Shown piece after piece: positions 1 to 58,086 of a stretch of 58,086 nt of DNA. The notes below the pieces were generated by a model, which searched no databases, was not told where the DNA came from, and saw nothing but the letters and a program-made list of their open reading frames with translations. Source of the stretch: an uncultured Bacteroidales bacterium (GTDB taxonomy: Bacteria > Bacteroidota > Bacteroidia > Bacteroidales > Bacteroidaceae); the NCBI GenBank assembly GCA_902802265.1, contig CADCLN010000014.1:1-58086 (forward strand), in the 5' to 3' direction. Numbering within the stretch: position 1 is the stretch's first letter; every line of letters starts with the position of its first letter. The position numbers and the translations under genes were made by a program.

Positions 1-11
1 GAAAAGCGAGT

Positions 12-20
12 GCAAAGGTA
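12..20 (-). promoter_or_regulatory. Bacteroidetes -7 promoter element, reading left
   Basis: On the minus strand this reads TACCTTTGC, a perfect TAnnTTTGC -7 box. A CTTG about 22 bases upstream (plus 42-45) could be the -33 box. Its gene lies outside the left end of the window. Assignment is by motif match only. Confidence 0.6.
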
Positions 21-231
21 CGCACTTTCCGCGGAACACGCAAGCGTTTCGGGGATTTTTTTTCATCACGGGGCGTTTTTTACGGGTTTTCGGGATACGC
101 AGGGCGGGGACGGGGGTGTACACATTATTATATATATATTTATAGGGGAGGATTTTCCGCGGCGGAGTTCTGACGGCGCGGCGGGAGTGCTTTGCCGCTC
201 GTCTGGCATTGCATTGCCACCCGGGCGGCAT

Positions 232-341
232 AACTGTGCTGCTGAAGTGGGAGAACTGTGCTACTGAAGTGGGAGAACTGTGCCGCCGAAATTGGAAAGC
301 GGTGCCACGGCAGCAGGAGAACTGTGCCGCTGCGCTGTGTC
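232..341 (+). repeat. 22-bp periodic repeat array A (AACTGTGC units)
   Basis: AACTGTGC-type cores start at 232, 254, 276, 298 (degenerate, AGCGGTGC) and 320, an exact 22-bp period. Copies are preceded by GGGAGA or AGGAGA. The same core recurs in both orientations at 48167-48354. The conserved core is short and the rest degenerate, unlike a CRISPR or ordinary minisatellite. Confidence 0.8.
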
Positions 342-437
342 TCCTCCAGGCATATTCCCTCAGGGCGGTTTTCGAAAAAAAATCTGTCATTCCGTCATCG
401 GCATGTCCAGGCCTTTGTTTGACAGCCTGTTGAGGGA

Positions 438-484
438 TGACAGATTCCATGACAGAAATGACAGATCATGACAGATTATGACAG
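438..484 (+). repeat. helically phased TGACAG cluster
   Basis: TGACAG starts at 438, 450, 459, 469 and 479 (spacing 12, 9, 10, 10). Inverted AATCTGTCATT copies lie at about 370 and 494, and a further forward copy near 551. The near-10-bp spacing puts the boxes on one face of the helix. This could be an operator for the AraC-type gene at 821 or a dispersed element; the sequence alone does not decide. Confidence 0.6.
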
Positions 485-638
485 ATTTTTCAGAAATCTG
501 TCATTGGTAAGCCTGTTGGTTATCAGCACGATAAAAGAAAAATGACGGAAATGACAGATTTTTGCCAAAAAACTTTGTTTTTGTTTGTTTTCATGCAGAA
601 CGGTTGCAAGAATATGGCTGAAAACAGCAAGAAACAGG

Positions 639-670
639 CCTTTCGCCTGTGCGGAGGTGCAGGCGAAAGG
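639..670. other. 11-bp perfect hairpin upstream of the AraC-type gene
   Basis: CCTTTCGCCTG at 639-649 pairs perfectly with CAGGCGAAAGG at 660-670 around a 10-base loop. No T-run follows on the plus strand, so it is not a plain intrinsic terminator in that direction. It may be an RNA leader element or repeat. Confidence 0.55.
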
Positions 671-820
671 AGGGACAAGTAGCTGACGTTGTAGCCATAT
701 AGCAATATGTAAAGGTTAAACCATCGTTTGAAGTCACGCTTTTTTCCAAAACTATTTGCATTTTCAAAAAATAAGCGTTTACTTTGCAAAAATTTTGACC
801 CCGAGAAGAATGAAAAGAAG

Positions 821-1171
821 ATGAAAGAACGCATTAAGGAGTTGCTGGTAAGGCAGAAGCGGTATCGCGACTGCGATTATAGCCAGGCACAACTGGCTGC
901 AGACATGGGTGTGGATGTGTCACAGCTTTCACGTAGCTTCAAGCGGTTGTTCGGCATGAGCTACACAGGACTGGTGCACAAATATCGTGTGAAGGATGCG
1001 ATGAAATATTTAAGAAACCCGAAACTGCACTATACGATAGATGACGTTGCCATGTTGGCGGGGTTCGGCAATCGGCAGTCGTTTTATTCGGCGTTCAAGA
1101 AGGAGACAGGGATGACACCGGAGGCTTGGAGAACGTATCAATTGACTTCGCTGGACAAAACAACGGATTGA
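821..1171 (+). CDS. AraC-family helix-turn-helix regulator, DNA-binding domain only
   Basis: A 116-residue protein that is almost entirely an AraC/XylS DNA-binding domain. The first helix-turn-helix covers about residues 17-40 (AQLAADMGVDVSQLSRSFKR), the second about 65-100, ending in the family signature FYSAFKKETGMTPEAWR. There is no ligand-binding domain, so activity is probably set by expression or a partner. The ATG at 821 is chosen because residues encoded upstream do not look like the family and a purine-rich AGAAG precedes it. A weak promoter-like TTTACTTTGC lies about 40 bases upstream. Upstream DNA carries phased TGACAG boxes and a hairpin. The target is unknown. Confidence 0.85.
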   Translation: MKERIKELLVRQKRYRDCDYSQAQLAADMGVDVSQLSRSFKRLFGMSYTGLVHKYRVKDAMKYLRNPKLHYTIDDVAMLAGFGNRQSFYSAFKKETGMTPEAWRTYQLTSLDKTTD

Positions 1172-1195
1172 ACTCGGATTTTTCAGAACCACAGA

Positions 1196-1325
1196 TTTCA
1201 CAGATTACTCGGATTAGTTATGTTTTTAATCAACAAGTTCCTGCGGAACGATTAAACGAATTTCACAGATTACTCGGATTATTTGTGTTTTTAACCAACA
1301 AGTTCCTGCGGAACGATTAAACGGA
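1196..1325 (+). repeat. 65-bp tandem duplication
   Basis: Units 1196-1260 and 1261-1325 are nearly identical (a few mismatches). Each contains CACAGATTACTCGGATTA and a small palindrome GTTCCTGCGGAAC. The first part belongs to the dispersed CACAGATTACACGGATT family seen near 3470-3605, 18675-18715 and 19893-19915. Confidence 0.8.
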
Positions 1326-1415
1326 TTCGACGGATTTCTTTTGGACTACGAATTTGACGAATTGAACGAATTTGACGGATTATTATAAAAAAATTAATTG
1401 ATAGTTTATTATGTT

Positions 1416-3440
1416 ATGAAATTTAAAGTGAAAGTAATGATGTTTTCGGCATTAGTGGCTGGCGGCTGTGTGAGCGAGAAGCAGGCACAGGACGATTTTA
1501 AGTATAGCGACGAGCGGTTTGCGGATTTGCAAATGCTGCGCTACAAGGTGGAAGGCTTTGAGACTCTTAGCCTGAAACAAAAGACGTTTATCTATTATCT
1601 GCAGGAGGCAGCCCTGTGGGGACGCGACATCCTGTGGGACCAGAACGGAAGGTACAACCTGCGCATCCGCAAGGTGCTGGAGGATATATACCAGCAGTAT
1701 GACGGCGACAGGGAGAACAAGGAGTTTCTGGGACTGGAAACTTACCTGAAGCGCACATGGTTCAGCAACGGCATTCACCATCACTATGGCTGCGAGAAGT
1801 TTGTGCCGGAGTTCAGCGAAAAGTGGTTCAGGGAAGTGGTCAACGAACAACTGACCATTGACGATGAAGCTATTGACCTGGACGAGTTGTGCCATGTCAT
1901 CTTCAATCCCGACGTGCTGCAGAAGCGTGTGAATCTGGCTGAAGGTGTTGACCTTATCCAAACCTCCGCGTCGAACTACTACGAAGGAGTGAGCCAGGCG
2001 GAGGCTGAAGAATTTTATGCAAAACAGAAGGCTGAAGGCGACACCCTGCACCCCGTGATGTATGGCATGAATTCGCGCTTGGTGAAGGATGCCAACGGGC
2101 GGATTTACGAGAAGCGATGGACCACGAATGGTCTGTATGGCAAAGCCCTGCAGAAGGTGGTGGAGAATCTGAAGCTGGCTCGCCCGTTTGCAGAGGATGC
2201 AAAGCAGCAGGAGGTCATCGACAAATTGATAAGTTATTACGAGACGGGCGACCTGAAAACATTCGACCAGTATAGCATCGCATGGGTGGAGAACACCCAG
2301 CCGTTGGTGGACTTTGTCAACGGTTTCATCGAGTGTTACGGCGACCCGCTTGGGTTGAAGTGTTCGTGGGAGAGCATCGTGAACTTCAAGGACATGGAAG
2401 CCACGAAGCGCACGGAGACTTTGAGCCAGAATGCCCAGTGGTTTGAAGACCACAGTCCTGTGGATGCCGCCTTCAAGAAGGACAAAGTGAAGGGCATCAC
2501 GGCAAAAGTAATCAATGCCGCCATCCTGGCTGGTGACTTGTACCCCTCGACTGCCATCGGCATCAATTTGCCCAATTCCGACTGGGTAAGAAAAGACCAC
2601 GGGTCGAAGTCGGTAACCATCGGCAACCTGACAGATGCATACAACAAGGCAGCGAAGGGGAATGGTTTCACGGATGAATTTGTGTATTCGCAGGAAGAGA
2701 AAGACTTGATTGAGCAGTATGGCGACTTGTGCGACGACCTGCACACAGACTTGCACGAATGTTTGGGACACGGCAGCGGCAAGTTGCTGGAGGGTGTTGA
2801 CGGTGATTCACTGAAGGCTTATGGCAGCACCATCGAAGAGGCTCGTGCAGACCTCTTTGCCCTATATTATCTGCCCGACCAGAAGTTGGTGGACTTGGGA
2901 CTGACTCCAAACAAGGAGGCATACAAGTCGAGCTATTATGTGCAGATGATGAACGGCATGATGACTCAGCTGGTGCGCATTCAGCCAGGCAACAATATTG
3001 AGGAAGCACACATGCGCAACCGTGCGCTGATTGCCCGCTGGTCGTTTGAGCGTGGTAAAGCCGAGAATGTGTGCGAGATGGTGAAACGCGACGGAAAGAC
3101 ATTCCTGAAGATTAACGACTACGAAAAGCTGCGCACTATATTTGGCGAACTGTTGGCCGAAATCCAGCGCATCAAGTCAACGGGCGACTTCAAGGCTGCT
3201 CAGGCATTGGTGGAAAATTACGGCGTAAAGATTGACCCCGCCCTGCATCAAGAAGTGCTGGATCGTTATCAGAAGCTGAACATTGCCCCGTATAAGGGTT
3301 TCATCAACCCTGTCTATACAGCGGTGAAGGACAGCAAGGGCAACATCACCGACGTGAAGATTGACTACACGGAGGGCTATGCTGACCAGATGCTGCGTTA
3401 CTCCAGGGACTACTCTGTGTTGCCACTGGTCAACGAGTAA
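1416..3440 (+). CDS. dipeptidyl peptidase III (M49 zinc metallopeptidase)
   Basis: A 674-residue M49-family enzyme that removes dipeptides from the N-terminus of oligopeptides. The zinc site is HECLGH at residues 447-452, the form known from Bacteroides DPP III, with a second motif EEARAD near 474-479 whose glutamate should be the third zinc ligand. The start is placed at ATG 1416 rather than the in-frame TTG at 1398, because it gives a normal basic-hydrophobic leader (MKFKVKVMMFSALVAGGC). That leader ends in a possible lipobox with Cys18 as anchor, suggesting a periplasmic or membrane lipoprotein. It is monocistronic and preceded by repeat DNA. With DPP IV (42416) and the C10 and M16 proteases it suggests strong peptide use. 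Confidence 0.93.
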   Translation: MKFKVKVMMFSALVAGGCVSEKQAQDDFKYSDERFADLQMLRYKVEGFETLSLKQKTFIYYLQEAALWGRDILWDQNGRYNLRIRKVLEDIYQQYDGDRENKEFLGLETYLKRTWFSNGIHHHYGCEKFVPEFSEKWFREVVNEQLTIDDEAIDLDELCHVIFNPDVLQKRVNLAEGVDLIQTSASNYYEGVSQAEAEEFYAKQKAEGDTLHPVMYGMNSRLVKDANGRIYEKRWTTNGLYGKALQKVVENLKLARPFAEDAKQQEVIDKLISYYETGDLKTFDQYSIAWVENTQPLVDFVNGFIECYGDPLGLKCSWESIVNFKDMEATKRTETLSQNAQWFEDHSPVDAAFKKDKVKGITAKVINAAILAGDLYPSTAIGINLPNSDWVRKDHGSKSVTIGNLTDAYNKAAKGNGFTDEFVYSQEEKDLIEQYGDLCDDLHTDLHECLGHGSGKLLEGVDGDSLKAYGSTIEEARADLFALYYLPDQKLVDLGLTPNKEAYKSSYYVQMMNGMMTQLVRIQPGNNIEEAHMRNRALIARWSFERGKAENVCEMVKRDGKTFLKINDYEKLRTIFGELLAEIQRIKSTGDFKAAQALVENYGVKIDPALHQEVLDRYQKLNIAPYKGFINPVYTAVKDSKGNITDVKIDYTEGYADQMLRYSRDYSVLPLVNE

Positions 3441-3465
3441 AACCATCGATTAAGCAGATTAATCC

Positions 3466-3612
3466 TTCTGAATTTACACCACGGATTTGGCTACGCCGAG
3501 CTAAAGGTTCACAGATTTCCTCTTAGGCCTTCCTGTCTGTGTAATCTGTGTAATCCGTGGTAAAGAATGAATCTGTATAATCTGAAAAATCCGTGTAATC
3601 CGTGGTAAAGAA
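3466..3612 (+). repeat. dispersed CACGGATT/GTGTAATCCGTGG repeats
   Basis: Several near-copies of GTAATCCGTGGTAAAGAA and CACAGATT alternate here (for example 3550-3567 and 3594-3611). The last copy runs into the gene at 3602 and contains its GTG start codon. Confidence 0.75.
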
Positions 3613-4198
3613 CGACATTATTACCGACATCAAGAAGGAACTCCGATCCTGCATGAATGGTGTGGCTTCGGCTGCCATGCGACAGACGGAGGACTACCGT
3701 GTGAACTTCGGAGTGGAACTGCCCCGCCTCCATGAACTCTCCAAAGCGTTTGAACCAGACCACCATCTGGCTCAAACACTGTGGAAAGAACGTGTGAGGG
3801 AATGCAGGATTCTGGCTACCATCCTGATGCCTGCAGCGGATTTCGACGAGGAACTTTGCGACATCTGGGTGGAGGACATCCGCACAGCAGAGATGGCACA
3901 GATTTTTGCGCTGAACCTGATGCGGAGATTGCCGTATGCCAGCGAGAAAGCGTTTGAATGGATAGCCAGCGAAATACCCATGCGGCAGGTGGTGGGTTAC
4001 TACACCATGTGCCACGTGTTGCGAAAGGGAGAAATGAACGAGCGTTCTGCCGAAGAATTGCTCGACCAGCTGGCTTGCGACATTCACAGCGAGGTGCCGG
4101 CATTGCAAACCGCTGCCGTCAAAACGCTACAGAATTTTGCATTACAGAGTGAGAATAATGCCCAAAAAGCCAAAAAGATGTCAGATTATTTGCTGTAA
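3602..4198 (+). CDS. DNA alkylation repeat (AlkD-like) protein
   Basis: A 198-residue all-helical protein resembling the HEAT-like DNA alkylation repeat family (COG4912). In studied members a superhelix of helical repeats binds DNA and some excise 3- or 7-alkylpurines. Seen here are the typical segments around HLAQTLWKERVRECRILATI and the IWVEDIRTAEMAQIFALNLM region. The first start is GTG at 3602, inside a dispersed repeat; ATG at 3653 is an alternative that would remove 17 residues. The gene ends 35 bases before the Fur-family gene. Whether it is an active glycosylase cannot be told from sequence. Confidence 0.8.
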   Translation: MVKNDIITDIKKELRSCMNGVASAAMRQTEDYRVNFGVELPRLHELSKAFEPDHHLAQTLWKERVRECRILATILMPAADFDEELCDIWVEDIRTAEMAQIFALNLMRRLPYASEKAFEWIASEIPMRQVVGYYTMCHVLRKGEMNERSAEELLDQLACDIHSEVPALQTAAVKTLQNFALQSENNAQKAKKMSDYLL

Positions 4199-4212
4199 GC
4201 CGCAAAATGACA

Positions 4213-4221
4213 TAAATTTGC
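4213..4221 (+). promoter_or_regulatory. -7 promoter element for the Fur-purA pair
   Basis: TAAATTTGC matches TAnnTTTGC. The predicted transcription start falls only a few bases before the ATG at 4233, so the Fur-family transcript would have a very short leader. Confidence 0.5.
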
Positions 4222-4232
4222 AGGCACATTAT

Positions 4233-4823
4233 ATGGTTAAACATCCAGAAGCGAAAGCCATTCTCGATGAATACATTGAGGGGCAGGGCAAACGAAAAAC
4301 CCCCGAGCGATACACCGTAATGGACATCGTGCTCGACATGGACGGACATCATAGCGCGGACGAAATCTGCACGATGATGCCTCCGAAGTTTCCCGTAAGC
4401 CGTGCCACAGTCTATAGCACACTAAGCCTGCTGGACGAAGTGGGACTTGTGTTTAGCCATCAGGTGCAGGGAAAGACACTCTACGAAGCCGCATTCGGTT
4501 CGCAGCCACACCACCACTACATCTGCAAGGGATGTGGAAGGATTTGGGACCTGGTCAACAAGAATGTGGAGGAAGCTGCTGCCACCTGCCGCACACCACG
4601 GTTCAAGAAAATGCGGTGCTCCGTATATATCTACGGCATCTGCAATGTCTGCTATGCCCGCATCTACCGTCTGAACAAGAAGCTGGAGAAGCAGCGCATT
4701 GAGAACATGACCCGCGAAGAGAAACGGTTTGCAAGGATTGACAAAGAACTGGCCGAATCGTCCATGTGGCTAAAAGCGGGCAAAAAGGAAAAAGGAAAAC
4801 GAAAAACGAATAACGAAAAATAA
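4233..4823 (+). CDS. Fur-family transcriptional regulator
   Basis: A 196-residue Fur/PerR/Zur-type repressor. The winged helix with FPVSRATVYSTLSLLDEVGL lies at residues 53-72, followed by HHHYICKGCG (zinc-binding CxxC at 98/101) and a second pair CNVC at 137/140. Starting at ATG 4233 gives the normal family N-terminus; upstream in-frame codons overlap the alkylation-repeat gene. The C-terminus is longer than usual, a charged Lys/Glu/Arg tail whose last part (KKEKGKRKTNNEK) is encoded by a low-complexity AACGAAAAACGAATAACG stretch resembling local intergenic repeats. The gene is 13 bases from purA and likely co-transcribed. Which metal or peroxide it senses is not determinable. Confidence 0.9.
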   Translation: MVKHPEAKAILDEYIEGQGKRKTPERYTVMDIVLDMDGHHSADEICTMMPPKFPVSRATVYSTLSLLDEVGLVFSHQVQGKTLYEAAFGSQPHHHYICKGCGRIWDLVNKNVEEAAATCRTPRFKKMRCSVYIYGICNVCYARIYRLNKKLEKQRIENMTREEKRFARIDKELAESSMWLKAGKKEKGKRKTNNEK

Positions 4824-4836
4824 AAAAACAACATAT

Positions 4837-6114
4837 ATGAAAGCAGATGTACTTTTAGGTCTCCAATGGGGAGACGAAGGCAAAGGAAAAGTGGTAGATG
4901 TACTGACCCCTCACTACGACGTGGTGGCACGGTTTCAGGGAGGTCCCAACGCCGGACACACACTGGAGTTTGAGGGGCAGAAATACGTGCTTCGGTCCAT
5001 TCCGTCGGGAATATTTCAGGGCGACAAACTGAACATCATCGGTGGCGGTGTGGTGCTGGCTCCAGACCTTTTCATGGACGAAGCCAAGGAACTGGAAAAA
5101 AGTGGCCACCAGCTGCACAGCCGACTGCACATCTCGAAGAAGGCCCACCTCATCATGCCCACCCACCGTCTGCTGGACGCTGCCTACGAAGCGGCGAAGG
5201 GCAAGAACAAGGTGGGCACCACGGGCAAGGGCATTGGTCCCACATATAGCGACAAGACCAGCCGCAACGGACTGCGTGTGGGAGACATCCTGTGCGACTT
5301 CGAGACAAAATATGCGGCACACAAGGCCCGCCACGAACAGATGCTGCGCGCGCTGAACTACACTGACTACGACCTCACCGAGGTGGAGAAAAAGTGGATG
5401 GAGGGCATTGAATACCTGAAACAATTCCCGCTGGTTGACACAGAACACGAAATCAATCGTCTGCTCAAGGACGGGAAGCGTGTGCTCTGCGAAGGAGCAC
5501 AGGGCACGATGCTTGACATCGACTTCGGCTCCTACCCCTTTGTCACCTCGTCCAACACCATCTGTGCCGGTGCCTGCGTAGGCTTAGGCATTGGTCCCAA
5601 CAAGATTGGCGAGGTATTCGGCATTATCAAAGCCTATTGCACCCGTGTCGGTGCTGGTCCGTTCCCCACAGAACTGTTCGACGAAACCGGTGCTCAGATT
5701 CGTGCCATCGGACACGAATACGGAGCGGTGACAGGTCGTGAACGCCGCTGCGGATGGATTGACTTGGTAGCGTTGCGCTATGCCATCATGGTGAGCGGAG
5801 TGACTCAACTCATCCTGATGAAGAGCGACGTGCTGGACGGCTTCGACACCATCAAGGCCTGTACGGCTTATCAGCTCAGCGACGGCACCATCACGCGCGA
5901 CTTCCCCTACGACATTACTGACGGTACCATTACCCCCGTCTATACAGAAATGCCAGGATGGCAGACCGACCTCACCCAGTTTGGCAGCGAAGCGCAGTTC
6001 CCCAAGGCTTTCTCCGAGTATATTGCTTTCTTGGAAAAAGAATTGGAAACACCCATCACCATTGTCAGTGTGGGACCCGACCGCGAACAAACGATTATCA
6101 GGAAGCGTAAATAA
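4837..6114 (+). CDS. purA: adenylosuccinate synthetase
   Basis: A 425-residue enzyme catalysing the GTP-dependent joining of IMP and aspartate, the first committed step of AMP synthesis. The N-terminal GLQWGDEGKGK loop (residues 6-16), GPNAGHT, KAHLIMPTHR, GTTGKGIGPTYSDK and GAGPFPTE segments are all intact and length is normal. It follows the Fur-family gene by 13 bases, an arrangement I recall from other Bacteroidetes but cannot verify here. The Sus-like locus begins 13 bases after its stop, so read-through is possible. Confidence 0.97.
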   Translation: MKADVLLGLQWGDEGKGKVVDVLTPHYDVVARFQGGPNAGHTLEFEGQKYVLRSIPSGIFQGDKLNIIGGGVVLAPDLFMDEAKELEKSGHQLHSRLHISKKAHLIMPTHRLLDAAYEAAKGKNKVGTTGKGIGPTYSDKTSRNGLRVGDILCDFETKYAAHKARHEQMLRALNYTDYDLTEVEKKWMEGIEYLKQFPLVDTEHEINRLLKDGKRVLCEGAQGTMLDIDFGSYPFVTSSNTICAGACVGLGIGPNKIGEVFGIIKAYCTRVGAGPFPTELFDETGAQIRAIGHEYGAVTGRERRCGWIDLVALRYAIMVSGVTQLILMKSDVLDGFDTIKACTAYQLSDGTITRDFPYDITDGTITPVYTEMPGWQTDLTQFGSEAQFPKAFSEYIAFLEKELETPITIVSVGPDREQTIIRKRK

Positions 6115-6127
6115 AAGAAAAAAGGAA

Positions 6128-8275
6128 ATGATACATGGTAAACGCTGCCTGCTGGCAGCCCTGGTTGCTGCCGTCAGCATCCGTGCAGCCGCCCAAGACG
6201 TAAACCCCACCTGTGCTGTCCCCTTCGGACTGCAGCATAAACTCACCCTCACACAGCAAGATGTTCAAGCACTTGCCACGATGCAGCACAAGCCAGCTCC
6301 TTCAGCACGTACCTTGATCAAGGGTATTTCTGCGAAGAGCAAGTCACGTGCTTCAAAAACTGCTGTCAGATACAGCTCCTATACGGCTGCCGACACCATC
6401 CACTTCGACTCCTTCGAGGATTGGGACGGCACCACGTGGGCCTATATCAACAGCAGCAACTGGACACGATACAGCAATTGTGCTGACTACATCTCCGAAG
6501 TGAACGGCGAGTGCCCTGCCTGGATGGTCTATCAGACAGATGGGCAGATTGCTCCATACGCCACACATGGTTCCATGGTAGCCATGGTGATGAACGGCTA
6601 CAACCAATGGAGCGCCGACTCCACCGTCTTGGTTACGCCTGCGCCCAAGCAGGACGAATGGATTGTAAGCAAACTGATTCCTTCGAAGATTGCTGGCTAC
6701 AACTACCTCTCGTTTGATATTGCCTATATGCCCTATACATTTTATTATATAGAGAGCTACGAAAACGGAGAACACACGGCCTACATCGACCGCGACTCGC
6801 TTGCCTTCGATGTAGAAGTGATGATTTCGAAAAATATGCGCATGCCTAGCAATCGTCCTGAAGACTACCGTCTGATGTGGAAAGCCAGCGACGATGTGGC
6901 ACCGCTTTTTGCCGACCTTCATTCTGGCGACGACATATCCACCAACGAAACACTCATGGGTTTCCACTGGCACCACGTACAGATTCCGCTTTCCGAATTT
7001 GAGGGTAGCAACATCCGTGTAGCCTTCCGATACAAGGGAGAAAACGGCGGCACCATTCTGCTGGACAATATACGCATCAGCAACCTGCTTCCGATGGCCC
7101 TCTACGACATTCCGCAAGGAGCGTTCTACTACGGCATGTCTGTCGATGGCTATTACGAAAAGTCTGCGCCCAACACGCTGTTGCCAGCAGGGGTAAAAAC
7201 CACTTGGCAAAGCTATTCCAACAGTGACAGTCAAGCATTTGAATGGACATCCTGGAACAAAGGCGACAACAACACAAGCAATAGCCGCATCACCACGCAA
7301 GAGACACTCACGGCTGTGGCTAACGACTTTGGCAACACCATGCCATACCCCACCCTCGCTGTTCGGGCTGAAGGTGGAATGGGCGACAGCTACACACGTG
7401 GCGGCTTTGTGAAGTTTGGTGGAAACACCCAGTGGGAAGTTGATGGAACCAGCCGCTTGTATGGGGCTACCAACTGCGACCTTACGAAGCAATACTGGAC
7501 AGCCTCTTCGGGCTCAAACTACGCTTTCGGTGCACCGTCGAAGGGAATCTGGGAGGACATCATCGACCTGAACAAGGAACAACTGACAGGCAGACTTTGC
7601 GGCATACTCAATCTTTACGAAAAGCCTGCTGCACCTTATACGTTCACACAGATCTGGATGCCTGTCGGTGCTTTCTCTACGATGACGAACAATGTAAAAT
7701 TCTCTTGTGACATACACCGTGCCATTCTCGATGAGGAAAAGGGCTACATCCCCAGTGCTGAACCAATGGCCACCACGACGTGTACTGCCAAGACAGTAAA
7801 AGACCATTACCGAAAGACAAAATTCTACAGCTTGAACTTTGAACTGCCACAACCGCTGACAGTGAACGAAGCCATCTTCATCTATATCCACGGATTTGAG
7901 GACAACAACGTCACAGCCATTGCACCCTATGCTCAGGCACAAGGTCACGACTCCGGCAAGAACTATGCTTACCTGTCGTTCCAGCGGGCGACGGGCGGTC
8001 ATGAAGTACGGGCACTCTCCACACTCATGAAGAATGCCAACGGCGATGGTTTTGCTGCATCCTCTTTCCTCATCAACACAGATGCCTATTTCCCAGAAAC
8101 AACCTTTGTTGAAGGAGACATTGACGGAGATGGAGAAGTCACTGTTGATGACATCACAACCCTCATCAACTATTATCTTGACAGCACATTTTCTGCCGCT
8201 GGAGATTTGGACAATGACGGAATAATCACCGTTTCCGATGTGACTTCACTCATAAGCCTCTACCTCAATGAGTAG
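6128..8275 (+). CDS. large secreted protein with C-terminal dockerin-like pair
   Basis: A 715-residue exported protein with signal peptide MIHGKRCLLAALVAAVSIRA. The body has aromatic-rich beta-sandwich features (FDSFEDWDGTTW near residue 90, and GGTILLDNIRISNL) resembling cleaved-adhesin or carbohydrate-binding jelly-roll domains of Bacteroidetes surface proteins. No catalytic motif is recognised. The last about 55 residues contain two dockerin-like calcium loops, GDIDGDGEVTVDDI and GDLDNDGIITVSDV. ATG 6128 is chosen because it starts the signal peptide; the longer frame runs inside purA. The stop overlaps the SusC start by 8 bases, so it belongs to the Sus-like operon and may be a surface substrate-binding subunit. 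Confidence 0.8.
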   Translation: MIHGKRCLLAALVAAVSIRAAAQDVNPTCAVPFGLQHKLTLTQQDVQALATMQHKPAPSARTLIKGISAKSKSRASKTAVRYSSYTAADTIHFDSFEDWDGTTWAYINSSNWTRYSNCADYISEVNGECPAWMVYQTDGQIAPYATHGSMVAMVMNGYNQWSADSTVLVTPAPKQDEWIVSKLIPSKIAGYNYLSFDIAYMPYTFYYIESYENGEHTAYIDRDSLAFDVEVMISKNMRMPSNRPEDYRLMWKASDDVAPLFADLHSGDDISTNETLMGFHWHHVQIPLSEFEGSNIRVAFRYKGENGGTILLDNIRISNLLPMALYDIPQGAFYYGMSVDGYYEKSAPNTLLPAGVKTTWQSYSNSDSQAFEWTSWNKGDNNTSNSRITTQETLTAVANDFGNTMPYPTLAVRAEGGMGDSYTRGGFVKFGGNTQWEVDGTSRLYGATNCDLTKQYWTASSGSNYAFGAPSKGIWEDIIDLNKEQLTGRLCGILNLYEKPAAPYTFTQIWMPVGAFSTMTNNVKFSCDIHRAILDEEKGYIPSAEPMATTTCTAKTVKDHYRKTKFYSLNFELPQPLTVNEAIFIYIHGFEDNNVTAIAPYAQAQGHDSGKNYAYLSFQRATGGHEVRALSTLMKNANGDGFAASSFLINTDAYFPETTFVEGDIDGDGEVTVDDITTLINYYLDSTFSAAGDLDNDGIITVSDVTSLISLYLNE

Positions 8276-11200
8276 CCATCAGAAAATACACTTCTTTTTA
8301 TTCTTTCTGGCATGGTTTTTCACGCTCCATGTCCTTGCGCAAAACCGCACCGTCACAGGGCGTGTGGTCGATGCCAACGATGGATTGCCCCTCCCTGGGG
8401 CATCTGTTGTTGTTAAAGAACACACCAACATAGGTACTGCTACAGATGCCGACGGCCGATTCAGCCTGCAGGTTCCACAGACCGCCAAGGTGCTTACCAT
8501 CAGCATGATGGGTATGCAGACCGTGGAAGTAGCCATCAAGACAGGCAAAAGCCTCAAGATTGCCCTCAGCGAATCGGCTGAATCGCTCAGCGAAGCCGTT
8601 GTCTTGGGCTATGGGTCTGCCCGCAAACTGGGCAGTGTGACAGGTGCTGTAGCCACCATCAAAGGGGAGGCTTTTGAGCACATCCCCGCAGCCAATTTCA
8701 CCGATGCGCTTGCCGGTCAGGTAGCAGGACTTTCTGCCCTTTCTTCTTCTGGCGAACCAGCCCTCAGTGCCACCATTCGTCTGCGAGGCATCAACTCCAT
8801 TTCCGCCAGCAATGCACCCTTGATTATTCTAGACGGAAGTCCAATCAACAGCGACACCTACAATGCGCTCAACCCCTCCGACATTGCCAGCATCACGGTG
8901 CTGAAAGATGCCAGTTCCACCGCCATCTATGGTCTGCGCGCTGCCAACGGTGTCATTGTCATCACTTCCAAGAAGGGACAGTTTGAACAGACTCCCGTCG
9001 TAAAAGTCGGTGCACTCTATGGCATTGCTCAGCCCATCAATTCGGGCATCAAGATGATGAACGCAGACCAATACATGACCCTGCGCGAGAAGCTTGACCC
9101 TGCACTGCTGAACAACAGCAACTGGATGAACCACAAAAACATTGTTCAGAAAAACGGCATCGATACGGACTGGAGGGATTACATCTACAACAGCCATGCC
9201 CCCACTTGGGGAATCAATGCCAGTGTGCAGGGAGGCAGCGCCAACACCAATTATTACATTTCGCTCAATCACCTCTCCAAAGAGGGCATCGAGCCCCTTT
9301 CTGGCATCAAACGAACCAGCATCCGCTTCAACGAAGACGTAAAAATCAACAGCCTGTTCAAAGTGGGATTAGACATCAACTTAGCCTACAACATCAGCCA
9401 AGCCAACCCCGAACAAAATTCCTCTAACGTCTATTCCAACAACCCCACCGTGTTCTCGCGTATAGCCCGTCCAGACGATGCCACCCAATACTACACCGTT
9501 GATGCAGAAGGCAATGCCACCTTTGGAGCACGGGCTGACTATCTGCACGAATCCAAACTCTACAATCCCTTCTACACCAACGAGTATCGAGAACGTGCAT
9601 CCAAGACAATCCACATCGACGGAACACTCTATGAACAACTGACTCCCCTGCCAGGACTTACTTTGCGAGCTAACCAAAGTCTTTCGGCATACGACGACAA
9701 ATATCAGTACATCATGCGTCCTGCCGAAACCTACGTCTCTCCGATGGGGGATATTGTCAATCTGTTTGACGACGGCACATCGGCTTGGAACGCGCAAAGC
9801 ACCAGCCGCTACTACCACTTCACGGCAACCCACACAGCAGAATACAAGTTCAGTCCTTTCGAGGGACACCACTTCGCCGTTCTTCTCGGACAGGAAAGCA
9901 TCATCACCGAAGACCGTGGCTTCGGTGTTCGTCGTTACGGACTGACCGACAGCCGAATGTTGCTACTCACCAATGCTACCGAAGAACCCATTGTCTCACA
10001 ACCTGCCACGAAAACCACCTACAACTCCTTCTTCGGGAAAATTTCTTGGGATTATGCTGACCGCTATGCTGTTGACCTCAGCATTCGTCGTGACGGCAGT
10101 TCACGTTTCTCTGCAAAACACCGATGGGCAACTTTCTGGTCGGTGGGTGGACGTTGGAACATGATGAACGAGTCCTTCATGCAGAACCTCAGTGGACTGA
10201 AAACCGTTCTGAACCAGTTTGACTGGCGCATCAACTACGGAACTACCGGCAATTCTGGCATTGGCGACTACACCTACTTCGGACTTGCCACCAGCAGCGG
10301 CATCCAGTATAACGGCTACAGCGGGACTTTGCTTTCACAGCCAAGTGTCGAAGACCTCACCTGGGAAACCATTGCTCAGTTTAATGTGGGCTTCGACATC
10401 CGACTCTTCAACCGCTTCAGCATCAGTCTTGACTTCTATCGGAAAAAGACCAGCAATATGCTCATGAGCATACCCTACTCCTACACCACCGGCTATGCCT
10501 ACGGCAACGGAAACATCGGAGCCATGACCAACCAAGGCATCGACCTCACACTCAATATTGACATTCTGAAAAACAAGGATTTCCATTGGGATTTCTACGC
10601 CAACCTCAACTATAACAAGAACAAAATTACGGCGCTCTTCAATGGTCTGGACGAATACACCATAGCGGGTACAGGACAAAAACTGCAAGTAGGCAAGCCC
10701 TTCGGCGAATTTTTCCTCGTAAAACGTCAAGGTGTTGACCCACGCGACGGCAAACAAGTTTGGTACGATGCCGACGGCAATCTTACAAAAATCTACGACG
10801 AAACCAACAATGCCGTCTTTACAGGCAAACAACGTTATGCCCCCTGGACAGGTGGCTTTGGCACCCACTTCCAGTGGCGCGGACTCTACTGCAACATCGA
10901 CTTCACTTGGACACTCGGCAAATGGGCCTTGAACAATGACCGCTATTTCTGCGAAAACGCAGCCTTTGCCACCAGTTACAACCAAAGCGAATCCATGCAG
11001 AACCTGTGGACCACCGCAGGACAAGTCACCGACATCCCTGCAGCCACCGAAACCATTCAGTTCGACACCCATCTGCTCGAAAACACCTCTTTCCTGCGAC
11101 TGAAAAGACTCACCATCGGCTACGACATTCCACAGAAATACCTGAAGCCGCTGAAATTTGTTCACGGCATCAACCTCTATGCCAGCGGACGCAACCTGCT

Positions 11201-11309
11201 TACCTTCACCAAATACACAGGCTACGACCCAGAACCCGATGTCAACATCATCACATTCAATCACCCCAACACCCGGGAATATTCCTTCGGAGTGGAAATC
11301 ACATTCTGA
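8268..11309 (+). CDS. SusC/RagA-type TonB-dependent outer-membrane transporter
   Basis: A 1013-residue TonB-linked beta-barrel. After a signal peptide ending near VLAQN come a carboxypeptidase-regulatory-like domain (VTGRVVDANDGLPLPGASVV), a TonB-box-like region, a plug (APLIILDGSPIN, then DASSTAIYGLRAANGVIVIT) and a barrel ending in GVEITF with C-terminal Phe. It overlaps the upstream dockerin-tailed gene by 8 bases and precedes SusD by 10. SusC proteins import glycans or, as in P. gingivalis RagA, oligopeptides. The neighbouring C10 protease and lack of glycosidases favour peptides, by inference. Confidence 0.95.
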   Translation: MSSHQKIHFFLFFLAWFFTLHVLAQNRTVTGRVVDANDGLPLPGASVVVKEHTNIGTATDADGRFSLQVPQTAKVLTISMMGMQTVEVAIKTGKSLKIALSESAESLSEAVVLGYGSARKLGSVTGAVATIKGEAFEHIPAANFTDALAGQVAGLSALSSSGEPALSATIRLRGINSISASNAPLIILDGSPINSDTYNALNPSDIASITVLKDASSTAIYGLRAANGVIVITSKKGQFEQTPVVKVGALYGIAQPINSGIKMMNADQYMTLREKLDPALLNNSNWMNHKNIVQKNGIDTDWRDYIYNSHAPTWGINASVQGGSANTNYYISLNHLSKEGIEPLSGIKRTSIRFNEDVKINSLFKVGLDINLAYNISQANPEQNSSNVYSNNPTVFSRIARPDDATQYYTVDAEGNATFGARADYLHESKLYNPFYTNEYRERASKTIHIDGTLYEQLTPLPGLTLRANQSLSAYDDKYQYIMRPAETYVSPMGDIVNLFDDGTSAWNAQSTSRYYHFTATHTAEYKFSPFEGHHFAVLLGQESIITEDRGFGVRRYGLTDSRMLLLTNATEEPIVSQPATKTTYNSFFGKISWDYADRYAVDLSIRRDGSSRFSAKHRWATFWSVGGRWNMMNESFMQNLSGLKTVLNQFDWRINYGTTGNSGIGDYTYFGLATSSGIQYNGYSGTLLSQPSVEDLTWETIAQFNVGFDIRLFNRFSISLDFYRKKTSNMLMSIPYSYTTGYAYGNGNIGAMTNQGIDLTLNIDILKNKDFHWDFYANLNYNKNKITALFNGLDEYTIAGTGQKLQVGKPFGEFFLVKRQGVDPRDGKQVWYDADGNLTKIYDETNNAVFTGKQRYAPWTGGFGTHFQWRGLYCNIDFTWTLGKWALNNDRYFCENAAFATSYNQSESMQNLWTTAGQVTDIPAATETIQFDTHLLENTSFLRLKRLTIGYDIPQKYLKPLKFVHGINLYASGRNLLTFTKYTGYDPEPDVNIITFNHPNTREYSFGVEITF

Positions 11310-11319
11310 CCATTTACCC

Positions 11320-12858
11320 ATGACTCCATTCAAAAAACTCTGTGTCCTCTGTCTTCTCTGTGCCCTCTGTGCTTCCTGCAATATGGACGTACAACCCGAA
11401 GGACAGATTTCCGACACACAGGCCCTCGACAGTTACAAGGACTGCCGCAACTTCTGGACAGGGCTCTATGCCCTGATGCGCAACGTTACGTCGGGCAACC
11501 ACGTCATTCTTTCCGATATCCAGCTCGACGACTTCCATGCCGTCATGGGGAATGGCAACCGACTCATGGATATCTACAACGGAAACATTTATCCCAACAC
11601 CGAAGAGGTCACGGACATCTACGCTTCCTACTACGCACTCATTGCCCAGTGCAATTTCTTCATTGACGGTGTGCCGCTGACTGTGCAACGTCATAATTTC
11701 CCCTCCACACAAACGGACTCACTCCTGAGCTGCATGGCTGATGCTTACTTCTTCCGATCATACGCCTACAGCCAGTTGGCAAACCTCTTCTGCAGCAGTT
11801 ACATCCATTCCGACATTAACCAGACAGCCAGCGGACTCTCGCTGGTCACAGCCTACAAGCCCAGCAGCGACAACAGTTCTTATCCTGGACGTAGCACCCT
11901 GCAGCAAACTTACCTGCTCATCATGGCTGACTTGCAACAGGCTTACCTGCTCAAAACACAGTCGGGCATCACTCCCCCAGACAACTACTACGTCTCCACT
12001 GCTGCCATCCAAGCCCTCCAAGCACGCATCCTGCTGGCTATGGGTGACAACAAGCGGGCTGCAGAAGTGGCCTCCACCCTGATTGACAGCGGACAATATC
12101 CCCTCACCTCGGCTGCCGACTTCGCCAAGTTGTGGAAACAGGATGAAGGCAGCGAAATCATCTGGCGAGTGCAGGCTGACTATAATTACCACGGACTGCC
12201 CACAGGCAGCGCATTCATGTCGAACAGCCATCATGCCGCCGACTATATCCCCACCAACGACGTGGTCTATCTCTATGAACTGAACGACTGCCGATGGGAT
12301 GCCTACTTCGCCGAATGTTCCATCAACAACACAGGCGGAGAGGGCAAGGTGTTCCGCTTGGCAAAGTACCCAGGCAATCCCGACATCTACGGCACCAGTG
12401 CACAGTCTAACTTCGTCAATATGGCTAAACCCTTCCGTTCAGCCGAACTCTACCTCATCGCAGCAGAGGCTTACGACAACCTGAAGCAGACAGAAAAGGC
12501 ACAAGCCTACCTGCGTCCGCTCGTCACCGCACGCCTTGATGCTGGCTACTACGCTGCCAATGTGGCTCCTCTCACGGGAACGATGCTCACCGAATATATC
12601 CGAGACGAGCGACACCGCGAACTCCTGGCAGAAGGGCACCGACTGGCTGACCTGAAACGCTGGAACACAGGATTCGTCCGAGGCGAAGCACAGGAATGTT
12701 GGGACTTTGACACCCAAAACTGCGAACCCCTGCTGTTTCACACCAACCTGCACCTCAGTTACTCCGCCGATGACTACCGTCTGCTGTGGCCCATCCCTGC
12801 CGACGAGTTCAACGTAAACCCACAAATCAAGGGTCAACAAAACCCAGGCTATTTTTAA
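11320..12858 (+). CDS. SusD/RagB-type surface lipoprotein
   Basis: A 512-residue partner of the SusC transporter that acts as the substrate-binding lid. The leader MTPFKKLCVLCLLCALCASC ends in a lipobox with Cys20 as lipid anchor. Aspartates just after the anchor (NMDVQPEGQISD) suggest export to the cell surface. Family signatures are TPR-like helices, AELYLIAAEAY and the C-terminal YIRDERHRELLAEGHRLADL followed by KRW. ATG 11320 is chosen because it starts the lipoprotein signal; the longer frame runs inside SusC. The signal-peptide DNA (11338-11379) is a copy of the dispersed CTCTGTG repeat, which explains the unusual number of cysteines. Confidence 0.94.
   Translation: MTPFKKLCVLCLLCALCASCNMDVQPEGQISDTQALDSYKDCRNFWTGLYALMRNVTSGNHVILSDIQLDDFHAVMGNGNRLMDIYNGNIYPNTEEVTDIYASYYALIAQCNFFIDGVPLTVQRHNFPSTQTDSLLSCMADAYFFRSYAYSQLANLFCSSYIHSDINQTASGLSLVTAYKPSSDNSSYPGRSTLQQTYLLIMADLQQAYLLKTQSGITPPDNYYVSTAAIQALQARILLAMGDNKRAAEVASTLIDSGQYPLTSAADFAKLWKQDEGSEIIWRVQADYNYHGLPTGSAFMSNSHHAADYIPTNDVVYLYELNDCRWDAYFAECSINNTGGEGKVFRLAKYPGNPDIYGTSAQSNFVNMAKPFRSAELYLIAAEAYDNLKQTEKAQAYLRPLVTARLDAGYYAANVAPLTGTMLTEYIRDERHRELLAEGHRLADLKRWNTGFVRGEAQECWDFDTQNCEPLLFHTNLHLSYSADDYRLLWPIPADEFNVNPQIKGQQNPGYF
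11338..11379 (+). repeat. CTCTGTG repeat copy, coding for the SusD signal peptide
   Basis: The DNA starting CTCTGTGTCCTCTGTCTTCT and running to TTCCTGC is a close match to intergenic copies at 27773-27852 and 48124-48163 (reverse complement). Here it encodes the hydrophobic core and lipobox. Confidence 0.8.
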
Positions 12859-12925
12859 TCACGAAACCCCACAAAAATCGTCATCACGTTATAACGTCAT
12901 AACGAATAAACATCAACCCCTCGAC

Positions 12926-13858
12926 ATGAAACATCTCTGTGCCCTCCTTCTTCTCTGTGCCCTCTGTGCCTCCTGCCAGAAGGGAGACACCTACAATACC
13001 GCCCCATCCACCGTACAGATGGGCACAGCCACCTACACGTTCAAGGAAAGCAAAGGCATCTTCCGCATCCCCATCTCCGTCGCAGGAGAACAGAACGGCC
13101 CCATCCGTGTAGAAATTGCCGTGACAGCTAGCAGCAGCCAGACAGCCATCGAGGACCAGCATTTCTACATCACCAGCAAAACTTTCTATATCCCCGCCGA
13201 CAAACAAACCGTCAACATAGAAATCTGGGCAATAGACGACCACACCATCAACGCCGACCGCACCTTCACCCTGCAAATCGTCCATGCCAACGGAGCCGAG
13301 ATTTCCACCACTCAGTCCACCTGCCATGTCACGTTGCTTGACAACGACCAGATACCCTACGAAAGTCTGCAAGGCATCTGGAATGTGGAAGCCACCGACG
13401 TAAGCGGCGACGACTACACCCGCCAAACCTGGCAAACCCACGTCACCCCCTACGACGAAGGCGACACCCACTACGGCAAACAACTCGCCATGCGAGGCTG
13501 GATGGCAAACGGATACGAATATGACTTCATCACCATGCCCCTCAACTTCCGTTACAACCAGCAAACGGGTACCGTCTCCCTGGGCATAGCCCTCGGCGAA
13601 ACCATTGCCGACTCTATCAATTTCTCCGGCACGACCGACGCATCCGACCCCGACTTCCTCTGCCACGTCGTCTCAGCAGGACTCAGCACCACCTACCTCA
13701 CCAAGGGAGAAATCACTGGCCACATCAACCCCACTGGAGACACCATCGTCTTCGAGGCAGGAATGCCTCTCACAGGCATCATCTACAACAGTCAGGGCAA
13801 ATCCACCGCCACCTGGATGGAACAAGACAGCATCATCATGACCATGAAAAAGTTTTAA
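12926..13858 (+). CDS. Calx-beta domain lipoprotein of the Sus-like locus
   Basis: A 310-residue lipoprotein. MKHLCALLLLCALCASC gives anchor Cys17. Residues about 25-145 look like a Calx-beta domain (FRIPISVAGEQNGPIRVEIA; ADRTFTLQIVHANGAEI; HVTLLDND). The rest is a beta-rich domain with repeated short strands, perhaps lipocalin-like. It follows SusD by 67 bases and probably continues the operon as a surface ligand-binding protein. Its 5' module (about 30 bases of leader plus signal-peptide DNA) is almost the same as that of the unrelated C10 protease gene downstream. Confidence 0.75.
   Translation: MKHLCALLLLCALCASCQKGDTYNTAPSTVQMGTATYTFKESKGIFRIPISVAGEQNGPIRVEIAVTASSSQTAIEDQHFYITSKTFYIPADKQTVNIEIWAIDDHTINADRTFTLQIVHANGAEISTTQSTCHVTLLDNDQIPYESLQGIWNVEATDVSGDDYTRQTWQTHVTPYDEGDTHYGKQLAMRGWMANGYEYDFITMPLNFRYNQQTGTVSLGIALGETIADSINFSGTTDASDPDFLCHVVSAGLSTTYLTKGEITGHINPTGDTIVFEAGMPLTGIIYNSQGKSTATWMEQDSIIMTMKKF
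12935..12976 (+). repeat. CTCTGTG repeat copy, coding for a lipoprotein signal
   Basis: CTCTGTGCCCTCCTTCTTCT onward to CCTCCTGC matches the copies at 11338 and 13923 and the intergenic copies. It encodes LCALLLLCALCASC. Confidence 0.8.
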
Positions 13859-13913
13859 CTCCTCATCGTCATAACGCCAAAACGAATAAACGAATAAACA
13901 TCACCCTCCCAAC

Positions 13914-15686
13914 ATGAAACACCTCTGTGCCCTCCTTCTCCTCTGTGCCCTGTGTGCTTCCGTTTTCGCGGAGCATCGCACCATGGAACAAGCCCAACAA
14001 ATTGCTGCAGACTTCACAGGTACCACCCCCGACGCACTCACTCCCGTCAACAATGTGAAGCAAGCCAAGGGCAGGACAGGCAGCGACCAGCCAGCCTATT
14101 ACATTTTCAACAGTCACCCTGGCTACGTCATCGTCAGCAGCGACGAGCAATGTCTGCCTATCCTGGGCTACAACACCACCGACACCTTCGACCCCACCAA
14201 CCTGCCCGACGGCCTCAACTATTGGCTTGAGTTTCTGAAGGAAGAGTCTCTCTCCCTAACCCCTTCCGCGATGGAGGGAAAAGACAAAGAGCAAGGAGTG
14301 TCGGTTTCGCCTCTCCTCACTTCCCACTGGGGACAAGATTCCCCCTTCAACGACCAAGTACCAGTCCCCTACACCCAAAACACAGGCACCTATAAAGGCC
14401 ATGCCACAGCAGGCTGCATTGCAACAGCCCTGGCACAAATCATGGCGTACTGGCAATACCCCTCACGAGGTCAAGGGGGTACATACACCAACAGCAACTA
14501 CACCTCGGCTACCGTCAATTTCAGCGAACAAACTTACGACTGGAACAATATCCGCAATAACTATGGTTACTACCTCAACGACTACGGACGTACCATGTAT
14601 GCCAACTACACCGATACCGAAGCGCGCGAAGTGGCCAAACTCTGCTACCACATCGGCGTAGCGGTTGACATGAAATGGAACACCGACGGAAAGGGCACAT
14701 CCGCCGCTACCGACGGTAAATCCCTACGCGCCCTTATCCGACACTTCGGCTACAATCCTTACGCTTACCTCCAGCAACGCGACATCCTCAGTCCTGGCGC
14801 CTTCAGGTCCCTCCTTCTTGGCGAACTGCAGGCTGGCCGTCCCATCCCTTATTCAGGCAACTCATCTCACGACGGAGGGACTTTCGGCCATTATTTCATC
14901 CTAGACGGCTACGACGCAAACACCCAACTTTTCCACATCAACTGGGGCTGGCGTGGACTCCACAATGGCTACTTCGCCCTCAGTGCGCTACAGCCAGGGA
15001 GCGACGGTGACGGGGCAGGACTGGGCAACTACAACTATAACCAAAATGCCCTGATCGGCGTACAGCCCACCGAAGCCTACTTAGAATATGCCCCAGCCTT
15101 CAGAGCAAGCCACTTCGCCGTGGTGACACCCTCCTTCGACCGAGGTGGCGGCTACAACAACTGTGCCCGCATCAATGCCCACGATCTCACCTGCCACGAT
15201 GCCTGTTTCACAGGAACCTTCGGACTTGCCCTCTACGACACAAACGGCAATTACGAGACAGGACAATACACCTCCATCAACGGCTTCAACGACGGCACCA
15301 GTTTCGACTACATCACCTTCAGCACACCTCCCTTCAACAAACTCATCCCCTTCGGCACCCACACCATGCGGTTCGTGGCCCGCAGCGACGACGGCACGCT
15401 CTACCCCATCCATGCCACCTACGGTCAGTCCGACTGTTGGAAGGTAGTGGTCACCCCTGGAGCCACCAACCGTGACCCAGGCACCGTCACCGTCACCCCC
15501 CTTCCGCCCATCAATCCCGAACTGGCAGGTATCAGCGGTGTTGAGCAAGACACCCCCACTCCCCTCCGCACCGAATACTACACTCTCAGCGGCATCCGTC
15601 TCTCAGCACCCCGTGCAGGACTCATCATCCAGCGTGACATCTATTCAAACGGAACGGTCAAGACCCGAAAGATGCTCAGCAAATAA
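13914..15686 (+). CDS. C10-family cysteine protease (streptopain/interpain type)
   Basis: A 590-residue secreted protease. A signal peptide (MKHLCALLLLCALCASVFA) precedes a propeptide (about 22-135) and a catalytic domain beginning near VSPLLTSHWGQ. The nucleophile is Cys168 in AGCIATALAQIM and the histidine His326 in GHYFILDGY, followed by HINWGWRG, all typical of C10. After the catalytic domain come beta-sandwich segments and a tail with EYYTLSGIRL, common in secreted Prevotella proteins. The propeptide-catalytic junction (LSLTPSAMEGK) is encoded by DNA resembling the CCCCTAGAGGGG repeat in reverse (14247-14280). It is the last gene of the Sus-like run and probably digests host or diet protein for the SusC/D importer. 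Confidence 0.92.
   Translation: MKHLCALLLLCALCASVFAEHRTMEQAQQIAADFTGTTPDALTPVNNVKQAKGRTGSDQPAYYIFNSHPGYVIVSSDEQCLPILGYNTTDTFDPTNLPDGLNYWLEFLKEESLSLTPSAMEGKDKEQGVSVSPLLTSHWGQDSPFNDQVPVPYTQNTGTYKGHATAGCIATALAQIMAYWQYPSRGQGGTYTNSNYTSATVNFSEQTYDWNNIRNNYGYYLNDYGRTMYANYTDTEAREVAKLCYHIGVAVDMKWNTDGKGTSAATDGKSLRALIRHFGYNPYAYLQQRDILSPGAFRSLLLGELQAGRPIPYSGNSSHDGGTFGHYFILDGYDANTQLFHINWGWRGLHNGYFALSALQPGSDGDGAGLGNYNYNQNALIGVQPTEAYLEYAPAFRASHFAVVTPSFDRGGGYNNCARINAHDLTCHDACFTGTFGLALYDTNGNYETGQYTSINGFNDGTSFDYITFSTPPFNKLIPFGTHTMRFVARSDDGTLYPIHATYGQSDCWKVVVTPGATNRDPGTVTVTPLPPINPELAGISGVEQDTPTPLRTEYYTLSGIRLSAPRAGLIIQRDIYSNGTVKTRKMLSK
13923..13961 (+). repeat. CTCTGTG repeat copy, coding for the C10 protease signal peptide
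   Basis: CTCTGTGCCCTCCTTCTCCT onward, nearly identical to 12935-12976. It differs where TCCTGC becomes TTCCGTT, turning a lipobox into an ordinary signal-peptidase site. Confidence 0.8.
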
Positions 15687-15726
15687 TCACAACCTTTCAC
15701 CCTCTATCATCCTCGCCCTAAAAAAT

Positions 15727-15760
15727 CCTCCCCCTAGAGGGAGGGAGTTAGAGAGGGTCT
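15727..15760 (+). repeat. CCCCTAGAGGGAGGGAGTTA dispersed repeat
   Basis: A copy of the family also at 18721-18752 and 27130-27159, with a partial copy at about 32084-32103. It begins with a small CCCTAGAGGG palindrome and ends in GAGAGGGTCT. Confidence 0.8.
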
Positions 15761-15796
15761 AGATTAAACATTTCTCGAGACAAAACTTTGCTGTTG

Positions 15797-15850
15797 AAAA
15801 TTCAAAACACGGCACCTGTCGTTTCAAAACTTAACTGCCATTAAATTGGA
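15797..15850 (+). repeat. dispersed repeat shared with 48052-48124
   Basis: CAAAACACGGCACCTGTC and AAACTTAACTGCCATTAAAT closely match CACAGCACTTGTC, AAACACGG and AAACTTAACTGCTGTTAAAT at 48060-48121. Confidence 0.6.
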
Positions 15851-15859
15851 CGTATATCT

Positions 15860-15915
15860 ATAAGAAAACGCATCCCCCGATCCGCTGACGGAACGAGGGA
15901 TGTGCTTTCTTATAG
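15860..15915. terminator. bidirectional hairpin terminator between convergent genes
   Basis: TATAAGAAAACGCATCCC pairs with GGGATGTGCTTTCTTATA around a central loop. A/T-rich arms supply T-runs in both directions. It sits between the plus-strand C10 gene and the minus-strand sulfatase-like gene. Confidence 0.75.
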
Positions 15916-15940
15916 GTTCGATTGAGAATGTGGCAGTTGT

Positions 15941-18049
15941 TTACGGTTCGATGATGTTGAAGTTCAAGACGGTTTTGCCAATGCCCGAGAAGAGGCTGGT
16001 GACAGCAGCAGCATTGCCGCTGATGGTAAGTCCTGTGAAGTTGCCATTGAGGTAGTTGACGAGGGCGGCTTTTGTACCGCGGGCTGTAGCGTCAGCCCCG
16101 TCGAAGGTCTCGTTCATGTAGGTAAGAACAACCCCATTCCGACGAACCACGCAGCATTTTTCATCGCCGATGATGAAGTTGACGACGATGTCGTTGTCTT
16201 CAACGGTACGGTAATCGGTAGCAATGGCAGCATACTCAAAAATCATATCAATACTGCCGGCACCAAGCATGTTGGCAAGACCTTCACCCGAACCATAGAG
16301 TGTTTCGGAAGGTGTACCGGCACGCAGTTCCATAGCACCTGTAAGGTAGCAGTTGCGCCAAGTACCGCTTTCACTCTGATAGCCCAACTGTTCCAGTGCG
16401 TCGGCACAGAGACGGCGAGCCTCCATGTTGGAGGGGTCGGCATAGACGAGTTCCTTGGTCACCTGTGCTACCCACTGATATTCGCCCTTGGCATAATCGG
16501 CGCGAGCCATCGAAAGGATGCGTTCAGGATTGCCACCCATGTATTCCACCAGCTTCTTGGCTGTTTCGGAAGGAGTGAGCAGATCGAGGTTGACGGGGTT
16601 GGCATCGTACCATCCCATGTAACGCTGATAGACGGCCTTGATGTTGTGGGAGAGTGTGCCGTAATACTGGCGGGTGTACCACACTTTGTCGAGTTTGGCA
16701 GGCAGTTGCAGGGTGCGGGAAATCTCGGTGGGTGTGAGACCCAGATTGACGTAGTGGAGTGTCTGGTCGTGGATGAACTTATAGATGGCAGCGGTGTTTT
16801 CGAAGTATTCCTTGATGACCTGTGTGCCCCAGTGTGGCCAGTTGTGGCTTTGGAAGACAACGTCGGTTTCGTCAGCAAATTTACGCTCGGCGGCAAGGAT
16901 GTAGTTACACCAACCCTCGGCATCGCGAACCTGGGCACCACGCAGGGTGTAGAGGTTGTGCAGGGTACCTGTGCAGTTTTCTGCCATCCAGAGTGCACGG
17001 TAGTCGGGGAAGTAAGCGTTCATTTCGGCTGGTGCTTCGGTGCCTGGAGTGAGCTGGAAAATGACTGTAGTGCCGTCGATGTCAACTGTGTCGTCCTGGC
17101 AAACCTCGTAGGTAGGCGGCATCAGGGTCAGCGGCGAATTAGTAGATTCGCCCATACCGATACCCATGGCCATACGACCTGTAGTGCCTTTGGGCAGATT
17201 GGCTCCGTACTGGAAGCTGGCACGACGTGACATGGCTGCGCTGCAATAAGCATTTTCAGCAATGACGTGCTTCATGAAGCCCTGAGGTGTGATGACAGCA
17301 ATCTTTCCGCTCTTAATCTGGTCGGCCAAAGAGAGCTTTGCATCGGCTATGTTGGAGGCGTTGACAATGGCTCCGACACCGCCGTAGTGGTCGGCATGGC
17401 TGTGGCTGATGAGGACTGCTACAATGTTGGGATTGGCATCGACGTTGCGCTTGAAAATGTCGAGGGCTGCCTCTGCCACCTCTTTACACATGAGCACATC
17501 GAAAATCATCCAGCCCGTTTTGGTCTTGATGAACGACATGTTTGCCATGTCGTAGCCACGCACCTGATAGATGCCTTCGCAAACCTTGAAGAGTCCGCAC
17601 TGCACATTGCATATAGCGTTACGCCAAAGGCTGGGGTTGACCGTGGAAGGGGCTTCGCCTTCGTCGAGCAGGAACTTGTAGGCTGCCATGTTCCATACTT
17701 CCTGCCCCTTTGCGTTGGTGATGACGAGGTCGGGAGTAGCTTCGATGAGTCCACGCTTGGCATTTTCCAACTCGGAAATGTCGTCGAAATCTAAGCGGTT
17801 AAGCCAATCCCTGTTCAGGGAGTCGGTATGCGACGTGGCATTCTTGTTGGCAGTTGGGTTTTCAGGATCGACTGGGTCAGGATCGACTGGAGTTTTTTCC
17901 TCCTCCTTGAAAAACACGAGACTATCTACATCGTTGGCACGGACAATCTGCTGCTTCTGTCCGTTTTTGTAGAGATAATAACCCTGGGCAAGAGCCTGCT
18001 GTGCCATGCCGCAAAGGAAGAGCATGGAGCAAATAAAATACTTTTTCAT
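15941..18049 (-). CDS. secreted metallo-beta-lactamase-fold protein, alkyl-sulfatase-like
   Basis: A 702-residue exported protein. After a signal peptide (cleavage near ALAQ) comes a short YYLYKNGQKQQIVRANDVDS module common in Bacteroidetes secreted proteins, a Pro/Asp linker, then a metallo-hydrolase domain with the binuclear metal motif HSHADH at residues 216-221. The later helical part and lipid-transfer-like C-terminus resemble the SdsA1-type alkyl sulfatases. A substrate of sulfate esters is inferred from the family; no assay-level evidence is visible. Its ATG overlaps the stop of the upstream 167-residue gene (TAATG), implying translational coupling. Confidence 0.85.
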   Translation of the reverse strand: MKKYFICSMLFLCGMAQQALAQGYYLYKNGQKQQIVRANDVDSLVFFKEEEKTPVDPDPVDPENPTANKNATSHTDSLNRDWLNRLDFDDISELENAKRGLIEATPDLVITNAKGQEVWNMAAYKFLLDEGEAPSTVNPSLWRNAICNVQCGLFKVCEGIYQVRGYDMANMSFIKTKTGWMIFDVLMCKEVAEAALDIFKRNVDANPNIVAVLISHSHADHYGGVGAIVNASNIADAKLSLADQIKSGKIAVITPQGFMKHVIAENAYCSAAMSRRASFQYGANLPKGTTGRMAMGIGMGESTNSPLTLMPPTYEVCQDDTVDIDGTTVIFQLTPGTEAPAEMNAYFPDYRALWMAENCTGTLHNLYTLRGAQVRDAEGWCNYILAAERKFADETDVVFQSHNWPHWGTQVIKEYFENTAAIYKFIHDQTLHYVNLGLTPTEISRTLQLPAKLDKVWYTRQYYGTLSHNIKAVYQRYMGWYDANPVNLDLLTPSETAKKLVEYMGGNPERILSMARADYAKGEYQWVAQVTKELVYADPSNMEARRLCADALEQLGYQSESGTWRNCYLTGAMELRAGTPSETLYGSGEGLANMLGAGSIDMIFEYAAIATDYRTVEDNDIVVNFIIGDEKCCVVRRNGVVLTYMNETFDGADATARGTKAALVNYLNGNFTGLTISGNAAAVTSLFSGIGKTVLNFNIIEP

Positions 18050-18552
18050 TACTTCTTATAGATTTTAAATGATTTATTTCCAAAAACTACTACATAAATG
18101 CCAGAACGGAGCGTGCTGGTAGAGAGGGTGACAACGCCATTGGCATCTGCCCTTCCTGTGGCAAGACACTTTCCGTCAACGGAATAGAGCGAGAGCCCGC
18201 TACAGCCCTGAGCGGTAATTTCAGAGTCTGTAATCTTGAAAGACTCGTCGAAGAGTGACTCCATGCCCGTCTCCACACTCACTTCCTCAATGGTCATCTT
18301 GAGGTATTTTTCCAAAGAGTAGAGAACGGTGACAGTGCCACACTCCAGTTTTACATCGGTGTCGTCGAAGGATACAACAGGCTTTTCTGCCAAGTCGAAG
18401 GCAGTTGTAGCATTATTCACTTCGTGGATAACGACACACATCTTTTTCTCTGCCACATCGTCGGATGCGCCAGAAGCGAACACACAGGCTGGGGCAAGCA
18501 CTACAAGCATCGCCGCCAGAGCTGTTCGCTTAACAAATACTTTCATGTTCAT
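18049..18552 (-). CDS. small secreted protein with C-terminal beta tail
   Basis: A 167-residue exported protein of unknown function with signal peptide (MNMKVFVKRTALAAMLVVLA, cleavage near VFAS). The final about 50 residues (LSLYSVDGKCLATGRADANG, then LRSGIYVVVFGNKSFKIYKK) resemble the C-terminal sorting-type beta domains of Bacteroidetes secreted proteins. An alternative ATG two codons downstream (18546) is possible. It is the first gene of a two-gene operon with the sulfatase-like protein. Confidence 0.7.
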   Translation of the reverse strand: MNMKVFVKRTALAAMLVVLAPACVFASGASDDVAEKKMCVVIHEVNNATTAFDLAEKPVVSFDDTDVKLECGTVTVLYSLEKYLKMTIEEVSVETGMESLFDESFKITDSEITAQGCSGLSLYSVDGKCLATGRADANGVVTLSTSTLRSGIYVVVFGNKSFKIYKK

Positions 18553-18598
18553 AAGAAAAGTTCCTTTCGTGTTTTGGTTAGAAAGATTAAAAATTGGG

Positions 18599-18607
18599 GC
18601 AAAGATA
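18599..18607 (-). promoter_or_regulatory. -7 promoter element for the sulfatase-like operon
   Basis: Minus strand reads TATCTTTGC, about 47 bases before the ATG at 18552. Confidence 0.65.
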
Positions 18608-18671
18608 AAAATAATATTTAATATAATGTATAAATTTTAAAAAAATCAAGCAAATAACCACAAAAAAGCGA

Positions 18672-18752
18672 AAACACACCACAGATTACACGGATTTTTT
18701 AGATTTCACAGATTTTTTATCCTCCCCATAGAGGGGGAGTTAGAGGGGGTCT
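18672..18752. repeat. CACAGATTACACGGATT and CCCCATAGAGGGGGAGTTA repeats
   Basis: 18673-18717 carries CACAGATTACACGGATT and a second CACAGATT copy. 18721-18752 is a copy of the CCCCTAGAGGGG family. The second element overlaps the 3' end of the M20 gene: its reverse complement AAAGACCCCCTCTAA encodes the last residues KDPL and the stop codon. Confidence 0.75.
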
Positions 18753-19783
18753 TTTTCAAACAAGCGCAAATAGAGTGAAATGGCATCTGTTATTTCACTG
18801 ATTTTGATGTATTCGTCAGCCGTATGGGAACGGGAAGACTCGCCTGGCCCCAATTTCAGCGAAGGGAAGGGCATCAGAGCCTGGTCGCTCAGAGTGGGAG
18901 ACCCAAAGGGTTTTAGTCCCTCTCTGATGCAAGCCTGAACAAAGGGGTGTTCCATCGGGATGTGCGACGGAGCGAGACGGAAAGAACGTGCCTTCAGTTC
19001 AGCACGCAGATGCGACTGGAAGAAACGGAAAATCTCCTCATTGGTATAACATTCGTTGCTGCGCACATCTATCGTAAAAGTACACTGGTCGGGCACGACA
19101 TTATGCTGTGTGCCCGCATTCACGATGGTTACCGTCTGCTTCACAGGTCCCAGCAGGTCAGACTGTTTGGGAAACTGCCAGTCTCTCAGCCACAGAATAT
19201 CCTCCATGGCACGGTAGATGGCATTGTCACCCTCGTTCCGTGCTGCATGACCAGCCTTGCCATGCGCCGTAGCGTCAATCACCATCAACCCCTTCTCGGC
19301 AATGGCTGGCTGCATTCCCGTGGGTTCTCCCACAATGGCAAAGTCTATCGGAGGCAGGAGCGGCAGGATGCTCTCGATGCCGTTCTTGCCAGAAACCTCT
19401 TCTTCGCAAGAAGCCAAAAAGATGAAATTCCCATCAACAGCCCTGAACACACTGAGCAGGGAGACCAGCCCCCCGCCGCAGTCATTGCTGCCCAAGCCAT
19501 AGAGGCGGTCGCCCTCCAGGGAGGGAGTGAAAGGGTCGTGCTGCCATCCCGCCACAGGGCGTACCGTGTCGATATGGGCATTCAGCAAAACAGCAGGCTG
19601 GCTGTCGTCGAAATGCGGCGAAAAACACCACACATTGTTGCCGTGCCGTCTGGGGTGAAAACCCTTTTGCTGCAAAAAGCCCTGCAGCACATCAGCAGCC
19701 TGCGATTCGTCGCGGCTTATACTGGGTGTGGCTATCAGCTGCTTCAGCAGTTCAATAGCCTCATGGGTCAATGTATCTATCAT
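18740..19783 (-). CDS. argE: M20-family deacylase (acetyl/succinyl-ornithine or citrulline deacylase-like)
   Basis: A 347-residue M20 metallo-hydrolase of the ArgE/DapE group. Metal-site motifs are NAHIDTV (His70, Asp72), LGSNDCGGG (Asp101) and SCEEEVSGKNG (Glu127-129), with FAIVGEPTG further on. In Bacteroides, arginine synthesis uses N-succinylated intermediates and an M20 deacylase, so this probably releases the acyl group in that pathway together with argB at 44449. DapE-type activity is the alternative. The stop codon and last four residues come from a dispersed repeat. The gene stands alone with its own promoter. Confidence 0.8.
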   Translation of the reverse strand: MIDTLTHEAIELLKQLIATPSISRDESQAADVLQGFLQQKGFHPRRHGNNVWCFSPHFDDSQPAVLLNAHIDTVRPVAGWQHDPFTPSLEGDRLYGLGSNDCGGGLVSLLSVFRAVDGNFIFLASCEEEVSGKNGIESILPLLPPIDFAIVGEPTGMQPAIAEKGLMVIDATAHGKAGHAARNEGDNAIYRAMEDILWLRDWQFPKQSDLLGPVKQTVTIVNAGTQHNVVPDQCTFTIDVRSNECYTNEEIFRFFQSHLRAELKARSFRLAPSHIPMEHPFVQACIREGLKPFGSPTLSDQALMPFPSLKLGPGESSRSHTADEYIKISEITDAISLYLRLFEKDPL

Positions 19784-19805
19784 CTGCTTTCATCTTTTTT
19801 CTGCC

Positions 19806-19814
19806 GCAAAGATA
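19806..19814 (-). promoter_or_regulatory. -7 promoter element for the M20 deacylase gene
   Basis: Minus strand reads TATCTTTGC about 23 bases upstream of the ATG at 19783. Confidence 0.65.
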
Positions 19815-19960
19815 AAGAATTTTTTTCTATCTATGCAAATATATTGCTATAAGAGGTATTTTATTTCCCCTTTTTGTGTGTCGTCTAGTCAAATCCACGG
19901 ATTACACAGATGGCACAATTCAATGTCAAAAAGAATCTCTCCGCCCCATTTTTACCAGAA

Positions 19961-20054
19961 TTTACCACAGTTATGGTAAAACTTTACCACTGCATTGGTA
20001 ATGATTTACCACTGCATTGGTAAAAAATTACCGATGCTATGGTAACACTTTACC
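19961..20054 (+). repeat. 22-bp periodic palindrome array B (TTTACC-N-GGTAAA)
   Basis: TTTACC or ATTACC starts at 19961, 19983, 20005, 20027 and 20049, an exact 22-bp period. The first four are complete dyads, such as TTTACCACTGCATTGGTAA; the last is a half site. One more half site (TTTACCAGAA) lies at 19951, out of phase by about half a period. The array sits 120-215 bases before the promoter of the TPR-kinase gene. It may be a multi-site operator or a chromosomal binding array. Confidence 0.85.
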
Positions 20055-20174
20055 AAAGCTACAGCATCGTCGTAACAGCCCTAAAAAGGCTCAAAAACGG
20101 AGAGAATCGGGAAAATTATCACGTTAGGGGTGTTTTTTTCGCATTTCTGTAGGGGAGGAATGATAATAAATGCC

Positions 20175-20183
20175 TAATTTTGC
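20175..20183 (+). promoter_or_regulatory. -7 promoter element for the TPR-kinase operon
   Basis: TAATTTTGC matches TAnnTTTGC, 33 bases before ATG 20216. Confidence 0.65.
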
Positions 20184-20215
20184 AGGGTGTTTTTATTTAT
20201 CTTTATTTATATAAT

Positions 20216-21718
20216 ATGAAAAGGAATATTTTAATCGTATTTTTGAGCCTGCTGCTGGGCCTGACAACAGGTTCTGTACAGGGGGCTGACCTGAGCAGTC
20301 TGCAGGAAAGGGCTGAAGCAGAGAACGGAAAGGGACATGTGGCGAATGCTCGCTCGCTGTTTATCCGTGCGTTTGAAGATTATGTCGGCAAAGGACAAAT
20401 GGCACAGGGTGTGGAGTGCGGCGTTAAGGCTACCGCCTTGTATTACAACGAAAATCTGTACAAAGAAGCTTTCGACCTGTTGCGCCGCATTGACCAGAAC
20501 ATCGAGGCTAACGGCAAGGGGCAGAACAAGGCTGCGTTGCACTACCAAACCTCGAAGGTGCGTTACCAAATGTATATGAAGATGAGGAGGGCTGCCAGTG
20601 CGCAGGAGCAGATTGCCCACATGGAGCAGTATGCTGCCAGCAGCGGCGATGAGGGCATCAAGAATGATTTGCTTTACTGCAAGACCATCTGCTACTACTC
20701 CTTCGGGCAGAACGAGAAGGGGAACGCAACGTTCAAGGAGATGACCAGCAGGCTGACAGCCTCGAAGGAGTATGGCAAGGTGGACGAGGTGTATCAGACA
20801 CTCATTGCCAACGGGCGCAAAAGTGGTAGCGCCACACTGGTGGCCGAGAGCTACAAAAGTTACGTGGCATGGAAGGATTCGGCAAGTGCACAGAAGTTGA
20901 AAGATGAAACTGATGCGCTGAAAGGACAGATTGCCCAGCTGGAGGCTACCATCGCAGAGAAGGACGGCGGGCTGAAGACTCGGCAGGCTGTCATCGTGGG
21001 ACTGGGCATCCTGAGTGCGGTGCTGGCTGCGATACTGGTGCTGGGAGGCTTCGTGCTGATGCGCTTCATCTTCCTTACACGCAAACAGAAGAAGACGATT
21101 CGGATAGCCGATGAGAATAATGCACTGAAGGCTAAGTTTATCAGCAACATCTCGGCTCAGCTGGAACCGACGCTGCAGAAACTGGACAGCCGACTGCCTG
21201 AGGTGAAGGCTTTGCAGGATTTTTCGGCGCACATTCAGACGTTGTCTGACCTGGAGAATTCGGGCGATGGAGACGTGGAACGAGAAGATGTACAGGTGGA
21301 TGCGCTGTGCGAAAATGTGATGAACGAGATACGAAGCAAGGTGAAGAGCGGTGTGACATTGACGGTGGATGCGCCCAAGATGTCGGCAAGCATCAACAGG
21401 GCGTATGTCAGTCACATCTTGCTGCACTTGCTGAACAATGCAGCCATCTATACGCCTGAGGGCGGACAGATTACGCTGGAGTATAAGAAGCGCGGTGCTC
21501 ACAAGCATCAGTTCGTGGTGACAGACACGGGGTGCGGCATCCCTGCCGAAAAGCAGGAGGACATCTTCAAGCCTTTCTTGGAAATCCGCGACTTGACTAC
21601 CGGCGACGGACTGGGTCTGCCCATCTGCAAACGCATGGCTCAGAAAATGGGCGGCGACATAGAAGTGGTCTCCACTTACGTCAAGGGCGCACGCTTCACG
21701 CTGAACCTGCTGGGCTAA
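20216..21718 (+). CDS. TPR membrane protein with histidine-kinase ATPase domain lacking the phospho-acceptor His
   Basis: A 500-residue sensor-like protein: signal peptide (1-23), periplasmic TPR-type helices (about 25-225), coiled coil (225-252), transmembrane segment (258-288), a dimerisation-like helix, and a HATPase domain. The ATPase boxes are present: N-box HLLNNAAIYTPEGG (404-417), G1 DTGCGIP (437-443) and G2 GDGLGLP (463-469). At the place of the usual SHEIRTPL H-box it has SAQLEPTL (residues 313-320), so the phosphorylatable histidine is replaced. It cannot autophosphorylate in the usual way and may act as an ATP-binding switch. It is followed after 16 bases by the TPR-HTH gene, probably its partner. 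ATG 20216 gives a clean signal peptide. Confidence 0.85.
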   Translation: MKRNILIVFLSLLLGLTTGSVQGADLSSLQERAEAENGKGHVANARSLFIRAFEDYVGKGQMAQGVECGVKATALYYNENLYKEAFDLLRRIDQNIEANGKGQNKAALHYQTSKVRYQMYMKMRRAASAQEQIAHMEQYAASSGDEGIKNDLLYCKTICYYSFGQNEKGNATFKEMTSRLTASKEYGKVDEVYQTLIANGRKSGSATLVAESYKSYVAWKDSASAQKLKDETDALKGQIAQLEATIAEKDGGLKTRQAVIVGLGILSAVLAAILVLGGFVLMRFIFLTRKQKKTIRIADENNALKAKFISNISAQLEPTLQKLDSRLPEVKALQDFSAHIQTLSDLENSGDGDVEREDVQVDALCENVMNEIRSKVKSGVTLTVDAPKMSASINRAYVSHILLHLLNNAAIYTPEGGQITLEYKKRGAHKHQFVVTDTGCGIPAEKQEDIFKPFLEIRDLTTGDGLGLPICKRMAQKMGGDIEVVSTYVKGARFTLNLLG

Positions 21719-21734
21719 CAACTGAGGGGATGGA

Positions 21735-22886
21735 ATGAAATACGGTGTCCTGTTCTTGACGATGTGCTTGCTGACGGCATGTGGCAGGTTTGGAAGCGAG
21801 CAGCAGATGCTGGCCGAGATTGACAGTTTGACGAAGGTGAATGCCGACAGCGCAAAGGGGTTGTTGGCGCGGATGGCTGTGCCGGCTGCAGAGAGCGAGG
21901 ATTGGGCGTACTACCAGTTGCTGAGGGTGAAGGTGGATGACAAGATGATGGTGAAACACACGTCGGATTCTGTCATCAACCAAGTGGCCGAGTTTTATGA
22001 ACGAGATAATCGCAGCGGACACTTGGCAGAGGCTTATTACTATGTGGGACGTGCGAATGCTGACATGCAGAACGGAGAGAAGGCTCTGCTATTTTTTCAG
22101 AAAGCCCTGCTGGAGGATAGCACACACGTGACAGTCCACCTGAAAAGCCGCATCTACGCTCAGATGGGCTATGTATATCTGCGCAACGGACTGTTCGACG
22201 AAGCAATCAGTATGCAGCAGCTGGCACATTATTTCTGCAAGCAGGATGGCGACACGCTGGGAATGAGGTATTCGCAGGAAGATATCCAGACCATCCGTGC
22301 GTTGGCGGTGCGTCTGCCGGCTGACAGCATTCAGCAGCAAGAGGTGAGGATGAGAATCAAAAATGTAAATGAGCGGGTGAAGAATCAGTTGCTGAGGAAG
22401 AGGAATACGGACTTGCTGGCTGAGCGGAGTGAGCAGGGACGCAGGTTGTGGGGCATCAGCCTGGCTGCCGTGGCGGTGGTGCTGGGGCTTGTGTTTATCA
22501 GTTTCCGTCGTCGAAAGAAGGTAAAGGAGGATGTTGCCCCTGTGCAGACCAAGCGGCAGTTCTATGATAAGGATGTGAGTCAGTTGTTGGCAGAACGTCT
22601 TGCTGCTGGCAAAGTGCTGAAAGAGGCTGACTGGAAGCTGATAGAGTCGCGACTGCTGGAGTCTTTCCCTACGTTCCGCGACAGCCTTTATTCGCTCTAC
22701 AGTCTTTCGGAAACGGAATATCACATCTGTATGCTTATCAAACTGGAGGTTTCACCGTCGAATATGGCTAAATTGATGGCGACTGCCACAAGCACTATTT
22801 CGCAAAGCCGACTGCGAATGCAACAAAAAGTGTTTGGTGGGCAGGGAAGTGCGAAGGATTGGGACAAGTACGTACTTTCTATCTGA
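21735..22886 (+). CDS. membrane-anchored TPR regulator with C-terminal HTH
   Basis: A 383-residue protein: lipobox LLTAC (Cys16), TPR helices (about 25-225), one transmembrane segment (about 239-257), basic stretch RRRKK, then a cytoplasmic C-terminal domain. Residues about 323-365 (LSETEYHICMLIKLEVSPSN followed by MAKLMATATSTISQSRLRM) look like a LuxR/sigma-region-4-type helix-turn-helix. The layout implies a one-component regulator that senses outside the membrane and binds DNA inside. A lipobox plus a transmembrane helix is unusual; the Cys may simply be part of a normal signal anchor. It is co-transcribed with the pseudo-kinase upstream. Confidence 0.75.
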   Translation: MKYGVLFLTMCLLTACGRFGSEQQMLAEIDSLTKVNADSAKGLLARMAVPAAESEDWAYYQLLRVKVDDKMMVKHTSDSVINQVAEFYERDNRSGHLAEAYYYVGRANADMQNGEKALLFFQKALLEDSTHVTVHLKSRIYAQMGYVYLRNGLFDEAISMQQLAHYFCKQDGDTLGMRYSQEDIQTIRALAVRLPADSIQQQEVRMRIKNVNERVKNQLLRKRNTDLLAERSEQGRRLWGISLAAVAVVLGLVFISFRRRKKVKEDVAPVQTKRQFYDKDVSQLLAERLAAGKVLKEADWKLIESRLLESFPTFRDSLYSLYSLSETEYHICMLIKLEVSPSNMAKLMATATSTISQSRLRMQQKVFGGQGSAKDWDKYVLSI

Positions 22887-22965
22887 TTTTCTACTTTTTG
22901 GCATTACAGTGTAAATTATTTGTGAACGGTCTGTGATAATTGTAAAGGATTTGTGAACGACATTT

Positions 22966-22998
22966 TTTGGTGTCTTTGGGTAAAGACTTTTACCTTTG
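22966..22998 (+). promoter_or_regulatory. promoter with -33 TTTG and -7 TACCTTTG
   Basis: TTTG at 22966-22969 and TACCTTTG at 22991-22998 are separated by 21 bases, matching the Bacteroidetes primary-sigma promoter. Two direct copies of ATTTGTGAACG lie just upstream (about 22918 and 22948) and could be an operator. It drives the DUF4419 gene. Confidence 0.75.
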
Positions 22999-23040
22999 CC
23001 GAAAATTCAAAAAATGTTGAACATTAAAACAATCTTCACA

Positions 23041-24492
23041 ATGAAAAAGACACTTGTTCATTTGCCATTTACTATTTACAATGTGCAGTTTCCCTTGAGG
23101 TGGCTCTGTGTCCTTCTCTGTCTTCTCTGCTTCCTCTGTGCTGCAACGAATGCGCAGGAATTTACATTTACAGTAGATGAAAACCTGCCCGCGCCTAAAG
23201 AGACGTTCTACCCACGCAGTGGGGATGTGATTGCCCAACTCATTCTGAACGACGAGCAAATCAACGGAAAGGATTTGCAGCAGGTGATAGCTACGAGTTT
23301 TCAGAACGACACGTTGGTCAGTGGAGGGAAGGATGTGTTTTTCCATTGCATGGTGAGGGCTTACGCTGACCATCGTCCTGTCTGCATCTCGCCCGACATG
23401 GTGTGGTTGCTCATTAGTCAGGGATTTGCCCGCTATGCGAATGGCCATGCCGAAGAACTACGCAACCAACTGGTAAGCCATGAGGGGAAAATGGATTTGA
23501 TAGTGGAATCGCAGCAGGATTTGTTGTCGGGAAAGGCTGACTGGCAGAAACTGTTGGACGGTTTTGCTGCACAAATCGAGAAACATACGAAGGGGGACAT
23601 CGCACAAACCATCACGGCTGACTTTTCCACCACAGGACAGACGGAGCGTATTGCCTCGGAAATCACGCTGATGGAGAGCGTGAAATCTTATTTTACGTAT
23701 AGAGTTATGCGCATTGCCTGTGGCATTCCTTACATCACGCTGAAGGGTACGCCTCAAGACTGGCAGCGGGTGCTTGACAAAACTCGCAAGCTGGAGAAGT
23801 ACGGTTTGCAGGAATGGGTGAAGAGTCTGGAGCCTGTCCTCACGGAGTTTGTCCTTGCGGCTGAGGGAAAGCCAAACAGGGAGTTCTGGCAATGTATCGT
23901 AAAGAAAGACCGTGTAGAAGAACTGAAGGGCGGTGGCTGCAGCTCTGCCAAGCCCACGGAGTTGGACGGTTGGTTGCTGAAGCTGTTTCCTGACAAGGAC
24001 GGAAAGACGTTGGATAAAGTTCCGAAAACCAAAAGTATGGACTCGGAACGGGTGCGTGTGGGCTTCAAGTACGACGTAATTGACCCCGCGGAGGGTACGG
24101 TGGTGAGCGAAACGCCCATGGAACTGATTTCAGGTTTTGTTGGCATTGCTGTAGATAGCATCACAGGCAAGATGACTCCACGGATTGGTTGGCTGGTGCG
24201 TATTGCCAATGAGGAAGCAGAATCGCTGGAACGACTGAAGTGGCAAGATAAATGGAACGGCGGCATCTATCTGAATGTGGATGAAGTGCCTGAAATTCTG
24301 AAGAAGTTGCCACACATCGAGAGTCTGCAAGTGACGTTTACAGGTAAAGTCGTACTGCCCGAGTGGATGGACACACTGACCATCGACAGACTCTTCGTCA
24401 CGGGTGAAATGAGCGAGCAGGAGAAGAAAGTCCTCCAGAAGCGTTTTCCTGATGCAGAATTTTTTAATACTTCAAATAAGAAACAGAAATGA
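23041..24492 (+). CDS. secreted DUF4419-domain protein
   Basis: A 483-residue exported protein with the DUF4419 hallmark near residues 120-150 (PDMVWLLISQGFARYANGHA). Function of the family is unknown. ATG 23041 gives an atypical 40-residue leader, MKKTLVHLPFTIYNVQFPLR then WLCVLLCLLCFLCAATNAQ. Its DNA is a chain of three dispersed repeats: an ATTTACCATTT-like piece, a CCCTTGAGGTGG piece, and a CTCTGTG repeat (23104-23144). It overlaps the next gene by 4 bases (ATGA) and is thus coupled to it. Confidence 0.8.
   Translation: MKKTLVHLPFTIYNVQFPLRWLCVLLCLLCFLCAATNAQEFTFTVDENLPAPKETFYPRSGDVIAQLILNDEQINGKDLQQVIATSFQNDTLVSGGKDVFFHCMVRAYADHRPVCISPDMVWLLISQGFARYANGHAEELRNQLVSHEGKMDLIVESQQDLLSGKADWQKLLDGFAAQIEKHTKGDIAQTITADFSTTGQTERIASEITLMESVKSYFTYRVMRIACGIPYITLKGTPQDWQRVLDKTRKLEKYGLQEWVKSLEPVLTEFVLAAEGKPNREFWQCIVKKDRVEELKGGGCSSAKPTELDGWLLKLFPDKDGKTLDKVPKTKSMDSERVRVGFKYDVIDPAEGTVVSETPMELISGFVGIAVDSITGKMTPRIGWLVRIANEEAESLERLKWQDKWNGGIYLNVDEVPEILKKLPHIESLQVTFTGKVVLPEWMDTLTIDRLFVTGEMSEQEKKVLQKRFPDAEFFNTSNKKQK
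23104..23144 (+). repeat. CTCTGTG repeat copy, coding for the DUF4419 signal peptide
   Basis: CTCTGTGTCCTTCTCTGTCT onward to CTCTGTGCTGC matches the intergenic copies. It encodes the hydrophobic core LCVLLCLLCFLCAA. Confidence 0.75.
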
Positions 24493-25391
24493 AAAAGACA
24501 TTGATTCATACATTGGCAAGCGTTTGCCTGATGCTGCCCGTTACCTGCCTGGCACAAGAAGAAAATCTCTGCGATTCTGCACTACAAGAAAAAATCGCTC
24601 ATTTGCAGATTGTTCCAAGTTTCAACACTCCTGAAGCCAAAGAGAATCCACGCGGCGTGTATAAACTCATGCACACGATTGGACGCGGAGGGGATATGTT
24701 CAAAGAACCCTTTGACCAATACAAGATTTGCACGGACAGCGTGACGCTGATGATGGTGGTCGATGGCAATCATTACAGACTTGGCAAAAACGATTCGCGC
24801 ATCTTCAACTACACAGGTTCAGCACCCGACCCACAGGATTCCACAGCCACACGCATTTACGACAGCAACCAGCAGCATTTCACACTGAAATGGTGGAGCA
24901 AAAGCGGCAGTGGAGCCATCTTCCCCGACAACGACTGGTGTACGGAGTATTACGAATCGGACAAATATTCCGAAGCAGGAAAAGTAATCTTCGATGCGCT
25001 CATGGTTCCCATTCAACGCGACAAGAACAATCCGTTTCTCGGTTCATGGCGAGTGCTTGGCATGATAGACGAAATGCGCGATATGAATCACGAATTGGAA
25101 CGCCTCAACGAAGAAGACAAGAAACGGAATCCCCGCTCCCATGCGTACCACATCCTCACTCCCACCTATTTCATCAACACGACCGCTACTCAGGGCTTCG
25201 TGCACAACATCACATATAACAGCAAAAGGTCGATCACCATCGGCCCGAGAACTTATCAAATCACTTGGCTTACAAAAAATCGCGTTGCCATTGAACTCCA
25301 CGAAGGTTTTCACGTTGATTATGAGATTTGGGAACGTGTTCCTGGCGGAGAACCTGTTTTCAGTAAATTGGTAAGTCCATACGTAAACTAA
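24489..25391 (+). CDS. secreted protein of unknown function
   Basis: A 300-residue exported protein (signal peptide MKKTLIHTLASVCLMLPVTC, cleavage near LAQ). The first third has a short beta pattern with LGKNDSRIFNYTG; the C-terminal part (LGSWRVLGMIDEMRDMNHEL, ITWLTKNRVAIELHEGFHVDY) has alternating strands resembling lipocalin-like domains. I do not recognise the family securely. It is translationally coupled to the DUF4419 gene through ATGA. A strong terminator follows. Confidence 0.7.
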   Translation: MKKTLIHTLASVCLMLPVTCLAQEENLCDSALQEKIAHLQIVPSFNTPEAKENPRGVYKLMHTIGRGGDMFKEPFDQYKICTDSVTLMMVVDGNHYRLGKNDSRIFNYTGSAPDPQDSTATRIYDSNQQHFTLKWWSKSGSGAIFPDNDWCTEYYESDKYSEAGKVIFDALMVPIQRDKNNPFLGSWRVLGMIDEMRDMNHELERLNEEDKKRNPRSHAYHILTPTYFINTTATQGFVHNITYNSKRSITIGPRTYQITWLTKNRVAIELHEGFHVDYEIWERVPGGEPVFSKLVSPYVN

Positions 25392-25431
25392 CCCCTGCTG
25401 GCGTTTAGAACCAAATGTTTTGAGACGTTTT

Positions 25432-25463
25432 AAGGCGAGAATCTGTTTTCTCGCCTTGTTTTT
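25432..25463 (+). terminator. intrinsic terminator
   Basis: AAGGCGAGAA pairs with TTCTCGCCTT around TCTGTT, followed by GTTTTTCG. It ends the DUF4419 operon. Confidence 0.85.
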
Positions 25464-25471
25464 CGCTAAAA

Positions 25472-25503
25472 ATGGTAAATGATAAATGGTAAATGGTAAA
25501 TAT
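25472..25503 (+). repeat. ATGGTAAAT short direct repeats
   Basis: AATGGTAAATGATAAATGGT and a further ATGGTAAAT lie just before the glyS promoter. The reverse complement ATTTACCATTTACCATTT recurs at 27099-27127, where it encodes the start of the FKBP lipoprotein. Confidence 0.75.
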
Positions 25504-25507
25504 TTCT

Positions 25508-25516
25508 TACCTTTGC
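25508..25516 (+). promoter_or_regulatory. -7 promoter element for glyS
   Basis: TACCTTTGC, 28 bases before ATG 25544. Confidence 0.7.
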
Positions 25517-25543
25517 ACGATAATTTGTAAAACAACTAACATA

Positions 25544-27097
25544 ATGGCACAGCAAGAAGACATTTTCAAGAAAGTGGTCAGCCACTGCAAGGAGTACGGA
25601 TTTGTATTCCCATCTTCAGAGATTTACGACGGACTGGGTGCTGTATATGACTATGGTCAGAACGGCGTGGAGTTGAAAAACAATATCAAGCAGTACTGGT
25701 GGCAGTACATGGTGCTGCTGCACGAGAATATCGTGGGCATCGACTCTGCCATCTTTATGCACCCCACCATCTGGAAGGCATCCGGCCACGTGGACGCATT
25801 CAACGATCCACTGATTGATAACCGCGACTCGAAGAAGCGTTATCGTGCAGACGTGCTCATCGAAGAGCAGATTGCCAAGTATGACGACAAGATTGAGAAG
25901 GAGGTAGCCAAGGCCCGCAAGCGTTTTGGCGACAGTTTCGACGAAGCTCAGTATCGTGCCACTTCAGCCCATGTGCTGGAGAATCAGGCCAAGCGCGATG
26001 CCCTGCACCAACGGTATCAGGAGGTGATGAACGCTCCTGGTGGCATTGACCTGGAAGGCATGAAGCAGATTATTCTGGACGAAGAAATCGTCTGCCCCAT
26101 CAGCGGAACGCGCAACTGGACTGACGTGCGCCAGTTCAACCTGATGTTCAAGACGGAAATGGGGGCTGCTGCTGAAGGCGCATCAACCATCTATCTGCGT
26201 CCAGAAACCGCACAGGGAATCTTTGTGAACTACCTGAACGTGCAGAAGACTGGCCGCATGAAGCTTCCTTTCGGCATCGCTCAGATTGGCAAGGCTTTCC
26301 GCAACGAAATCGTGGCTCGTCAGTTCATCTTCCGTATGCGCGAATTTGAACAGATGGAGATGCAGTTCTTCGTAAAACCTGGCACAGAGCTGCAATGGTT
26401 TGAGGAATGGAAGAAGCGCCGCATGGCTTGGCATCAGGCATTGGGCTTCGGGGCAGAGAATTACCGTTTCCACGACCACGACAAACTGGCTCACTACGCC
26501 AATGCTGCTACCGACGTGGAATTCAAGATGCCATTCGGTTTCAAGGAGGTGGAAGGCATCCACAGCCGTACTGATTTCGACCTCAGCCAGCACGCTAAAT
26601 ACAGCGGCAAGAAGATTGAATACTTCGACCCCGAAGAAAATGCTTCTTACACCCCATACGTCATCGAGACTTCCATCGGCGTGGACCGTATGTTCCTCTC
26701 CGTCATCTGCCACAGCTATTGCGAAGAGAAACTGGAAGGCGGCGACACACGTGTGGTACTCCGTCTGCCTGCAGCCCTCGCTCCTATCAAGCTGGCAGTT
26801 TTCCCACTCACCAAAAAGGATGGTCTGCCAGAGAAGGCTCGCGAAATCATCGACGACCTGAAGTTCCACTTCAACTGCAAATATGAAGAGAAAGACCAGA
26901 TTGGCAAGCGTTATCGCCGCCAGGATGCCATCGGTACTCCCTTCTGCGTCACAGTTGACAACCAGACACTGGAGGACAACACCGTGACTCTGCGTTACCG
27001 CGACACCATGGAGCAGAAGCGTGTGAACATTGCTGACCTGCGTAGCATCATCGAAGACCAAGTGAGCATTACCAGTCTGCTGAAGAACCTCAAGTAA
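25544..27097 (+). CDS. glyS: glycyl-tRNA synthetase (single-chain type)
   Basis: A 517-residue class II synthetase of the dimeric eukaryote/Gram-positive-like type that charges tRNA-Gly. Visible motifs are the N-terminal GFVFPSSEIYDGLGAVYDYG, motif 2 region IGKAFRNEIVARQFIFRMRE with FEQMEMQFF, motif 3 near SIGVDRMFLS, and a C-terminal anticodon-binding domain (APIKLAVFPLTKKDGLPEKA). ATG 25544 starts the conserved protein; the longer frame enters the promoter. Length is normal. Confidence 0.96.
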   Translation: MAQQEDIFKKVVSHCKEYGFVFPSSEIYDGLGAVYDYGQNGVELKNNIKQYWWQYMVLLHENIVGIDSAIFMHPTIWKASGHVDAFNDPLIDNRDSKKRYRADVLIEEQIAKYDDKIEKEVAKARKRFGDSFDEAQYRATSAHVLENQAKRDALHQRYQEVMNAPGGIDLEGMKQIILDEEIVCPISGTRNWTDVRQFNLMFKTEMGAAAEGASTIYLRPETAQGIFVNYLNVQKTGRMKLPFGIAQIGKAFRNEIVARQFIFRMREFEQMEMQFFVKPGTELQWFEEWKKRRMAWHQALGFGAENYRFHDHDKLAHYANAATDVEFKMPFGFKEVEGIHSRTDFDLSQHAKYSGKKIEYFDPEENASYTPYVIETSIGVDRMFLSVICHSYCEEKLEGGDTRVVLRLPAALAPIKLAVFPLTKKDGLPEKAREIIDDLKFHFNCKYEEKDQIGKRYRRQDAIGTPFCVTVDNQTLEDNTVTLRYRDTMEQKRVNIADLRSIIEDQVSITSLLKNLK

Positions 27098-27098
27098 T

Positions 27099-27199
27099 TT
27101 ACCATGTACCATTTACCATTTACCATTTCTTCCCCTAGAGGGGTAGTTAGAGGGGGTCTCTTTCTCTGTCTCCTCGGTGCCCTCTGCACCACTTCCTGC
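27099..27199 (+). repeat. composite of three dispersed repeats encoding a signal peptide
   Basis: 27099-27127 is ATTTACCAT direct repeats, 27130-27159 a CCCCTAGAGGGG family copy, and 27162-27199 a diverged CTCTGTG copy ending in CTTCCTGC. All three are seen separately elsewhere in non-coding DNA. Confidence 0.75.
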
Positions 27200-27760
27200 A
27201 AGGAAAGCGTGGCAGAAGGAGAGTACCACAATTGGCAGGAACGCAACCAGCACTATGTCGATTCTATCGCTTCGCTGGCCAAGCAGGGTGTTGACGGTTG
27301 GACACGCCTGCTGGGTTACTACTACCAGCAAGCCTATGCCGATGCCAATCCTGCGGACAACAACATTTATGTCTATATACAGAAGAAGGCAAATGGCACA
27401 GGTACATTGAAACCTATCTACACAGACAGTGTGCGTCTGCACTACCGAGGACGGCTCATTCCTTCAGCCAACCATCCCGAAGGTTATGTGTTTAACCAAA
27501 CATACACATCTAAAGAAATCCAGACAACTACGGCTGTGCCCGCCCTGCTGGCAGTCAGCCAGAACATCATCGGTATGTGCACCGTCCTGCAAGAAATGGT
27601 GGAGGGTGATGAAGTGCATATGGTTGTTCCCTATGCCATAGGCTATGGTTCTTCGACCAACAGCACAGGACAGATTCCTGGCTACTCTGCCCTCATTTTC
27701 GATGCCAAACTCATCAAGGTCTATCGCTACAAGGTGGACACAAATACCGTCTGGAGGTAA
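27104..27760 (+). CDS. FKBP-type peptidyl-prolyl isomerase lipoprotein
   Basis: A 218-residue lipoprotein with an FKBP domain in its second half (VRLHYRGRLI, then NIIGMCTVLQEMVEGDEVHM and VVPYAIGYGS). It likely assists folding of exported proteins and resembles GldI-type lipoproteins. The start is ATG 27104, six bases after the glyS stop. The leader MYHLPFTISSPRGVVRGGLF then LCLLGALCTTSC (anchor Cys32) is built entirely from repeat DNA: ATTTACC repeats, a CCCCTAGAGGGG element, and a CTCTGTG repeat. The order of repeats matches that at the DUF4419 gene. Confidence 0.85.
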   Translation: MYHLPFTISSPRGVVRGGLFLCLLGALCTTSCKESVAEGEYHNWQERNQHYVDSIASLAKQGVDGWTRLLGYYYQQAYADANPADNNIYVYIQKKANGTGTLKPIYTDSVRLHYRGRLIPSANHPEGYVFNQTYTSKEIQTTTAVPALLAVSQNIIGMCTVLQEMVEGDEVHMVVPYAIGYGSSTNSTGQIPGYSALIFDAKLIKVYRYKVDTNTVWR

Positions 27761-27772
27761 GGGTTGTACACG

Positions 27773-27852
27773 GAGAGCACAGAGAAGACAGAGAGCACAG
27801 AGATTTGTACCATCATGTACGTTTCTCTGTGCTCTCCGTCTTCTCTGTATTC
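27773..27852. terminator. inverted CTCTGTG repeats forming a terminator-like hairpin
   Basis: The 18 bases from 27786 pair with 27824-27841 with one mismatch, and an inner GTAC/GTAC pair extends the stem. The arms are two inverted CTCTGTG copies. It lies between convergent FKBP and PepSY-like genes and may stop transcription from both sides, though no strong T-run is present. Confidence 0.6.
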
Positions 27853-27867
27853 TCTATACAATGACTT

Positions 27868-28296
27868 TTAGTCATCCATGCCGATAATCATGCCATTCTT
27901 ATTGAACTTCAGTTCGATGTCGTTTGAAAGTTCAATTTCGTAGCCATAACGACGTTCTTTGTCAATCTTGGTAATGATCTGACCAGGGAAAGTGGCAGTT
28001 ACATACTGCTGAATAGCGGTTGGAATAATAGCTGCGGGCACTGCTGTCATGTGGCAGTCCACCTTGTCCCAATTACCTTTCTTGTCAAAATCGATTTCCG
28101 TACCATCGTCAAGTCTGGCTTCATACTTGCCATAATCTTTCTCTGCATAGATAATTTTCTTGCCAGGGAAAGTTTTCTGAACGAAAGCCTTGGCAGCTGC
28201 GGGCAACTGCTCTACGGGGATGGGTACATCGTCAGCAAAACATACAGCTGACATCATCAGGCATACAAGTGCCATTAAATACTTCATTTGCTTCAT
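27868..28296 (-). CDS. PepSY-like (DUF2874) periplasmic protein, two repeats
   Basis: A 142-residue exported protein (signal MKQMKYLMALVCLMMSAVCF, cleavage near ADD). Two PepSY-like repeats are visible: FVQKTFPGKKIIYAEKDYGK with EARLDDGTEIDFDKKGNW, and YVTATFPGQIITKIDKERRY with EIELSNDIELKFNKNG. The family is common in Bacteroidetes periplasm; function unknown. It lies downstream of the 699-residue surface protein on the same strand, whose other side has a one-repeat relative. Confidence 0.85.
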   Translation of the reverse strand: MKQMKYLMALVCLMMSAVCFADDVPIPVEQLPAAAKAFVQKTFPGKKIIYAEKDYGKYEARLDDGTEIDFDKKGNWDKVDCHMTAVPAAIIPTAIQQYVTATFPGQIITKIDKERRYGYEIELSNDIELKFNKNGMIIGMDD

Positions 28297-28348
28297 TGTT
28301 TTAAAAAAATTAAAGGGTTAATACTGAGTTTTTTGTTTGAGGGGAATT

Positions 28349-30448
28349 TTACTGCACACGTACACCCGTCATGGTGTAAACCGTACCATCTGGTTTTACG
28401 ATATAGATGCGACCATTTCTGAGCACACGGCGTGTCTCTTTCATCTTAGAGGCTATGTCTGTTGCGCCATCCACCACGTCAATGTCTGTCGGGATGCTGG
28501 AATCAAGATAGTAAGCCAGGGGGTCAGTGAAACTGTCATACTCCAGATAAACCTCTCCCTCGGGAATAGTCTCTCCGAAGGTGGAAACCTTAAACGCATA
28601 GATACCATATTCCTGAGAGAAGATATATCTTGTGCGGTCACCAACCACTGTGCCGTCAGACACATGGAGGATATTGCTCTCTGGGTCATAGCGGTCATCG
28701 CGGCGAGTGAGTGGAATGTTGTAGATAGCACCAGGCACATCCGTCTGAATCAGAATGGCATCACCCATCGGACACTCTTCTATCGGATTCTTCTTGATGA
28801 CCTTTCTTCTTTCGTCCACACTGACAACCTCGTAGGCATATACGCCAAACAGACCGTCAAAGTCGATGGCACTCTTCGTGACGTATGTGGCATACGTGTT
28901 GCCTTCGCCACAAGTCACCGTCTCGCAGATTTCGCCCTCCACAGAGATGGGGAAGCCGAAGCGATAATTGGCGGCAGCACCATAGACATAAATCATCAAC
29001 GTCACCTTGCCATAGAAACATTCTTCTTGCGATTTTGCACGATTCTTCAGTGTGTCAAGCATCAGCGAGTCCGACTTCACATTTGTAAAGAGTGTGTCCA
29101 GCTGATGACCCTGTTCGTCCACCAGCACCAACTCCACTTTTCCTGTCGTACCAGCACCCTCCATCTTGATGGGGACGTAGGCAGCCTTCGGCAAGAAACT
29201 GAAACCTTCGGCAATCTCGAAGCTCACAGAAATAAATTTGTTTGCATCCTTCTGCACAGGCATTTCAATCTGTGAAGAAAGGCTATCCAGAGCACTGGGT
29301 GTTACCACCAGCCCACCATTGTTGATAATGTCGGAAAGGTTAAAGAGCAGACAACCAGCCTCACCTGTCTTCGAGAAAGTGCCAAGCTCACTTTCGGCCG
29401 TTTTATAGTTTGGAATCCACGACAGTATGTTGTCGCCACCAGGATAGGATGCAGAAATAGAGACAAGGGCCAAGTCCTCTCCGATGACGATGTCAATGGA
29501 GTCCTTCGTTGAGTCATAATAATATAATGTGGCAGTATGGCCAGCAGCCTCCATGCCCTTTACATAGTCACGTCGTCCTGCAATGGTTGTAGCCGAAAAC
29601 TCTTGCTCAGCCACCAGCTTGAACACCGTGCCATATCGGGCAGGAATCGTAAACCTCGTACCTTTGCCCACAAAGGTGCTGCCCATGCCCACGCGGTGTT
29701 CGTTGTCAATCTTGCCGTTAGTAGCATCGCACGACATATTGAGGTCAACGTATGCGTTCTCTATCAACGTCGGCATGACATAACTGCACACAGCCCCTGC
29801 ACCTCCGAAGTTTCTGAACAGCGGTGCCAGGCTGTCGGGGTAAGCAAAACGCCACACAGCCGTCGCCGTGCCGTCGCCCAAATCACTCTCGTTACGCAAA
29901 TAATGAGGCGTGAGTGTCACGTCAGCCGTCAACGTGTCGCGAGTCACAATCGTGTCCGTCAGGATATTATCTGGCAGATACACCTTTCCGTTGCTACCCT
30001 TCCACGAATCCAGCGTATAGGCAAACGCACCTGCATCCACCTGGAAAGAATGCTGATAATAGTTTTGCGACAACACAATGATGCCCTTTTCGTCAGCATA
30101 CTTCACGAATGGAGTACCTGCAAAAATAAATTTATAGTGCTCCACGTATTTAGCTTCCACCTGCGTGTCGGCATCAATAGAGAGGGTGAGCACACCGCCT
30201 GTGGCAGCATTCTTTTCACCATTGACATACCAGTCAATGTGATACCCAACACCCGTTGTACCGGTAAACGTCACTTGAGTTCCTTTGGCAACATCTGCGC
30301 CACTGGCAATCACCGTGCCGTCAGCCTTCCTTGCAACCATGTCGTTCCATGTTGCAGGCTGACCTGTGGCAGAAAAAGTGACAACCTCAGCCTGAATAGT
30401 CACCAATGAGCATAAAAAGCCCACAAGAGAGAGTAAAATTTTCTTCAT
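28349..30448 (-). CDS. large surface protein with N-terminal InlB-like B-repeat
   Basis: A 699-residue exported protein (signal MKKILLSLVGFLCSLVTIQA). Residues about 45-100 (VTFTGTTGVGYHIDWYVNGE then LTLSIDADTQVEAKY) resemble the divergent InlB B-repeat. The middle is beta-rich without a recognised enzyme motif. The C-terminus (NGRIYIVKPDGTVYTMTGVR) is a short tail typical of Prevotella secreted proteins. It is flanked on the same strand by two PepSY-like genes, with gaps of 22 and 52 bases, suggesting a three-gene unit. Function unknown. Confidence 0.75.
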   Translation of the reverse strand: MKKILLSLVGFLCSLVTIQAEVVTFSATGQPATWNDMVARKADGTVIASGADVAKGTQVTFTGTTGVGYHIDWYVNGEKNAATGGVLTLSIDADTQVEAKYVEHYKFIFAGTPFVKYADEKGIIVLSQNYYQHSFQVDAGAFAYTLDSWKGSNGKVYLPDNILTDTIVTRDTLTADVTLTPHYLRNESDLGDGTATAVWRFAYPDSLAPLFRNFGGAGAVCSYVMPTLIENAYVDLNMSCDATNGKIDNEHRVGMGSTFVGKGTRFTIPARYGTVFKLVAEQEFSATTIAGRRDYVKGMEAAGHTATLYYYDSTKDSIDIVIGEDLALVSISASYPGGDNILSWIPNYKTAESELGTFSKTGEAGCLLFNLSDIINNGGLVVTPSALDSLSSQIEMPVQKDANKFISVSFEIAEGFSFLPKAAYVPIKMEGAGTTGKVELVLVDEQGHQLDTLFTNVKSDSLMLDTLKNRAKSQEECFYGKVTLMIYVYGAAANYRFGFPISVEGEICETVTCGEGNTYATYVTKSAIDFDGLFGVYAYEVVSVDERRKVIKKNPIEECPMGDAILIQTDVPGAIYNIPLTRRDDRYDPESNILHVSDGTVVGDRTRYIFSQEYGIYAFKVSTFGETIPEGEVYLEYDSFTDPLAYYLDSSIPTDIDVVDGATDIASKMKETRRVLRNGRIYIVKPDGTVYTMTGVRVQ

Positions 30449-30470
30449 ATCACGATGTTTATAGTATTAC

Positions 30471-30734
30471 CTAATCTTCCATGTCAATATCCACAGGCTC
30501 GCCATCCTTGTTGAACTCTATCTCAGTCCCGTCGTCGAGCCTGACTTCATACTTCGTGCTGAAAAACTCAGAATCCTTCTTGACGTATGTAATGCTTCTG
30601 CCAGGATAACTCTGTTCCACATAGGTTTTCGCACCGACAGGCAACTGCTCTGCAGGAATAATCTTCTTTTCCGAACAAGCCACTGTCAACATTAGGCACA
30701 AGAAAGTCCCAAAGAATAATTTTGCGCATTTCAT
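30471..30734 (-). CDS. PepSY-like small lipoprotein, one repeat
   Basis: An 87-residue lipoprotein (LMLTVAC, anchor Cys20) with one PepSY-like repeat, YVEQSYPGRSITYVKKDSEF and YEVRLDDGTEIEFNKDGEP. It is the first gene of the unit with the surface protein and the two-repeat PepSY-like protein. Confidence 0.8.
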   Translation of the reverse strand: MKCAKLFFGTFLCLMLTVACSEKKIIPAEQLPVGAKTYVEQSYPGRSITYVKKDSEFFSTKYEVRLDDGTEIEFNKDGEPVDIDMED

Positions 30735-30780
30735 CTTATTTGCATTTTTTGATTATGTTCGCATTTCAATTTTGTTCGCG

Positions 30781-30789
30781 GCAAACATA
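30781..30789 (-). promoter_or_regulatory. -7 promoter element for the PepSY-surface protein unit
   Basis: Minus strand reads TATGTTTGC about 47 bases before ATG 30734. Confidence 0.6.
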
Positions 30790-31056
30790 CAAAGAAATTA
30801 AAAACCAAGCAAAAAAACTGAGCAAAAAATCGCTTTTTCTTCAAATAGACAAAGATTCAAGCCCCAAAAGCAACCTTTTTCGGACCTTATCAATACAATT
30901 CAAGTTATTGATTGGAAGTTAAAAGGAAGTTATCGCTTTGCTTGGAAGTTAAAGGGACGAATGGGATGCTGGCGGCGAGGCAATGGTATCATCCCTTTAA
31001 CTTCCCTTTAACTCCTCTTCATTTTTCATTCCCTTAGGCTTTGAAGACCGCTTTGC
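30790..31056. repeat. intergenic DNA with 14-bp perfect inverted repeat
   Basis: No gene is seen. GGAAGTTAAAGGGA (30944-30957) is perfectly inverted at 30992-31005, and further GGAAGTTA copies lie at 30914-30921 and 30925-30932. The element lies beyond the 3' end of asd and could act as its terminator or be a dispersed GGAAGTTAAAGG repeat. Confidence 0.65.
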
Positions 31057-32064
31057 CTACACATTTCCCTGCTGCACCAAATACTCGGCAATCTGGACGG
31101 CGTTGAGGGCGGCCCCTTTCTTGATTTGGTCGCCACTGAGCCAGAAGGTAAGTCCGTTTTCGTTGGCAAGGTCTTTGCGTACACGTCCCACATAGACATC
31201 GTCCTTGCCAGCCGTGAAGAGCGGCATGGGGTATTTTTGATTCTTGGGATCGTCGATGAGGGTTACGCCAGGAGCGGCTGCAATGGCTGCCTGTGCGTCG
31301 GCCACACTGATGGGCTTTTCGGTTTCTACCCAAACCGCTTCGCTGTGGGCACGGAGGCTGGAAATGCGCACGCACATGGCTGAACACTTGGCATCGGTGT
31401 GCATGATTTTGCGTGTCTCGTTGAACATCTTCATTTCTTCCTTGGTGTAGCCATTGTCTTGAAAGACGTCAATCTGTGGAATGACATTGTATGCCAACTG
31501 ATAGGCGAACTTGTTGACGGTAGGCTCCTTGCCCTCCACCAAATCCTTGTATTGCTGCTGCAGTTCAGCCATGGCTGCTGCACCAGCACCACTGGCACTC
31601 TGATAGCTGGCTACATGGATGCGCTGGATATGGCTGAGCTTTTCGATGGGCTGGAGCACGACGACCATCATGATGGTGGTACAGTTGGGGTTGGCAATGA
31701 TGCCACGCGGACGGTTCAAGGCATCGGCGGCATTACATTCAGGCACCACCAAAGGCACATCGTCGTCCATGCGGAAAGCGCTGGAGTTGTCGATCATCAC
31801 GGTGCCAAACCTGGTGATGTCATCAGCAAACTCCTTGCTGGTGCCGGCACCGGCACTGGTGAAGGCGATATCGACACCCTTGAAGTCATCGCCATGCTTC
31901 AGCAGCTGCACTTCATACTCTTTACCCTTAAACATATACTTGCGGCCAGCACTGCGGGTGGAGCCAAAAAGCACCAGCTCATCAATGGGGAAATTTCGCT
32001 CATCGAGCACACGGAGAAATTCTTGTCCTACGGCGCCACTTGCGCCTACAATTGCTACTTTCAT
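31057..32064 (-). CDS. asd: aspartate-semialdehyde dehydrogenase
   Basis: A 335-residue enzyme that reduces aspartyl phosphate to the semialdehyde, feeding lysine/diaminopimelate, threonine and methionine synthesis. The NADP-binding start [31 protein letters not shown] (active-site Cys) and [13 protein letters not shown] are intact. Length and start are normal. It has its own promoter and is divergent from the DUF4292 gene. Confidence 0.96.
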
Positions 32065-32145
32065 TTTAAGATAATGTTTTGAAGACCCTCTCCACGGGTT
32101 TTAAAATTAAAATAATAAAACAGTTAGACTTTATACAAATTGCGG

Positions 32146-32154
32146 GCAAAGGTA
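32146..32154 (-). promoter_or_regulatory. -7 promoter element for asd
   Basis: Minus strand reads TACCTTTGC, about 80 bases before ATG 32064. Confidence 0.65.
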
Positions 32155-32249
32155 CGAAAAAATGAAAGACCAAGAACGAAGAATGAAGAATATTTATTGT
32201 TTTTCCTTAAAAAGTGGCAAACTTTAGCGCGTTTTTTTCTATTTAGTGC

Positions 32250-32258
32250 TACCTTTGC
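32250..32258 (+). promoter_or_regulatory. -7 promoter element for the DUF4292-envC unit
   Basis: TACCTTTGC, 20 bases before ATG 32278. Confidence 0.7.
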
Positions 32259-32277
32259 AAAAAATTTTCGACACAAC

Positions 32278-32919
32278 ATGAAAATACGTACACCACATTT
32301 ACTCATCCTTGCTGCCTTGACAGTCCTGTTCGCAGCCTGCCGCAGCAGCAAGAATGCAAGCAGTCCCGACACACCGACGCAGCCCACCACACAACCCACC
32401 ACTACCCTGCCATCTGCTGCTGCCACACCTTCGGCAGCGACACTGACTACAGACTCGAATTTCACAGCCAAGATACGTGCCTCGGTCAAGGTGGAAAACC
32501 AGCACATCAGCACTTCAGGCACACTGCGCATGAGACTGGGCGAGGTGATACAAGTTTCACTGCTCGACCCCATCCTTGGCATTACAGAGGTGGCACGCAT
32601 GGAGATTTCACCCACCGCCACCCTACTCATCGACCGATACAACAAGCGTTATGTCATCATGACCTACGACGACATCAACTCGATGGCACAGCAAGAACTC
32701 AGCTACAACGCCATTGAGTATCATTTCTGGCAACAGGCACTCCGCACCGACACCGACGAACTGCAGTTTACCATCCCCACAGGCAGCAAGACCATCGACC
32801 TGAACCTGCGACTTTCTGGCAAAAACAACAACAGCAAGTGGGATGCACACACTATTCCGTCGAACAAATACCAGCAAGTAGCTCCAGAAGTGCTATTGCG
32901 CCAAATCCTTGACTTATAA
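32278..32919 (+). CDS. DUF4292 lipoprotein (LolB-like fold candidate)
   Basis: A 213-residue lipoprotein (LTVLFAAC, anchor Cys21) with a Ser/Thr/Pro-rich linker and then a DUF4292 domain (TAKIRASVKVENQHISTSGT, GEVIQVSLLDPILGITEVAR). The domain resembles LolA/LolB-type half barrels, so outer-membrane lipoprotein traffic is a reasonable guess only. ATG 32278 is used because the longer frame crosses the promoter. The gene is followed after 9 bases by the EnvC-like gene, an order I recall in many Bacteroidetes. Confidence 0.85.
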   Translation: MKIRTPHLLILAALTVLFAACRSSKNASSPDTPTQPTTQPTTTLPSAAATPSAATLTTDSNFTAKIRASVKVENQHISTSGTLRMRLGEVIQVSLLDPILGITEVARMEISPTATLLIDRYNKRYVIMTYDDINSMAQQELSYNAIEYHFWQQALRTDTDELQFTIPTGSKTIDLNLRLSGKNNNSKWDAHTIPSNKYQQVAPEVLLRQILDL

Positions 32920-32928
32920 AGATAAAGG

Positions 32929-34335
32929 ATGATAGCACGTAGATACATATATATATTATTGTGCCTGCTGCTGGCCATGCCACTCAATGCCCAGAAAGCC
33001 AAACGGAGCACCAAGACCACCCAAAAGGCAAAGCCCGTCAAGGTGGACAAGAAGAAACAGCTGCAGCAACAGAAGGCGGAAGCTGAACGGCAACGCAAGT
33101 TGCAGCAGCAGAAGGCACAGCAGCTGAACAAGAACATACGGACCAATCTGGACAGTCTGCTCATTCTTGACCATCAGATTACCCGACAGGGGAAGTCTAT
33201 CGACAGCCTGAACGGAGAGATGGGTTCGATGCAAATGCGCATCGACACATTGGAAGCCCAACTGAAACTGTTGCAGAAACAACTGGAACAAAGAAAGTCA
33301 CGCTATGCCCATGCCCTCAGGCAACAACGGCGTGCCAAAAGCATCCAGCAACGACTCACCTTCATCTTCTCGGCAGACAATTTCTCACAACTACTCCGCC
33401 GCATGCGCTATATACGCGAATACATCACCTATCAACGGGCACAAGGACAACTGATTAAGGAGAAACAGGCAGAAGTCACCCAGACACACAACCAGCTGCT
33501 GGATGCACGTGCCACCATGCAGGTGAACCTGAATACGATGGAACAGAAGAAGAAGGCGCTGCAAGGCATGAAATCCGCTTGCCAAACCAAGGCAGATTTT
33601 CTGAACAAGAACCTCGCCAACGTGCAACAACAAATTGCCGACTACCAGAAAAAGGAACAGGCCTTGAGTGCGCAGATTGACAAACTGATTCAAGAAGAAA
33701 TAGAGGCAGAACGAAAACGCAGGGCAGAGGCAGAAGCCAAACGCAGGGCAGAAGAAGCCATGCGCAAAGCCGCAGCCGAAGCGGAAGCCAAGCGAAAGGC
33801 ACAAAAGGCACAAAATAATCAGAAATCTCAGACTACTCGTAAAAATCAGAAAACACAGAACCATCGGAACAATCAAAATAATAATCAGGTAACCCCACTC
33901 TTTTCCTATAGCACAGACAGCAAACTCTCTTCCAGCTTCTCCAGCAACAAGGGACGGCTACCCATGCCTGTCACAGGCGGCTACAACGTAGTAGGACATT
34001 ACGGCAGATACACACCGCCAGGATTGCCAGGGGTTGTTCTAGTCAACAAAGGCATTGATATCCGCGCTCAGGCTGGCGCATCAGCCCGTGCCATCTTCGA
34101 CGGAGAAGTGACAGGCGTCTTCCAATATGGCGGGGGCTACATCGTCATGCTGCGCCACGGTCGCTACATCAGTGTATATTCAGGCCTACGTAGCGTGCAG
34201 GTAGCCAAAGGGCAAAGCGTAAAGACACGGAGCACACTGGGCAGCATCGGCACCGACAACGACGGGCACTACACGCTCCACTTCCAGTTGCGCAACGAAA
34301 CCCAAGAACTGAACCCCGAATTGTGGGTGAGATAA
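32929..34335 (+). CDS. envC: EnvC-like murein hydrolase activator with degenerate LytM domain
   Basis: A 468-residue exported protein: signal peptide, long coiled coils (about 25-315, rich in Gln/Lys/Ala), a low-complexity Lys/Asn/Gln linker, and a C-terminal M23/LytM domain (about 345-468). Zinc-site residues are not all kept: the usual H-x-x-x-D is NKGID (Asn373, Asp377) and the usual H-x-H is TLH (Thr449, His451). As in E. coli EnvC, this fits an activator of cell-division amidases rather than an enzyme. It lies between DUF4292 and the S1 protein gene. Confidence 0.87.
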   Translation: MIARRYIYILLCLLLAMPLNAQKAKRSTKTTQKAKPVKVDKKKQLQQQKAEAERQRKLQQQKAQQLNKNIRTNLDSLLILDHQITRQGKSIDSLNGEMGSMQMRIDTLEAQLKLLQKQLEQRKSRYAHALRQQRRAKSIQQRLTFIFSADNFSQLLRRMRYIREYITYQRAQGQLIKEKQAEVTQTHNQLLDARATMQVNLNTMEQKKKALQGMKSACQTKADFLNKNLANVQQQIADYQKKEQALSAQIDKLIQEEIEAERKRRAEAEAKRRAEEAMRKAAAEAEAKRKAQKAQNNQKSQTTRKNQKTQNHRNNQNNNQVTPLFSYSTDSKLSSSFSSNKGRLPMPVTGGYNVVGHYGRYTPPGLPGVVLVNKGIDIRAQAGASARAIFDGEVTGVFQYGGGYIVMLRHGRYISVYSGLRSVQVAKGQSVKTRSTLGSIGTDNDGHYTLHFQLRNETQELNPELWVR

Positions 34336-34352
34336 ATATCCATTGACCCAAA

Positions 34353-35051
34353 ATGAAACTGAAACTCGGCAAACGTAACCTGTTAAAGGTAGCCCGAATC
34401 CTACCCCACGGAGCCTACCTCGACGGCGGAGACATCGGAGACATCCTCCTGCCCAAACGATATTTGCAGCAAGACACCAAGGTGGGCGACACCGTCGATG
34501 TGTTTCTCTACCTCGACCACGAAGAACGGCTGACCGCCACCACGCAACACCCCCTCATCGAAGTGGGGCAATTTGCCTATCTGGAATGTACCTGGAAGAA
34601 TGAATACGGTGCCTTCCTCAACTGGGGACTGCAGAAAGACCTTTTCTGCCCATTCAAGGAACAGAAGACACCTATGCAGGTGGGCAAACGCTATCTGGTC
34701 TATTGCTACATCGATGACCTTACCTACAGGATAGTCTGCACGTCGCGTGTAGATAAACTGACCAAACCTTCAGCAGACGAAGCCCCTCGTTCACGAACAG
34801 GCGAAACAGTGGGATTCAGCCAGATGACAGGCGACCGAACCATTTTGATAGACGACTTTTCACCCCGTCTGGTGCAGTGGCTTCAGCAACACGAAAGATT
34901 CTGTCCCTACCACGACCATTCCCCTGCCGAAGACATCTATCGGGAATTTGGTGTCAGCAAAAAAATTTTCAAGCAAGCCGTCGGCGGACTCTACAAACAG
35001 GGAATCATAGAAATCCTGGACAATGGCATCCAGTTGATTTCAGAAGATTGA
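34353..35051 (+). CDS. S1-like RNA-binding protein, CvfB/YitL family
   Basis: A 232-residue protein with tandem S1-like beta domains (VARILPHGAYLDGG; GQFAYLECTWKNEYGAFLNW) and a C-terminal winged helix (IYREFGVSKKIFKQAVGGLY). CvfB proteins bind RNA and affect virulence-factor expression in Staphylococcus. It is slightly shorter than the usual 280 residues. It is 17 bases after envC and ends at a hairpin terminator. Confidence 0.82.
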   Translation: MKLKLGKRNLLKVARILPHGAYLDGGDIGDILLPKRYLQQDTKVGDTVDVFLYLDHEERLTATTQHPLIEVGQFAYLECTWKNEYGAFLNWGLQKDLFCPFKEQKTPMQVGKRYLVYCYIDDLTYRIVCTSRVDKLTKPSADEAPRSRTGETVGFSQMTGDRTILIDDFSPRLVQWLQQHERFCPYHDHSPAEDIYREFGVSKKIFKQAVGGLYKQGIIEILDNGIQLISED

Positions 35052-35053
35052 AA

Positions 35054-35099
35054 AAATAACGGATTTAGCCCGGATGGCCAAATCCGTTTTCCGTTATTT
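35054..35099. terminator. bidirectional terminator hairpin
   Basis: AAATAACGG (35054-35062) pairs with CCGTTATTT (35091-35099), with an alternative inner GGATTT/AAATCC stem. It separates convergent genes; its right edge overlaps the 3' end of the YqaA-type gene. Confidence 0.7.
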
Positions 35100-35549
35100 C
35101 AACGCCATGACGGAATAGGCAACCATGATGTAACGCAGGAGTTTTCCTGTGAGTGTGTAGAGAAATACACCCAGGGGATGGGCTCGCAGGATGCCCAAGG
35201 CGATAGATATGGCTGTGCCAAAAGCCGGAAGGAAAGAGAAGAAGGCTATCCATGCCCCCCGCCTTTCTACATACTGCTTGGTGCGCTCCAGTTTGTCTTC
35301 CCCCACGTGCATCCAGCGTGAAATCCGACGGATGTCACCCATACGTCCTAAGTAATAGTTGAACATACTGCCGAGGACGTTTCCGATGGTACCGCTGACG
35401 ACGGTGAGTATGGGGTTCATGGTCGTAGCAGCAAGCAGGGCTCCCATCACGGCTTCAGAACTGAAGGGCACAAACGTGCCTGCCAAAAAGGAGGCAAGCC
35501 CCATCCCCCAATAGCCGTAGGTGACAAAGAATTCGTTCAGACTATCCAT
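35094..35549 (-). CDS. DedA/YqaA-type membrane protein
   Basis: A 151-residue multi-pass protein of the SNARE-associated (DedA-like) YqaA group: GLASFLAGTFVPFSSEAVMG, GNVLGSMFNYYLGR and FSFLPAFGTAISIALGILR. DedA relatives act in lipid flipping and membrane homeostasis. It is 36 bases downstream of another membrane protein gene on the same strand. Confidence 0.87.
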   Translation of the reverse strand: MDSLNEFFVTYGYWGMGLASFLAGTFVPFSSEAVMGALLAATTMNPILTVVSGTIGNVLGSMFNYYLGRMGDIRRISRWMHVGEDKLERTKQYVERRGAWIAFFSFLPAFGTAISIALGILRAHPLGVFLYTLTGKLLRYIMVAYSVMALK

Positions 35550-35585
35550 GGATTTTTGCGTTTTTCGTTTTTTGAAGTTCTCAGG

Positions 35586-36572
35586 TTATGAAATATAGGA
35601 AATGAAGCAGACGGCAAGGCTGGCCATGAGGAAGATGATGCTGAAGACATGAGAGAACCTGTTGTAGGTCTGTGCCATGAAATGACCACCCATGATGGCG
35701 GCATCTGCAACCAAAAGGGGAAGAAGTTGATAAAAGTATTGCATCTGGAACAAGAGGAGGAAGATCACGAACAAAGCATGAATGACGATGACATGATAGA
35801 GGATGCGGGTGCGGGTTTTATCAAGATATTTTTTCAGAAACAAATCAACGATTCCAACGGCAAGCAGCAGCAAAATATAGACGAACTGAACGATTTGTCG
35901 GGGGGACATTTTTTCGTAGTTTGCATGAATGTCAGCAGCGGTGAATTCGTCTTGGATGGGCAAAAAGCCGGACAGGGAGAAAGAGGGGGAGAAGACGGTT
36001 GGCCACGCCATCTGAACGGGAATCCACGCGTCGTATTCACCGAGGAAGAACCTGACACCAAAGGCCATCCAATAAGGGAATGCCAATGCCAAAAGGGAGG
36101 CCATCCCGCTTTTCAGCGAGAACCCACGCATATACATCTGACAAAGCCAATAGACTGGCACAAGAAAAAGAATCGGCGGAAAGACCAACGACACCAATGC
36201 CAGCGGGAGGTAGGTGAAGAATGAAAGGAGGGGGCTTGCGGACTGATACATTTGGAAAAACGGGAAGAAAGACACAAGGGACAACACAAGCACAACGTGC
36301 CCCAACTGAAAAGAATGCAGCTGGACTATCACCGCCAGCAGCACGGCAAAAAGACTGCTGATAAACCTGGAACTGATTCGAAGCAACACATTCCGGTTGT
36401 TCAGTTCTGCCAACAAATACACGGCAAAGGCAGAGGCACCCATGCCCAGCCACAAACGCATTCCTTCATCGTTGCTGGGACGAAACAACAACCACACGGC
36501 GATGGCAACAGCCGAGACGATGGGTAGCGTGAAAGGACTGCCTGCGATGATTTTTTGAAACTCCAATCTCAT
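35586..36572 (-). CDS. multi-pass membrane protein of unknown function
   Basis: A 328-residue protein with about eight hydrophobic segments (for example LPIVSAVAIAVWLLF, VLLAVIVQLHSFQL, YHVIVIHALFVIFLLLFQMQ). I recall similar DUF6427-type proteins in Bacteroidetes but am not certain. It is first in a two-gene minus-strand unit, with its promoter about 65 bases upstream and divergent from miaB. Confidence 0.75.
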   Translation of the reverse strand: MRLEFQKIIAGSPFTLPIVSAVAIAVWLLFRPSNDEGMRLWLGMGASAFAVYLLAELNNRNVLLRISSRFISSLFAVLLAVIVQLHSFQLGHVVLVLSLVSFFPFFQMYQSASPLLSFFTYLPLALVSLVFPPILFLVPVYWLCQMYMRGFSLKSGMASLLALAFPYWMAFGVRFFLGEYDAWIPVQMAWPTVFSPSFSLSGFLPIQDEFTAADIHANYEKMSPRQIVQFVYILLLLAVGIVDLFLKKYLDKTRTRILYHVIVIHALFVIFLLLFQMQYFYQLLPLLVADAAIMGGHFMAQTYNRFSHVFSIIFLMASLAVCFISYIS

Positions 36573-36636
36573 TTATAATTCAATTTATTATTGGGTTTTA
36601 TACGGACAGAATGAGTAAAAAAAACTAATTTGGGGT

Positions 36637-36645
36637 GCAAAGTTA
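36637..36645 (-). promoter_or_regulatory. -7 promoter element for the 36572 membrane-protein unit
   Basis: Minus strand reads TAACTTTGC. It is divergent from the miaB promoter 44 bases away. Confidence 0.65.
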
Positions 36646-36688
36646 AAGAAAAATGAAGAATGAAGGATGAAGAATGAAGAATATTTCT

Positions 36689-36697
36689 TAACTTTGC
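36689..36697 (+). promoter_or_regulatory. -7 promoter element for miaB
   Basis: TAACTTTGC, 50 bases before ATG 36748. The purine-rich GAATGAAGAATATT just before it recurs upstream of the DUF4292 gene (about 32180-32195). Confidence 0.7.
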
Positions 36698-36747
36698 ACT
36701 CCATTTTGTTGTGAATGGGATAAAAACGACGAATAAAGGGTTGATTC

Positions 36748-38061
36748 ATGAAGAAACTTTTTATTGAGACTTATGGCTGCCAAATGAACGTTGCCGACAG
36801 TGAGGTGATTGCATCGGTCATGAAGATGGCAGACTATGAGGTATGCGGTTCGCTGGAAGATGCTGACGCCATCTTACTCAATACTTGTTCTGTTCGCGAA
36901 AATGCAGAGAACAAGATTTATAACAGGCTGGAAGCACTCCAGGCCATGCAGAGAAAGGGGCGCAGGCTGATTGTCGGTGTGGTGGGATGTATGGCAGAGC
37001 GTGTGAAGGAGGATTTGATTTTGCATCATCCCGTTGACCTTGTGGCTGGACCTGATGCGTATCTTTCACTACCCGAACTTTTTGCCAGTGCAGAAATGGG
37101 CAAAAAGGCTATCAATGTTGAACTTTCGACCACGGAGACTTATCGCGACATCGTCCCTGAACGTGTTTGCGGCAGCCATGTAAGCGGTTTTGTAAGCATC
37201 ATGAGGGGGTGTAATAATTTTTGCCATTATTGCATCGTGCCTTATACGCGTGGCCGAGAACGTTCCAGGGAGGTGGACAGCGTGCTGGCTGAAGTGAAGG
37301 ATCTGGGCGCAAGGGGGTACAAGGAGGTGACACTGCTGGGACAGAACGTAAACAGTTATCGGTGTGGAGACGTGGGTTTCCCGCAGCTGCTGTCTGTCGT
37401 TGCCGAGGCTGTACCCACGATGCGTGTTCGCTTTACCACTTCGCACCCGAAGGACATGAGCGACGAGACATTGGAGGTGATAGCCAGTCACGAGAATCTT
37501 TGTCGGCACATCCATCTGCCTGTGCAGTCGGGCAGTAACCGCATTTTGAAGCTGATGAACCGCCAATATACGCGCGAATGGTATCTGGACAGGGTAGCTG
37601 CCATCCGCCGCATTTTGCCAGACTGCGGATTGACAACGGACCTCTTTGTGGGTTATCACTCCGAAACGGAAGAAGACCACCGTTTGTCGCTTTCGCTGAT
37701 GAGGGAGTGTGGATATGACAGCGCTTTCATGTTTAAGTATTCGGAACGCCCTGGCACGTATGCCTCGAAGCACTTGCCCGACGATGTGCCCGAGGAGGAA
37801 AAAATCCGTCGCTTGAACGAGATGATTGCTTTGCAGAATGAGTTGTCGGCAGAAAGTTACCGGAAAGACATCGGAAAGACATTTGAAATCCTGACAGAGG
37901 GTGTAAGCAAACGGTCGAAGGACCAGCTGTTTGGACGCACGGAGCAAAACAAGGTGGTGGTGTTTGACCGTGGTTCGCACCGTATCGGAGATTTTGTCAA
38001 AGTAAAAATCACGGCGGCTTCCTCTGCCACCCTCAAGGGGGTAGAAACGAATGACCATTAA
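36748..38061 (+). CDS. miaB: tRNA-2-methylthio-N6-dimethylallyladenosine synthase
   Basis: A 437-residue radical-SAM methylthiotransferase that adds the 2-methylthio group at A37 of tRNAs. The N-terminal cluster cysteines lie in YGCQMN, NTCSVREN and VVGCMAERVK; the radical-SAM CxxxCxxC is RGCNNFCHYC; a TRAM domain ends the protein. Length is normal. The C-terminal tail after the TRAM domain (SSATLKGVETNDH) contains DNA with CCCTCAAGGGGG, a possible trace of a dispersed repeat. Confidence 0.96.
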   Translation: MKKLFIETYGCQMNVADSEVIASVMKMADYEVCGSLEDADAILLNTCSVRENAENKIYNRLEALQAMQRKGRRLIVGVVGCMAERVKEDLILHHPVDLVAGPDAYLSLPELFASAEMGKKAINVELSTTETYRDIVPERVCGSHVSGFVSIMRGCNNFCHYCIVPYTRGRERSREVDSVLAEVKDLGARGYKEVTLLGQNVNSYRCGDVGFPQLLSVVAEAVPTMRVRFTTSHPKDMSDETLEVIASHENLCRHIHLPVQSGSNRILKLMNRQYTREWYLDRVAAIRRILPDCGLTTDLFVGYHSETEEDHRLSLSLMRECGYDSAFMFKYSERPGTYASKHLPDDVPEEEKIRRLNEMIALQNELSAESYRKDIGKTFEILTEGVSKRSKDQLFGRTEQNKVVVFDRGSHRIGDFVKVKITAASSATLKGVETNDH

Positions 38062-38096
38062 TCACCCGACTTGACTAAAGATTCATATACACGCAC

Positions 38097-38963
38097 ATGA
38101 AGAAACATTCCTCTATTTTTTCCACGCATTTCATCACACCCGCCATCAGCACGACGTTGGTGCTGGTCTTGTTGGGCACTATTGTGTTCTTTGTGCTGAC
38201 GGCACATAGGCTTTCGGACTATGTACGTGAAAACATCAATGTAAGTGTGCTGATTTCTGATGATTTGCCTGCCGAAGAAATCGTAAAACTAAAAGACGGT
38301 TTCCGACGGGATCCATACGTCAAGTCGGTTGTTTACGTTTCAAAGGAAAATGCGCTGAAGGAAGCGACCCGCGCCATGGGTTCTGACCCCACAGAGTTTC
38401 TGGGCTATAATCCGTTTACGGCTTCTTTCGAAATTAACATCAAGGCTGACTATGCCACTCCGCAAGGTATGGACAACATTGTGAAGAAAATGAAGATGAC
38501 GCCAGCCGTGGTAGATGTCGTTTATCAGCGAGACCTCATTGAGTCGGTCAACCGAAACATCCAGAAGCTGAGTGTCGTCTTGCTGGTCATCGCCGCTCTG
38601 TTTACTTACATTTCGTTTGCACTCATCAACAACACGGTGCGCTTGGCTATATTCGCCAAACGGTTCATTATCAACACTATGAAACTGGTGGGCGCAAAGT
38701 GGAGTTTCATTCGCCGTCCGTTTTTGGCAAATGGTGCTACGCTGGGGATTTTCAGCGGCATCGTGGCTGACGGCATCCTTTATTCGGGCTTTGTTTGGCT
38801 GCAAAAATATGAACCTGAAATCAACTTGGTTGTGGGCAAAGATGTCTTGATGATTGTGGGTGGTGCGGTGCTGGTCTTCGGCCTCATCATCACAACGCTA
38901 TGCACACTGGTCTCTTTGCAGAAATACTTGAAGATGTCAACCAATAAATTGTATCATATATGA
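38097..38963 (+). CDS. ftsX: cell-division ABC-transporter-like protein FtsX
   Basis: A 288-residue four-helix membrane protein of the FtsX family, which with FtsE controls periplasmic murein amidases through EnvC-type activators. Seen are the first helix (about 20-40), a periplasmic domain with FRRDPYVKSVVYVSKENALK, and three C-terminal helices. ftsE is not in the window; the EnvC-like protein at 32929 could be its partner. It is followed by DUF3098 and uppP. Confidence 0.92.
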   Translation: MKKHSSIFSTHFITPAISTTLVLVLLGTIVFFVLTAHRLSDYVRENINVSVLISDDLPAEEIVKLKDGFRRDPYVKSVVYVSKENALKEATRAMGSDPTEFLGYNPFTASFEINIKADYATPQGMDNIVKKMKMTPAVVDVVYQRDLIESVNRNIQKLSVVLLVIAALFTYISFALINNTVRLAIFAKRFIINTMKLVGAKWSFIRRPFLANGATLGIFSGIVADGILYSGFVWLQKYEPEINLVVGKDVLMIVGGAVLVFGLIITTLCTLVSLQKYLKMSTNKLYHI

Positions 38964-38985
38964 TTCACCATTAATTATTACCGAT

Positions 38986-39213
38986 ATGCACAACTTTGCT
39001 TTTTCAAAAATCAATTACATTCTGTTGGTGATAGGGTTAGCTATCATCATTCTGGGCTTCATCCTGATGTCGGGCAACGGCACCACAGAGGAGGCTTTCA
39101 ATCCAGAAATCTTTAGTGATACACGTATCAAGGTGGCTCCTATGGTGAGCTTGTTTGGTTTCGTTTTTGTCATCGTGGCTATTCTTTGGCCTTCAAAAAG
39201 GAGTAGGGTATGA
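38986..39213 (+). CDS. DUF3098 small membrane protein
   Basis: A 75-residue protein with two transmembrane helices ([20 protein letters not shown] and [16 protein letters not shown]) and the conserved FNPEIFS segment. It lies between ftsX and uppP, overlapping uppP by 4 bases (ATGA). Function unknown. Confidence 0.9.
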
Positions 39214-40034
39214 GCGATATTCAAGCCTTGATTCTTGGCATTGTACAAGGACTTACTGAGTATTTGCCTGTGAGCAGCAGCGGCCATCTTCAGATAGGCC
39301 ATTATCTGCTGGGCACGGCAGCGTTTGACAGTCTCACTTTCGACATCGTGGTACATGTGGCTACGGTATTTGCCACGCTGGTCATCCTGTGGAAGGAAGT
39401 TTTCTGGATTTTCAGGGGTTTGTTCCGCTGGGACGGCAGACTGAACGACGAGCAGCGCTATGCTGTCAATATTCTGATTTCGATGATTCCGATTGGCATT
39501 GTGGGTCTCTTCTTCAAGGATTATGTAGATGCCATCTTTGAGGGCAGCCTCATCGTGGTGGGTGTTTGTCTGCTGGTCACAGCCTGTCTGTTGGCCATGA
39601 CGCATTTCTACAAGCCGCAGGAACGTGAAGGCATTTCGCCGCTTCATGCTTTCATCATTGGCATGGCACAGGCTGTGGCCGTACTGCCAGGGCTTTCACG
39701 CAGCGGTTCCACCATCGCCACGGGTCTTCTGCTAGGCAACAAGAAGCAGAACCTGGCGCAGTTTTCTTTCTTGATGGTGATTCCTCCGATTTTAGGAGAA
39801 GCCCTTTTGGATTTTAAGCACATCGTCAGCCCCAGTGCCGAGTATCTGGCAGAGCATGGCACAGAGGCTGCCATCCCTATGTCGGCACTCGTCGTGGGCT
39901 TCGTTGCCGCTTTTGTCAGCGGTTGTATTGCGTGCAAGTGGATGATTAGCATTGTAAAGCAGTGCAAACTCATTTATTTTGCCATCTATTGCGCTATCGT
40001 TGGTTTGGTGGCTATCGTTTCTCAGATCGTGTAA
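39210..40034 (+). CDS. uppP: undecaprenyl-diphosphate phosphatase
   Basis: A 274-residue membrane enzyme that recycles undecaprenyl pyrophosphate, the lipid carrier of cell-wall precursors. Motifs: [20 protein letters not shown] and [18 protein letters not shown], with about eight membrane helices. It is coupled to the DUF3098 gene and 15 bases before truB. Confidence 0.96.
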
Positions 40035-40049
40035 ATAAAAGAAGGGGAT

Positions 40050-40829
40050 ATGTGCGACGTGACGATGTCTGAAATACTGGCTTTCAACAAGCCTTACCGC
40101 TGGACTTCTTTCAACCTGGTGTCGAAGGTGCGTGGCGAATTGTCTCGCCGACTCGGGGTGAAGAAGGTCAAGGTGGGGCACGCAGGAACGCTTGACCCCC
40201 TGGCTACCGGTGTGCTGATTGTCTGCACAGGCAAGGCAACCAAGGAGATTGACCGTCTGCAAGCTGGCACCAAGGAATATGTTGCCAGCATCAAGTTGGG
40301 GGCTACAACACCGTCGTTTGACATGGAGACTGCCGAAGATGCCTGGTTTCCCACAGAACAGATTACACGGGAGCGAGCAGAAGAGGTTTTGTCCCATTTC
40401 ATCGGGGAAATTCACCAGATTCCACCCGTTTATTCGGCCGTAAAGGTGGATGGAAAACGCGCCTTCAAATATGCTCGAACTGGCACAGAAGTAGAACTGA
40501 AACCCAAAACGCTCGTGATTGACGAACTGGAACTTGTCAGCCTGGAGTGGATAACCCCCGAAGGCATGAAGCCAGAGATGGACGACAAGAAGGAGCGGAT
40601 TAAGTACCAGCACGAAAACTTGAATGCCCCCTATCTGCAACTCGTGGTTCGGGTAGTATGTTCAAAGGGTACATACATCCGAGCCTTGGCACGCGACATC
40701 GGACAGGCGCTGGATTCTGGTGCTTATCTGACAGGGTTGATTCGTACACGCATTGGCGATTATACGCTGAAAGACTGTCTTGACATTGAGCATTTTGACG
40801 AATGGATCAATGCCCATATCGCATCATAA
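40050..40829 (+). CDS. truB: tRNA pseudouridine-55 synthase
   Basis: A 259-residue enzyme making pseudouridine 55 in the tRNA T-loop. The catalytic Asp is in GHAGTLDPLATGVL, with KGTYIRALARDIG further on. Start may be ATG 40050 or ATG 40065 (MSEILAFNKP); the latter matches relatives better. It lies between uppP and queA. Confidence 0.95.
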   Translation: MCDVTMSEILAFNKPYRWTSFNLVSKVRGELSRRLGVKKVKVGHAGTLDPLATGVLIVCTGKATKEIDRLQAGTKEYVASIKLGATTPSFDMETAEDAWFPTEQITRERAEEVLSHFIGEIHQIPPVYSAVKVDGKRAFKYARTGTEVELKPKTLVIDELELVSLEWITPEGMKPEMDDKKERIKYQHENLNAPYLQLVVRVVCSKGTYIRALARDIGQALDSGAYLTGLIRTRIGDYTLKDCLDIEHFDEWINAHIAS

Positions 40830-40861
40830 ATATTTAATATACAGAAAAAACAGAAAAAGAC

Positions 40862-41947
40862 ATGAAACTCTCACAATTCAAGTTCAAGCTTCCTGAAGAC
40901 AAAATTGCGCTTTACCCTCCCTTTAAGAATTTTGGTGAAGGACGCGTTTATAACCGTGACGAATGTAGGATGATGGTTGTGCACCGCACGACGGGTGAGA
41001 TTGAGCACCGCACTTTCAAGGATATTCTTGAGTATTTTGATGAGGGCGACGCTTTTATCTTCAACGACACGAAGGTTTTTCCAGCCCGCCTGTATGGCAA
41101 CAAGGAGAAAACGGGCGCTCGCATTGAGGTGTTTTTGCTTCGAGAACTGAATCCCGACCTTCGCCTCTGGGATGTGCTGGTAGATCCTGCCCGCAAAATA
41201 CGTATCGGCAATAAGTTGTATTTTGGTGAAGACGAGTCGATGGTGGCAGAGGTGATTGACAACACAACCAGCCGAGGACGCACACTGCGTTTCCTCTACG
41301 ACGGTCCGCACGATGAGTTCAAGGAAGCACTCTATGCTTTGGGCGAAGCGCCACTGCCCGACGATGTCCGTTCTCATCGAAAGGCCGAAAAGGATGACCT
41401 TGAGAATTTCCAAACGATTTATGCTAAACATGAAGGGGCTGTGACGGCTCCTGCCTCTGGTCTGCACTTCAGCAAACAGCTGATGAAGCGCATGGAGATA
41501 AAGGGCATAGAAGAGGCTTTCATCACGATGCACTGTGGACTGGGTAATTTCCGTAGCATTGACGTAGAAGATCTGACGAAACACAAGACCGACAGCGAAC
41601 AGATGTTCATATCAGCAAAAGCTTGCGAAATCGTGAATCGAGCCAGAGAGGGGGGGCATCAGGTTTGTGCCGTGGGTACAACAACCCTTCGGGCTACAGA
41701 GACAGCGGTGGGTCCAGGCGGCATCCTGAAGGAGTTTGACGGATGGACCAACAAATTCATTTTCCCGCCCTACGACTTCCAGGTATGCAACGCTTTTCTT
41801 GTCAATTTCCAAATGCCACTTTCCACCATGCTCATGCTGGTAGCAGCCTTTGGCGGTTATTCTGTCGTCATGAATGCCTATAATGAGGCTCTGAAGAAAG
41901 ACTACAAATTCGGAACTTATGGTGATGTCATGCTCATCGTCAGCTAA
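40862..41947 (+). CDS. queA: S-adenosylmethionine:tRNA ribosyltransferase-isomerase
   Basis: A 361-residue enzyme of queuosine synthesis that transfers the ribosyl part of SAM to preQ1 in tRNA. Signatures: [52 protein letters not shown]. Length is normal. The start codon of folK is one base after its stop. Confidence 0.96.
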
Positions 41948-41948
41948 G

Positions 41949-42419
41949 ATGCACTTGACTTTCCTTTCGCTGGGCAGCAACCTGGGACATAAGGAACAGA
42001 ACATTCGGAATGCCATCAAACTGATAGCCGAACAAATTGGCACTATCAAGGCACAATCTTCGTTCCTCGAAACAGAGCCATGGGGATTTCAATCGTCCAA
42101 CAAATTTCTGAACGCAGCCGTCCGTGTAGAGACATCGCTAACACCATGTGCCTTGCTCCGAAAACTACAATCCATCGAGAAAAAGCTGGGACGCACTCGG
42201 AAGACACAACCTGCACAGCGTGGAGAACAGCCACAATACGAAGACCGCATCATAGACATAGACATTCTTCTATATTATAAAGAATGTAACGCCACGCCCC
42301 AATTCGATTTCAACGATTGGGGCGGTAGCGTTCAGATTTCCACACCTTCACTCACCATTCCGCATCCGCACATGCATGAACGTGATTTTGTACTTATTCC
42401 TTTAAAAGAAATCTTATGA
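41949..42419 (+). CDS. folK: hydroxymethyl-dihydropterin pyrophosphokinase
   Basis: A 156-residue enzyme of folate synthesis that pyrophosphorylates 6-hydroxymethyl-7,8-dihydropterin. Motifs: LSLGSNLGHKEQNIRNAI, FLETEPWG, and DRIIDIDILLYY. ATG 41949 gives the normal N-terminus. It overlaps the DPP IV gene by 4 bases (ATGA). Confidence 0.95.
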   Translation: MHLTFLSLGSNLGHKEQNIRNAIKLIAEQIGTIKAQSSFLETEPWGFQSSNKFLNAAVRVETSLTPCALLRKLQSIEKKLGRTRKTQPAQRGEQPQYEDRIIDIDILLYYKECNATPQFDFNDWGGSVQISTPSLTIPHPHMHERDFVLIPLKEIL

Positions 42420-44419
42420 AACATTTACTGACATTTTTCACTGCATTCATAACCACTCTTTCTGCAATGGCTCAAGACAAGCTTTTCACGCTCGACGACC
42501 TCATCCCTGGCGGAAGCACCTACACCACTTTGCAACCCGAAAACCGTCATTTCTCTTTTGACGGCGACAAAGTCGTTGAACAACCGCAAGCCCCTCCAAG
42601 GGAGACAAAGCAAAAGGTAGAAATAAAAAACTGCAACCTGTTTGTGGAAGGCAAACAAATAACTACTGACGGTTCTGCCGACATTGTCTATGGACAAGCC
42701 GTACACCGCGACGAATACGGTTGCAGCGAAGGCCTGTTCTGGAGTCCCGACAACAACCTTCTGGCTTTCTACAGAATGGATCAATCCCTGGTTAGCCATT
42801 ATCCCCAAGTCAATGTCACACCATTGACCACCTCTCAATGCTACCCTGCCCAGGAACTGGCAACCCTTGGAAGCCGCTGCGCAACACTCGAACCAGACCC
42901 CTACCCCATGGCTGGAGAAACGTCACATCTGGTCACCATCGGCATCTACAATCTACAGACACAACAAACCATTTACCTTGAATCTGGGGACCCAACAGAC
43001 CGCTACTTCACCAACATTGGCTGGAATCCTGATTCACGCCGCATCTATGTCATTGAACTCAACCGCGATGTCACAGACTTGACACTGAACGAATACGATG
43101 CCACAACGGGCAGGCTCATCCGCACATTGCTTACAGAACACAACGACAAATATGTAGAACCACTCCACCCCATCCGGTTCCTGCCGTGGGATGCTACACG
43201 TTTCATTTATCAGTCGAGAAAAGACGGCTTCAATCACATTTATTTATACCGCCTCCCGAAAGAAGGTGCTGCGGTTTTAGACAAACAGCTGACACAAGGA
43301 ACTTTCGAGGTCATCAACGTCATCGGTTTCTCCAAAGCCACAAAATCCATCATCTACACTTCCAACGAATCGCATCCGCTCAATCAATCTGTTTACAGCG
43401 TAAACACAACATCTGGGAAGCAGAAACTGCTTGGAAATGCGGAAGGATGGCACAGCAGAATCACGCTGTCAGAATCGGGTAAATTCCTAATCGACAACTA
43501 TTCCACACCAACTTGTCCACGTGCTATTGACCTTATCAATATCTCAACAGGGAAGGCACGCAATCTGTTCACAGCCCAAGACAAATGGGTGGAAGGCGGC
43601 TATGCCATTCCAGAAGTACGGATTGGAACCATCAAGGCTGCCGACGGCGTAACAGACCTGTACTATCGACTTATTTTGCCCATCAACTTCGATTCCAAGA
43701 AGAAATACCCTGTTATCACTTACGTCTATGGTGGACCTCATGCCCACATGATTGACGCACGCTACAACTACGATGCACGCGGATGGGATACCTACATGGC
43801 ACAACGTGGCCACATCATGTTCACGCTTGACAACCGAGGCTCAGAACATCGTGGCAGAGCCTTTGAACAAGCCACCTTCCGTAAACTGGGCATTGAGGAA
43901 ATGCGCGACCAGCTTTGTGGTGTAGAGTTCCTAAAGTCTTTGCCCTATGTGGATAGTGAACGCCTGGGCGTTCATGGTTGGTCGTTTGGCGGACACATGA
44001 CTACAGCTTTGATGACCAGCTTCGTTTCGGAGCAGAAAAATCCACTTGCTGACGGACTCTTCACAGGCAAAAGTCCTTACAAAGTGGGCGTGGCTGGAGG
44101 CCCTGTCATAGACTGGAGCTTCTATGAAATCATGTATGGCGAGCGCTACATGGACACGCCACAAACCAATCCCGACGGCTACCGCATTACATCTTTACTC
44201 AATAAGGCAACCAACCTGCAGGGACGCCTCATGATTATCTACGGACTGAATGACCCCGTTTGTGTGCCGCAACACACACTCAGTTTCATCCGTTCCTGTA
44301 TCAATGCCAACACCTATCCAGACCTCTTCACCTACCCTGGCGATGGGCACAACATGTTCGGCAAAGACCGCATCCATCTGCACAACGTCATCACCCGCTA
44401 TTTCGAAGAACATCTATAA
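42416..44419 (+). CDS. dipeptidyl peptidase IV (S9 serine peptidase)
   Basis: A 667-residue exported peptidase that cleaves X-Pro dipeptides. After the signal peptide (cleavage near AMAQ) comes a beta-propeller and an alpha/beta-hydrolase domain with triad Ser523 (GWSFGG), Asp613 (GLNDPV) and His645 (DGHNMFG). GWNPDSRRIYVIELNRD and YGGPHAHM fit DPP IV. A short N-terminal stretch (QAPPRETKQK) is encoded by CCCCTCCAAGGGAG, perhaps a remnant of a dispersed repeat. Confidence 0.93.
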   Translation: MKHLLTFFTAFITTLSAMAQDKLFTLDDLIPGGSTYTTLQPENRHFSFDGDKVVEQPQAPPRETKQKVEIKNCNLFVEGKQITTDGSADIVYGQAVHRDEYGCSEGLFWSPDNNLLAFYRMDQSLVSHYPQVNVTPLTTSQCYPAQELATLGSRCATLEPDPYPMAGETSHLVTIGIYNLQTQQTIYLESGDPTDRYFTNIGWNPDSRRIYVIELNRDVTDLTLNEYDATTGRLIRTLLTEHNDKYVEPLHPIRFLPWDATRFIYQSRKDGFNHIYLYRLPKEGAAVLDKQLTQGTFEVINVIGFSKATKSIIYTSNESHPLNQSVYSVNTTSGKQKLLGNAEGWHSRITLSESGKFLIDNYSTPTCPRAIDLINISTGKARNLFTAQDKWVEGGYAIPEVRIGTIKAADGVTDLYYRLILPINFDSKKKYPVITYVYGGPHAHMIDARYNYDARGWDTYMAQRGHIMFTLDNRGSEHRGRAFEQATFRKLGIEEMRDQLCGVEFLKSLPYVDSERLGVHGWSFGGHMTTALMTSFVSEQKNPLADGLFTGKSPYKVGVAGGPVIDWSFYEIMYGERYMDTPQTNPDGYRITSLLNKATNLQGRLMIIYGLNDPVCVPQHTLSFIRSCINANTYPDLFTYPGDGHNMFGKDRIHLHNVITRYFEEHL

Positions 44420-44448
44420 TTGCAATAACGTCACATCGAAACAACATC

Positions 44449-45246
44449 ATGCAAACACTCACAGTCATCAAAGTGGGCGGCAAGATTGTGGAAGACGAAA
44501 CCACTCTCGCTCAATTACTCAAAGACTTTTCAGCCATCCCTGGTCCGAAAGTCCTCGTACATGGAGGTGGCCGTTCTGCCACCAAGATAGCAGCTCAGCT
44601 TGGCATAGATTCGACCATGATTGGTGGGCGTCGCGTCACTGATGCCGACATGCTCCGTGTAGTCACCATGGTCTATGGAGGTCTGGTCAACAAAAATATC
44701 GTGGCACGTCTGCAAGCCTGTGGCATCAATGCACTGGGACTGACGGGTGCAGACATGGATGCCATCCGTTCCCACAAACGTCCACTGAAGAAAGTAACAC
44801 TGGACGATGGCACCGAAAGTATAGTTGACTTCGGTTTCGTGGGCGATGTTGACCGAGCCAATGGGCAGATGCTTGCCAACCTCATCCAGCAAGGCATCAC
44901 CCCCGTCATGGCTCCATTGACCCACGACGGACAAGGCAACCTGCTTAACACCAATGCCGACACCATTGCCAGCTCCACAGCAAAGGCTTTGGCTCCTTAC
45001 TTCGATGTCACACTCATCTTCAGCTTTGAACACGCGGGTGTCCTTTGCAATCCAGAAGACGAAACTTCCGTCATTCCACACATCAACGAACAACTCTTCC
45101 AGCAATACACCGCCGATGGCACCATTTCGGGCGGCATGATTCCCAAGATAGAAAATGCCCTCGAAGCCATCCATGCCGGTGTAAAACGTGTCATCATTAC
45201 CCGCGCCGATGCCATAGACGGCACACAGGGAACTATCATCTGTTAA
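44449..45246 (+). CDS. argB: N-acetylglutamate (or N-succinylglutamate) kinase
   Basis: A 265-residue amino-acid kinase of arginine synthesis. Motifs: VIKVGGKIVE, LVHGGGRSATKI, ALGLTGADMDAI and GGMIPKIENALEA. In B. fragilis the pathway uses succinylated intermediates, so the substrate may be N-succinylglutamate; the sequence alone does not decide. ATG 44449 starts the conserved protein. The ECF sigma gene starts 10 bases downstream. Confidence 0.93.
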   Translation: MQTLTVIKVGGKIVEDETTLAQLLKDFSAIPGPKVLVHGGGRSATKIAAQLGIDSTMIGGRRVTDADMLRVVTMVYGGLVNKNIVARLQACGINALGLTGADMDAIRSHKRPLKKVTLDDGTESIVDFGFVGDVDRANGQMLANLIQQGITPVMAPLTHDGQGNLLNTNADTIASSTAKALAPYFDVTLIFSFEHAGVLCNPEDETSVIPHINEQLFQQYTADGTISGGMIPKIENALEAIHAGVKRVIITRADAIDGTQGTIIC

Positions 45247-45256
45247 CTAACTATCC

Positions 45257-45769
45257 GTGGATTTCTCTCACGACATACTCCCTCTGAAGAATGTGCTGTT
45301 CCGCACAGCCCTCCGCATCACGCTCAACCGCGAAGATGCCGAGGATATCGTGCAAGACACACTGCTTAAACTGTGGGAACGTCGCGACACACTGGGCAAC
45401 ATACAGAATCTGGAAGCCTTTGCCATCACGGCAGCCCGCAATCTTGCACTCGACCGCAAGGAATTGGCACACAACAAAGTTATTCCGCTCAACGAACAGG
45501 AACACGACCAACCTGACAAACACCAACTATCGGTACACGAAAGTCTGGTGCAAGAAGAAAAAATCAACCATATCTTTGAGCTCATCAATCAACTACCCGA
45601 AAAACAACGAACCGCCATACAACTACGTGAAATAGAAGGGAAAACATACAGAGAGATTGCAGATATCATGAACACAACCGAAGCCGACGTGAAAATAAAT
45701 ATCTACCGAGGTCGAAATTTTTTGAAGAATCATTGTAACTTTTCTGCCGCTGAACCGTCATCATTATAG
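45257..45769 (+). CDS. ECF-type RNA polymerase sigma factor
   Basis: A 170-residue sigma-70-family protein. Region 2 (AEDIVQDTLLKLWERRDTL) and region 4 (LPEKQRTAIQLREIEGKTYR with EIADIMNTTEADVKINIYRG) are clear. The start is GTG 45257, giving a normal length; no good ATG is present upstream. The next gene, 18 bases downstream, probably encodes its anti-sigma factor. Confidence 0.9.
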   Translation: MDFSHDILPLKNVLFRTALRITLNREDAEDIVQDTLLKLWERRDTLGNIQNLEAFAITAARNLALDRKELAHNKVIPLNEQEHDQPDKHQLSVHESLVQEEKINHIFELINQLPEKQRTAIQLREIEGKTYREIADIMNTTEADVKINIYRGRNFLKNHCNFSAAEPSSL

Positions 45770-45787
45770 AGCAATCATTTAAACGCA

Positions 45788-46312
45788 ATGAACTACCAGT
45801 ACATCGAACAACTCATAGAACGCTACTTCGAATGTCAGACCACCCTGCACGAAGAGCAGATTCTCCGCACCTTCTTTGCAGGAGAAGATGTACCAGGGCA
45901 TCTCATGCAATATGCAGAACTCTTTCAATCTGAAGTCAATGCCAAAGCAGAGACGCTGGGCGATGAGTTTGACCGAAAGATGCTGGCATTGGTTCAGGAA
46001 GAAAGCAACAAAACCGTACAAAAGCAAAAGCGTACAACGGAAAAACCGCAAAATCGTGCAACCGAACACCGCCTTGCACCTTTCTTCCGTGCAGCCGCTG
46101 TAGTAGCCATTGCTCTGACTGTAGGACGAGCCACAGACCACGCACTCCGTGACCAAGCCGCCGAAGGTACAGAAGATGCCATAGCCATCGACCCCTACAT
46201 TCGTCAGGCAGACATCCAGAATGCCATCCGCGTCAAGGACATCAGCCAGGCAAAGGCTAAACCGCAAACAGACAGCCTCATCGTGCAGCCCCTGAACGAG
46301 ACAATGCAGTAA
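45788..46312 (+). CDS. probable anti-sigma factor, single-pass membrane protein
   Basis: A 174-residue protein with a soluble N-terminus (YQYIEQLIERYFECQTTLHE), a Lys/Arg-rich stretch, one hydrophobic segment (about 98-112, FFRAAAVVAIALTVG) and a C-terminal domain outside the cytoplasm. The family position after an ECF sigma gene suggests an anti-sigma role; the sequence match itself is weak. Transcription probably ends at the hairpin near 46480. Confidence 0.7.
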   Translation: MNYQYIEQLIERYFECQTTLHEEQILRTFFAGEDVPGHLMQYAELFQSEVNAKAETLGDEFDRKMLALVQEESNKTVQKQKRTTEKPQNRATEHRLAPFFRAAAVVAIALTVGRATDHALRDQAAEGTEDAIAIDPYIRQADIQNAIRVKDISQAKAKPQTDSLIVQPLNETMQ

Positions 46313-46449
46313 GAACTTTTACTTTTCATACAATATATTGCTTTAACTAAACCTAAAATCAATCCAATGAACTCGGCAGCTGTGAAGCGACCGATTCAAA
46401 AACAGAGACCAAGCAGCAGAGATTTCTGCAAGAAGGTCCACAATCTCTC

Positions 46450-46782
46450 TCAAAACAAATGCTGCCCCTTCTTAGCAGCAAAAGTGCACCCCCGACGTGA
46501 GGTGCACTTTTCGTTTAATATAGTCTCTAAACTCCAAATACATTCTGCTAATAGTAAATTTATAGTTGTTCCCCAATTTAATTCTTCAGGTAATGACAAT
46601 TGAGCACCATTCCAATCTATCTCTACTGCATTTACAACAGGTTCTATTCCATCTTCATTAGCATATTGAAATTTATTTTGACTATTATAGATTTTTCCAC
46701 CAATTGAAAATTTAGGAGATGGATTAGAATCCAAATTGTTAAATAATATATCATTTGAATCTGTATAAGTATATTTTGCCAT
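46450..46782 (-). CDS. small protein of unknown function in AT-rich DNA
   Basis: A 110-residue predicted protein starting MAKYTYTDSNDILFNNLDSN. No family is recognised. The last residues (CTSRRGCTFAAKKGQHLF) are encoded through the terminator hairpin, so the natural C-terminus may have been lost and the reading frame may be a remnant. The DNA is visibly richer in A+T than its neighbours. It follows the dockerin protein gene by 34 bases. Confidence 0.45.
   Translation of the reverse strand: MAKYTYTDSNDILFNNLDSNPSPKFSIGGKIYNSQNKFQYANEDGIEPVVNAVEIDWNGAQLSLPEELNWGTTINLLLAECIWSLETILNEKCTSRRGCTFAAKKGQHLF
46480..46512. terminator. bidirectional terminator hairpin
   Basis: AAAGTGCACC pairs with GGTGCACTTT around CCCGACGTGA, with T-rich flanks both ways. 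It overlaps the 3' end of the minus-strand gene at 46450. Confidence 0.8.
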
Positions 46783-46816
46783 ATTTATTATGAATAATTT
46801 TTTTATATTTTTATTA

Positions 46817-47362
46817 TTAATGAATCCACCATACTTCGAAACCACGATATGTTCCAACTGATTTATATATATTATATGAAACACCATTAACAGTTATAGA
46901 AGAAGATTCTTTTGTCCAGTTTCCATTAGTTACTTCATTTCTATCAACTACATCATAAATTCCATATGATTTATCTGCAGGTAATGCTACATACCAATTT
47001 GTTTTACTATCACCCGATATTGGATTTGATTCAGAATTGTAAATTGGTGAAGCAAATGAATATGTATTATTTACATTTATTGTGTGCCAATTATTATTTG
47101 TAAATGTTCCACTATCTTGTGGAGTTACTGATGATTGAGATGTTGGTTTAGTTTGTCCTACATACCAATAATAAGTTGTTGTTTGTGGTGTATCAGGAAC
47201 TGTGTTCAGATAAATGTCGATGACGGTTGTTACGTCAACGATATCTACTCTGCCATCACCATTTACATCACCCATCAGGGATTCGTTGTTGCCACTCTGT
47301 GCGAATGCACTTGCGCCACTCAGCAGCACGGCTGCCAGTAACATGAAAAAATTCTGTTTCAT
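46817..47362 (-). CDS. short secreted dockerin-like protein in AT-rich DNA
   Basis: A 181-residue exported protein. Signal peptide MKQNFFMLLAAVLLSGASAF (cleavage near AQS) is followed by one dockerin-like loop, GDVNGDGRVDIVDVTTVIDI (31-50), and then a Ser/Thr/Asn-rich domain starting YYWYVGQTKPTSQSS. That second part looks like gut-bacterial surface modules. The N-terminal part has normal base composition, whereas the rest is AT-rich, suggesting fusion of a resident export/dockerin module to acquired DNA. No -7 box is seen just upstream; it may be read from the promoter at 47894-47902 through the structured region. Confidence 0.7.
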   Translation of the reverse strand: MKQNFFMLLAAVLLSGASAFAQSGNNESLMGDVNGDGRVDIVDVTTVIDIYLNTVPDTPQTTTYYWYVGQTKPTSQSSVTPQDSGTFTNNNWHTINVNNTYSFASPIYNSESNPISGDSKTNWYVALPADKSYGIYDVVDRNEVTNGNWTKESSSITVNGVSYNIYKSVGTYRGFEVWWIH

Positions 47363-47479
47363 AAGTTTGATTTGTTTTTAGGAAATTAATAAAATGTTAT
47401 GGTTAATAATAGTTGGATAATTAGCATATACAAGGGTCTGAGAATTATCTATTCACCCGTTATAATAGCATACAAAAAA

Positions 47480-47555
47480 GTGTGAGCTTTCCGGCATTCT
47501 CTGTCAGTAGGTTCTGGTAATACCTGTAAGTAGAGAAAGGGGAAATGGCTCACAC
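47480..47555. ncRNA. candidate structured RNA hairpin
   Basis: GTGTGAGC (47480-47487) pairs with GCTCACAC (47548-47555); TTTCC with GGAAA; TTCTCT (47497-47502) with AGAGAA (47532-47537); AGGT (47509) with ACCT (47522). The result is a 76-base interrupted rod. No family is recognised and the strand is not known. If transcribed leftward it would be part of the leader of the dockerin gene. Confidence 0.4.
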
Positions 47556-47639
47556 CTGTTGAAGCGGAGATATAGTACGGAATCAGTGAGTATGCTTTTC
47601 TGATAGATACATAGCCTTGAGCATAAAAGACCTTTTTTC

Positions 47640-47887
47640 ATCATTTTATTTGCTCTTAAAGTTAATAAATTGTCGCTTCTTTAATGGGAAGCCTGCACAA
47701 TTTACGAGAAATAAAAAAGCGCAGGAATTCACCATACACACCTCAAGGTTTAGGCCGACCTTCAAATCACTATGGAGAACCTGCACTTAAAGCGCAAGCT
47801 TCATGTGATTTGAAAATGCTCTTAACACGTTTTCGAGGGCCTAATTCGAGGTGTGATTGAGCAAATAAAATGTCATGTTCCTAAGAA
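47640..47887 (-). ncRNA. probable structured non-coding RNA, 6S-like
   Basis: Just downstream of a leftward promoter (47894-47902) the DNA folds into a long rod. Outer stem: 47737-47756 with 47838-47855 (GGCCTA and GAGGTGTG arms). Inner stem: TTCAAATCAC (47761-47770) with GTGATTTGAA (47805-47814). Between them is a large one-sided bulge (47815-47837), then an apical hairpin. This rod with a central bubble is the shape of 6S RNA. A T-run (minus strand) at 47714-47719 would give about 170 nt. A second hairpin (AAATTGT/ACAATTT, 47667-47703) and a perfect 14-bp closing repeat (47642-47655 with 47859-47872) suggest a longer form to about 47640. Confidence 0.5.
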
Positions 47888-47893
47888 CACGGC

Positions 47894-47902
47894 GCAAAGG
47901 TA
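47894..47902 (-). promoter_or_regulatory. -7 promoter element for the structured RNA region
   Basis: Minus strand reads TACCTTTGC. No protein start follows for over 500 bases, which supports an RNA gene or a very long leader. Confidence 0.65.
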
Positions 47903-48123
47903 GTGAATTTATATTATATGTAGGTAAAGATTATTGAAAAAATTGCTATGGTGGTGTGTTTTTTTCTTTAGGTTTAGCAAAAAAGTGGTGGAGAGAGGTT
48001 ATTTCGATTTTACATATTTTATACCAAAAAAGTTAACTCATCACAAATGTCTCTTCAAAACACAGCACTTGTCTCTTCGAAACACGGCTGTTGAAGAGAC
48101 GAAACTTAACTGCTGTTAAATCG

Positions 48124-48163
48124 GCACAGAGGACGCAGAGAAGACAGAGGGCACAGAGACACA
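48124..48163 (-). repeat. CTCTGTG repeat copy, intergenic
   Basis: Reverse complement runs CTCTGTGCCCTCTGTCTTCT onward, the same DNA that encodes signal peptides at 11338, 12935, 13923 and 23104. Confidence 0.8.
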
Positions 48164-48166
48164 GTA

Positions 48167-48354
48167 GCACAGTTCTCTGACTGCGGTGGCACAGTTCTCC
48201 CGTTGCCGTTGCATAGTTCTCTCGCTGCCCCCGCACAGTTCTCCCACAGCCGTGGCAATGCAGTGCCAGACGAGTAGCACAGTTCTCCCACCGCAGCGGC
48301 AGAACTGTGCGCCAGCGGTCAGAGAACTATGCCACGGCAGTAGGAGAACTGTGC
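48167..48354. repeat. 22-bp periodic repeat array C (GCACAGTTCTC units, then inverted)
   Basis: GCACAGTT-type cores start at 48167, 48189, 48211, 48233, 48255 (degenerate) and 48277. Then AACTGTGC-type cores in the opposite orientation start at 48303, 48325 and 48347. Spacing is exactly 22 within each half. The junction forms a dyad, GCACAGTTCT (48277-48286) with AGAACTGTGC (48301-48310). The consensus is that of array A at 232-341. Confidence 0.85.
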
Positions 48355-48420
48355 GGCTTGTAAGTAATACTGAAAAAATAACTTGGTATGATTGGACTGC
48401 AGTCGCAGTCTTTAAAAAAA

Positions 48421-48498
48421 GAAAAAACAAAAGAAAAAAGTCTTTGGGCAAAAAGCCTATAGACTTTTTTCTTTTGTTTTTTCAAACCCGCAAAGCGG
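48421..48498. terminator. 22-bp perfect inverted repeat plus GC hairpin
   Basis: 48421-48442 (GAAAAAACAAAAGAAAAAAG and TC) is perfectly inverted at 48462-48483, with GGC/GCC pairing in the loop. CCCGCAAAGCGGG follows at 48486-48498. It probably terminates the leftward greA-HIT transcript, but the stem is unusually long. Confidence 0.65.
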
Positions 48499-48530
48499 GA
48501 AACAAGTTCCGAAAGTTGAATTATTAAGAG

Positions 48531-48926
48531 TTATTTCTGGAACTCTGCATAAATTTTGTCGGCAATCTGTTGGAACTCTTCGGGTGAGAGTTTCAGCTTT
48601 TCACGCTTGAAGTCCACATCGGATTCGCTCTGCATGGGAATCAGGTGGATGTGGGCATGAGGAACTTCCAGTCCAAGGACCACTTCAGCCACCTTTATAC
48701 ATGGAAAGGCGGCTTTGATGGCGATGGCTACGCGTTTGGCAAACTGCTGAAAACGGGCAATTTCGTCATCATCCATATCGAAGATGTAGTCCACTTCGCG
48801 ACGTGGAATGACCAGCGTGTGTCCTTTCACCAAGGGGTTAATGTCTAGGAAGGCATAGAATTCTTCGTTCTCTGCACATTTGTAGCTGGGAATCTCTCCT
48901 GCTGCTATTTTAGAAAAAATATCCAT
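48531..48926 (-). CDS. HIT-family (histidine triad) protein
   Basis: A 131-residue nucleotide-binding hydrolase of the HIT/HINT type. The triad motif is HAHIHLIPM near residues 101-109, with IFSKIAAGEIPSYKCAENEE at the start. HINT enzymes hydrolyse AMP-lysine type substrates. It lies 18 bases after greA and is likely co-transcribed. Confidence 0.94.
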   Translation of the reverse strand: MDIFSKIAAGEIPSYKCAENEEFYAFLDINPLVKGHTLVIPRREVDYIFDMDDDEIARFQQFAKRVAIAIKAAFPCIKVAEVVLGLEVPHAHIHLIPMQSESDVDFKREKLKLSPEEFQQIADKIYAEFQK

Positions 48927-48944
48927 CTTATTCTATTTTATATT

Positions 48945-49412
48945 TTATCCCACACCAATGCTGATGATTTCCAAGTCAATATCTCCAGCAGGCACTTTCA
49001 CTGTGACGATGTCGCCCACCTTGTGACCCAGCAATCCCTTCGCAATAGGGGTTGTGACACTGATTTTGTTTTCACGGATATTGGCTTCGCCATCACTCAC
49101 AATGGTGTAAGTCATTTTTGTACCCGTCTTGACCATTTTCAGTTCTACTTTCGAGAGAATAGACACTTCGTCTGTCTTCACGCGGCTGGCATCCAGGATT
49201 TTGGTATCAGCCAACTGCGCTTTCAGCTGGGCAATCTTTGTTTCCAGTTTGCCCTGTGCCTCCTTCGCGGCATCATACTCTGCGTTTTCTGACAAATCGC
49301 CCTTTTCGCGAGCCTCTTGAATCTGCTGGATTACTTTAGGGCGTTCCACCTCTTCCAGCTCTTTGATTTGGGCACGTAGTTTGTAGTACCCTTCTTGTGA
49401 CATATAAGCCAT
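48945..49412 (-). CDS. greA: transcription elongation factor GreA
   Basis: A 155-residue factor that rescues backtracked RNA polymerase. Signatures: N-terminal coiled coil with EAREKGDLSENAEYDAAKEA carrying the acidic tip, and the C-terminal domain (NKISVTTPIAKGLLGHKVGD). Its 90-base leader contains a terminator-like hairpin, so expression may be attenuated. Confidence 0.95.
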   Translation of the reverse strand: MAYMSQEGYYKLRAQIKELEEVERPKVIQQIQEAREKGDLSENAEYDAAKEAQGKLETKIAQLKAQLADTKILDASRVKTDEVSILSKVELKMVKTGTKMTYTIVSDGEANIRENKISVTTPIAKGLLGHKVGDIVTVKVPAGDIDLEIISIGVG

Positions 49413-49454
49413 AATTATTTCTTGTTTAGTTAAATAAATATCAAAAGACAGAGC

Positions 49455-49487
49455 AAAAAAGAATCCCGAAACAATGTTTCGGAACCC
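49455..49487 (-). terminator. terminator-like hairpin in the greA leader
   Basis: On the minus strand GGGTTCCGAAAC and GTTTCGGGATTC form a stem (49487-49461), immediately followed by six T (49460-49455). It lies between the promoter and the greA start, about 45 bases after the expected transcription start. Confidence 0.7.
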
Positions 49488-49506
49488 TTTTTACCTTAAA
49501 AACGCT

Positions 49507-49515
49507 GCAAAGGTA
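49507..49515 (-). promoter_or_regulatory. -7 promoter element for greA
   Basis: Minus strand reads TACCTTTGC, 95 bases before ATG 49412. Confidence 0.65.
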
Positions 49516-49808
49516 CACCTTTTCCAGTTTTCAACAAAACTTTTTTGCTCAAAAAACGTGAAAAGCACCAATTTTTTTCCTTTATAGCCTCCATGAGAAT
49601 CCAGACAAACAATCAATGACGCACATCAAGAGTTTTTGTACACACAAAAGAAATTGCATCCGTATTGTGGGCAAAATAAAAGATGCTTTCGCGTCTATAA
49701 ATATAATAATGTGGGCGCATCACATCGGTTTGTACTTCTTTTCGGCACGAAAACCGAAGGAATAGGGTAAAAAAAACTTAATTGCTTGGCTTTTTCAGTA
49801 GTTTAGCG
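49516..49808. other. intergenic DNA between greA and nadB
   Basis: No gene is seen. Small hairpins (AGATGC/GCGTCT at 49681-49696 and TTCGG/CCGAA near 49741) are present but weak. The nadB promoter follows. Confidence 0.5.
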
Positions 49809-49817
49809 TAATTTTGC
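49786..49817 (+). promoter_or_regulatory. promoter for nadB
   Basis: TAATTTTGC at 49809-49817, with a TTGG -33-like box at 49786, 19 bases from the -7 box. ATG is at 49836. Confidence 0.65.
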
Positions 49818-49835
49818 AACTTTAAAACTATTATC

Positions 49836-51425
49836 ATGACACGCAAATACGATTTCCTAATCATTGGTTCGGGTGTGGCTGGCATGAGCTACGCACTGAA
49901 AGTAGCCGCTGCCCACAAGGGAAAGATAGCTATTATCTGCAAGACAACCATTGAGGAAGCAAATACCGCCAAGGCTCAAGGCGGCATTTCTTCGGTCACC
50001 AACTTGCTGGTGGACAATTTTGAGAAACATATTGAGGACACCATGATTGCGGGTGACTGGATTTCAGACCCCGAAGCTGTGCGGCAAGTGGTGACTCGTG
50101 CACCCGAAGGCATCAAGGACTTGGTGCGTTGGGGCGTAAATTTTGACAAGAATCCCGACGGCTCGTTTGACCTGCACCGCGAAGGCGGGCACAGCGAATT
50201 CCGCATTCTGCACCATGCCGACGACACGGGAGCAGAGATTCAGCGCGGACTTATCGAGGCAGTTCGAAATACCGATGGTATCGACATTTATGAGGGCTTT
50301 TTTGCCGTTGAAATCATCACTCAGCACCATCTGGGCATCCGTGTAACTCGACGCACACCCGACATTGAATGTTTCGGCGCATACGTACTGAACCCCAACA
50401 CAGGTAAGATAGAAACATTCTTGTCGAAAGTGACCCTGATGGCAACAGGAGGTACAGGAGCCATTTATGCCACGACTTCCAATCCATCCATTGCTACAGG
50501 CGACGGCATCGCCATGGTCTATCGTGCCAAGGGCAAAGTAAAAGACATGGAGTTCGTGCAGTTCCATCCCACCGTGCTTTACAATCCACAGGAAACTCAC
50601 CCTGCCTATCTCATTACCGAAGCCATGCGTGGTTACGGAGGCATCCTGCGCCTGCCCAACGGAGATGAATTCATGCAGAAATACGACGAGCGACTGAGTC
50701 TGGCTCCGCGTGACATTGTGGCACGTGCCATTGACAACGAGATGAAGATTCACGCACTCGACCATGTGTGCCTGGACGTTACACACAAAGACCCCGAAGA
50801 AACCAAGCACCACTTCCCCAACATTTACGCTAAGTGTCTGAGCATTGGTATTGACATCACCAAACAATACATTCCTGTTGCTCCGTCGGCACACTATATG
50901 TGCGGTGGCATCGTGGTGGATTTAGACGGCCGGAGCACCATCCGCAGACTTTATGCTGTGGGAGAATGTTCTTGCACAGGGTTGCATGGTGGCAATCGTT
51001 TAGCAAGCAATTCGCTCATCGAGGCTGTTGTCTATGCAGATGCAGCCGCCAAACATTCGTTAGAAGTCATCGACCAATATGATTTCAACGAGAAAATCCC
51101 CGACTGGAACGACGAAGGCACTATGACAAATGAGGAGAAGGTGCTGATTGCACAAGATGCCAAAGAGGTAGGACAGGTCATGTCCACATACGTCGGCATT
51201 GTACGCAGCGACTTGCGTCTGCACCGTGCATGGGAGCGTCTTGACTTGCTCTACGAAGAGACCGAACACCTCTTCAAGCGCGTCAAGCCCACTAAGGACA
51301 TTTGCGAACTTCGCAACATGATCAACGTGGGTTATCTCATCACACGCCAAGCCCTGGAACGCAAAGAGTCACGCGGTCTGCACTACACCGTGGACTATGC
51401 GCCACACGCTTTGGATAAGAAATAA
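49836..51425 (+). CDS. nadB: L-aspartate oxidase
   Basis: A 529-residue FAD enzyme making iminoaspartate for NAD synthesis. The FAD-binding start DFLIIGSGVAGMSYALKVA, substrate-site HREGGHSEFR and GECSCTGLHGGNRLASNSLI are typical and separate it from the related fumarate reductase. nadA and nadC are not in the window. Confidence 0.95.
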   Translation: MTRKYDFLIIGSGVAGMSYALKVAAAHKGKIAIICKTTIEEANTAKAQGGISSVTNLLVDNFEKHIEDTMIAGDWISDPEAVRQVVTRAPEGIKDLVRWGVNFDKNPDGSFDLHREGGHSEFRILHHADDTGAEIQRGLIEAVRNTDGIDIYEGFFAVEIITQHHLGIRVTRRTPDIECFGAYVLNPNTGKIETFLSKVTLMATGGTGAIYATTSNPSIATGDGIAMVYRAKGKVKDMEFVQFHPTVLYNPQETHPAYLITEAMRGYGGILRLPNGDEFMQKYDERLSLAPRDIVARAIDNEMKIHALDHVCLDVTHKDPEETKHHFPNIYAKCLSIGIDITKQYIPVAPSAHYMCGGIVVDLDGRSTIRRLYAVGECSCTGLHGGNRLASNSLIEAVVYADAAAKHSLEVIDQYDFNEKIPDWNDEGTMTNEEKVLIAQDAKEVGQVMSTYVGIVRSDLRLHRAWERLDLLYEETEHLFKRVKPTKDICELRNMINVGYLITRQALERKESRGLHYTVDYAPHALDKK

Positions 51426-51483
51426 ACCACAGATTGCACAAACTCTCAAATTATTCAGAACACTCAGATTAATAATTAAATAA

Positions 51484-54291
51484 ATGAAAAAACTACTTCC
51501 ACTTCTCATGCTGTGCTGTATGTTTGTTGCAGGTTCGGCACAGGATATGAGCATTCCACTGGACCCAGCAGTACGAAAAGGAACACTGCCTAATGGTCTG
51601 ACTTACTACCTGCGTTACAACAACTGGCCAGAAAAACGAGCCAACTTCTACATCGCCCAGAAAGTGGGTTCGATGCAGGAAGAAGAAAACCAGCGCGGAC
51701 TGGCACACTTTTTGGAACACATGTGCTTCAATGGTACCACCAACTTCCCTGGAGACCGTCTGAAGAAGTATCTTGAAACCATCGGCGTGAAGTTCGGCGA
51801 AAACCTGAACGCCTACACCAGCTTCGATGAAACCGTCTATAATATAGACAATGTAAACGTTGAGATCGCTGGTGCACTCGACAGCTGTCTGCTCATTCTG
51901 CACGACTGGAGCCACGACCTGCTGCTCGAAGGCAAGGAGATTGACAAAGAACGCGGTGTCATCAACGAAGAGTGGCGTATGCGCAGTTCTGCCATGATGC
52001 GTATGTACAACGTCGGACTTCCACAACTCTATCCCAACAGCAAATACGGTGAACGTCTGCCCATCGGTACGATGGATGTGGTGATGAACTTCCCACACGA
52101 TGTGCTGCGTGCTTATTACAAGAAGTGGTATCGTCCCGACTTGCAGGCACTTGTCATTGTGGGTGACATCGACCTTGACCAGATGGAACAGAAGATTAAG
52201 AAAGTCTTTGCCGACATTCAGCCCGCGCCAGCCGATGCTGCTGAACGCATCTACTTCCCTGTTCCCGACAACAAGGAGCCCATCGTTACGGTGCTGAAGG
52301 ACAAGGAGCAAGAGCAAACCATTGCATACCTCATGTGGAAAGACGAAGCCCTTCCACGTGAAATGAAGAACAACCTTCAGTATTACATTATTAATTATGC
52401 AAAGGGAGCTATGGCTTCCATGTTCCGCGACCGCATTCGCGAAATCCTGCAAAAAGAAAATGCGCCCTTCCTCGGTGCCAGCTTCAGCATAGGCAAATAT
52501 CTGGTATCCGACACCAAAGACGCCTTCAACGGTGTGGCCGTTTGCAAAGAAAATCAATACAAGGAAGGCATCCAAGCCCTTTACCGTGAAATTCTGCGTG
52601 CCAAGCGGCACGGCTTCACTGCCAGCGAGTTTGAACGCTTCAAGGCAGAATTCCTTTCTCAGTTAGAGAGTGCCTATCTGCATCGCGACAAAGTGCAAAG
52701 CGGCAGTTACGTCAACGAATACGTACAACACTTCCTTGACAACGAACCCTCTCCAGGCATCGAATGGGAATACGCCACCATGAACAAAGTGGTACCACAA
52801 ATTCCCGTGCAGCTGGTCAACCAAATCTTTACGCAAATGCCCGACTCCAACTTCGTCATTGCCATGTTCATGCCCGAAAAGGATGGCATCGTCTATCCCA
52901 CCAAGGACGAACTGCTCGGCATCGTGAAAGAAGTGGAAAGCGAACAGATTGCCCCCTACGTGGAAGAAGTCAACAACGACCCGCTCATCACCGAAATGCC
53001 GACTCCAGGCACCGTGAAGAGCATCAAGCCCGACGTCTTCGGATCCAAGCTCATCACCCTGAGCAACGGCATCAAGATACACGTCAAGCAGACCGACTTC
53101 TCGCCCAACCAGATAGCCATGCGTGCCAGCAGCTGGGGTGGCACATCGCTCTACAGCAACGACGAATACCTGCAATCGTCCAACACAAACGTCGTCAGCG
53201 TTGGCGGTTGGGGCAACTACTCCTCCACCAACCTGAACAAACGTCTGGCAGGCATTCAAGCCAGTGCAGGCCCGGTCATCAGCGACCGCTCGGAGGGGCT
53301 GAACGGAAACTGTGTGAAGAAAGACTTCGAGACCATGCTCCAGCTCACCTACCTCTGCTTCACCGCTCCACGCAAAGACCAGGAAGCCTTCAATTCACTG
53401 ATTCAACGTTCAAAGGCAAATCTGGAAAACGCCGAACTCGACCCACAGACAGCCCTGCAAGACACCATTGCCAAAGTGCTCTACAACAACAATGTGCGTG
53501 CCCTTCGCGACAAACCCGAAGACCTCGACCGCATGAACTACGACCGCATCCTGGAAATCTACAAAGAACGCTTTGCCGATGCCGGCGACTTCGAGTTCTT
53601 CATTGTGGGCGACTGCAATGCCGACAGCATCGCTCCGCTCCTTGCCAAATACCTCGGTGCACTGCCCAACCTGAACACAAAGGAAAAGTACAAGGTCATC
53701 GACCGCCGACTCGCCAAAGGCAACATCAAAAACGTCTTCGAGAAGCACCAGGAAACCCCCAACTCCATCGTGCTCTTCCTCTACCACGCCCCGATGAAGG
53801 ACAACCTGCGCAACCAGCTCACCCTCAGCATGCTCGACCAAGCCATGGAAATGGTATATACCGAAACCGTGCGTGAAGACGAGGGCGGAGCCTACGGTGT
53901 GCCCGTCAGTGCCAACATCTCCGACTATCCCGAAAAGATTGCCCGTTTCCAGATACAGCTACCCACAGCACCGCAGAAACGTGAACGCATGACCGAGATT
54001 ATTTATAAGGGCATCGACAACATGGTAGCCAACGGTCCGTCTGCCGAACACCTCCAGAAAATCAAGGAGTACATGCTCCGTTCCCACACGGAAGCCCTGA
54101 AGAACAACAACTACTGGATGAACGCACTCATCAACATCACCCGCTACAAGATGGACACCGTCACAGACTATGAGAAGCTCGTTAACAGCATCACAGCCCA
54201 CGATGTCCAGAACCTTGCCAAGCAAATCTTCAAGGCTGGCAACCGCATCGAAGTCGGCATGACAAGCCCCCTCTCCGACGTAAATCCATAA
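51484..54291 (+). CDS. M16-family zinc protease (insulinase-like)
   Basis: A 935-residue exported protease (signal MKKLLPLLMLCCMFVAGSAQ). The inverted zinc motif HFLEH is at residues 75-79, with the distal glutamate in the following helix region. Two M16 modules with an inactive C-terminal copy are expected from the length. It probably degrades peptides in the periplasm. Its stop is directly followed by the PH-like gene (TAA then ATG). Confidence 0.93.
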   Translation: MKKLLPLLMLCCMFVAGSAQDMSIPLDPAVRKGTLPNGLTYYLRYNNWPEKRANFYIAQKVGSMQEEENQRGLAHFLEHMCFNGTTNFPGDRLKKYLETIGVKFGENLNAYTSFDETVYNIDNVNVEIAGALDSCLLILHDWSHDLLLEGKEIDKERGVINEEWRMRSSAMMRMYNVGLPQLYPNSKYGERLPIGTMDVVMNFPHDVLRAYYKKWYRPDLQALVIVGDIDLDQMEQKIKKVFADIQPAPADAAERIYFPVPDNKEPIVTVLKDKEQEQTIAYLMWKDEALPREMKNNLQYYIINYAKGAMASMFRDRIREILQKENAPFLGASFSIGKYLVSDTKDAFNGVAVCKENQYKEGIQALYREILRAKRHGFTASEFERFKAEFLSQLESAYLHRDKVQSGSYVNEYVQHFLDNEPSPGIEWEYATMNKVVPQIPVQLVNQIFTQMPDSNFVIAMFMPEKDGIVYPTKDELLGIVKEVESEQIAPYVEEVNNDPLITEMPTPGTVKSIKPDVFGSKLITLSNGIKIHVKQTDFSPNQIAMRASSWGGTSLYSNDEYLQSSNTNVVSVGGWGNYSSTNLNKRLAGIQASAGPVISDRSEGLNGNCVKKDFETMLQLTYLCFTAPRKDQEAFNSLIQRSKANLENAELDPQTALQDTIAKVLYNNNVRALRDKPEDLDRMNYDRILEIYKERFADAGDFEFFIVGDCNADSIAPLLAKYLGALPNLNTKEKYKVIDRRLAKGNIKNVFEKHQETPNSIVLFLYHAPMKDNLRNQLTLSMLDQAMEMVYTETVREDEGGAYGVPVSANISDYPEKIARFQIQLPTAPQKRERMTEIIYKGIDNMVANGPSAEHLQKIKEYMLRSHTEALKNNNYWMNALINITRYKMDTVTDYEKLVNSITAHDVQNLAKQIFKAGNRIEVGMTSPLSDVNP

Positions 54292-54672
54292 ATGCAACGA
54301 ACCTTTCAAGCCCACATATCCTATAAACACTACGCACTGCTGGCAGTCCTGCTGCTTGCAGTCGTGTGTTTATACTGGATGCCGCTGCCCCCTGCCGCTA
54401 TCGGCCTGCTGCTCCTGCTGCTGCTCACCTTCATGGTCATCGTCGTCTCCAGAGTTACCAGCACCCGCTACATCGTGCACAGCAATGGCCTTCTGGAGAT
54501 ACAGAACGGACGATTCAGCAAAACCGTCCGCATCCCCATCGACGACATCGACCGCATCGACAAAATACGCCACGGCGCACTTGTCATCGTGCTCAAAAAC
54601 AGCCACGAATATTTCATCACGCCACAAAACGAAACAGACTTCATCCGATGCATAGAAAGATATCACTCATAG
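54292..54672 (+). CDS. small membrane protein with PH-like domain
   Basis: A 126-residue protein: two transmembrane helices (about 15-50) and a PH-like beta domain (YIVHSNGLLEIQNGRFSKTV, then RIPIDDIDRIDKIRHGALVI). It begins right after the M16 stop and overlaps dacB by 25 bases. Function unknown. Confidence 0.8.
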   Translation: MQRTFQAHISYKHYALLAVLLLAVVCLYWMPLPPAAIGLLLLLLLTFMVIVVSRVTSTRYIVHSNGLLEIQNGRFSKTVRIPIDDIDRIDKIRHGALVIVLKNSHEYFITPQNETDFIRCIERYHS

Positions 54673-55895
54673 CCCTGCTCTGCCTGTCGCTCACCGCTTC
54701 GGGCCAACTGTTCGACACCGCCACAGAGCCACGCTGGGACTACACCGTGCGTGCTGCCCTCGACAAATTCCTTCCCGAACTCGACGCAGCCTACTACAAC
54801 ACAGGCATCCAGGTGTACGACCTCACCGCCGACACTGTGCTCTGGTCCTATCATGCCAACAAAGTCATGCGGCCAGCCTCTTGCCAGAAACTGCTCACCA
54901 CCATTTCTGCCCTCGACCTCCTCGGCAGCAACCATATTGTGAGCACACGCGCTTACTACACTGGCAACATCGTCGATTCTGTCCTGCAGGGCAACATCCA
55001 CATCGTGGGTGGCTTCGACCCCACCTACACCTACGAAGACCTGCAGCAACTCGCCCTCACCATCCGCTCCTTAGGCATCCACAGCATCCATGGGCGCATC
55101 CTCGCCGACACTAGTTTCAAGGACACCCTGCTGCTGGGCAACGGCTGGTGCTGGGACGACAAACCCTCCGTCTTCCACCCCTACCTCAGTCCGCTGCTCT
55201 TCGACCGTGGACGACTCTCACCGCGGAGCGAAAAATACCCCACCGACATCTTCTTCAACCCAGCCGAACACTTCCTCAAAACCCTTTGCACGGAATTAGG
55301 ACTACTGCCCGACCGTCAATCCTATGGCTTTTCACCCGTTTCCCCACAGGCACAACTCTTTTATGTCCACGAAAAACACCTCAGCGACTTGCTGGAACGC
55401 ACCCTGAAAAACTCCGACAACCTCTATGCAGAAGCCATCTTCTACCAAATAGCCCACTTCAACACAGGTGCCAACGCTTCTGCCACCGACGGAGCCAGAT
55501 TGGTCAGCAACGTCGTGCGCAAGGCTGGATCCAACAGCACCTACTGCGAAATCCACGACGGTTGCGGTCTTTCTCCTTACGACTTCCTCACCCCTTCGTG
55601 CCTTGTTTCCATGCTTCGCTATGCCTACCACAATGCCGGCATCTATTATTCCCTTTTCGAGGCGTTGCCCATCAGCGGTAAAGACGGCACCCTCTCCTCA
55701 CGCATGAAGACAGGTCCTGCCTACCTCAACGTCCACGCCAAGACTGGCACCGTCACCGGTGTTTCCTCCCTCGCAGGGTATATCACCGCCTCCAACGGTC
55801 ACATGCTTGCCTTCGCCATCATTAACAACGGACTGCTCAAAACCCAGACAGGACAAAACATACAAGACAGAATATGCCAAGAATTAGCACGTTAA
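54648..55895 (+). CDS. dacB: D-alanyl-D-alanine carboxypeptidase/endopeptidase (PBP4 type, S13)
   Basis: A 415-residue exported penicillin-binding protein that trims peptidoglycan. Triad motifs: SCQK (Ser78-Lys81), SDN in KNSDNLYAEAIFY, and KTG in HAKTGTVTGVSSLAG. Signal peptide MHRKISLIALLCLSLTASGQ. ATG 54648 lies inside the PH-like gene, a 25-base overlap. Its 3' end overlaps the M23 gene by 22 bases. Confidence 0.93.
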   Translation: MHRKISLIALLCLSLTASGQLFDTATEPRWDYTVRAALDKFLPELDAAYYNTGIQVYDLTADTVLWSYHANKVMRPASCQKLLTTISALDLLGSNHIVSTRAYYTGNIVDSVLQGNIHIVGGFDPTYTYEDLQQLALTIRSLGIHSIHGRILADTSFKDTLLLGNGWCWDDKPSVFHPYLSPLLFDRGRLSPRSEKYPTDIFFNPAEHFLKTLCTELGLLPDRQSYGFSPVSPQAQLFYVHEKHLSDLLERTLKNSDNLYAEAIFYQIAHFNTGANASATDGARLVSNVVRKAGSNSTYCEIHDGCGLSPYDFLTPSCLVSMLRYAYHNAGIYYSLFEALPISGKDGTLSSRMKTGPAYLNVHAKTGTVTGVSSLAGYITASNGHMLAFAIINNGLLKTQTGQNIQDRICQELAR

Positions 55896-56503
55896 TCGCA
55901 CTTACCGCCATCCTGCTTTCCTCCTGTTCCACCCTTCATTCCCAAAGTAAGGACTCAATCCCAGACATAGACCAGTGGCAAATACTGAAGGACGAAACGG
56001 CGAAGGACCCCTTTGCCCACAAGAACCAGTTCACCATCAATTTCAAGCAATACACCGAAGGCACCGACTGGGCCTATCCCCTGCCTGGCGGTAAAGTTAT
56101 CAGTCCTTATGGCGGAAGCCGTCACCACGGAGGCACCGACATCAAGACCTTCCCCAACGACACCATCCGTGCCGCCTTCCCTGGTCACGTCACCCTCAGC
56201 GGTCCTCATTACGCCTACGGCAATGCCGTCATCATTCGCCATGCCAACGGACTGGAAACCCTCTATTCCCACCAATCCAAAAACCTCTGCAAAAAGGGCG
56301 ACTGGGTATGGGCAGGACAACCCATCGGACTCACAGGCCGCACCGGCCGTGCCACCACCGAGCACCTGCACTTTGAAACCCGCGTCAATGGCAAATCCTT
56401 CGATTCCTCACGTCTTTTCGACCATGCCAACCACCGCCTCTGGCCCTATCTCTTTGTCTTCACCAAGCAGGCGGGTGGCGTAAAGATAACTTTCGAGAAA
56501 TAA
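55874..56503 (+). CDS. M23 lipoprotein endopeptidase
   Basis: A 209-residue lipoprotein (ILLSSC, anchor Cys18) with an intact LytM domain: HGGTD (His85, Asp89), His133 in LYSH, and HLH (164-166) in EHLHFETR. It should cut peptidoglycan cross-links, working with dacB. Unlike the EnvC-like protein at 32929 all zinc residues are present. It is the last gene of a four-gene overlapping run. Confidence 0.92.
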   Translation: MPRISTLIALTAILLSSCSTLHSQSKDSIPDIDQWQILKDETAKDPFAHKNQFTINFKQYTEGTDWAYPLPGGKVISPYGGSRHHGGTDIKTFPNDTIRAAFPGHVTLSGPHYAYGNAVIIRHANGLETLYSHQSKNLCKKGDWVWAGQPIGLTGRTGRATTEHLHFETRVNGKSFDSSRLFDHANHRLWPYLFVFTKQAGGVKITFEK

Positions 56504-56610
56504 TTTTGTCCCCTATTCTACCCGCACACCATTACATACTTGCCTGCACACGGAAAAAAACTTGCCGTCACTGGGTATTTTTCTTTTCAGCAGTTGTGTG
56601 CAAACTTGAA

Positions 56611-56694
56611 ATCAAAGCGTGATTCTTATAAATCAAAGCGTGATTTGTAAGAATCATGGTGTGATTTATAAGAATCACGCTTTGATTCTTACTT
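56611..56694. repeat. 21-bp periodic repeat array D (ATCAAAGCGTGATT units)
   Basis: Units start at 56611, 56632, 56653 and 56674, an exact 21-bp period. Each has ATCA-N5-TGAT, and the joints form TGATT-N6-AATCA dyads. The unit sequence differs from arrays A-C. It lies just after the M23 gene. Confidence 0.8.
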
Positions 56695-56773
56695 TTGTGT
56701 CCACACTCACCAACTTCATTCTATACACAAATCAAAAATATTCTTGGATCTCCCTTATTTTATACAGAACCCA

Positions 56774-56880
56774 TGTGGAATAGCCGCGCGAGTTTGACCC
56801 CCGAGGGCAAGCGACGATGACCCTGGCGAGCAAAAAAACATTGACCCTTTACGGCAAAATAAAAATGACCCCTGAAAACA
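56774..56880. mobile_element. IS21-like transposon end (remnant)
   Basis: TGACCC copies at 56795, 56818, 56842 and TGACCCC at 56866 are spaced 23-24 bases. An outer TGTGGAATAG at 56774 could be the tip. IS21-family ends typically start TGT and contain spaced internal repeats. No istA or istB gene is in the window, so only an end is left. Confidence 0.45.
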
Positions 56881-56881
56881 A

Positions 56882-57133
56882 TTGCTGTTTCAAGGGCTTT
56901 TTGTAGTTTTGTGTTACCTTATCGATAATGCTATTATTGATGCTGCACGTGCTGCTTATATCGCAACTCTGCTCGAAAAAGGACAAACAGAGATAGAGCG
57001 ATACAATGGTGATCCTATGTCCATCGCAACGCTCGAAATCCAGCCATCACTTCCAAATCGTCTGAACCGATTGAAACGTCAGTCACCAGAGGCTTACTTT
57101 TATTGGGCTAAAACCAGCCAGTTAATGAATTAG
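56882..57133 (+). pseudogene. gene remnant of unknown family
   Basis: An open frame of 83 codons without a convincing start. The second half (AAYIATLLEKGQTEIERYNG, LEIQPSLPNRLNRLKRQSPE) has protein-like composition; the first codons run through low-quality DNA next to the IS21-like end. It is probably the 3' part of a gene truncated by the mobile element. I do not recognise the family. Confidence 0.4.
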
Positions 57134-57152
57134 CTGGTCTATAACCATTTTA

Positions 57153-57193
57153 TATAAATTCGGCAATAAACACGTTTTGTTGCCGAATTTATA
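57153..57193. terminator. strong hairpin terminator
   Basis: TATAAATTCGGCAA (57153-57166) is perfectly inverted at 57180-57193 around a 13-base loop, with T-rich flanks on both strands. Confidence 0.8.
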
Positions 57194-57366
57194 TTTCTGC
57201 TCGATGTGCTGCAGATTACAAGCCATCAGTCTTATAACAGTTTCTTGCCGTCCAAAAGAAAGAGAGTCCAAATGTCAGATGCGCCAAATAGACTCACCAA
57301 ATCTTATATTATGAAAACCTCGTCCTTACAAACTGCAACTTCTCTTCCGTTAGTCAACTGAACAAG
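57194..57366. other. intergenic, no feature recognised
   Basis: No open frame with protein-like composition and no strong hairpin was seen between the terminator and the small minus-strand frame. Confidence 0.5.
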
Positions 57367-57477
57367 TCATTCCGTGTCGTAATCCTCAACAATGATGCCA
57401 TTACAATGTCCTTTCTTAGGGAACATGAGTTCGCAAAACGCTCCTATCATTTCTGAATTGTTATCATCGTTATACAT
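57367..57477 (-). CDS. very small ORF or 3' part of a broken gene
   Basis: A 36-residue frame, MYNDDNNSEMIGAFCELMFP then KKGHCNGIIVEDYDTE. The same frame stays open upstream to about 57537 (QRWYLVKADGIPSHNTKNS), next to the stop of the 57540 gene but in another frame. A frameshift joining the two is possible. Confidence 0.35.
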   Translation of the reverse strand: MYNDDNNSEMIGAFCELMFPKKGHCNGIIVEDYDTE

Positions 57478-57539
57478 AGAGTTTTTGGTGTTGTGCGATG
57501 GTATGCCATCGGCTTTGACCAAATACCACCGCTGGTTTG

Positions 57540-57863
57540 TTATTCAAAGGTAAATTGACGGATGTAGAAGTAGGTGTCATCATCGTCATACTCATACTCA
57601 TTGATGAAGTTCATCATTTCCTCATCGGTGTGCTCACCTTGCTCGATGTTCATCTTCTCACACCAATCATTGATAGCATCTTTGAGGGTGGTGTAGATGT
57701 CATCACAAGCATCCTCGAATGGTTCTCCGCTGGAACTGACTGCCACCTCTTCTGGGAAGAAGTCACCTTCATCATGTACATAATAGACCTCACAGCCACA
57801 TTCACAGACTCTGTACGATATTAAAAGTTGGTCACCAAGCACATGATTGATTTCCTCGAACAA
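57540..57863 (-). CDS. acidic small protein of unknown function
   Basis: A 107-residue frame rich in Asp and Glu, with CECGCEVYYV near the start and INEYEYDDDDTYFYIRQFTF at the end. The start is uncertain: the first available codon is TTG 57863 and the frame stays open a little further upstream (AWDANVEL) without an ATG. It may be truncated or frameshifted. No family recognised. Confidence 0.45.
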   Translation of the reverse strand: MFEEINHVLGDQLLISYRVCECGCEVYYVHDEGDFFPEEVAVSSSGEPFEDACDDIYTTLKDAINDWCEKMNIEQGEHTDEEMMNFINEYEYDDDDTYFYIRQFTFE

Positions 57864-57978
57864 CTCTACATTTGCATCCCATGCCGATTGAATGTGGTTT
57901 TTGCCTTAATTTATATTAAAAATAAACACACTCTGCAAGAAAAACGTGCAAAACAAACGTAATGTCATGAGAAATTAT

Positions 57979-57987
57979 TAATTTTGT
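57979..57987 (+). promoter_or_regulatory. possible -7 promoter element near the right end
   Basis: TAATTTTGT fits TAnnTTTG. A gene to the right of the window would be its target. Weak evidence, as the DNA here is AT-rich. Confidence 0.3.
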
Positions 57988-58086
57988 AAGCAAAATTTGC
58001 AGAACGTGCTGAAAAGTCGTAATGCAATCTGTGTTCTAACAATAGTGTTTAACAATTAAAATATCGAAAAGTAGTCGAAGTGGCAA

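Follow-up and report, generated by a model that had tools for sequence, protein, structure and literature searches.

The closest precedents for leaders derived from a repeat are the Rickettsia palindromic elements (RPE) and the enterobacterial RU-2. RPE are dispersed repeats that lie in frame within the genes of unrelated proteins (PMC10969869), and in this they resemble the repeat described here; RPE are, however, about 150 bp long, whereas the present repeat has about 34 nt, is 9-bp periodic and sits N-terminally as a predicted export signal, and the term 'signal peptide' is absent from the available text of the RPE review (PMC10969869). In YPO1552, RU-2 makes up a portion of the predicted signal peptide, and similar proteins of other genera have unrelated signals (PMC2759123). 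The idea is the same as here, worked out for one gene in the available text of that paper: its RU-1, RU-2 and RU-3 elements measure 103-168 bp, whereas the present repeat provides 14 leader cores in one genome and, unlike RU-2, is found in leaders of two genera, with replacement at the level of orthologues. PARCEL is a dyad-symmetric DNA that occurs over distant taxa and has been co-opted into membrane proteins (PMC2996958). Dyad symmetry, scatter over distant taxa and co-option into proteins are thus shared with the present repeat, but PARCELs, as far as the available text describes them, are tandem amphipathic domains of 25 residues and the present repeat is a signal-peptide core.

REP/BIME sequences are short intergenic repeats, often arranged as inverted pairs that form hairpins, and the present repeat is like them in all of these respects; unlike REP/RAYT, it is not closely tracked by Y1 genes. 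The uptake signal sequences of Haemophilus and Neisseria are also short and dispersed, form inverted pairs between genes and occupy tolerated protein frames, as the present repeat does, but they are present in hundreds of copies or more, against 27 copies in the genome studied here at the threshold used. No description of this repeat was found in the literature searched by string and by topic: CTCTGTGTCCTCTGTG was absent as a string, and six variant strings gave three papers, of which the single bacterial one, in the text available, uses the string in a primer that lies upstream of BF2782 in B. fragilis.

The repeat and its copies

The window is the whole stretch of DNA that was analysed, 58,086 nucleotides from an uncultured Bacteroidales bacterium whose genome is called G000 here (completeness 85.65%; the assemblies used are incomplete). 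In G000, CTCTGTGYCCTCTGTCTTCTCTGTG is a dispersed repeat of about 34 nt with a 9-bp pseudo-period. A 20-mer of it has five matches in the window with up to three mismatches (0.01 on average in 100 dinucleotide-shuffled versions) and a 25-mer has 32 matches in G000, again with up to three mismatches, against none for a reversed-pattern control; this control had no match in any scan except the family scan, where it had one (G253). Collapsing five overlapping matches by hand leaves 27 copies: 11 are leader cores, one is a leader n-region, one is internal and antisense and 14 are intergenic. Ten of the 14 intergenic copies are arranged as inverted pairs, and the spacing between the arms varies.

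An earlier note on this DNA had listed copies of the repeat at several places in the window, and all of these exist. Three strong coding copies, each supported by a Pfam match and by the codon null described below, form the h-regions of a SusD-like lipoprotein (11338..11371, plus strand; gene 11320-12858, MTPFKKLCVLCLLCALCASC), a Calx-beta lipoprotein (12935..12968, plus strand; gene 12926-13858, MKHLCALLLLCALCASC) and a C10 peptidase (13923..13956, plus strand; gene 13914-15686, MKHLCALLLLCALCASVFAE). The copy in the h-region of an FKBP lipoprotein (27162..27195, plus strand; gene 27104-27760) is diverged, as the note had said, with mismatches at 12 of the 31 specified bases of the 34-nt consensus; the copy in a DUF4419 protein (23104..23142, plus strand; ORF 22996-24492), which the note had grouped with the closer ones, is diverged too (10 of 31). 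Both have Pfam and codon null support, but by sequence the FKBP copy of G000 would be marginal if taken alone, and divergence makes both copies weak cases by themselves. The five proteins belong to five different Pfam families and are otherwise unrelated, in agreement with the note. The intergenic sites were also borne out: an inverted pair, the left arm (27769..27802, minus strand) of which starts 8 bp past the FKBP stop codon and is partnered by the right arm at 27825..27858 (plus strand), and a lone copy at 48125..48158 (minus strand), whose flanks are 78.6% alike with contig C23 over 351 nt.

Leaders with a repeat core and their orthologues

In G000, 14 leaders have the repeat as their core, 11 found at the stricter threshold and three diverged (DUF4419, FKBP and a second C2 lipoprotein); all are sense and all are in the LCxLCLLCALC frame. 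Of 20 leader proteins that were scanned, 18 have a Pfam family match. By eye and hydropathy, the leaders have the features of Sec signal peptides: a positive n-region, an h-region of about 10-15 residues and a cleavage site. The hydropathy of the 14 repeat leaders is 2.8-3.5, compared with 1.9-3.1 for eight hand-picked ordinary leaders of orthologues. A Q follows the likely cleavage site of the TPR, GH28, GH97, DUF4419 and DUF6055 leaders, which fits the Q-rule as given in the available text of PMC5837995. We infer that the repeat-leader proteins are exported, a prediction made from their sequences.

The note had the repeat encode the hydrophobic core and often the lipobox, and only the first half of this stands. 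The lipobox DNA GCYTCYTGY follows the repeat in six of the 14 leaders and in none of the 14 intergenic copies: the repeat contributes the h-region and not the lipobox. Along the array, a Cys nearly always has another Cys at position -3, an unusual lipobox.

The repeat is also present in leaders of another genus (g11), in DUF4960, GH32 and HlyD proteins; in two further repeat-bearing genomes, G019 and G021, no convincing repeat leader was found in 12 loci inspected. G014 has 26 matches to the repeat, from which leaders are given here as examples rather than as a full tally, and locus L185, with two copies, stands outside the classification.

As an h-region admits only a few amino acids, hydrophobic leaders might resemble the repeat by chance, through convergence driven by Leu/Cys codon bias, and the note had named this as a way to refute its reading. 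When 13 of the 14 leaders were recoded synonymously with the codon usage of the window, the observed match to the intergenic copies was attained in just 0-427 draws out of 20000; for the leaders beyond the five of the note the P values carry selection, since these leaders came from the repeat search itself. In the leaders CTC/CTT and TGT predominate, whereas CTG and TGC are the commonest Leu and Cys codons in the window genes used. Orthologue leaders outside the repeat-bearing clade are not of the LCxLC type. The recoding thus seldom reaches the observed match and did not refute recruitment, and we consider the probability of such a convergence to be negligible.

The comparison of orthologues, the other way to refutation that the note had named, did not overturn recruitment either: among the loci examined, the repeat leader is seen only in G000 and two relatives, G014 and G042. 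Seven sets were compared (Calx and C10 are outside this comparison), and the repeat leader is present in 1/30 loci scored for GH97, 3/30 for TPR, 1/30 for DUF6055, 3/30 for FKBP, 2/30 for DUF4419, 1/30 for DUF6089 and 1/2 for SusD, the single SusD orthologue found (G001) having an ordinary leader. Most other orthologues of the seven sets have an ordinary leader ahead of the same mature protein. The DUF4419 leader has 10 mismatches of 31 in G000, 4 in G014 and 15-20 in the remaining 28 scored loci; nine of these 28 are open for 106 codons or more ahead of the compared start and therefore provide no test of the leader. The FKBP leader has 12 mismatches in G000, 5 in G014, 6 in G042 and at least 14 in the other 27 loci. 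Outside the repeat-bearing clade, orthologues of these two proteins have 14-20 mismatches. G014 is rich in the repeat, yet its GH97 and DUF6055 leaders are ordinary; its DUF6089 protein has a leader in frame +1, MGSLSVFSVFSVLLVLPAYS followed by Q, in this one of 30 loci only.

The TPR gene on contig C44 of G000 has an inverted pair between the stop codon of the upstream gene and the conserved mature Q, one arm forming a basic n-region and the other the hydrophobic core. In G034, G039, G004 and G005, the same protein has a leader of the type MQAK..KA ahead of the Q, with a start that spans the stop codon of the upstream gene. The RNA of the G000 leader folds at -62.4 kcal/mol, which might impede translation. 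As most of the relatives compared have ordinary signals without the repeat, it seems that signal peptides have been made from repeat DNA many times over.

Number and direction of recruitments

The best explanation, for which DNA identity, orientation, frame, presence or absence in orthologues and the codon null are all directly observed, is that a dispersed intergenic repeat has repeatedly been kept as the h-region of new Sec signal peptides and that some of these leaders were then copied; we hold this to be very probable. Several recruitments of the repeat as signal-peptide DNA had been the main proposal of the earlier note, which the orthologue sets and the codon null support. The Cys at -3 of the lipobox, the two diverged copies in DUF4419 and FKBP, the ordinary GH97 and DUF6055 leaders of G014, the outcome for G019 and G021 and the fold of the TPR leader RNA speak against this explanation. 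With a period of 9 bp, divisible by 3, the frames of the repeat stay periodic, and one of them gives a strongly hydrophobic string of Leu, Cys, Ala and Val with the length of a signal-peptide core. A copy or an inverted pair that lands at the 5' end of a gene whose product is exported could be kept as the h-region, the adjoining DNA supplying the n-region and the cleavage site (a lipobox Cys or a site that precedes Q), or, as in the TPR gene of C44, the other arm of the pair supplying the n-region. The old leader would be displaced, as suggested by the nearest relatives and the rest of the genus, whose leaders are ordinary, and the new one would export the protein. Some leaders may then have spread from gene to gene by copying, and the opposite strand may be tolerated as a linker rich in T, E, K and G.

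Some leaders indeed look copied from one another, judging by the DNA upstream of the repeat: 29 of 29 nt are identical between SusD and DUF4847 and 29 of 33 nt are shared by Calx and C10, the start-to-repeat stretches of the adjacent GH97 and DUF6055 genes match at 13 of 18 bases, and a second upstream motif (TTTACCATTTACC-like) is common to FKBP, DUF4419 and a Fib_succ lipoprotein. These similarities, together with the restriction of GCYTCYTGY to leaders, are also what a single recruitment predicts, after which gene conversion would have copied the leader cassette to other genes. We regard a single event as unlikely: no further upstream similarity of leaders turned up at E 1e-3, the TPR leader contains both arms of an inverted pair, the DUF6089 leader of G014 is in a different frame and a different genus has the leader on different proteins.

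Recruitment could also run in reverse, with the leaders as the source and the intergenic copies as relics of signal-peptide DNA from decayed genes. In G000, leader copies match the consensus about as closely as intergenic ones do, as this predicts, but inverted pairs hold most of the intergenic copies there, lipobox DNA follows none of them, and the repeat is distributed far more widely than the lineage of G000, over many bacterial phyla and archaea, from Planctomycetota to methanogens. In other phyla, 86 exact matches were found in 80 named loci; in 50 of them the leader frame is closed by a stop within 20 codons, and 46 are preceded, at up to 120 nt, by an inverted half-copy (a count without chance control). 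Fifteen frame entries from the 86 matches are open for at least 150 codons and are candidate frames, none being a confirmed gene leader. Leaders as the source are therefore very improbable.

Signal peptides are fast-diverging sequences whose origins can seldom be traced. With recruitment from intergenic DNA, the likely source is still present between the genes of the same genome and the orthologues preserve the state that preceded the replacement, so that the emergence of a signal peptide from non-coding DNA can be tested directly. There is also a warning: where proteins of such genomes have similar Cys-rich leaders, this need not imply that the proteins are homologous.

Hairpins and the opposite strand

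The inverted pair of the window (27769-27858) folds at -58.9 kcal/mol (z -10.96), and the pairs on C39 and C16 fold at -65.5 and -77.4 kcal/mol, respectively. Pairs on C1, C16 (at 45.1 kb) and C39 sit between convergent ORFs, and the element may mainly be an RNA hairpin, a bidirectional terminator or a protection of mRNA ends, with its use in leaders as a by-product of its landing sites. Although compatible with recruitment, this remains doubtful: no intrinsic T-run terminator was found in a scan of window positions 27500-28200 despite the strong hairpin, and the leader copies are mostly single arms. Rfam has no match above its gathering score in the window and none in 20 loci.

A Y1 (RAYT-type) transposase as mover of the repeat was considered and, on the evidence at hand, set aside. 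A repeat copy stands about 0.4 kb from the one Y1 gene found in G000 (C23:37777-38118), but by eye this gene is flanked by its own, different inverted repeats, and Y1 genes in general do not follow the repeat closely: PF01797 is present in 3/7 repeat-bearing and 5/38 other genomes, and is absent from the incomplete assemblies of the repeat-rich G014 and G021.

It is conceivable, and we propose it tentatively, that the repeat is a general coding-compatible selfish sequence that provides a signal-peptide core on one strand, a flexible linker on the other and a complete signal peptide as a pair; its recurrent capture would then be a standing route by which Bacteroidota replace signal peptides and interdomain linkers. 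Opposite-strand copies code for TEGTEKTEGTE-like linkers, in the genes of MtaB, topoisomerase III and proteins with a C-terminal tail, suggesting that one dispersed repeat may be useful on both strands.

Repeat copies and leader cores in the genome

The repeat is present at each of the sites listed in the earlier note, and within the window a 20-mer (up to three mismatches) has 5 matches, against 0.01 in shuffles. In the whole genome G000 (2.88 Mb, 63 contigs, the window being contig C14), the 25-mer CTCTGTGYCCTCTGTSTTCTCTGTG, likewise with up to three mismatches, has 32 matches (18 forward, 14 reverse), and its reversed pattern, searched as a control, has none. Merging five overlapping matches by hand left 27 copies, which were classed using gene borders from open reading frames rather than from a gene caller: 11 are the hydrophobic core of a putative N-terminal export signal (leader), one is the n-region of one of these 11 leaders, one lies on the opposite strand within a DsbD-like gene (C13) and 14 are intergenic, ten of them in inverted pairs. 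Three further leaders fall under the 25-mer threshold, those of the window's DUF4419 and FKBP genes and that of a second C2 lipoprotein, bringing the total to 14.

A Pfam scan of 13 of the 14 leader proteins (the second C2 lipoprotein was left out) found matches to SusD, Calx-beta, C10 peptidase, DUF4419, FKBP, Fib_succ_major, DUF4847, DUF4837, GH28, GH97, DUF6055 and a TPR protein; only the leader protein of locus L030 had no Pfam match. The proteins are of different families and, as had been claimed, mutually unrelated. In all 14 leaders the repeat is in sense orientation and read in the LCxLC frame. The hydropathy of the leaders is 2.8-3.5; the other two sense frames of the repeat have values of 1.98 and 2.13, and the three antisense frames are negative.

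The similarity could also reflect Leu/Cys codon bias, an alternative raised in the earlier note. The leaders mostly use the repeat-like codons CTC/CTT and TGT, while CTG and TGC are commonest in the window genes. We recoded each of 13 leaders (all but that of the second C2 lipoprotein) synonymously 20,000 times with the codon usage of hand-picked window genes and scored them with a matrix derived solely from the 14 intergenic copies. The observed score was reached in 0, 0, 1, 9, 11, 22, 23, 38, 67, 99, 232, 249 and 427 draws, which argues against codon bias; 427 is the count for DUF4419 and 99 that for FKBP. P values of leaders beyond the five of the earlier note carry selection, because a search for the repeat is what brought those leaders to light.

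Probable leader replacement among orthologues

Of the 45 genomes of the genus, 7 contain a 23-mer with at most one mismatch, as do 25 of the 399 genomes of the family; the reversed control has no match in the genus scan and one in the family scan. We took 40 stretches from other genomes, the sites of G019, G021, G126, G141 and G385 being read in part. The relative G014 has repeat leaders on an SLT transglycosylase, GH28, TPR, DUF6089 (frame +1), FKBP and DUF4419 proteins and on the L199 protein, which has no Pfam match. In another genus (g11), G357 has repeat leaders on DUF4960, GH32 and HlyD proteins, and G385 on a protein similar to this HlyD protein. None of the 12 loci read in G019 and G021 has a convincing leader.

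Mature proteins were searched against the 45 genomes of the genus, and the 130 nt 5' of the mature start were compared with a 34-nt consensus (31 specified bases) at up to 30 loci per gene, a few genomes contributing two loci each. For GH97 (30 of 33 matches listed), G000 has 1 mismatch and the 29 other loci have at least 14; for DUF6055 (30 of 31), G000 has 8 and the 29 others at least 14. For TPR (30 of 45), G042, G000 and G014 have 2, 3 and 4 mismatches and 27 other loci at least 13; for FKBP (30 of 41), G014, G042 and G000 have 5, 6 and 12 and 27 others at least 14. For DUF4419 (30 of 46), G014 has 4, G000 has 10 and 28 others have at least 15, though nine of these 28 are uninformative on the leader since at least 106 open codons precede the compared start. 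For DUF6089 (30 of 40), G014 has 4 mismatches (frame +1) and the 29 others, including G000, at least 15; for SusD (2 loci), G000 has 0 and G001 has 18. Among the loci examined, the repeat leader of these seven sets is seen only in G000, G014 and G042. The remaining orthologues mostly have ordinary leaders, for example MKRLFYILPMLTLLFLSSC, ahead of the same mature protein, which suggests that the leader was replaced while the mature protein was retained. However, the GH97 and DUF6055 leaders of the repeat-rich G014 are ordinary, which counts against a simple picture.

The TPR gene illustrates one such probable replacement. In G034, G039, G004 and G005, where the leader reads MQAK..KA|Q, its start overlaps the end of the upstream gene, a probable peptide deformylase judging by its motifs. 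In G000, an inverted repeat pair fills the stretch from the same upstream stop to the same mature Q, and reading from the ATG that overlaps the stop (ATGA) would yield MIKYRAHREDRGHREFLRLRLSCLLRLCVLCFLCVLCEPARA|Q; if this start is used, the basic n-region would come from the left arm and the hydrophobic core from the right. The forms in G014 and G042 are diverged. The final Q fits the Bacteroidetes Q-rule (PMC5837995). The leader RNA (L255, 1381-1500) folds into a hairpin of -62.4 kcal/mol directly after the likely start codon and might regulate translation.

The antisense strand and distribution beyond the family

Several copies lie antisense inside open frames, where they encode TEGTEKTEGTE-like linkers. 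An MtaB-type enzyme of G357 has such a linker between its UPF0004 and radical SAM domains, and a DHODB/glutamate synthase fusion of G014 has one between its two halves. Others are in topoisomerase III (G126) and in DsbD-like proteins (G014 and G141), a similar protein being present in G000. In proteins of G126, G141 and G385, the linker directly precedes a C-terminal tail that is similar among them (YNLQGQ..GINI..GKKVLVK and variants) and has no family match in the libraries scanned. Synonymous recoding of 11 antisense linker stretches reached the match in 1-35 of 20,000 draws, with selection, as the stretches were found via the repeat search.

CTCTGTGNCCTCTGTNNTCTCTGTG occurs in at least 116 stretches of the species-genome collection, 80 of them named loci; those listed include Planctomycetota, Chloroflexota, beta- and gammaproteobacteria, a cyanobacterium, Nitrospira, Acidobacteriota and Methanosarcinales. 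It is also listed in 53 stretches of viral contigs. The 80 named loci hold 86 exact matches: the next base is G in 79, with GG(T/C)TAA in 21 of those, in 50 the leader frame runs into a stop within 20 codons, and for 46 an inverted half-copy lies no more than 120 nt upstream, a count made without a chance control.

Precedents and possible origin of the leaders

Rickettsia palindromic elements are described in frame within unrelated genes (PMC10969869), as is the present repeat. Enterobacterial RU-2 is described as contributing to a single predicted signal peptide, the leaders of similar proteins in other genera being unrelated (PMC2759123), again as here, and PARCELs are repeat-coding DNA that, like our repeat, is spread over distant taxa (PMC2996958). 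The principle is therefore already known from single cases; as far as the literature searched shows, what is new is the scale, replacement at the level of orthologues, a role for both arms and for both strands, and a trans-domain repeat as source.

The frames of the repeat stay periodic because its period is 9 bp. Three inverted pairs, folded as RNA, reach -58.9, -65.5 and -77.4 kcal/mol (z -11 to -14), and at three sites in G000 (C1, C16 and C39) a pair lies between convergent open reading frames, which makes a function at RNA ends between genes plausible. Such a role would bring copies near gene borders, where a copy close to a start codon could be captured as leader core once the old leader was lost or overwritten. 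Some captured leaders then appear to have been copied between genes: upstream of the repeat, SusD and DUF4847 are identical at 29 of 29 bases and Calx and C10 at 29 of 33. FKBP and DUF4419 each have a second dispersed motif in common with the Fib_succ lipoprotein gene, 5' of the repeat. With each set of likely copies taken as a single event, the inferred number of separate captures is about ten for G000, another three for G014 and two or three for g11.

This second dispersed motif (TTTACCATTTACC-like; window 27104-27129 and 23059-23081, and L015) lies ahead of several repeat leaders; in the FKBP, DUF4419 and Fib_succ proteins it is translated as HLPFTIY at the very N-terminus. CCCCTAGAGGGGTAGTTAGAGGGGGTC (window 27132-27158) separates the two motifs in the FKBP leader, and a similar stretch precedes the GH28 leader (L037). 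The N-termini ahead of the repeat leader at L196 and L199, MYPFLIPHSSFLIPQ and FHIPHSSFLIPQ, look like the translation of yet another intergenic motif.

At L009 (C2:28618), an antisense copy stops directly 5' of an ATG (CACAGAGGATATG), which may make its purine-rich strand a candidate ribosome-binding site. At window 48165-48360 and at L407 (C23), units resembling GCACAGTTCTCCC, in both orientations, form an array that adjoins the single intergenic repeat copy; the two regions are 78.6% alike over 351 nt, and one is near a Y1 (RAYT-type) transposase gene (L407, about 1400-2150) that on visual inspection is flanked by an inverted repeat of its own (GGGGTAGCCAGCCATACAGCC...).
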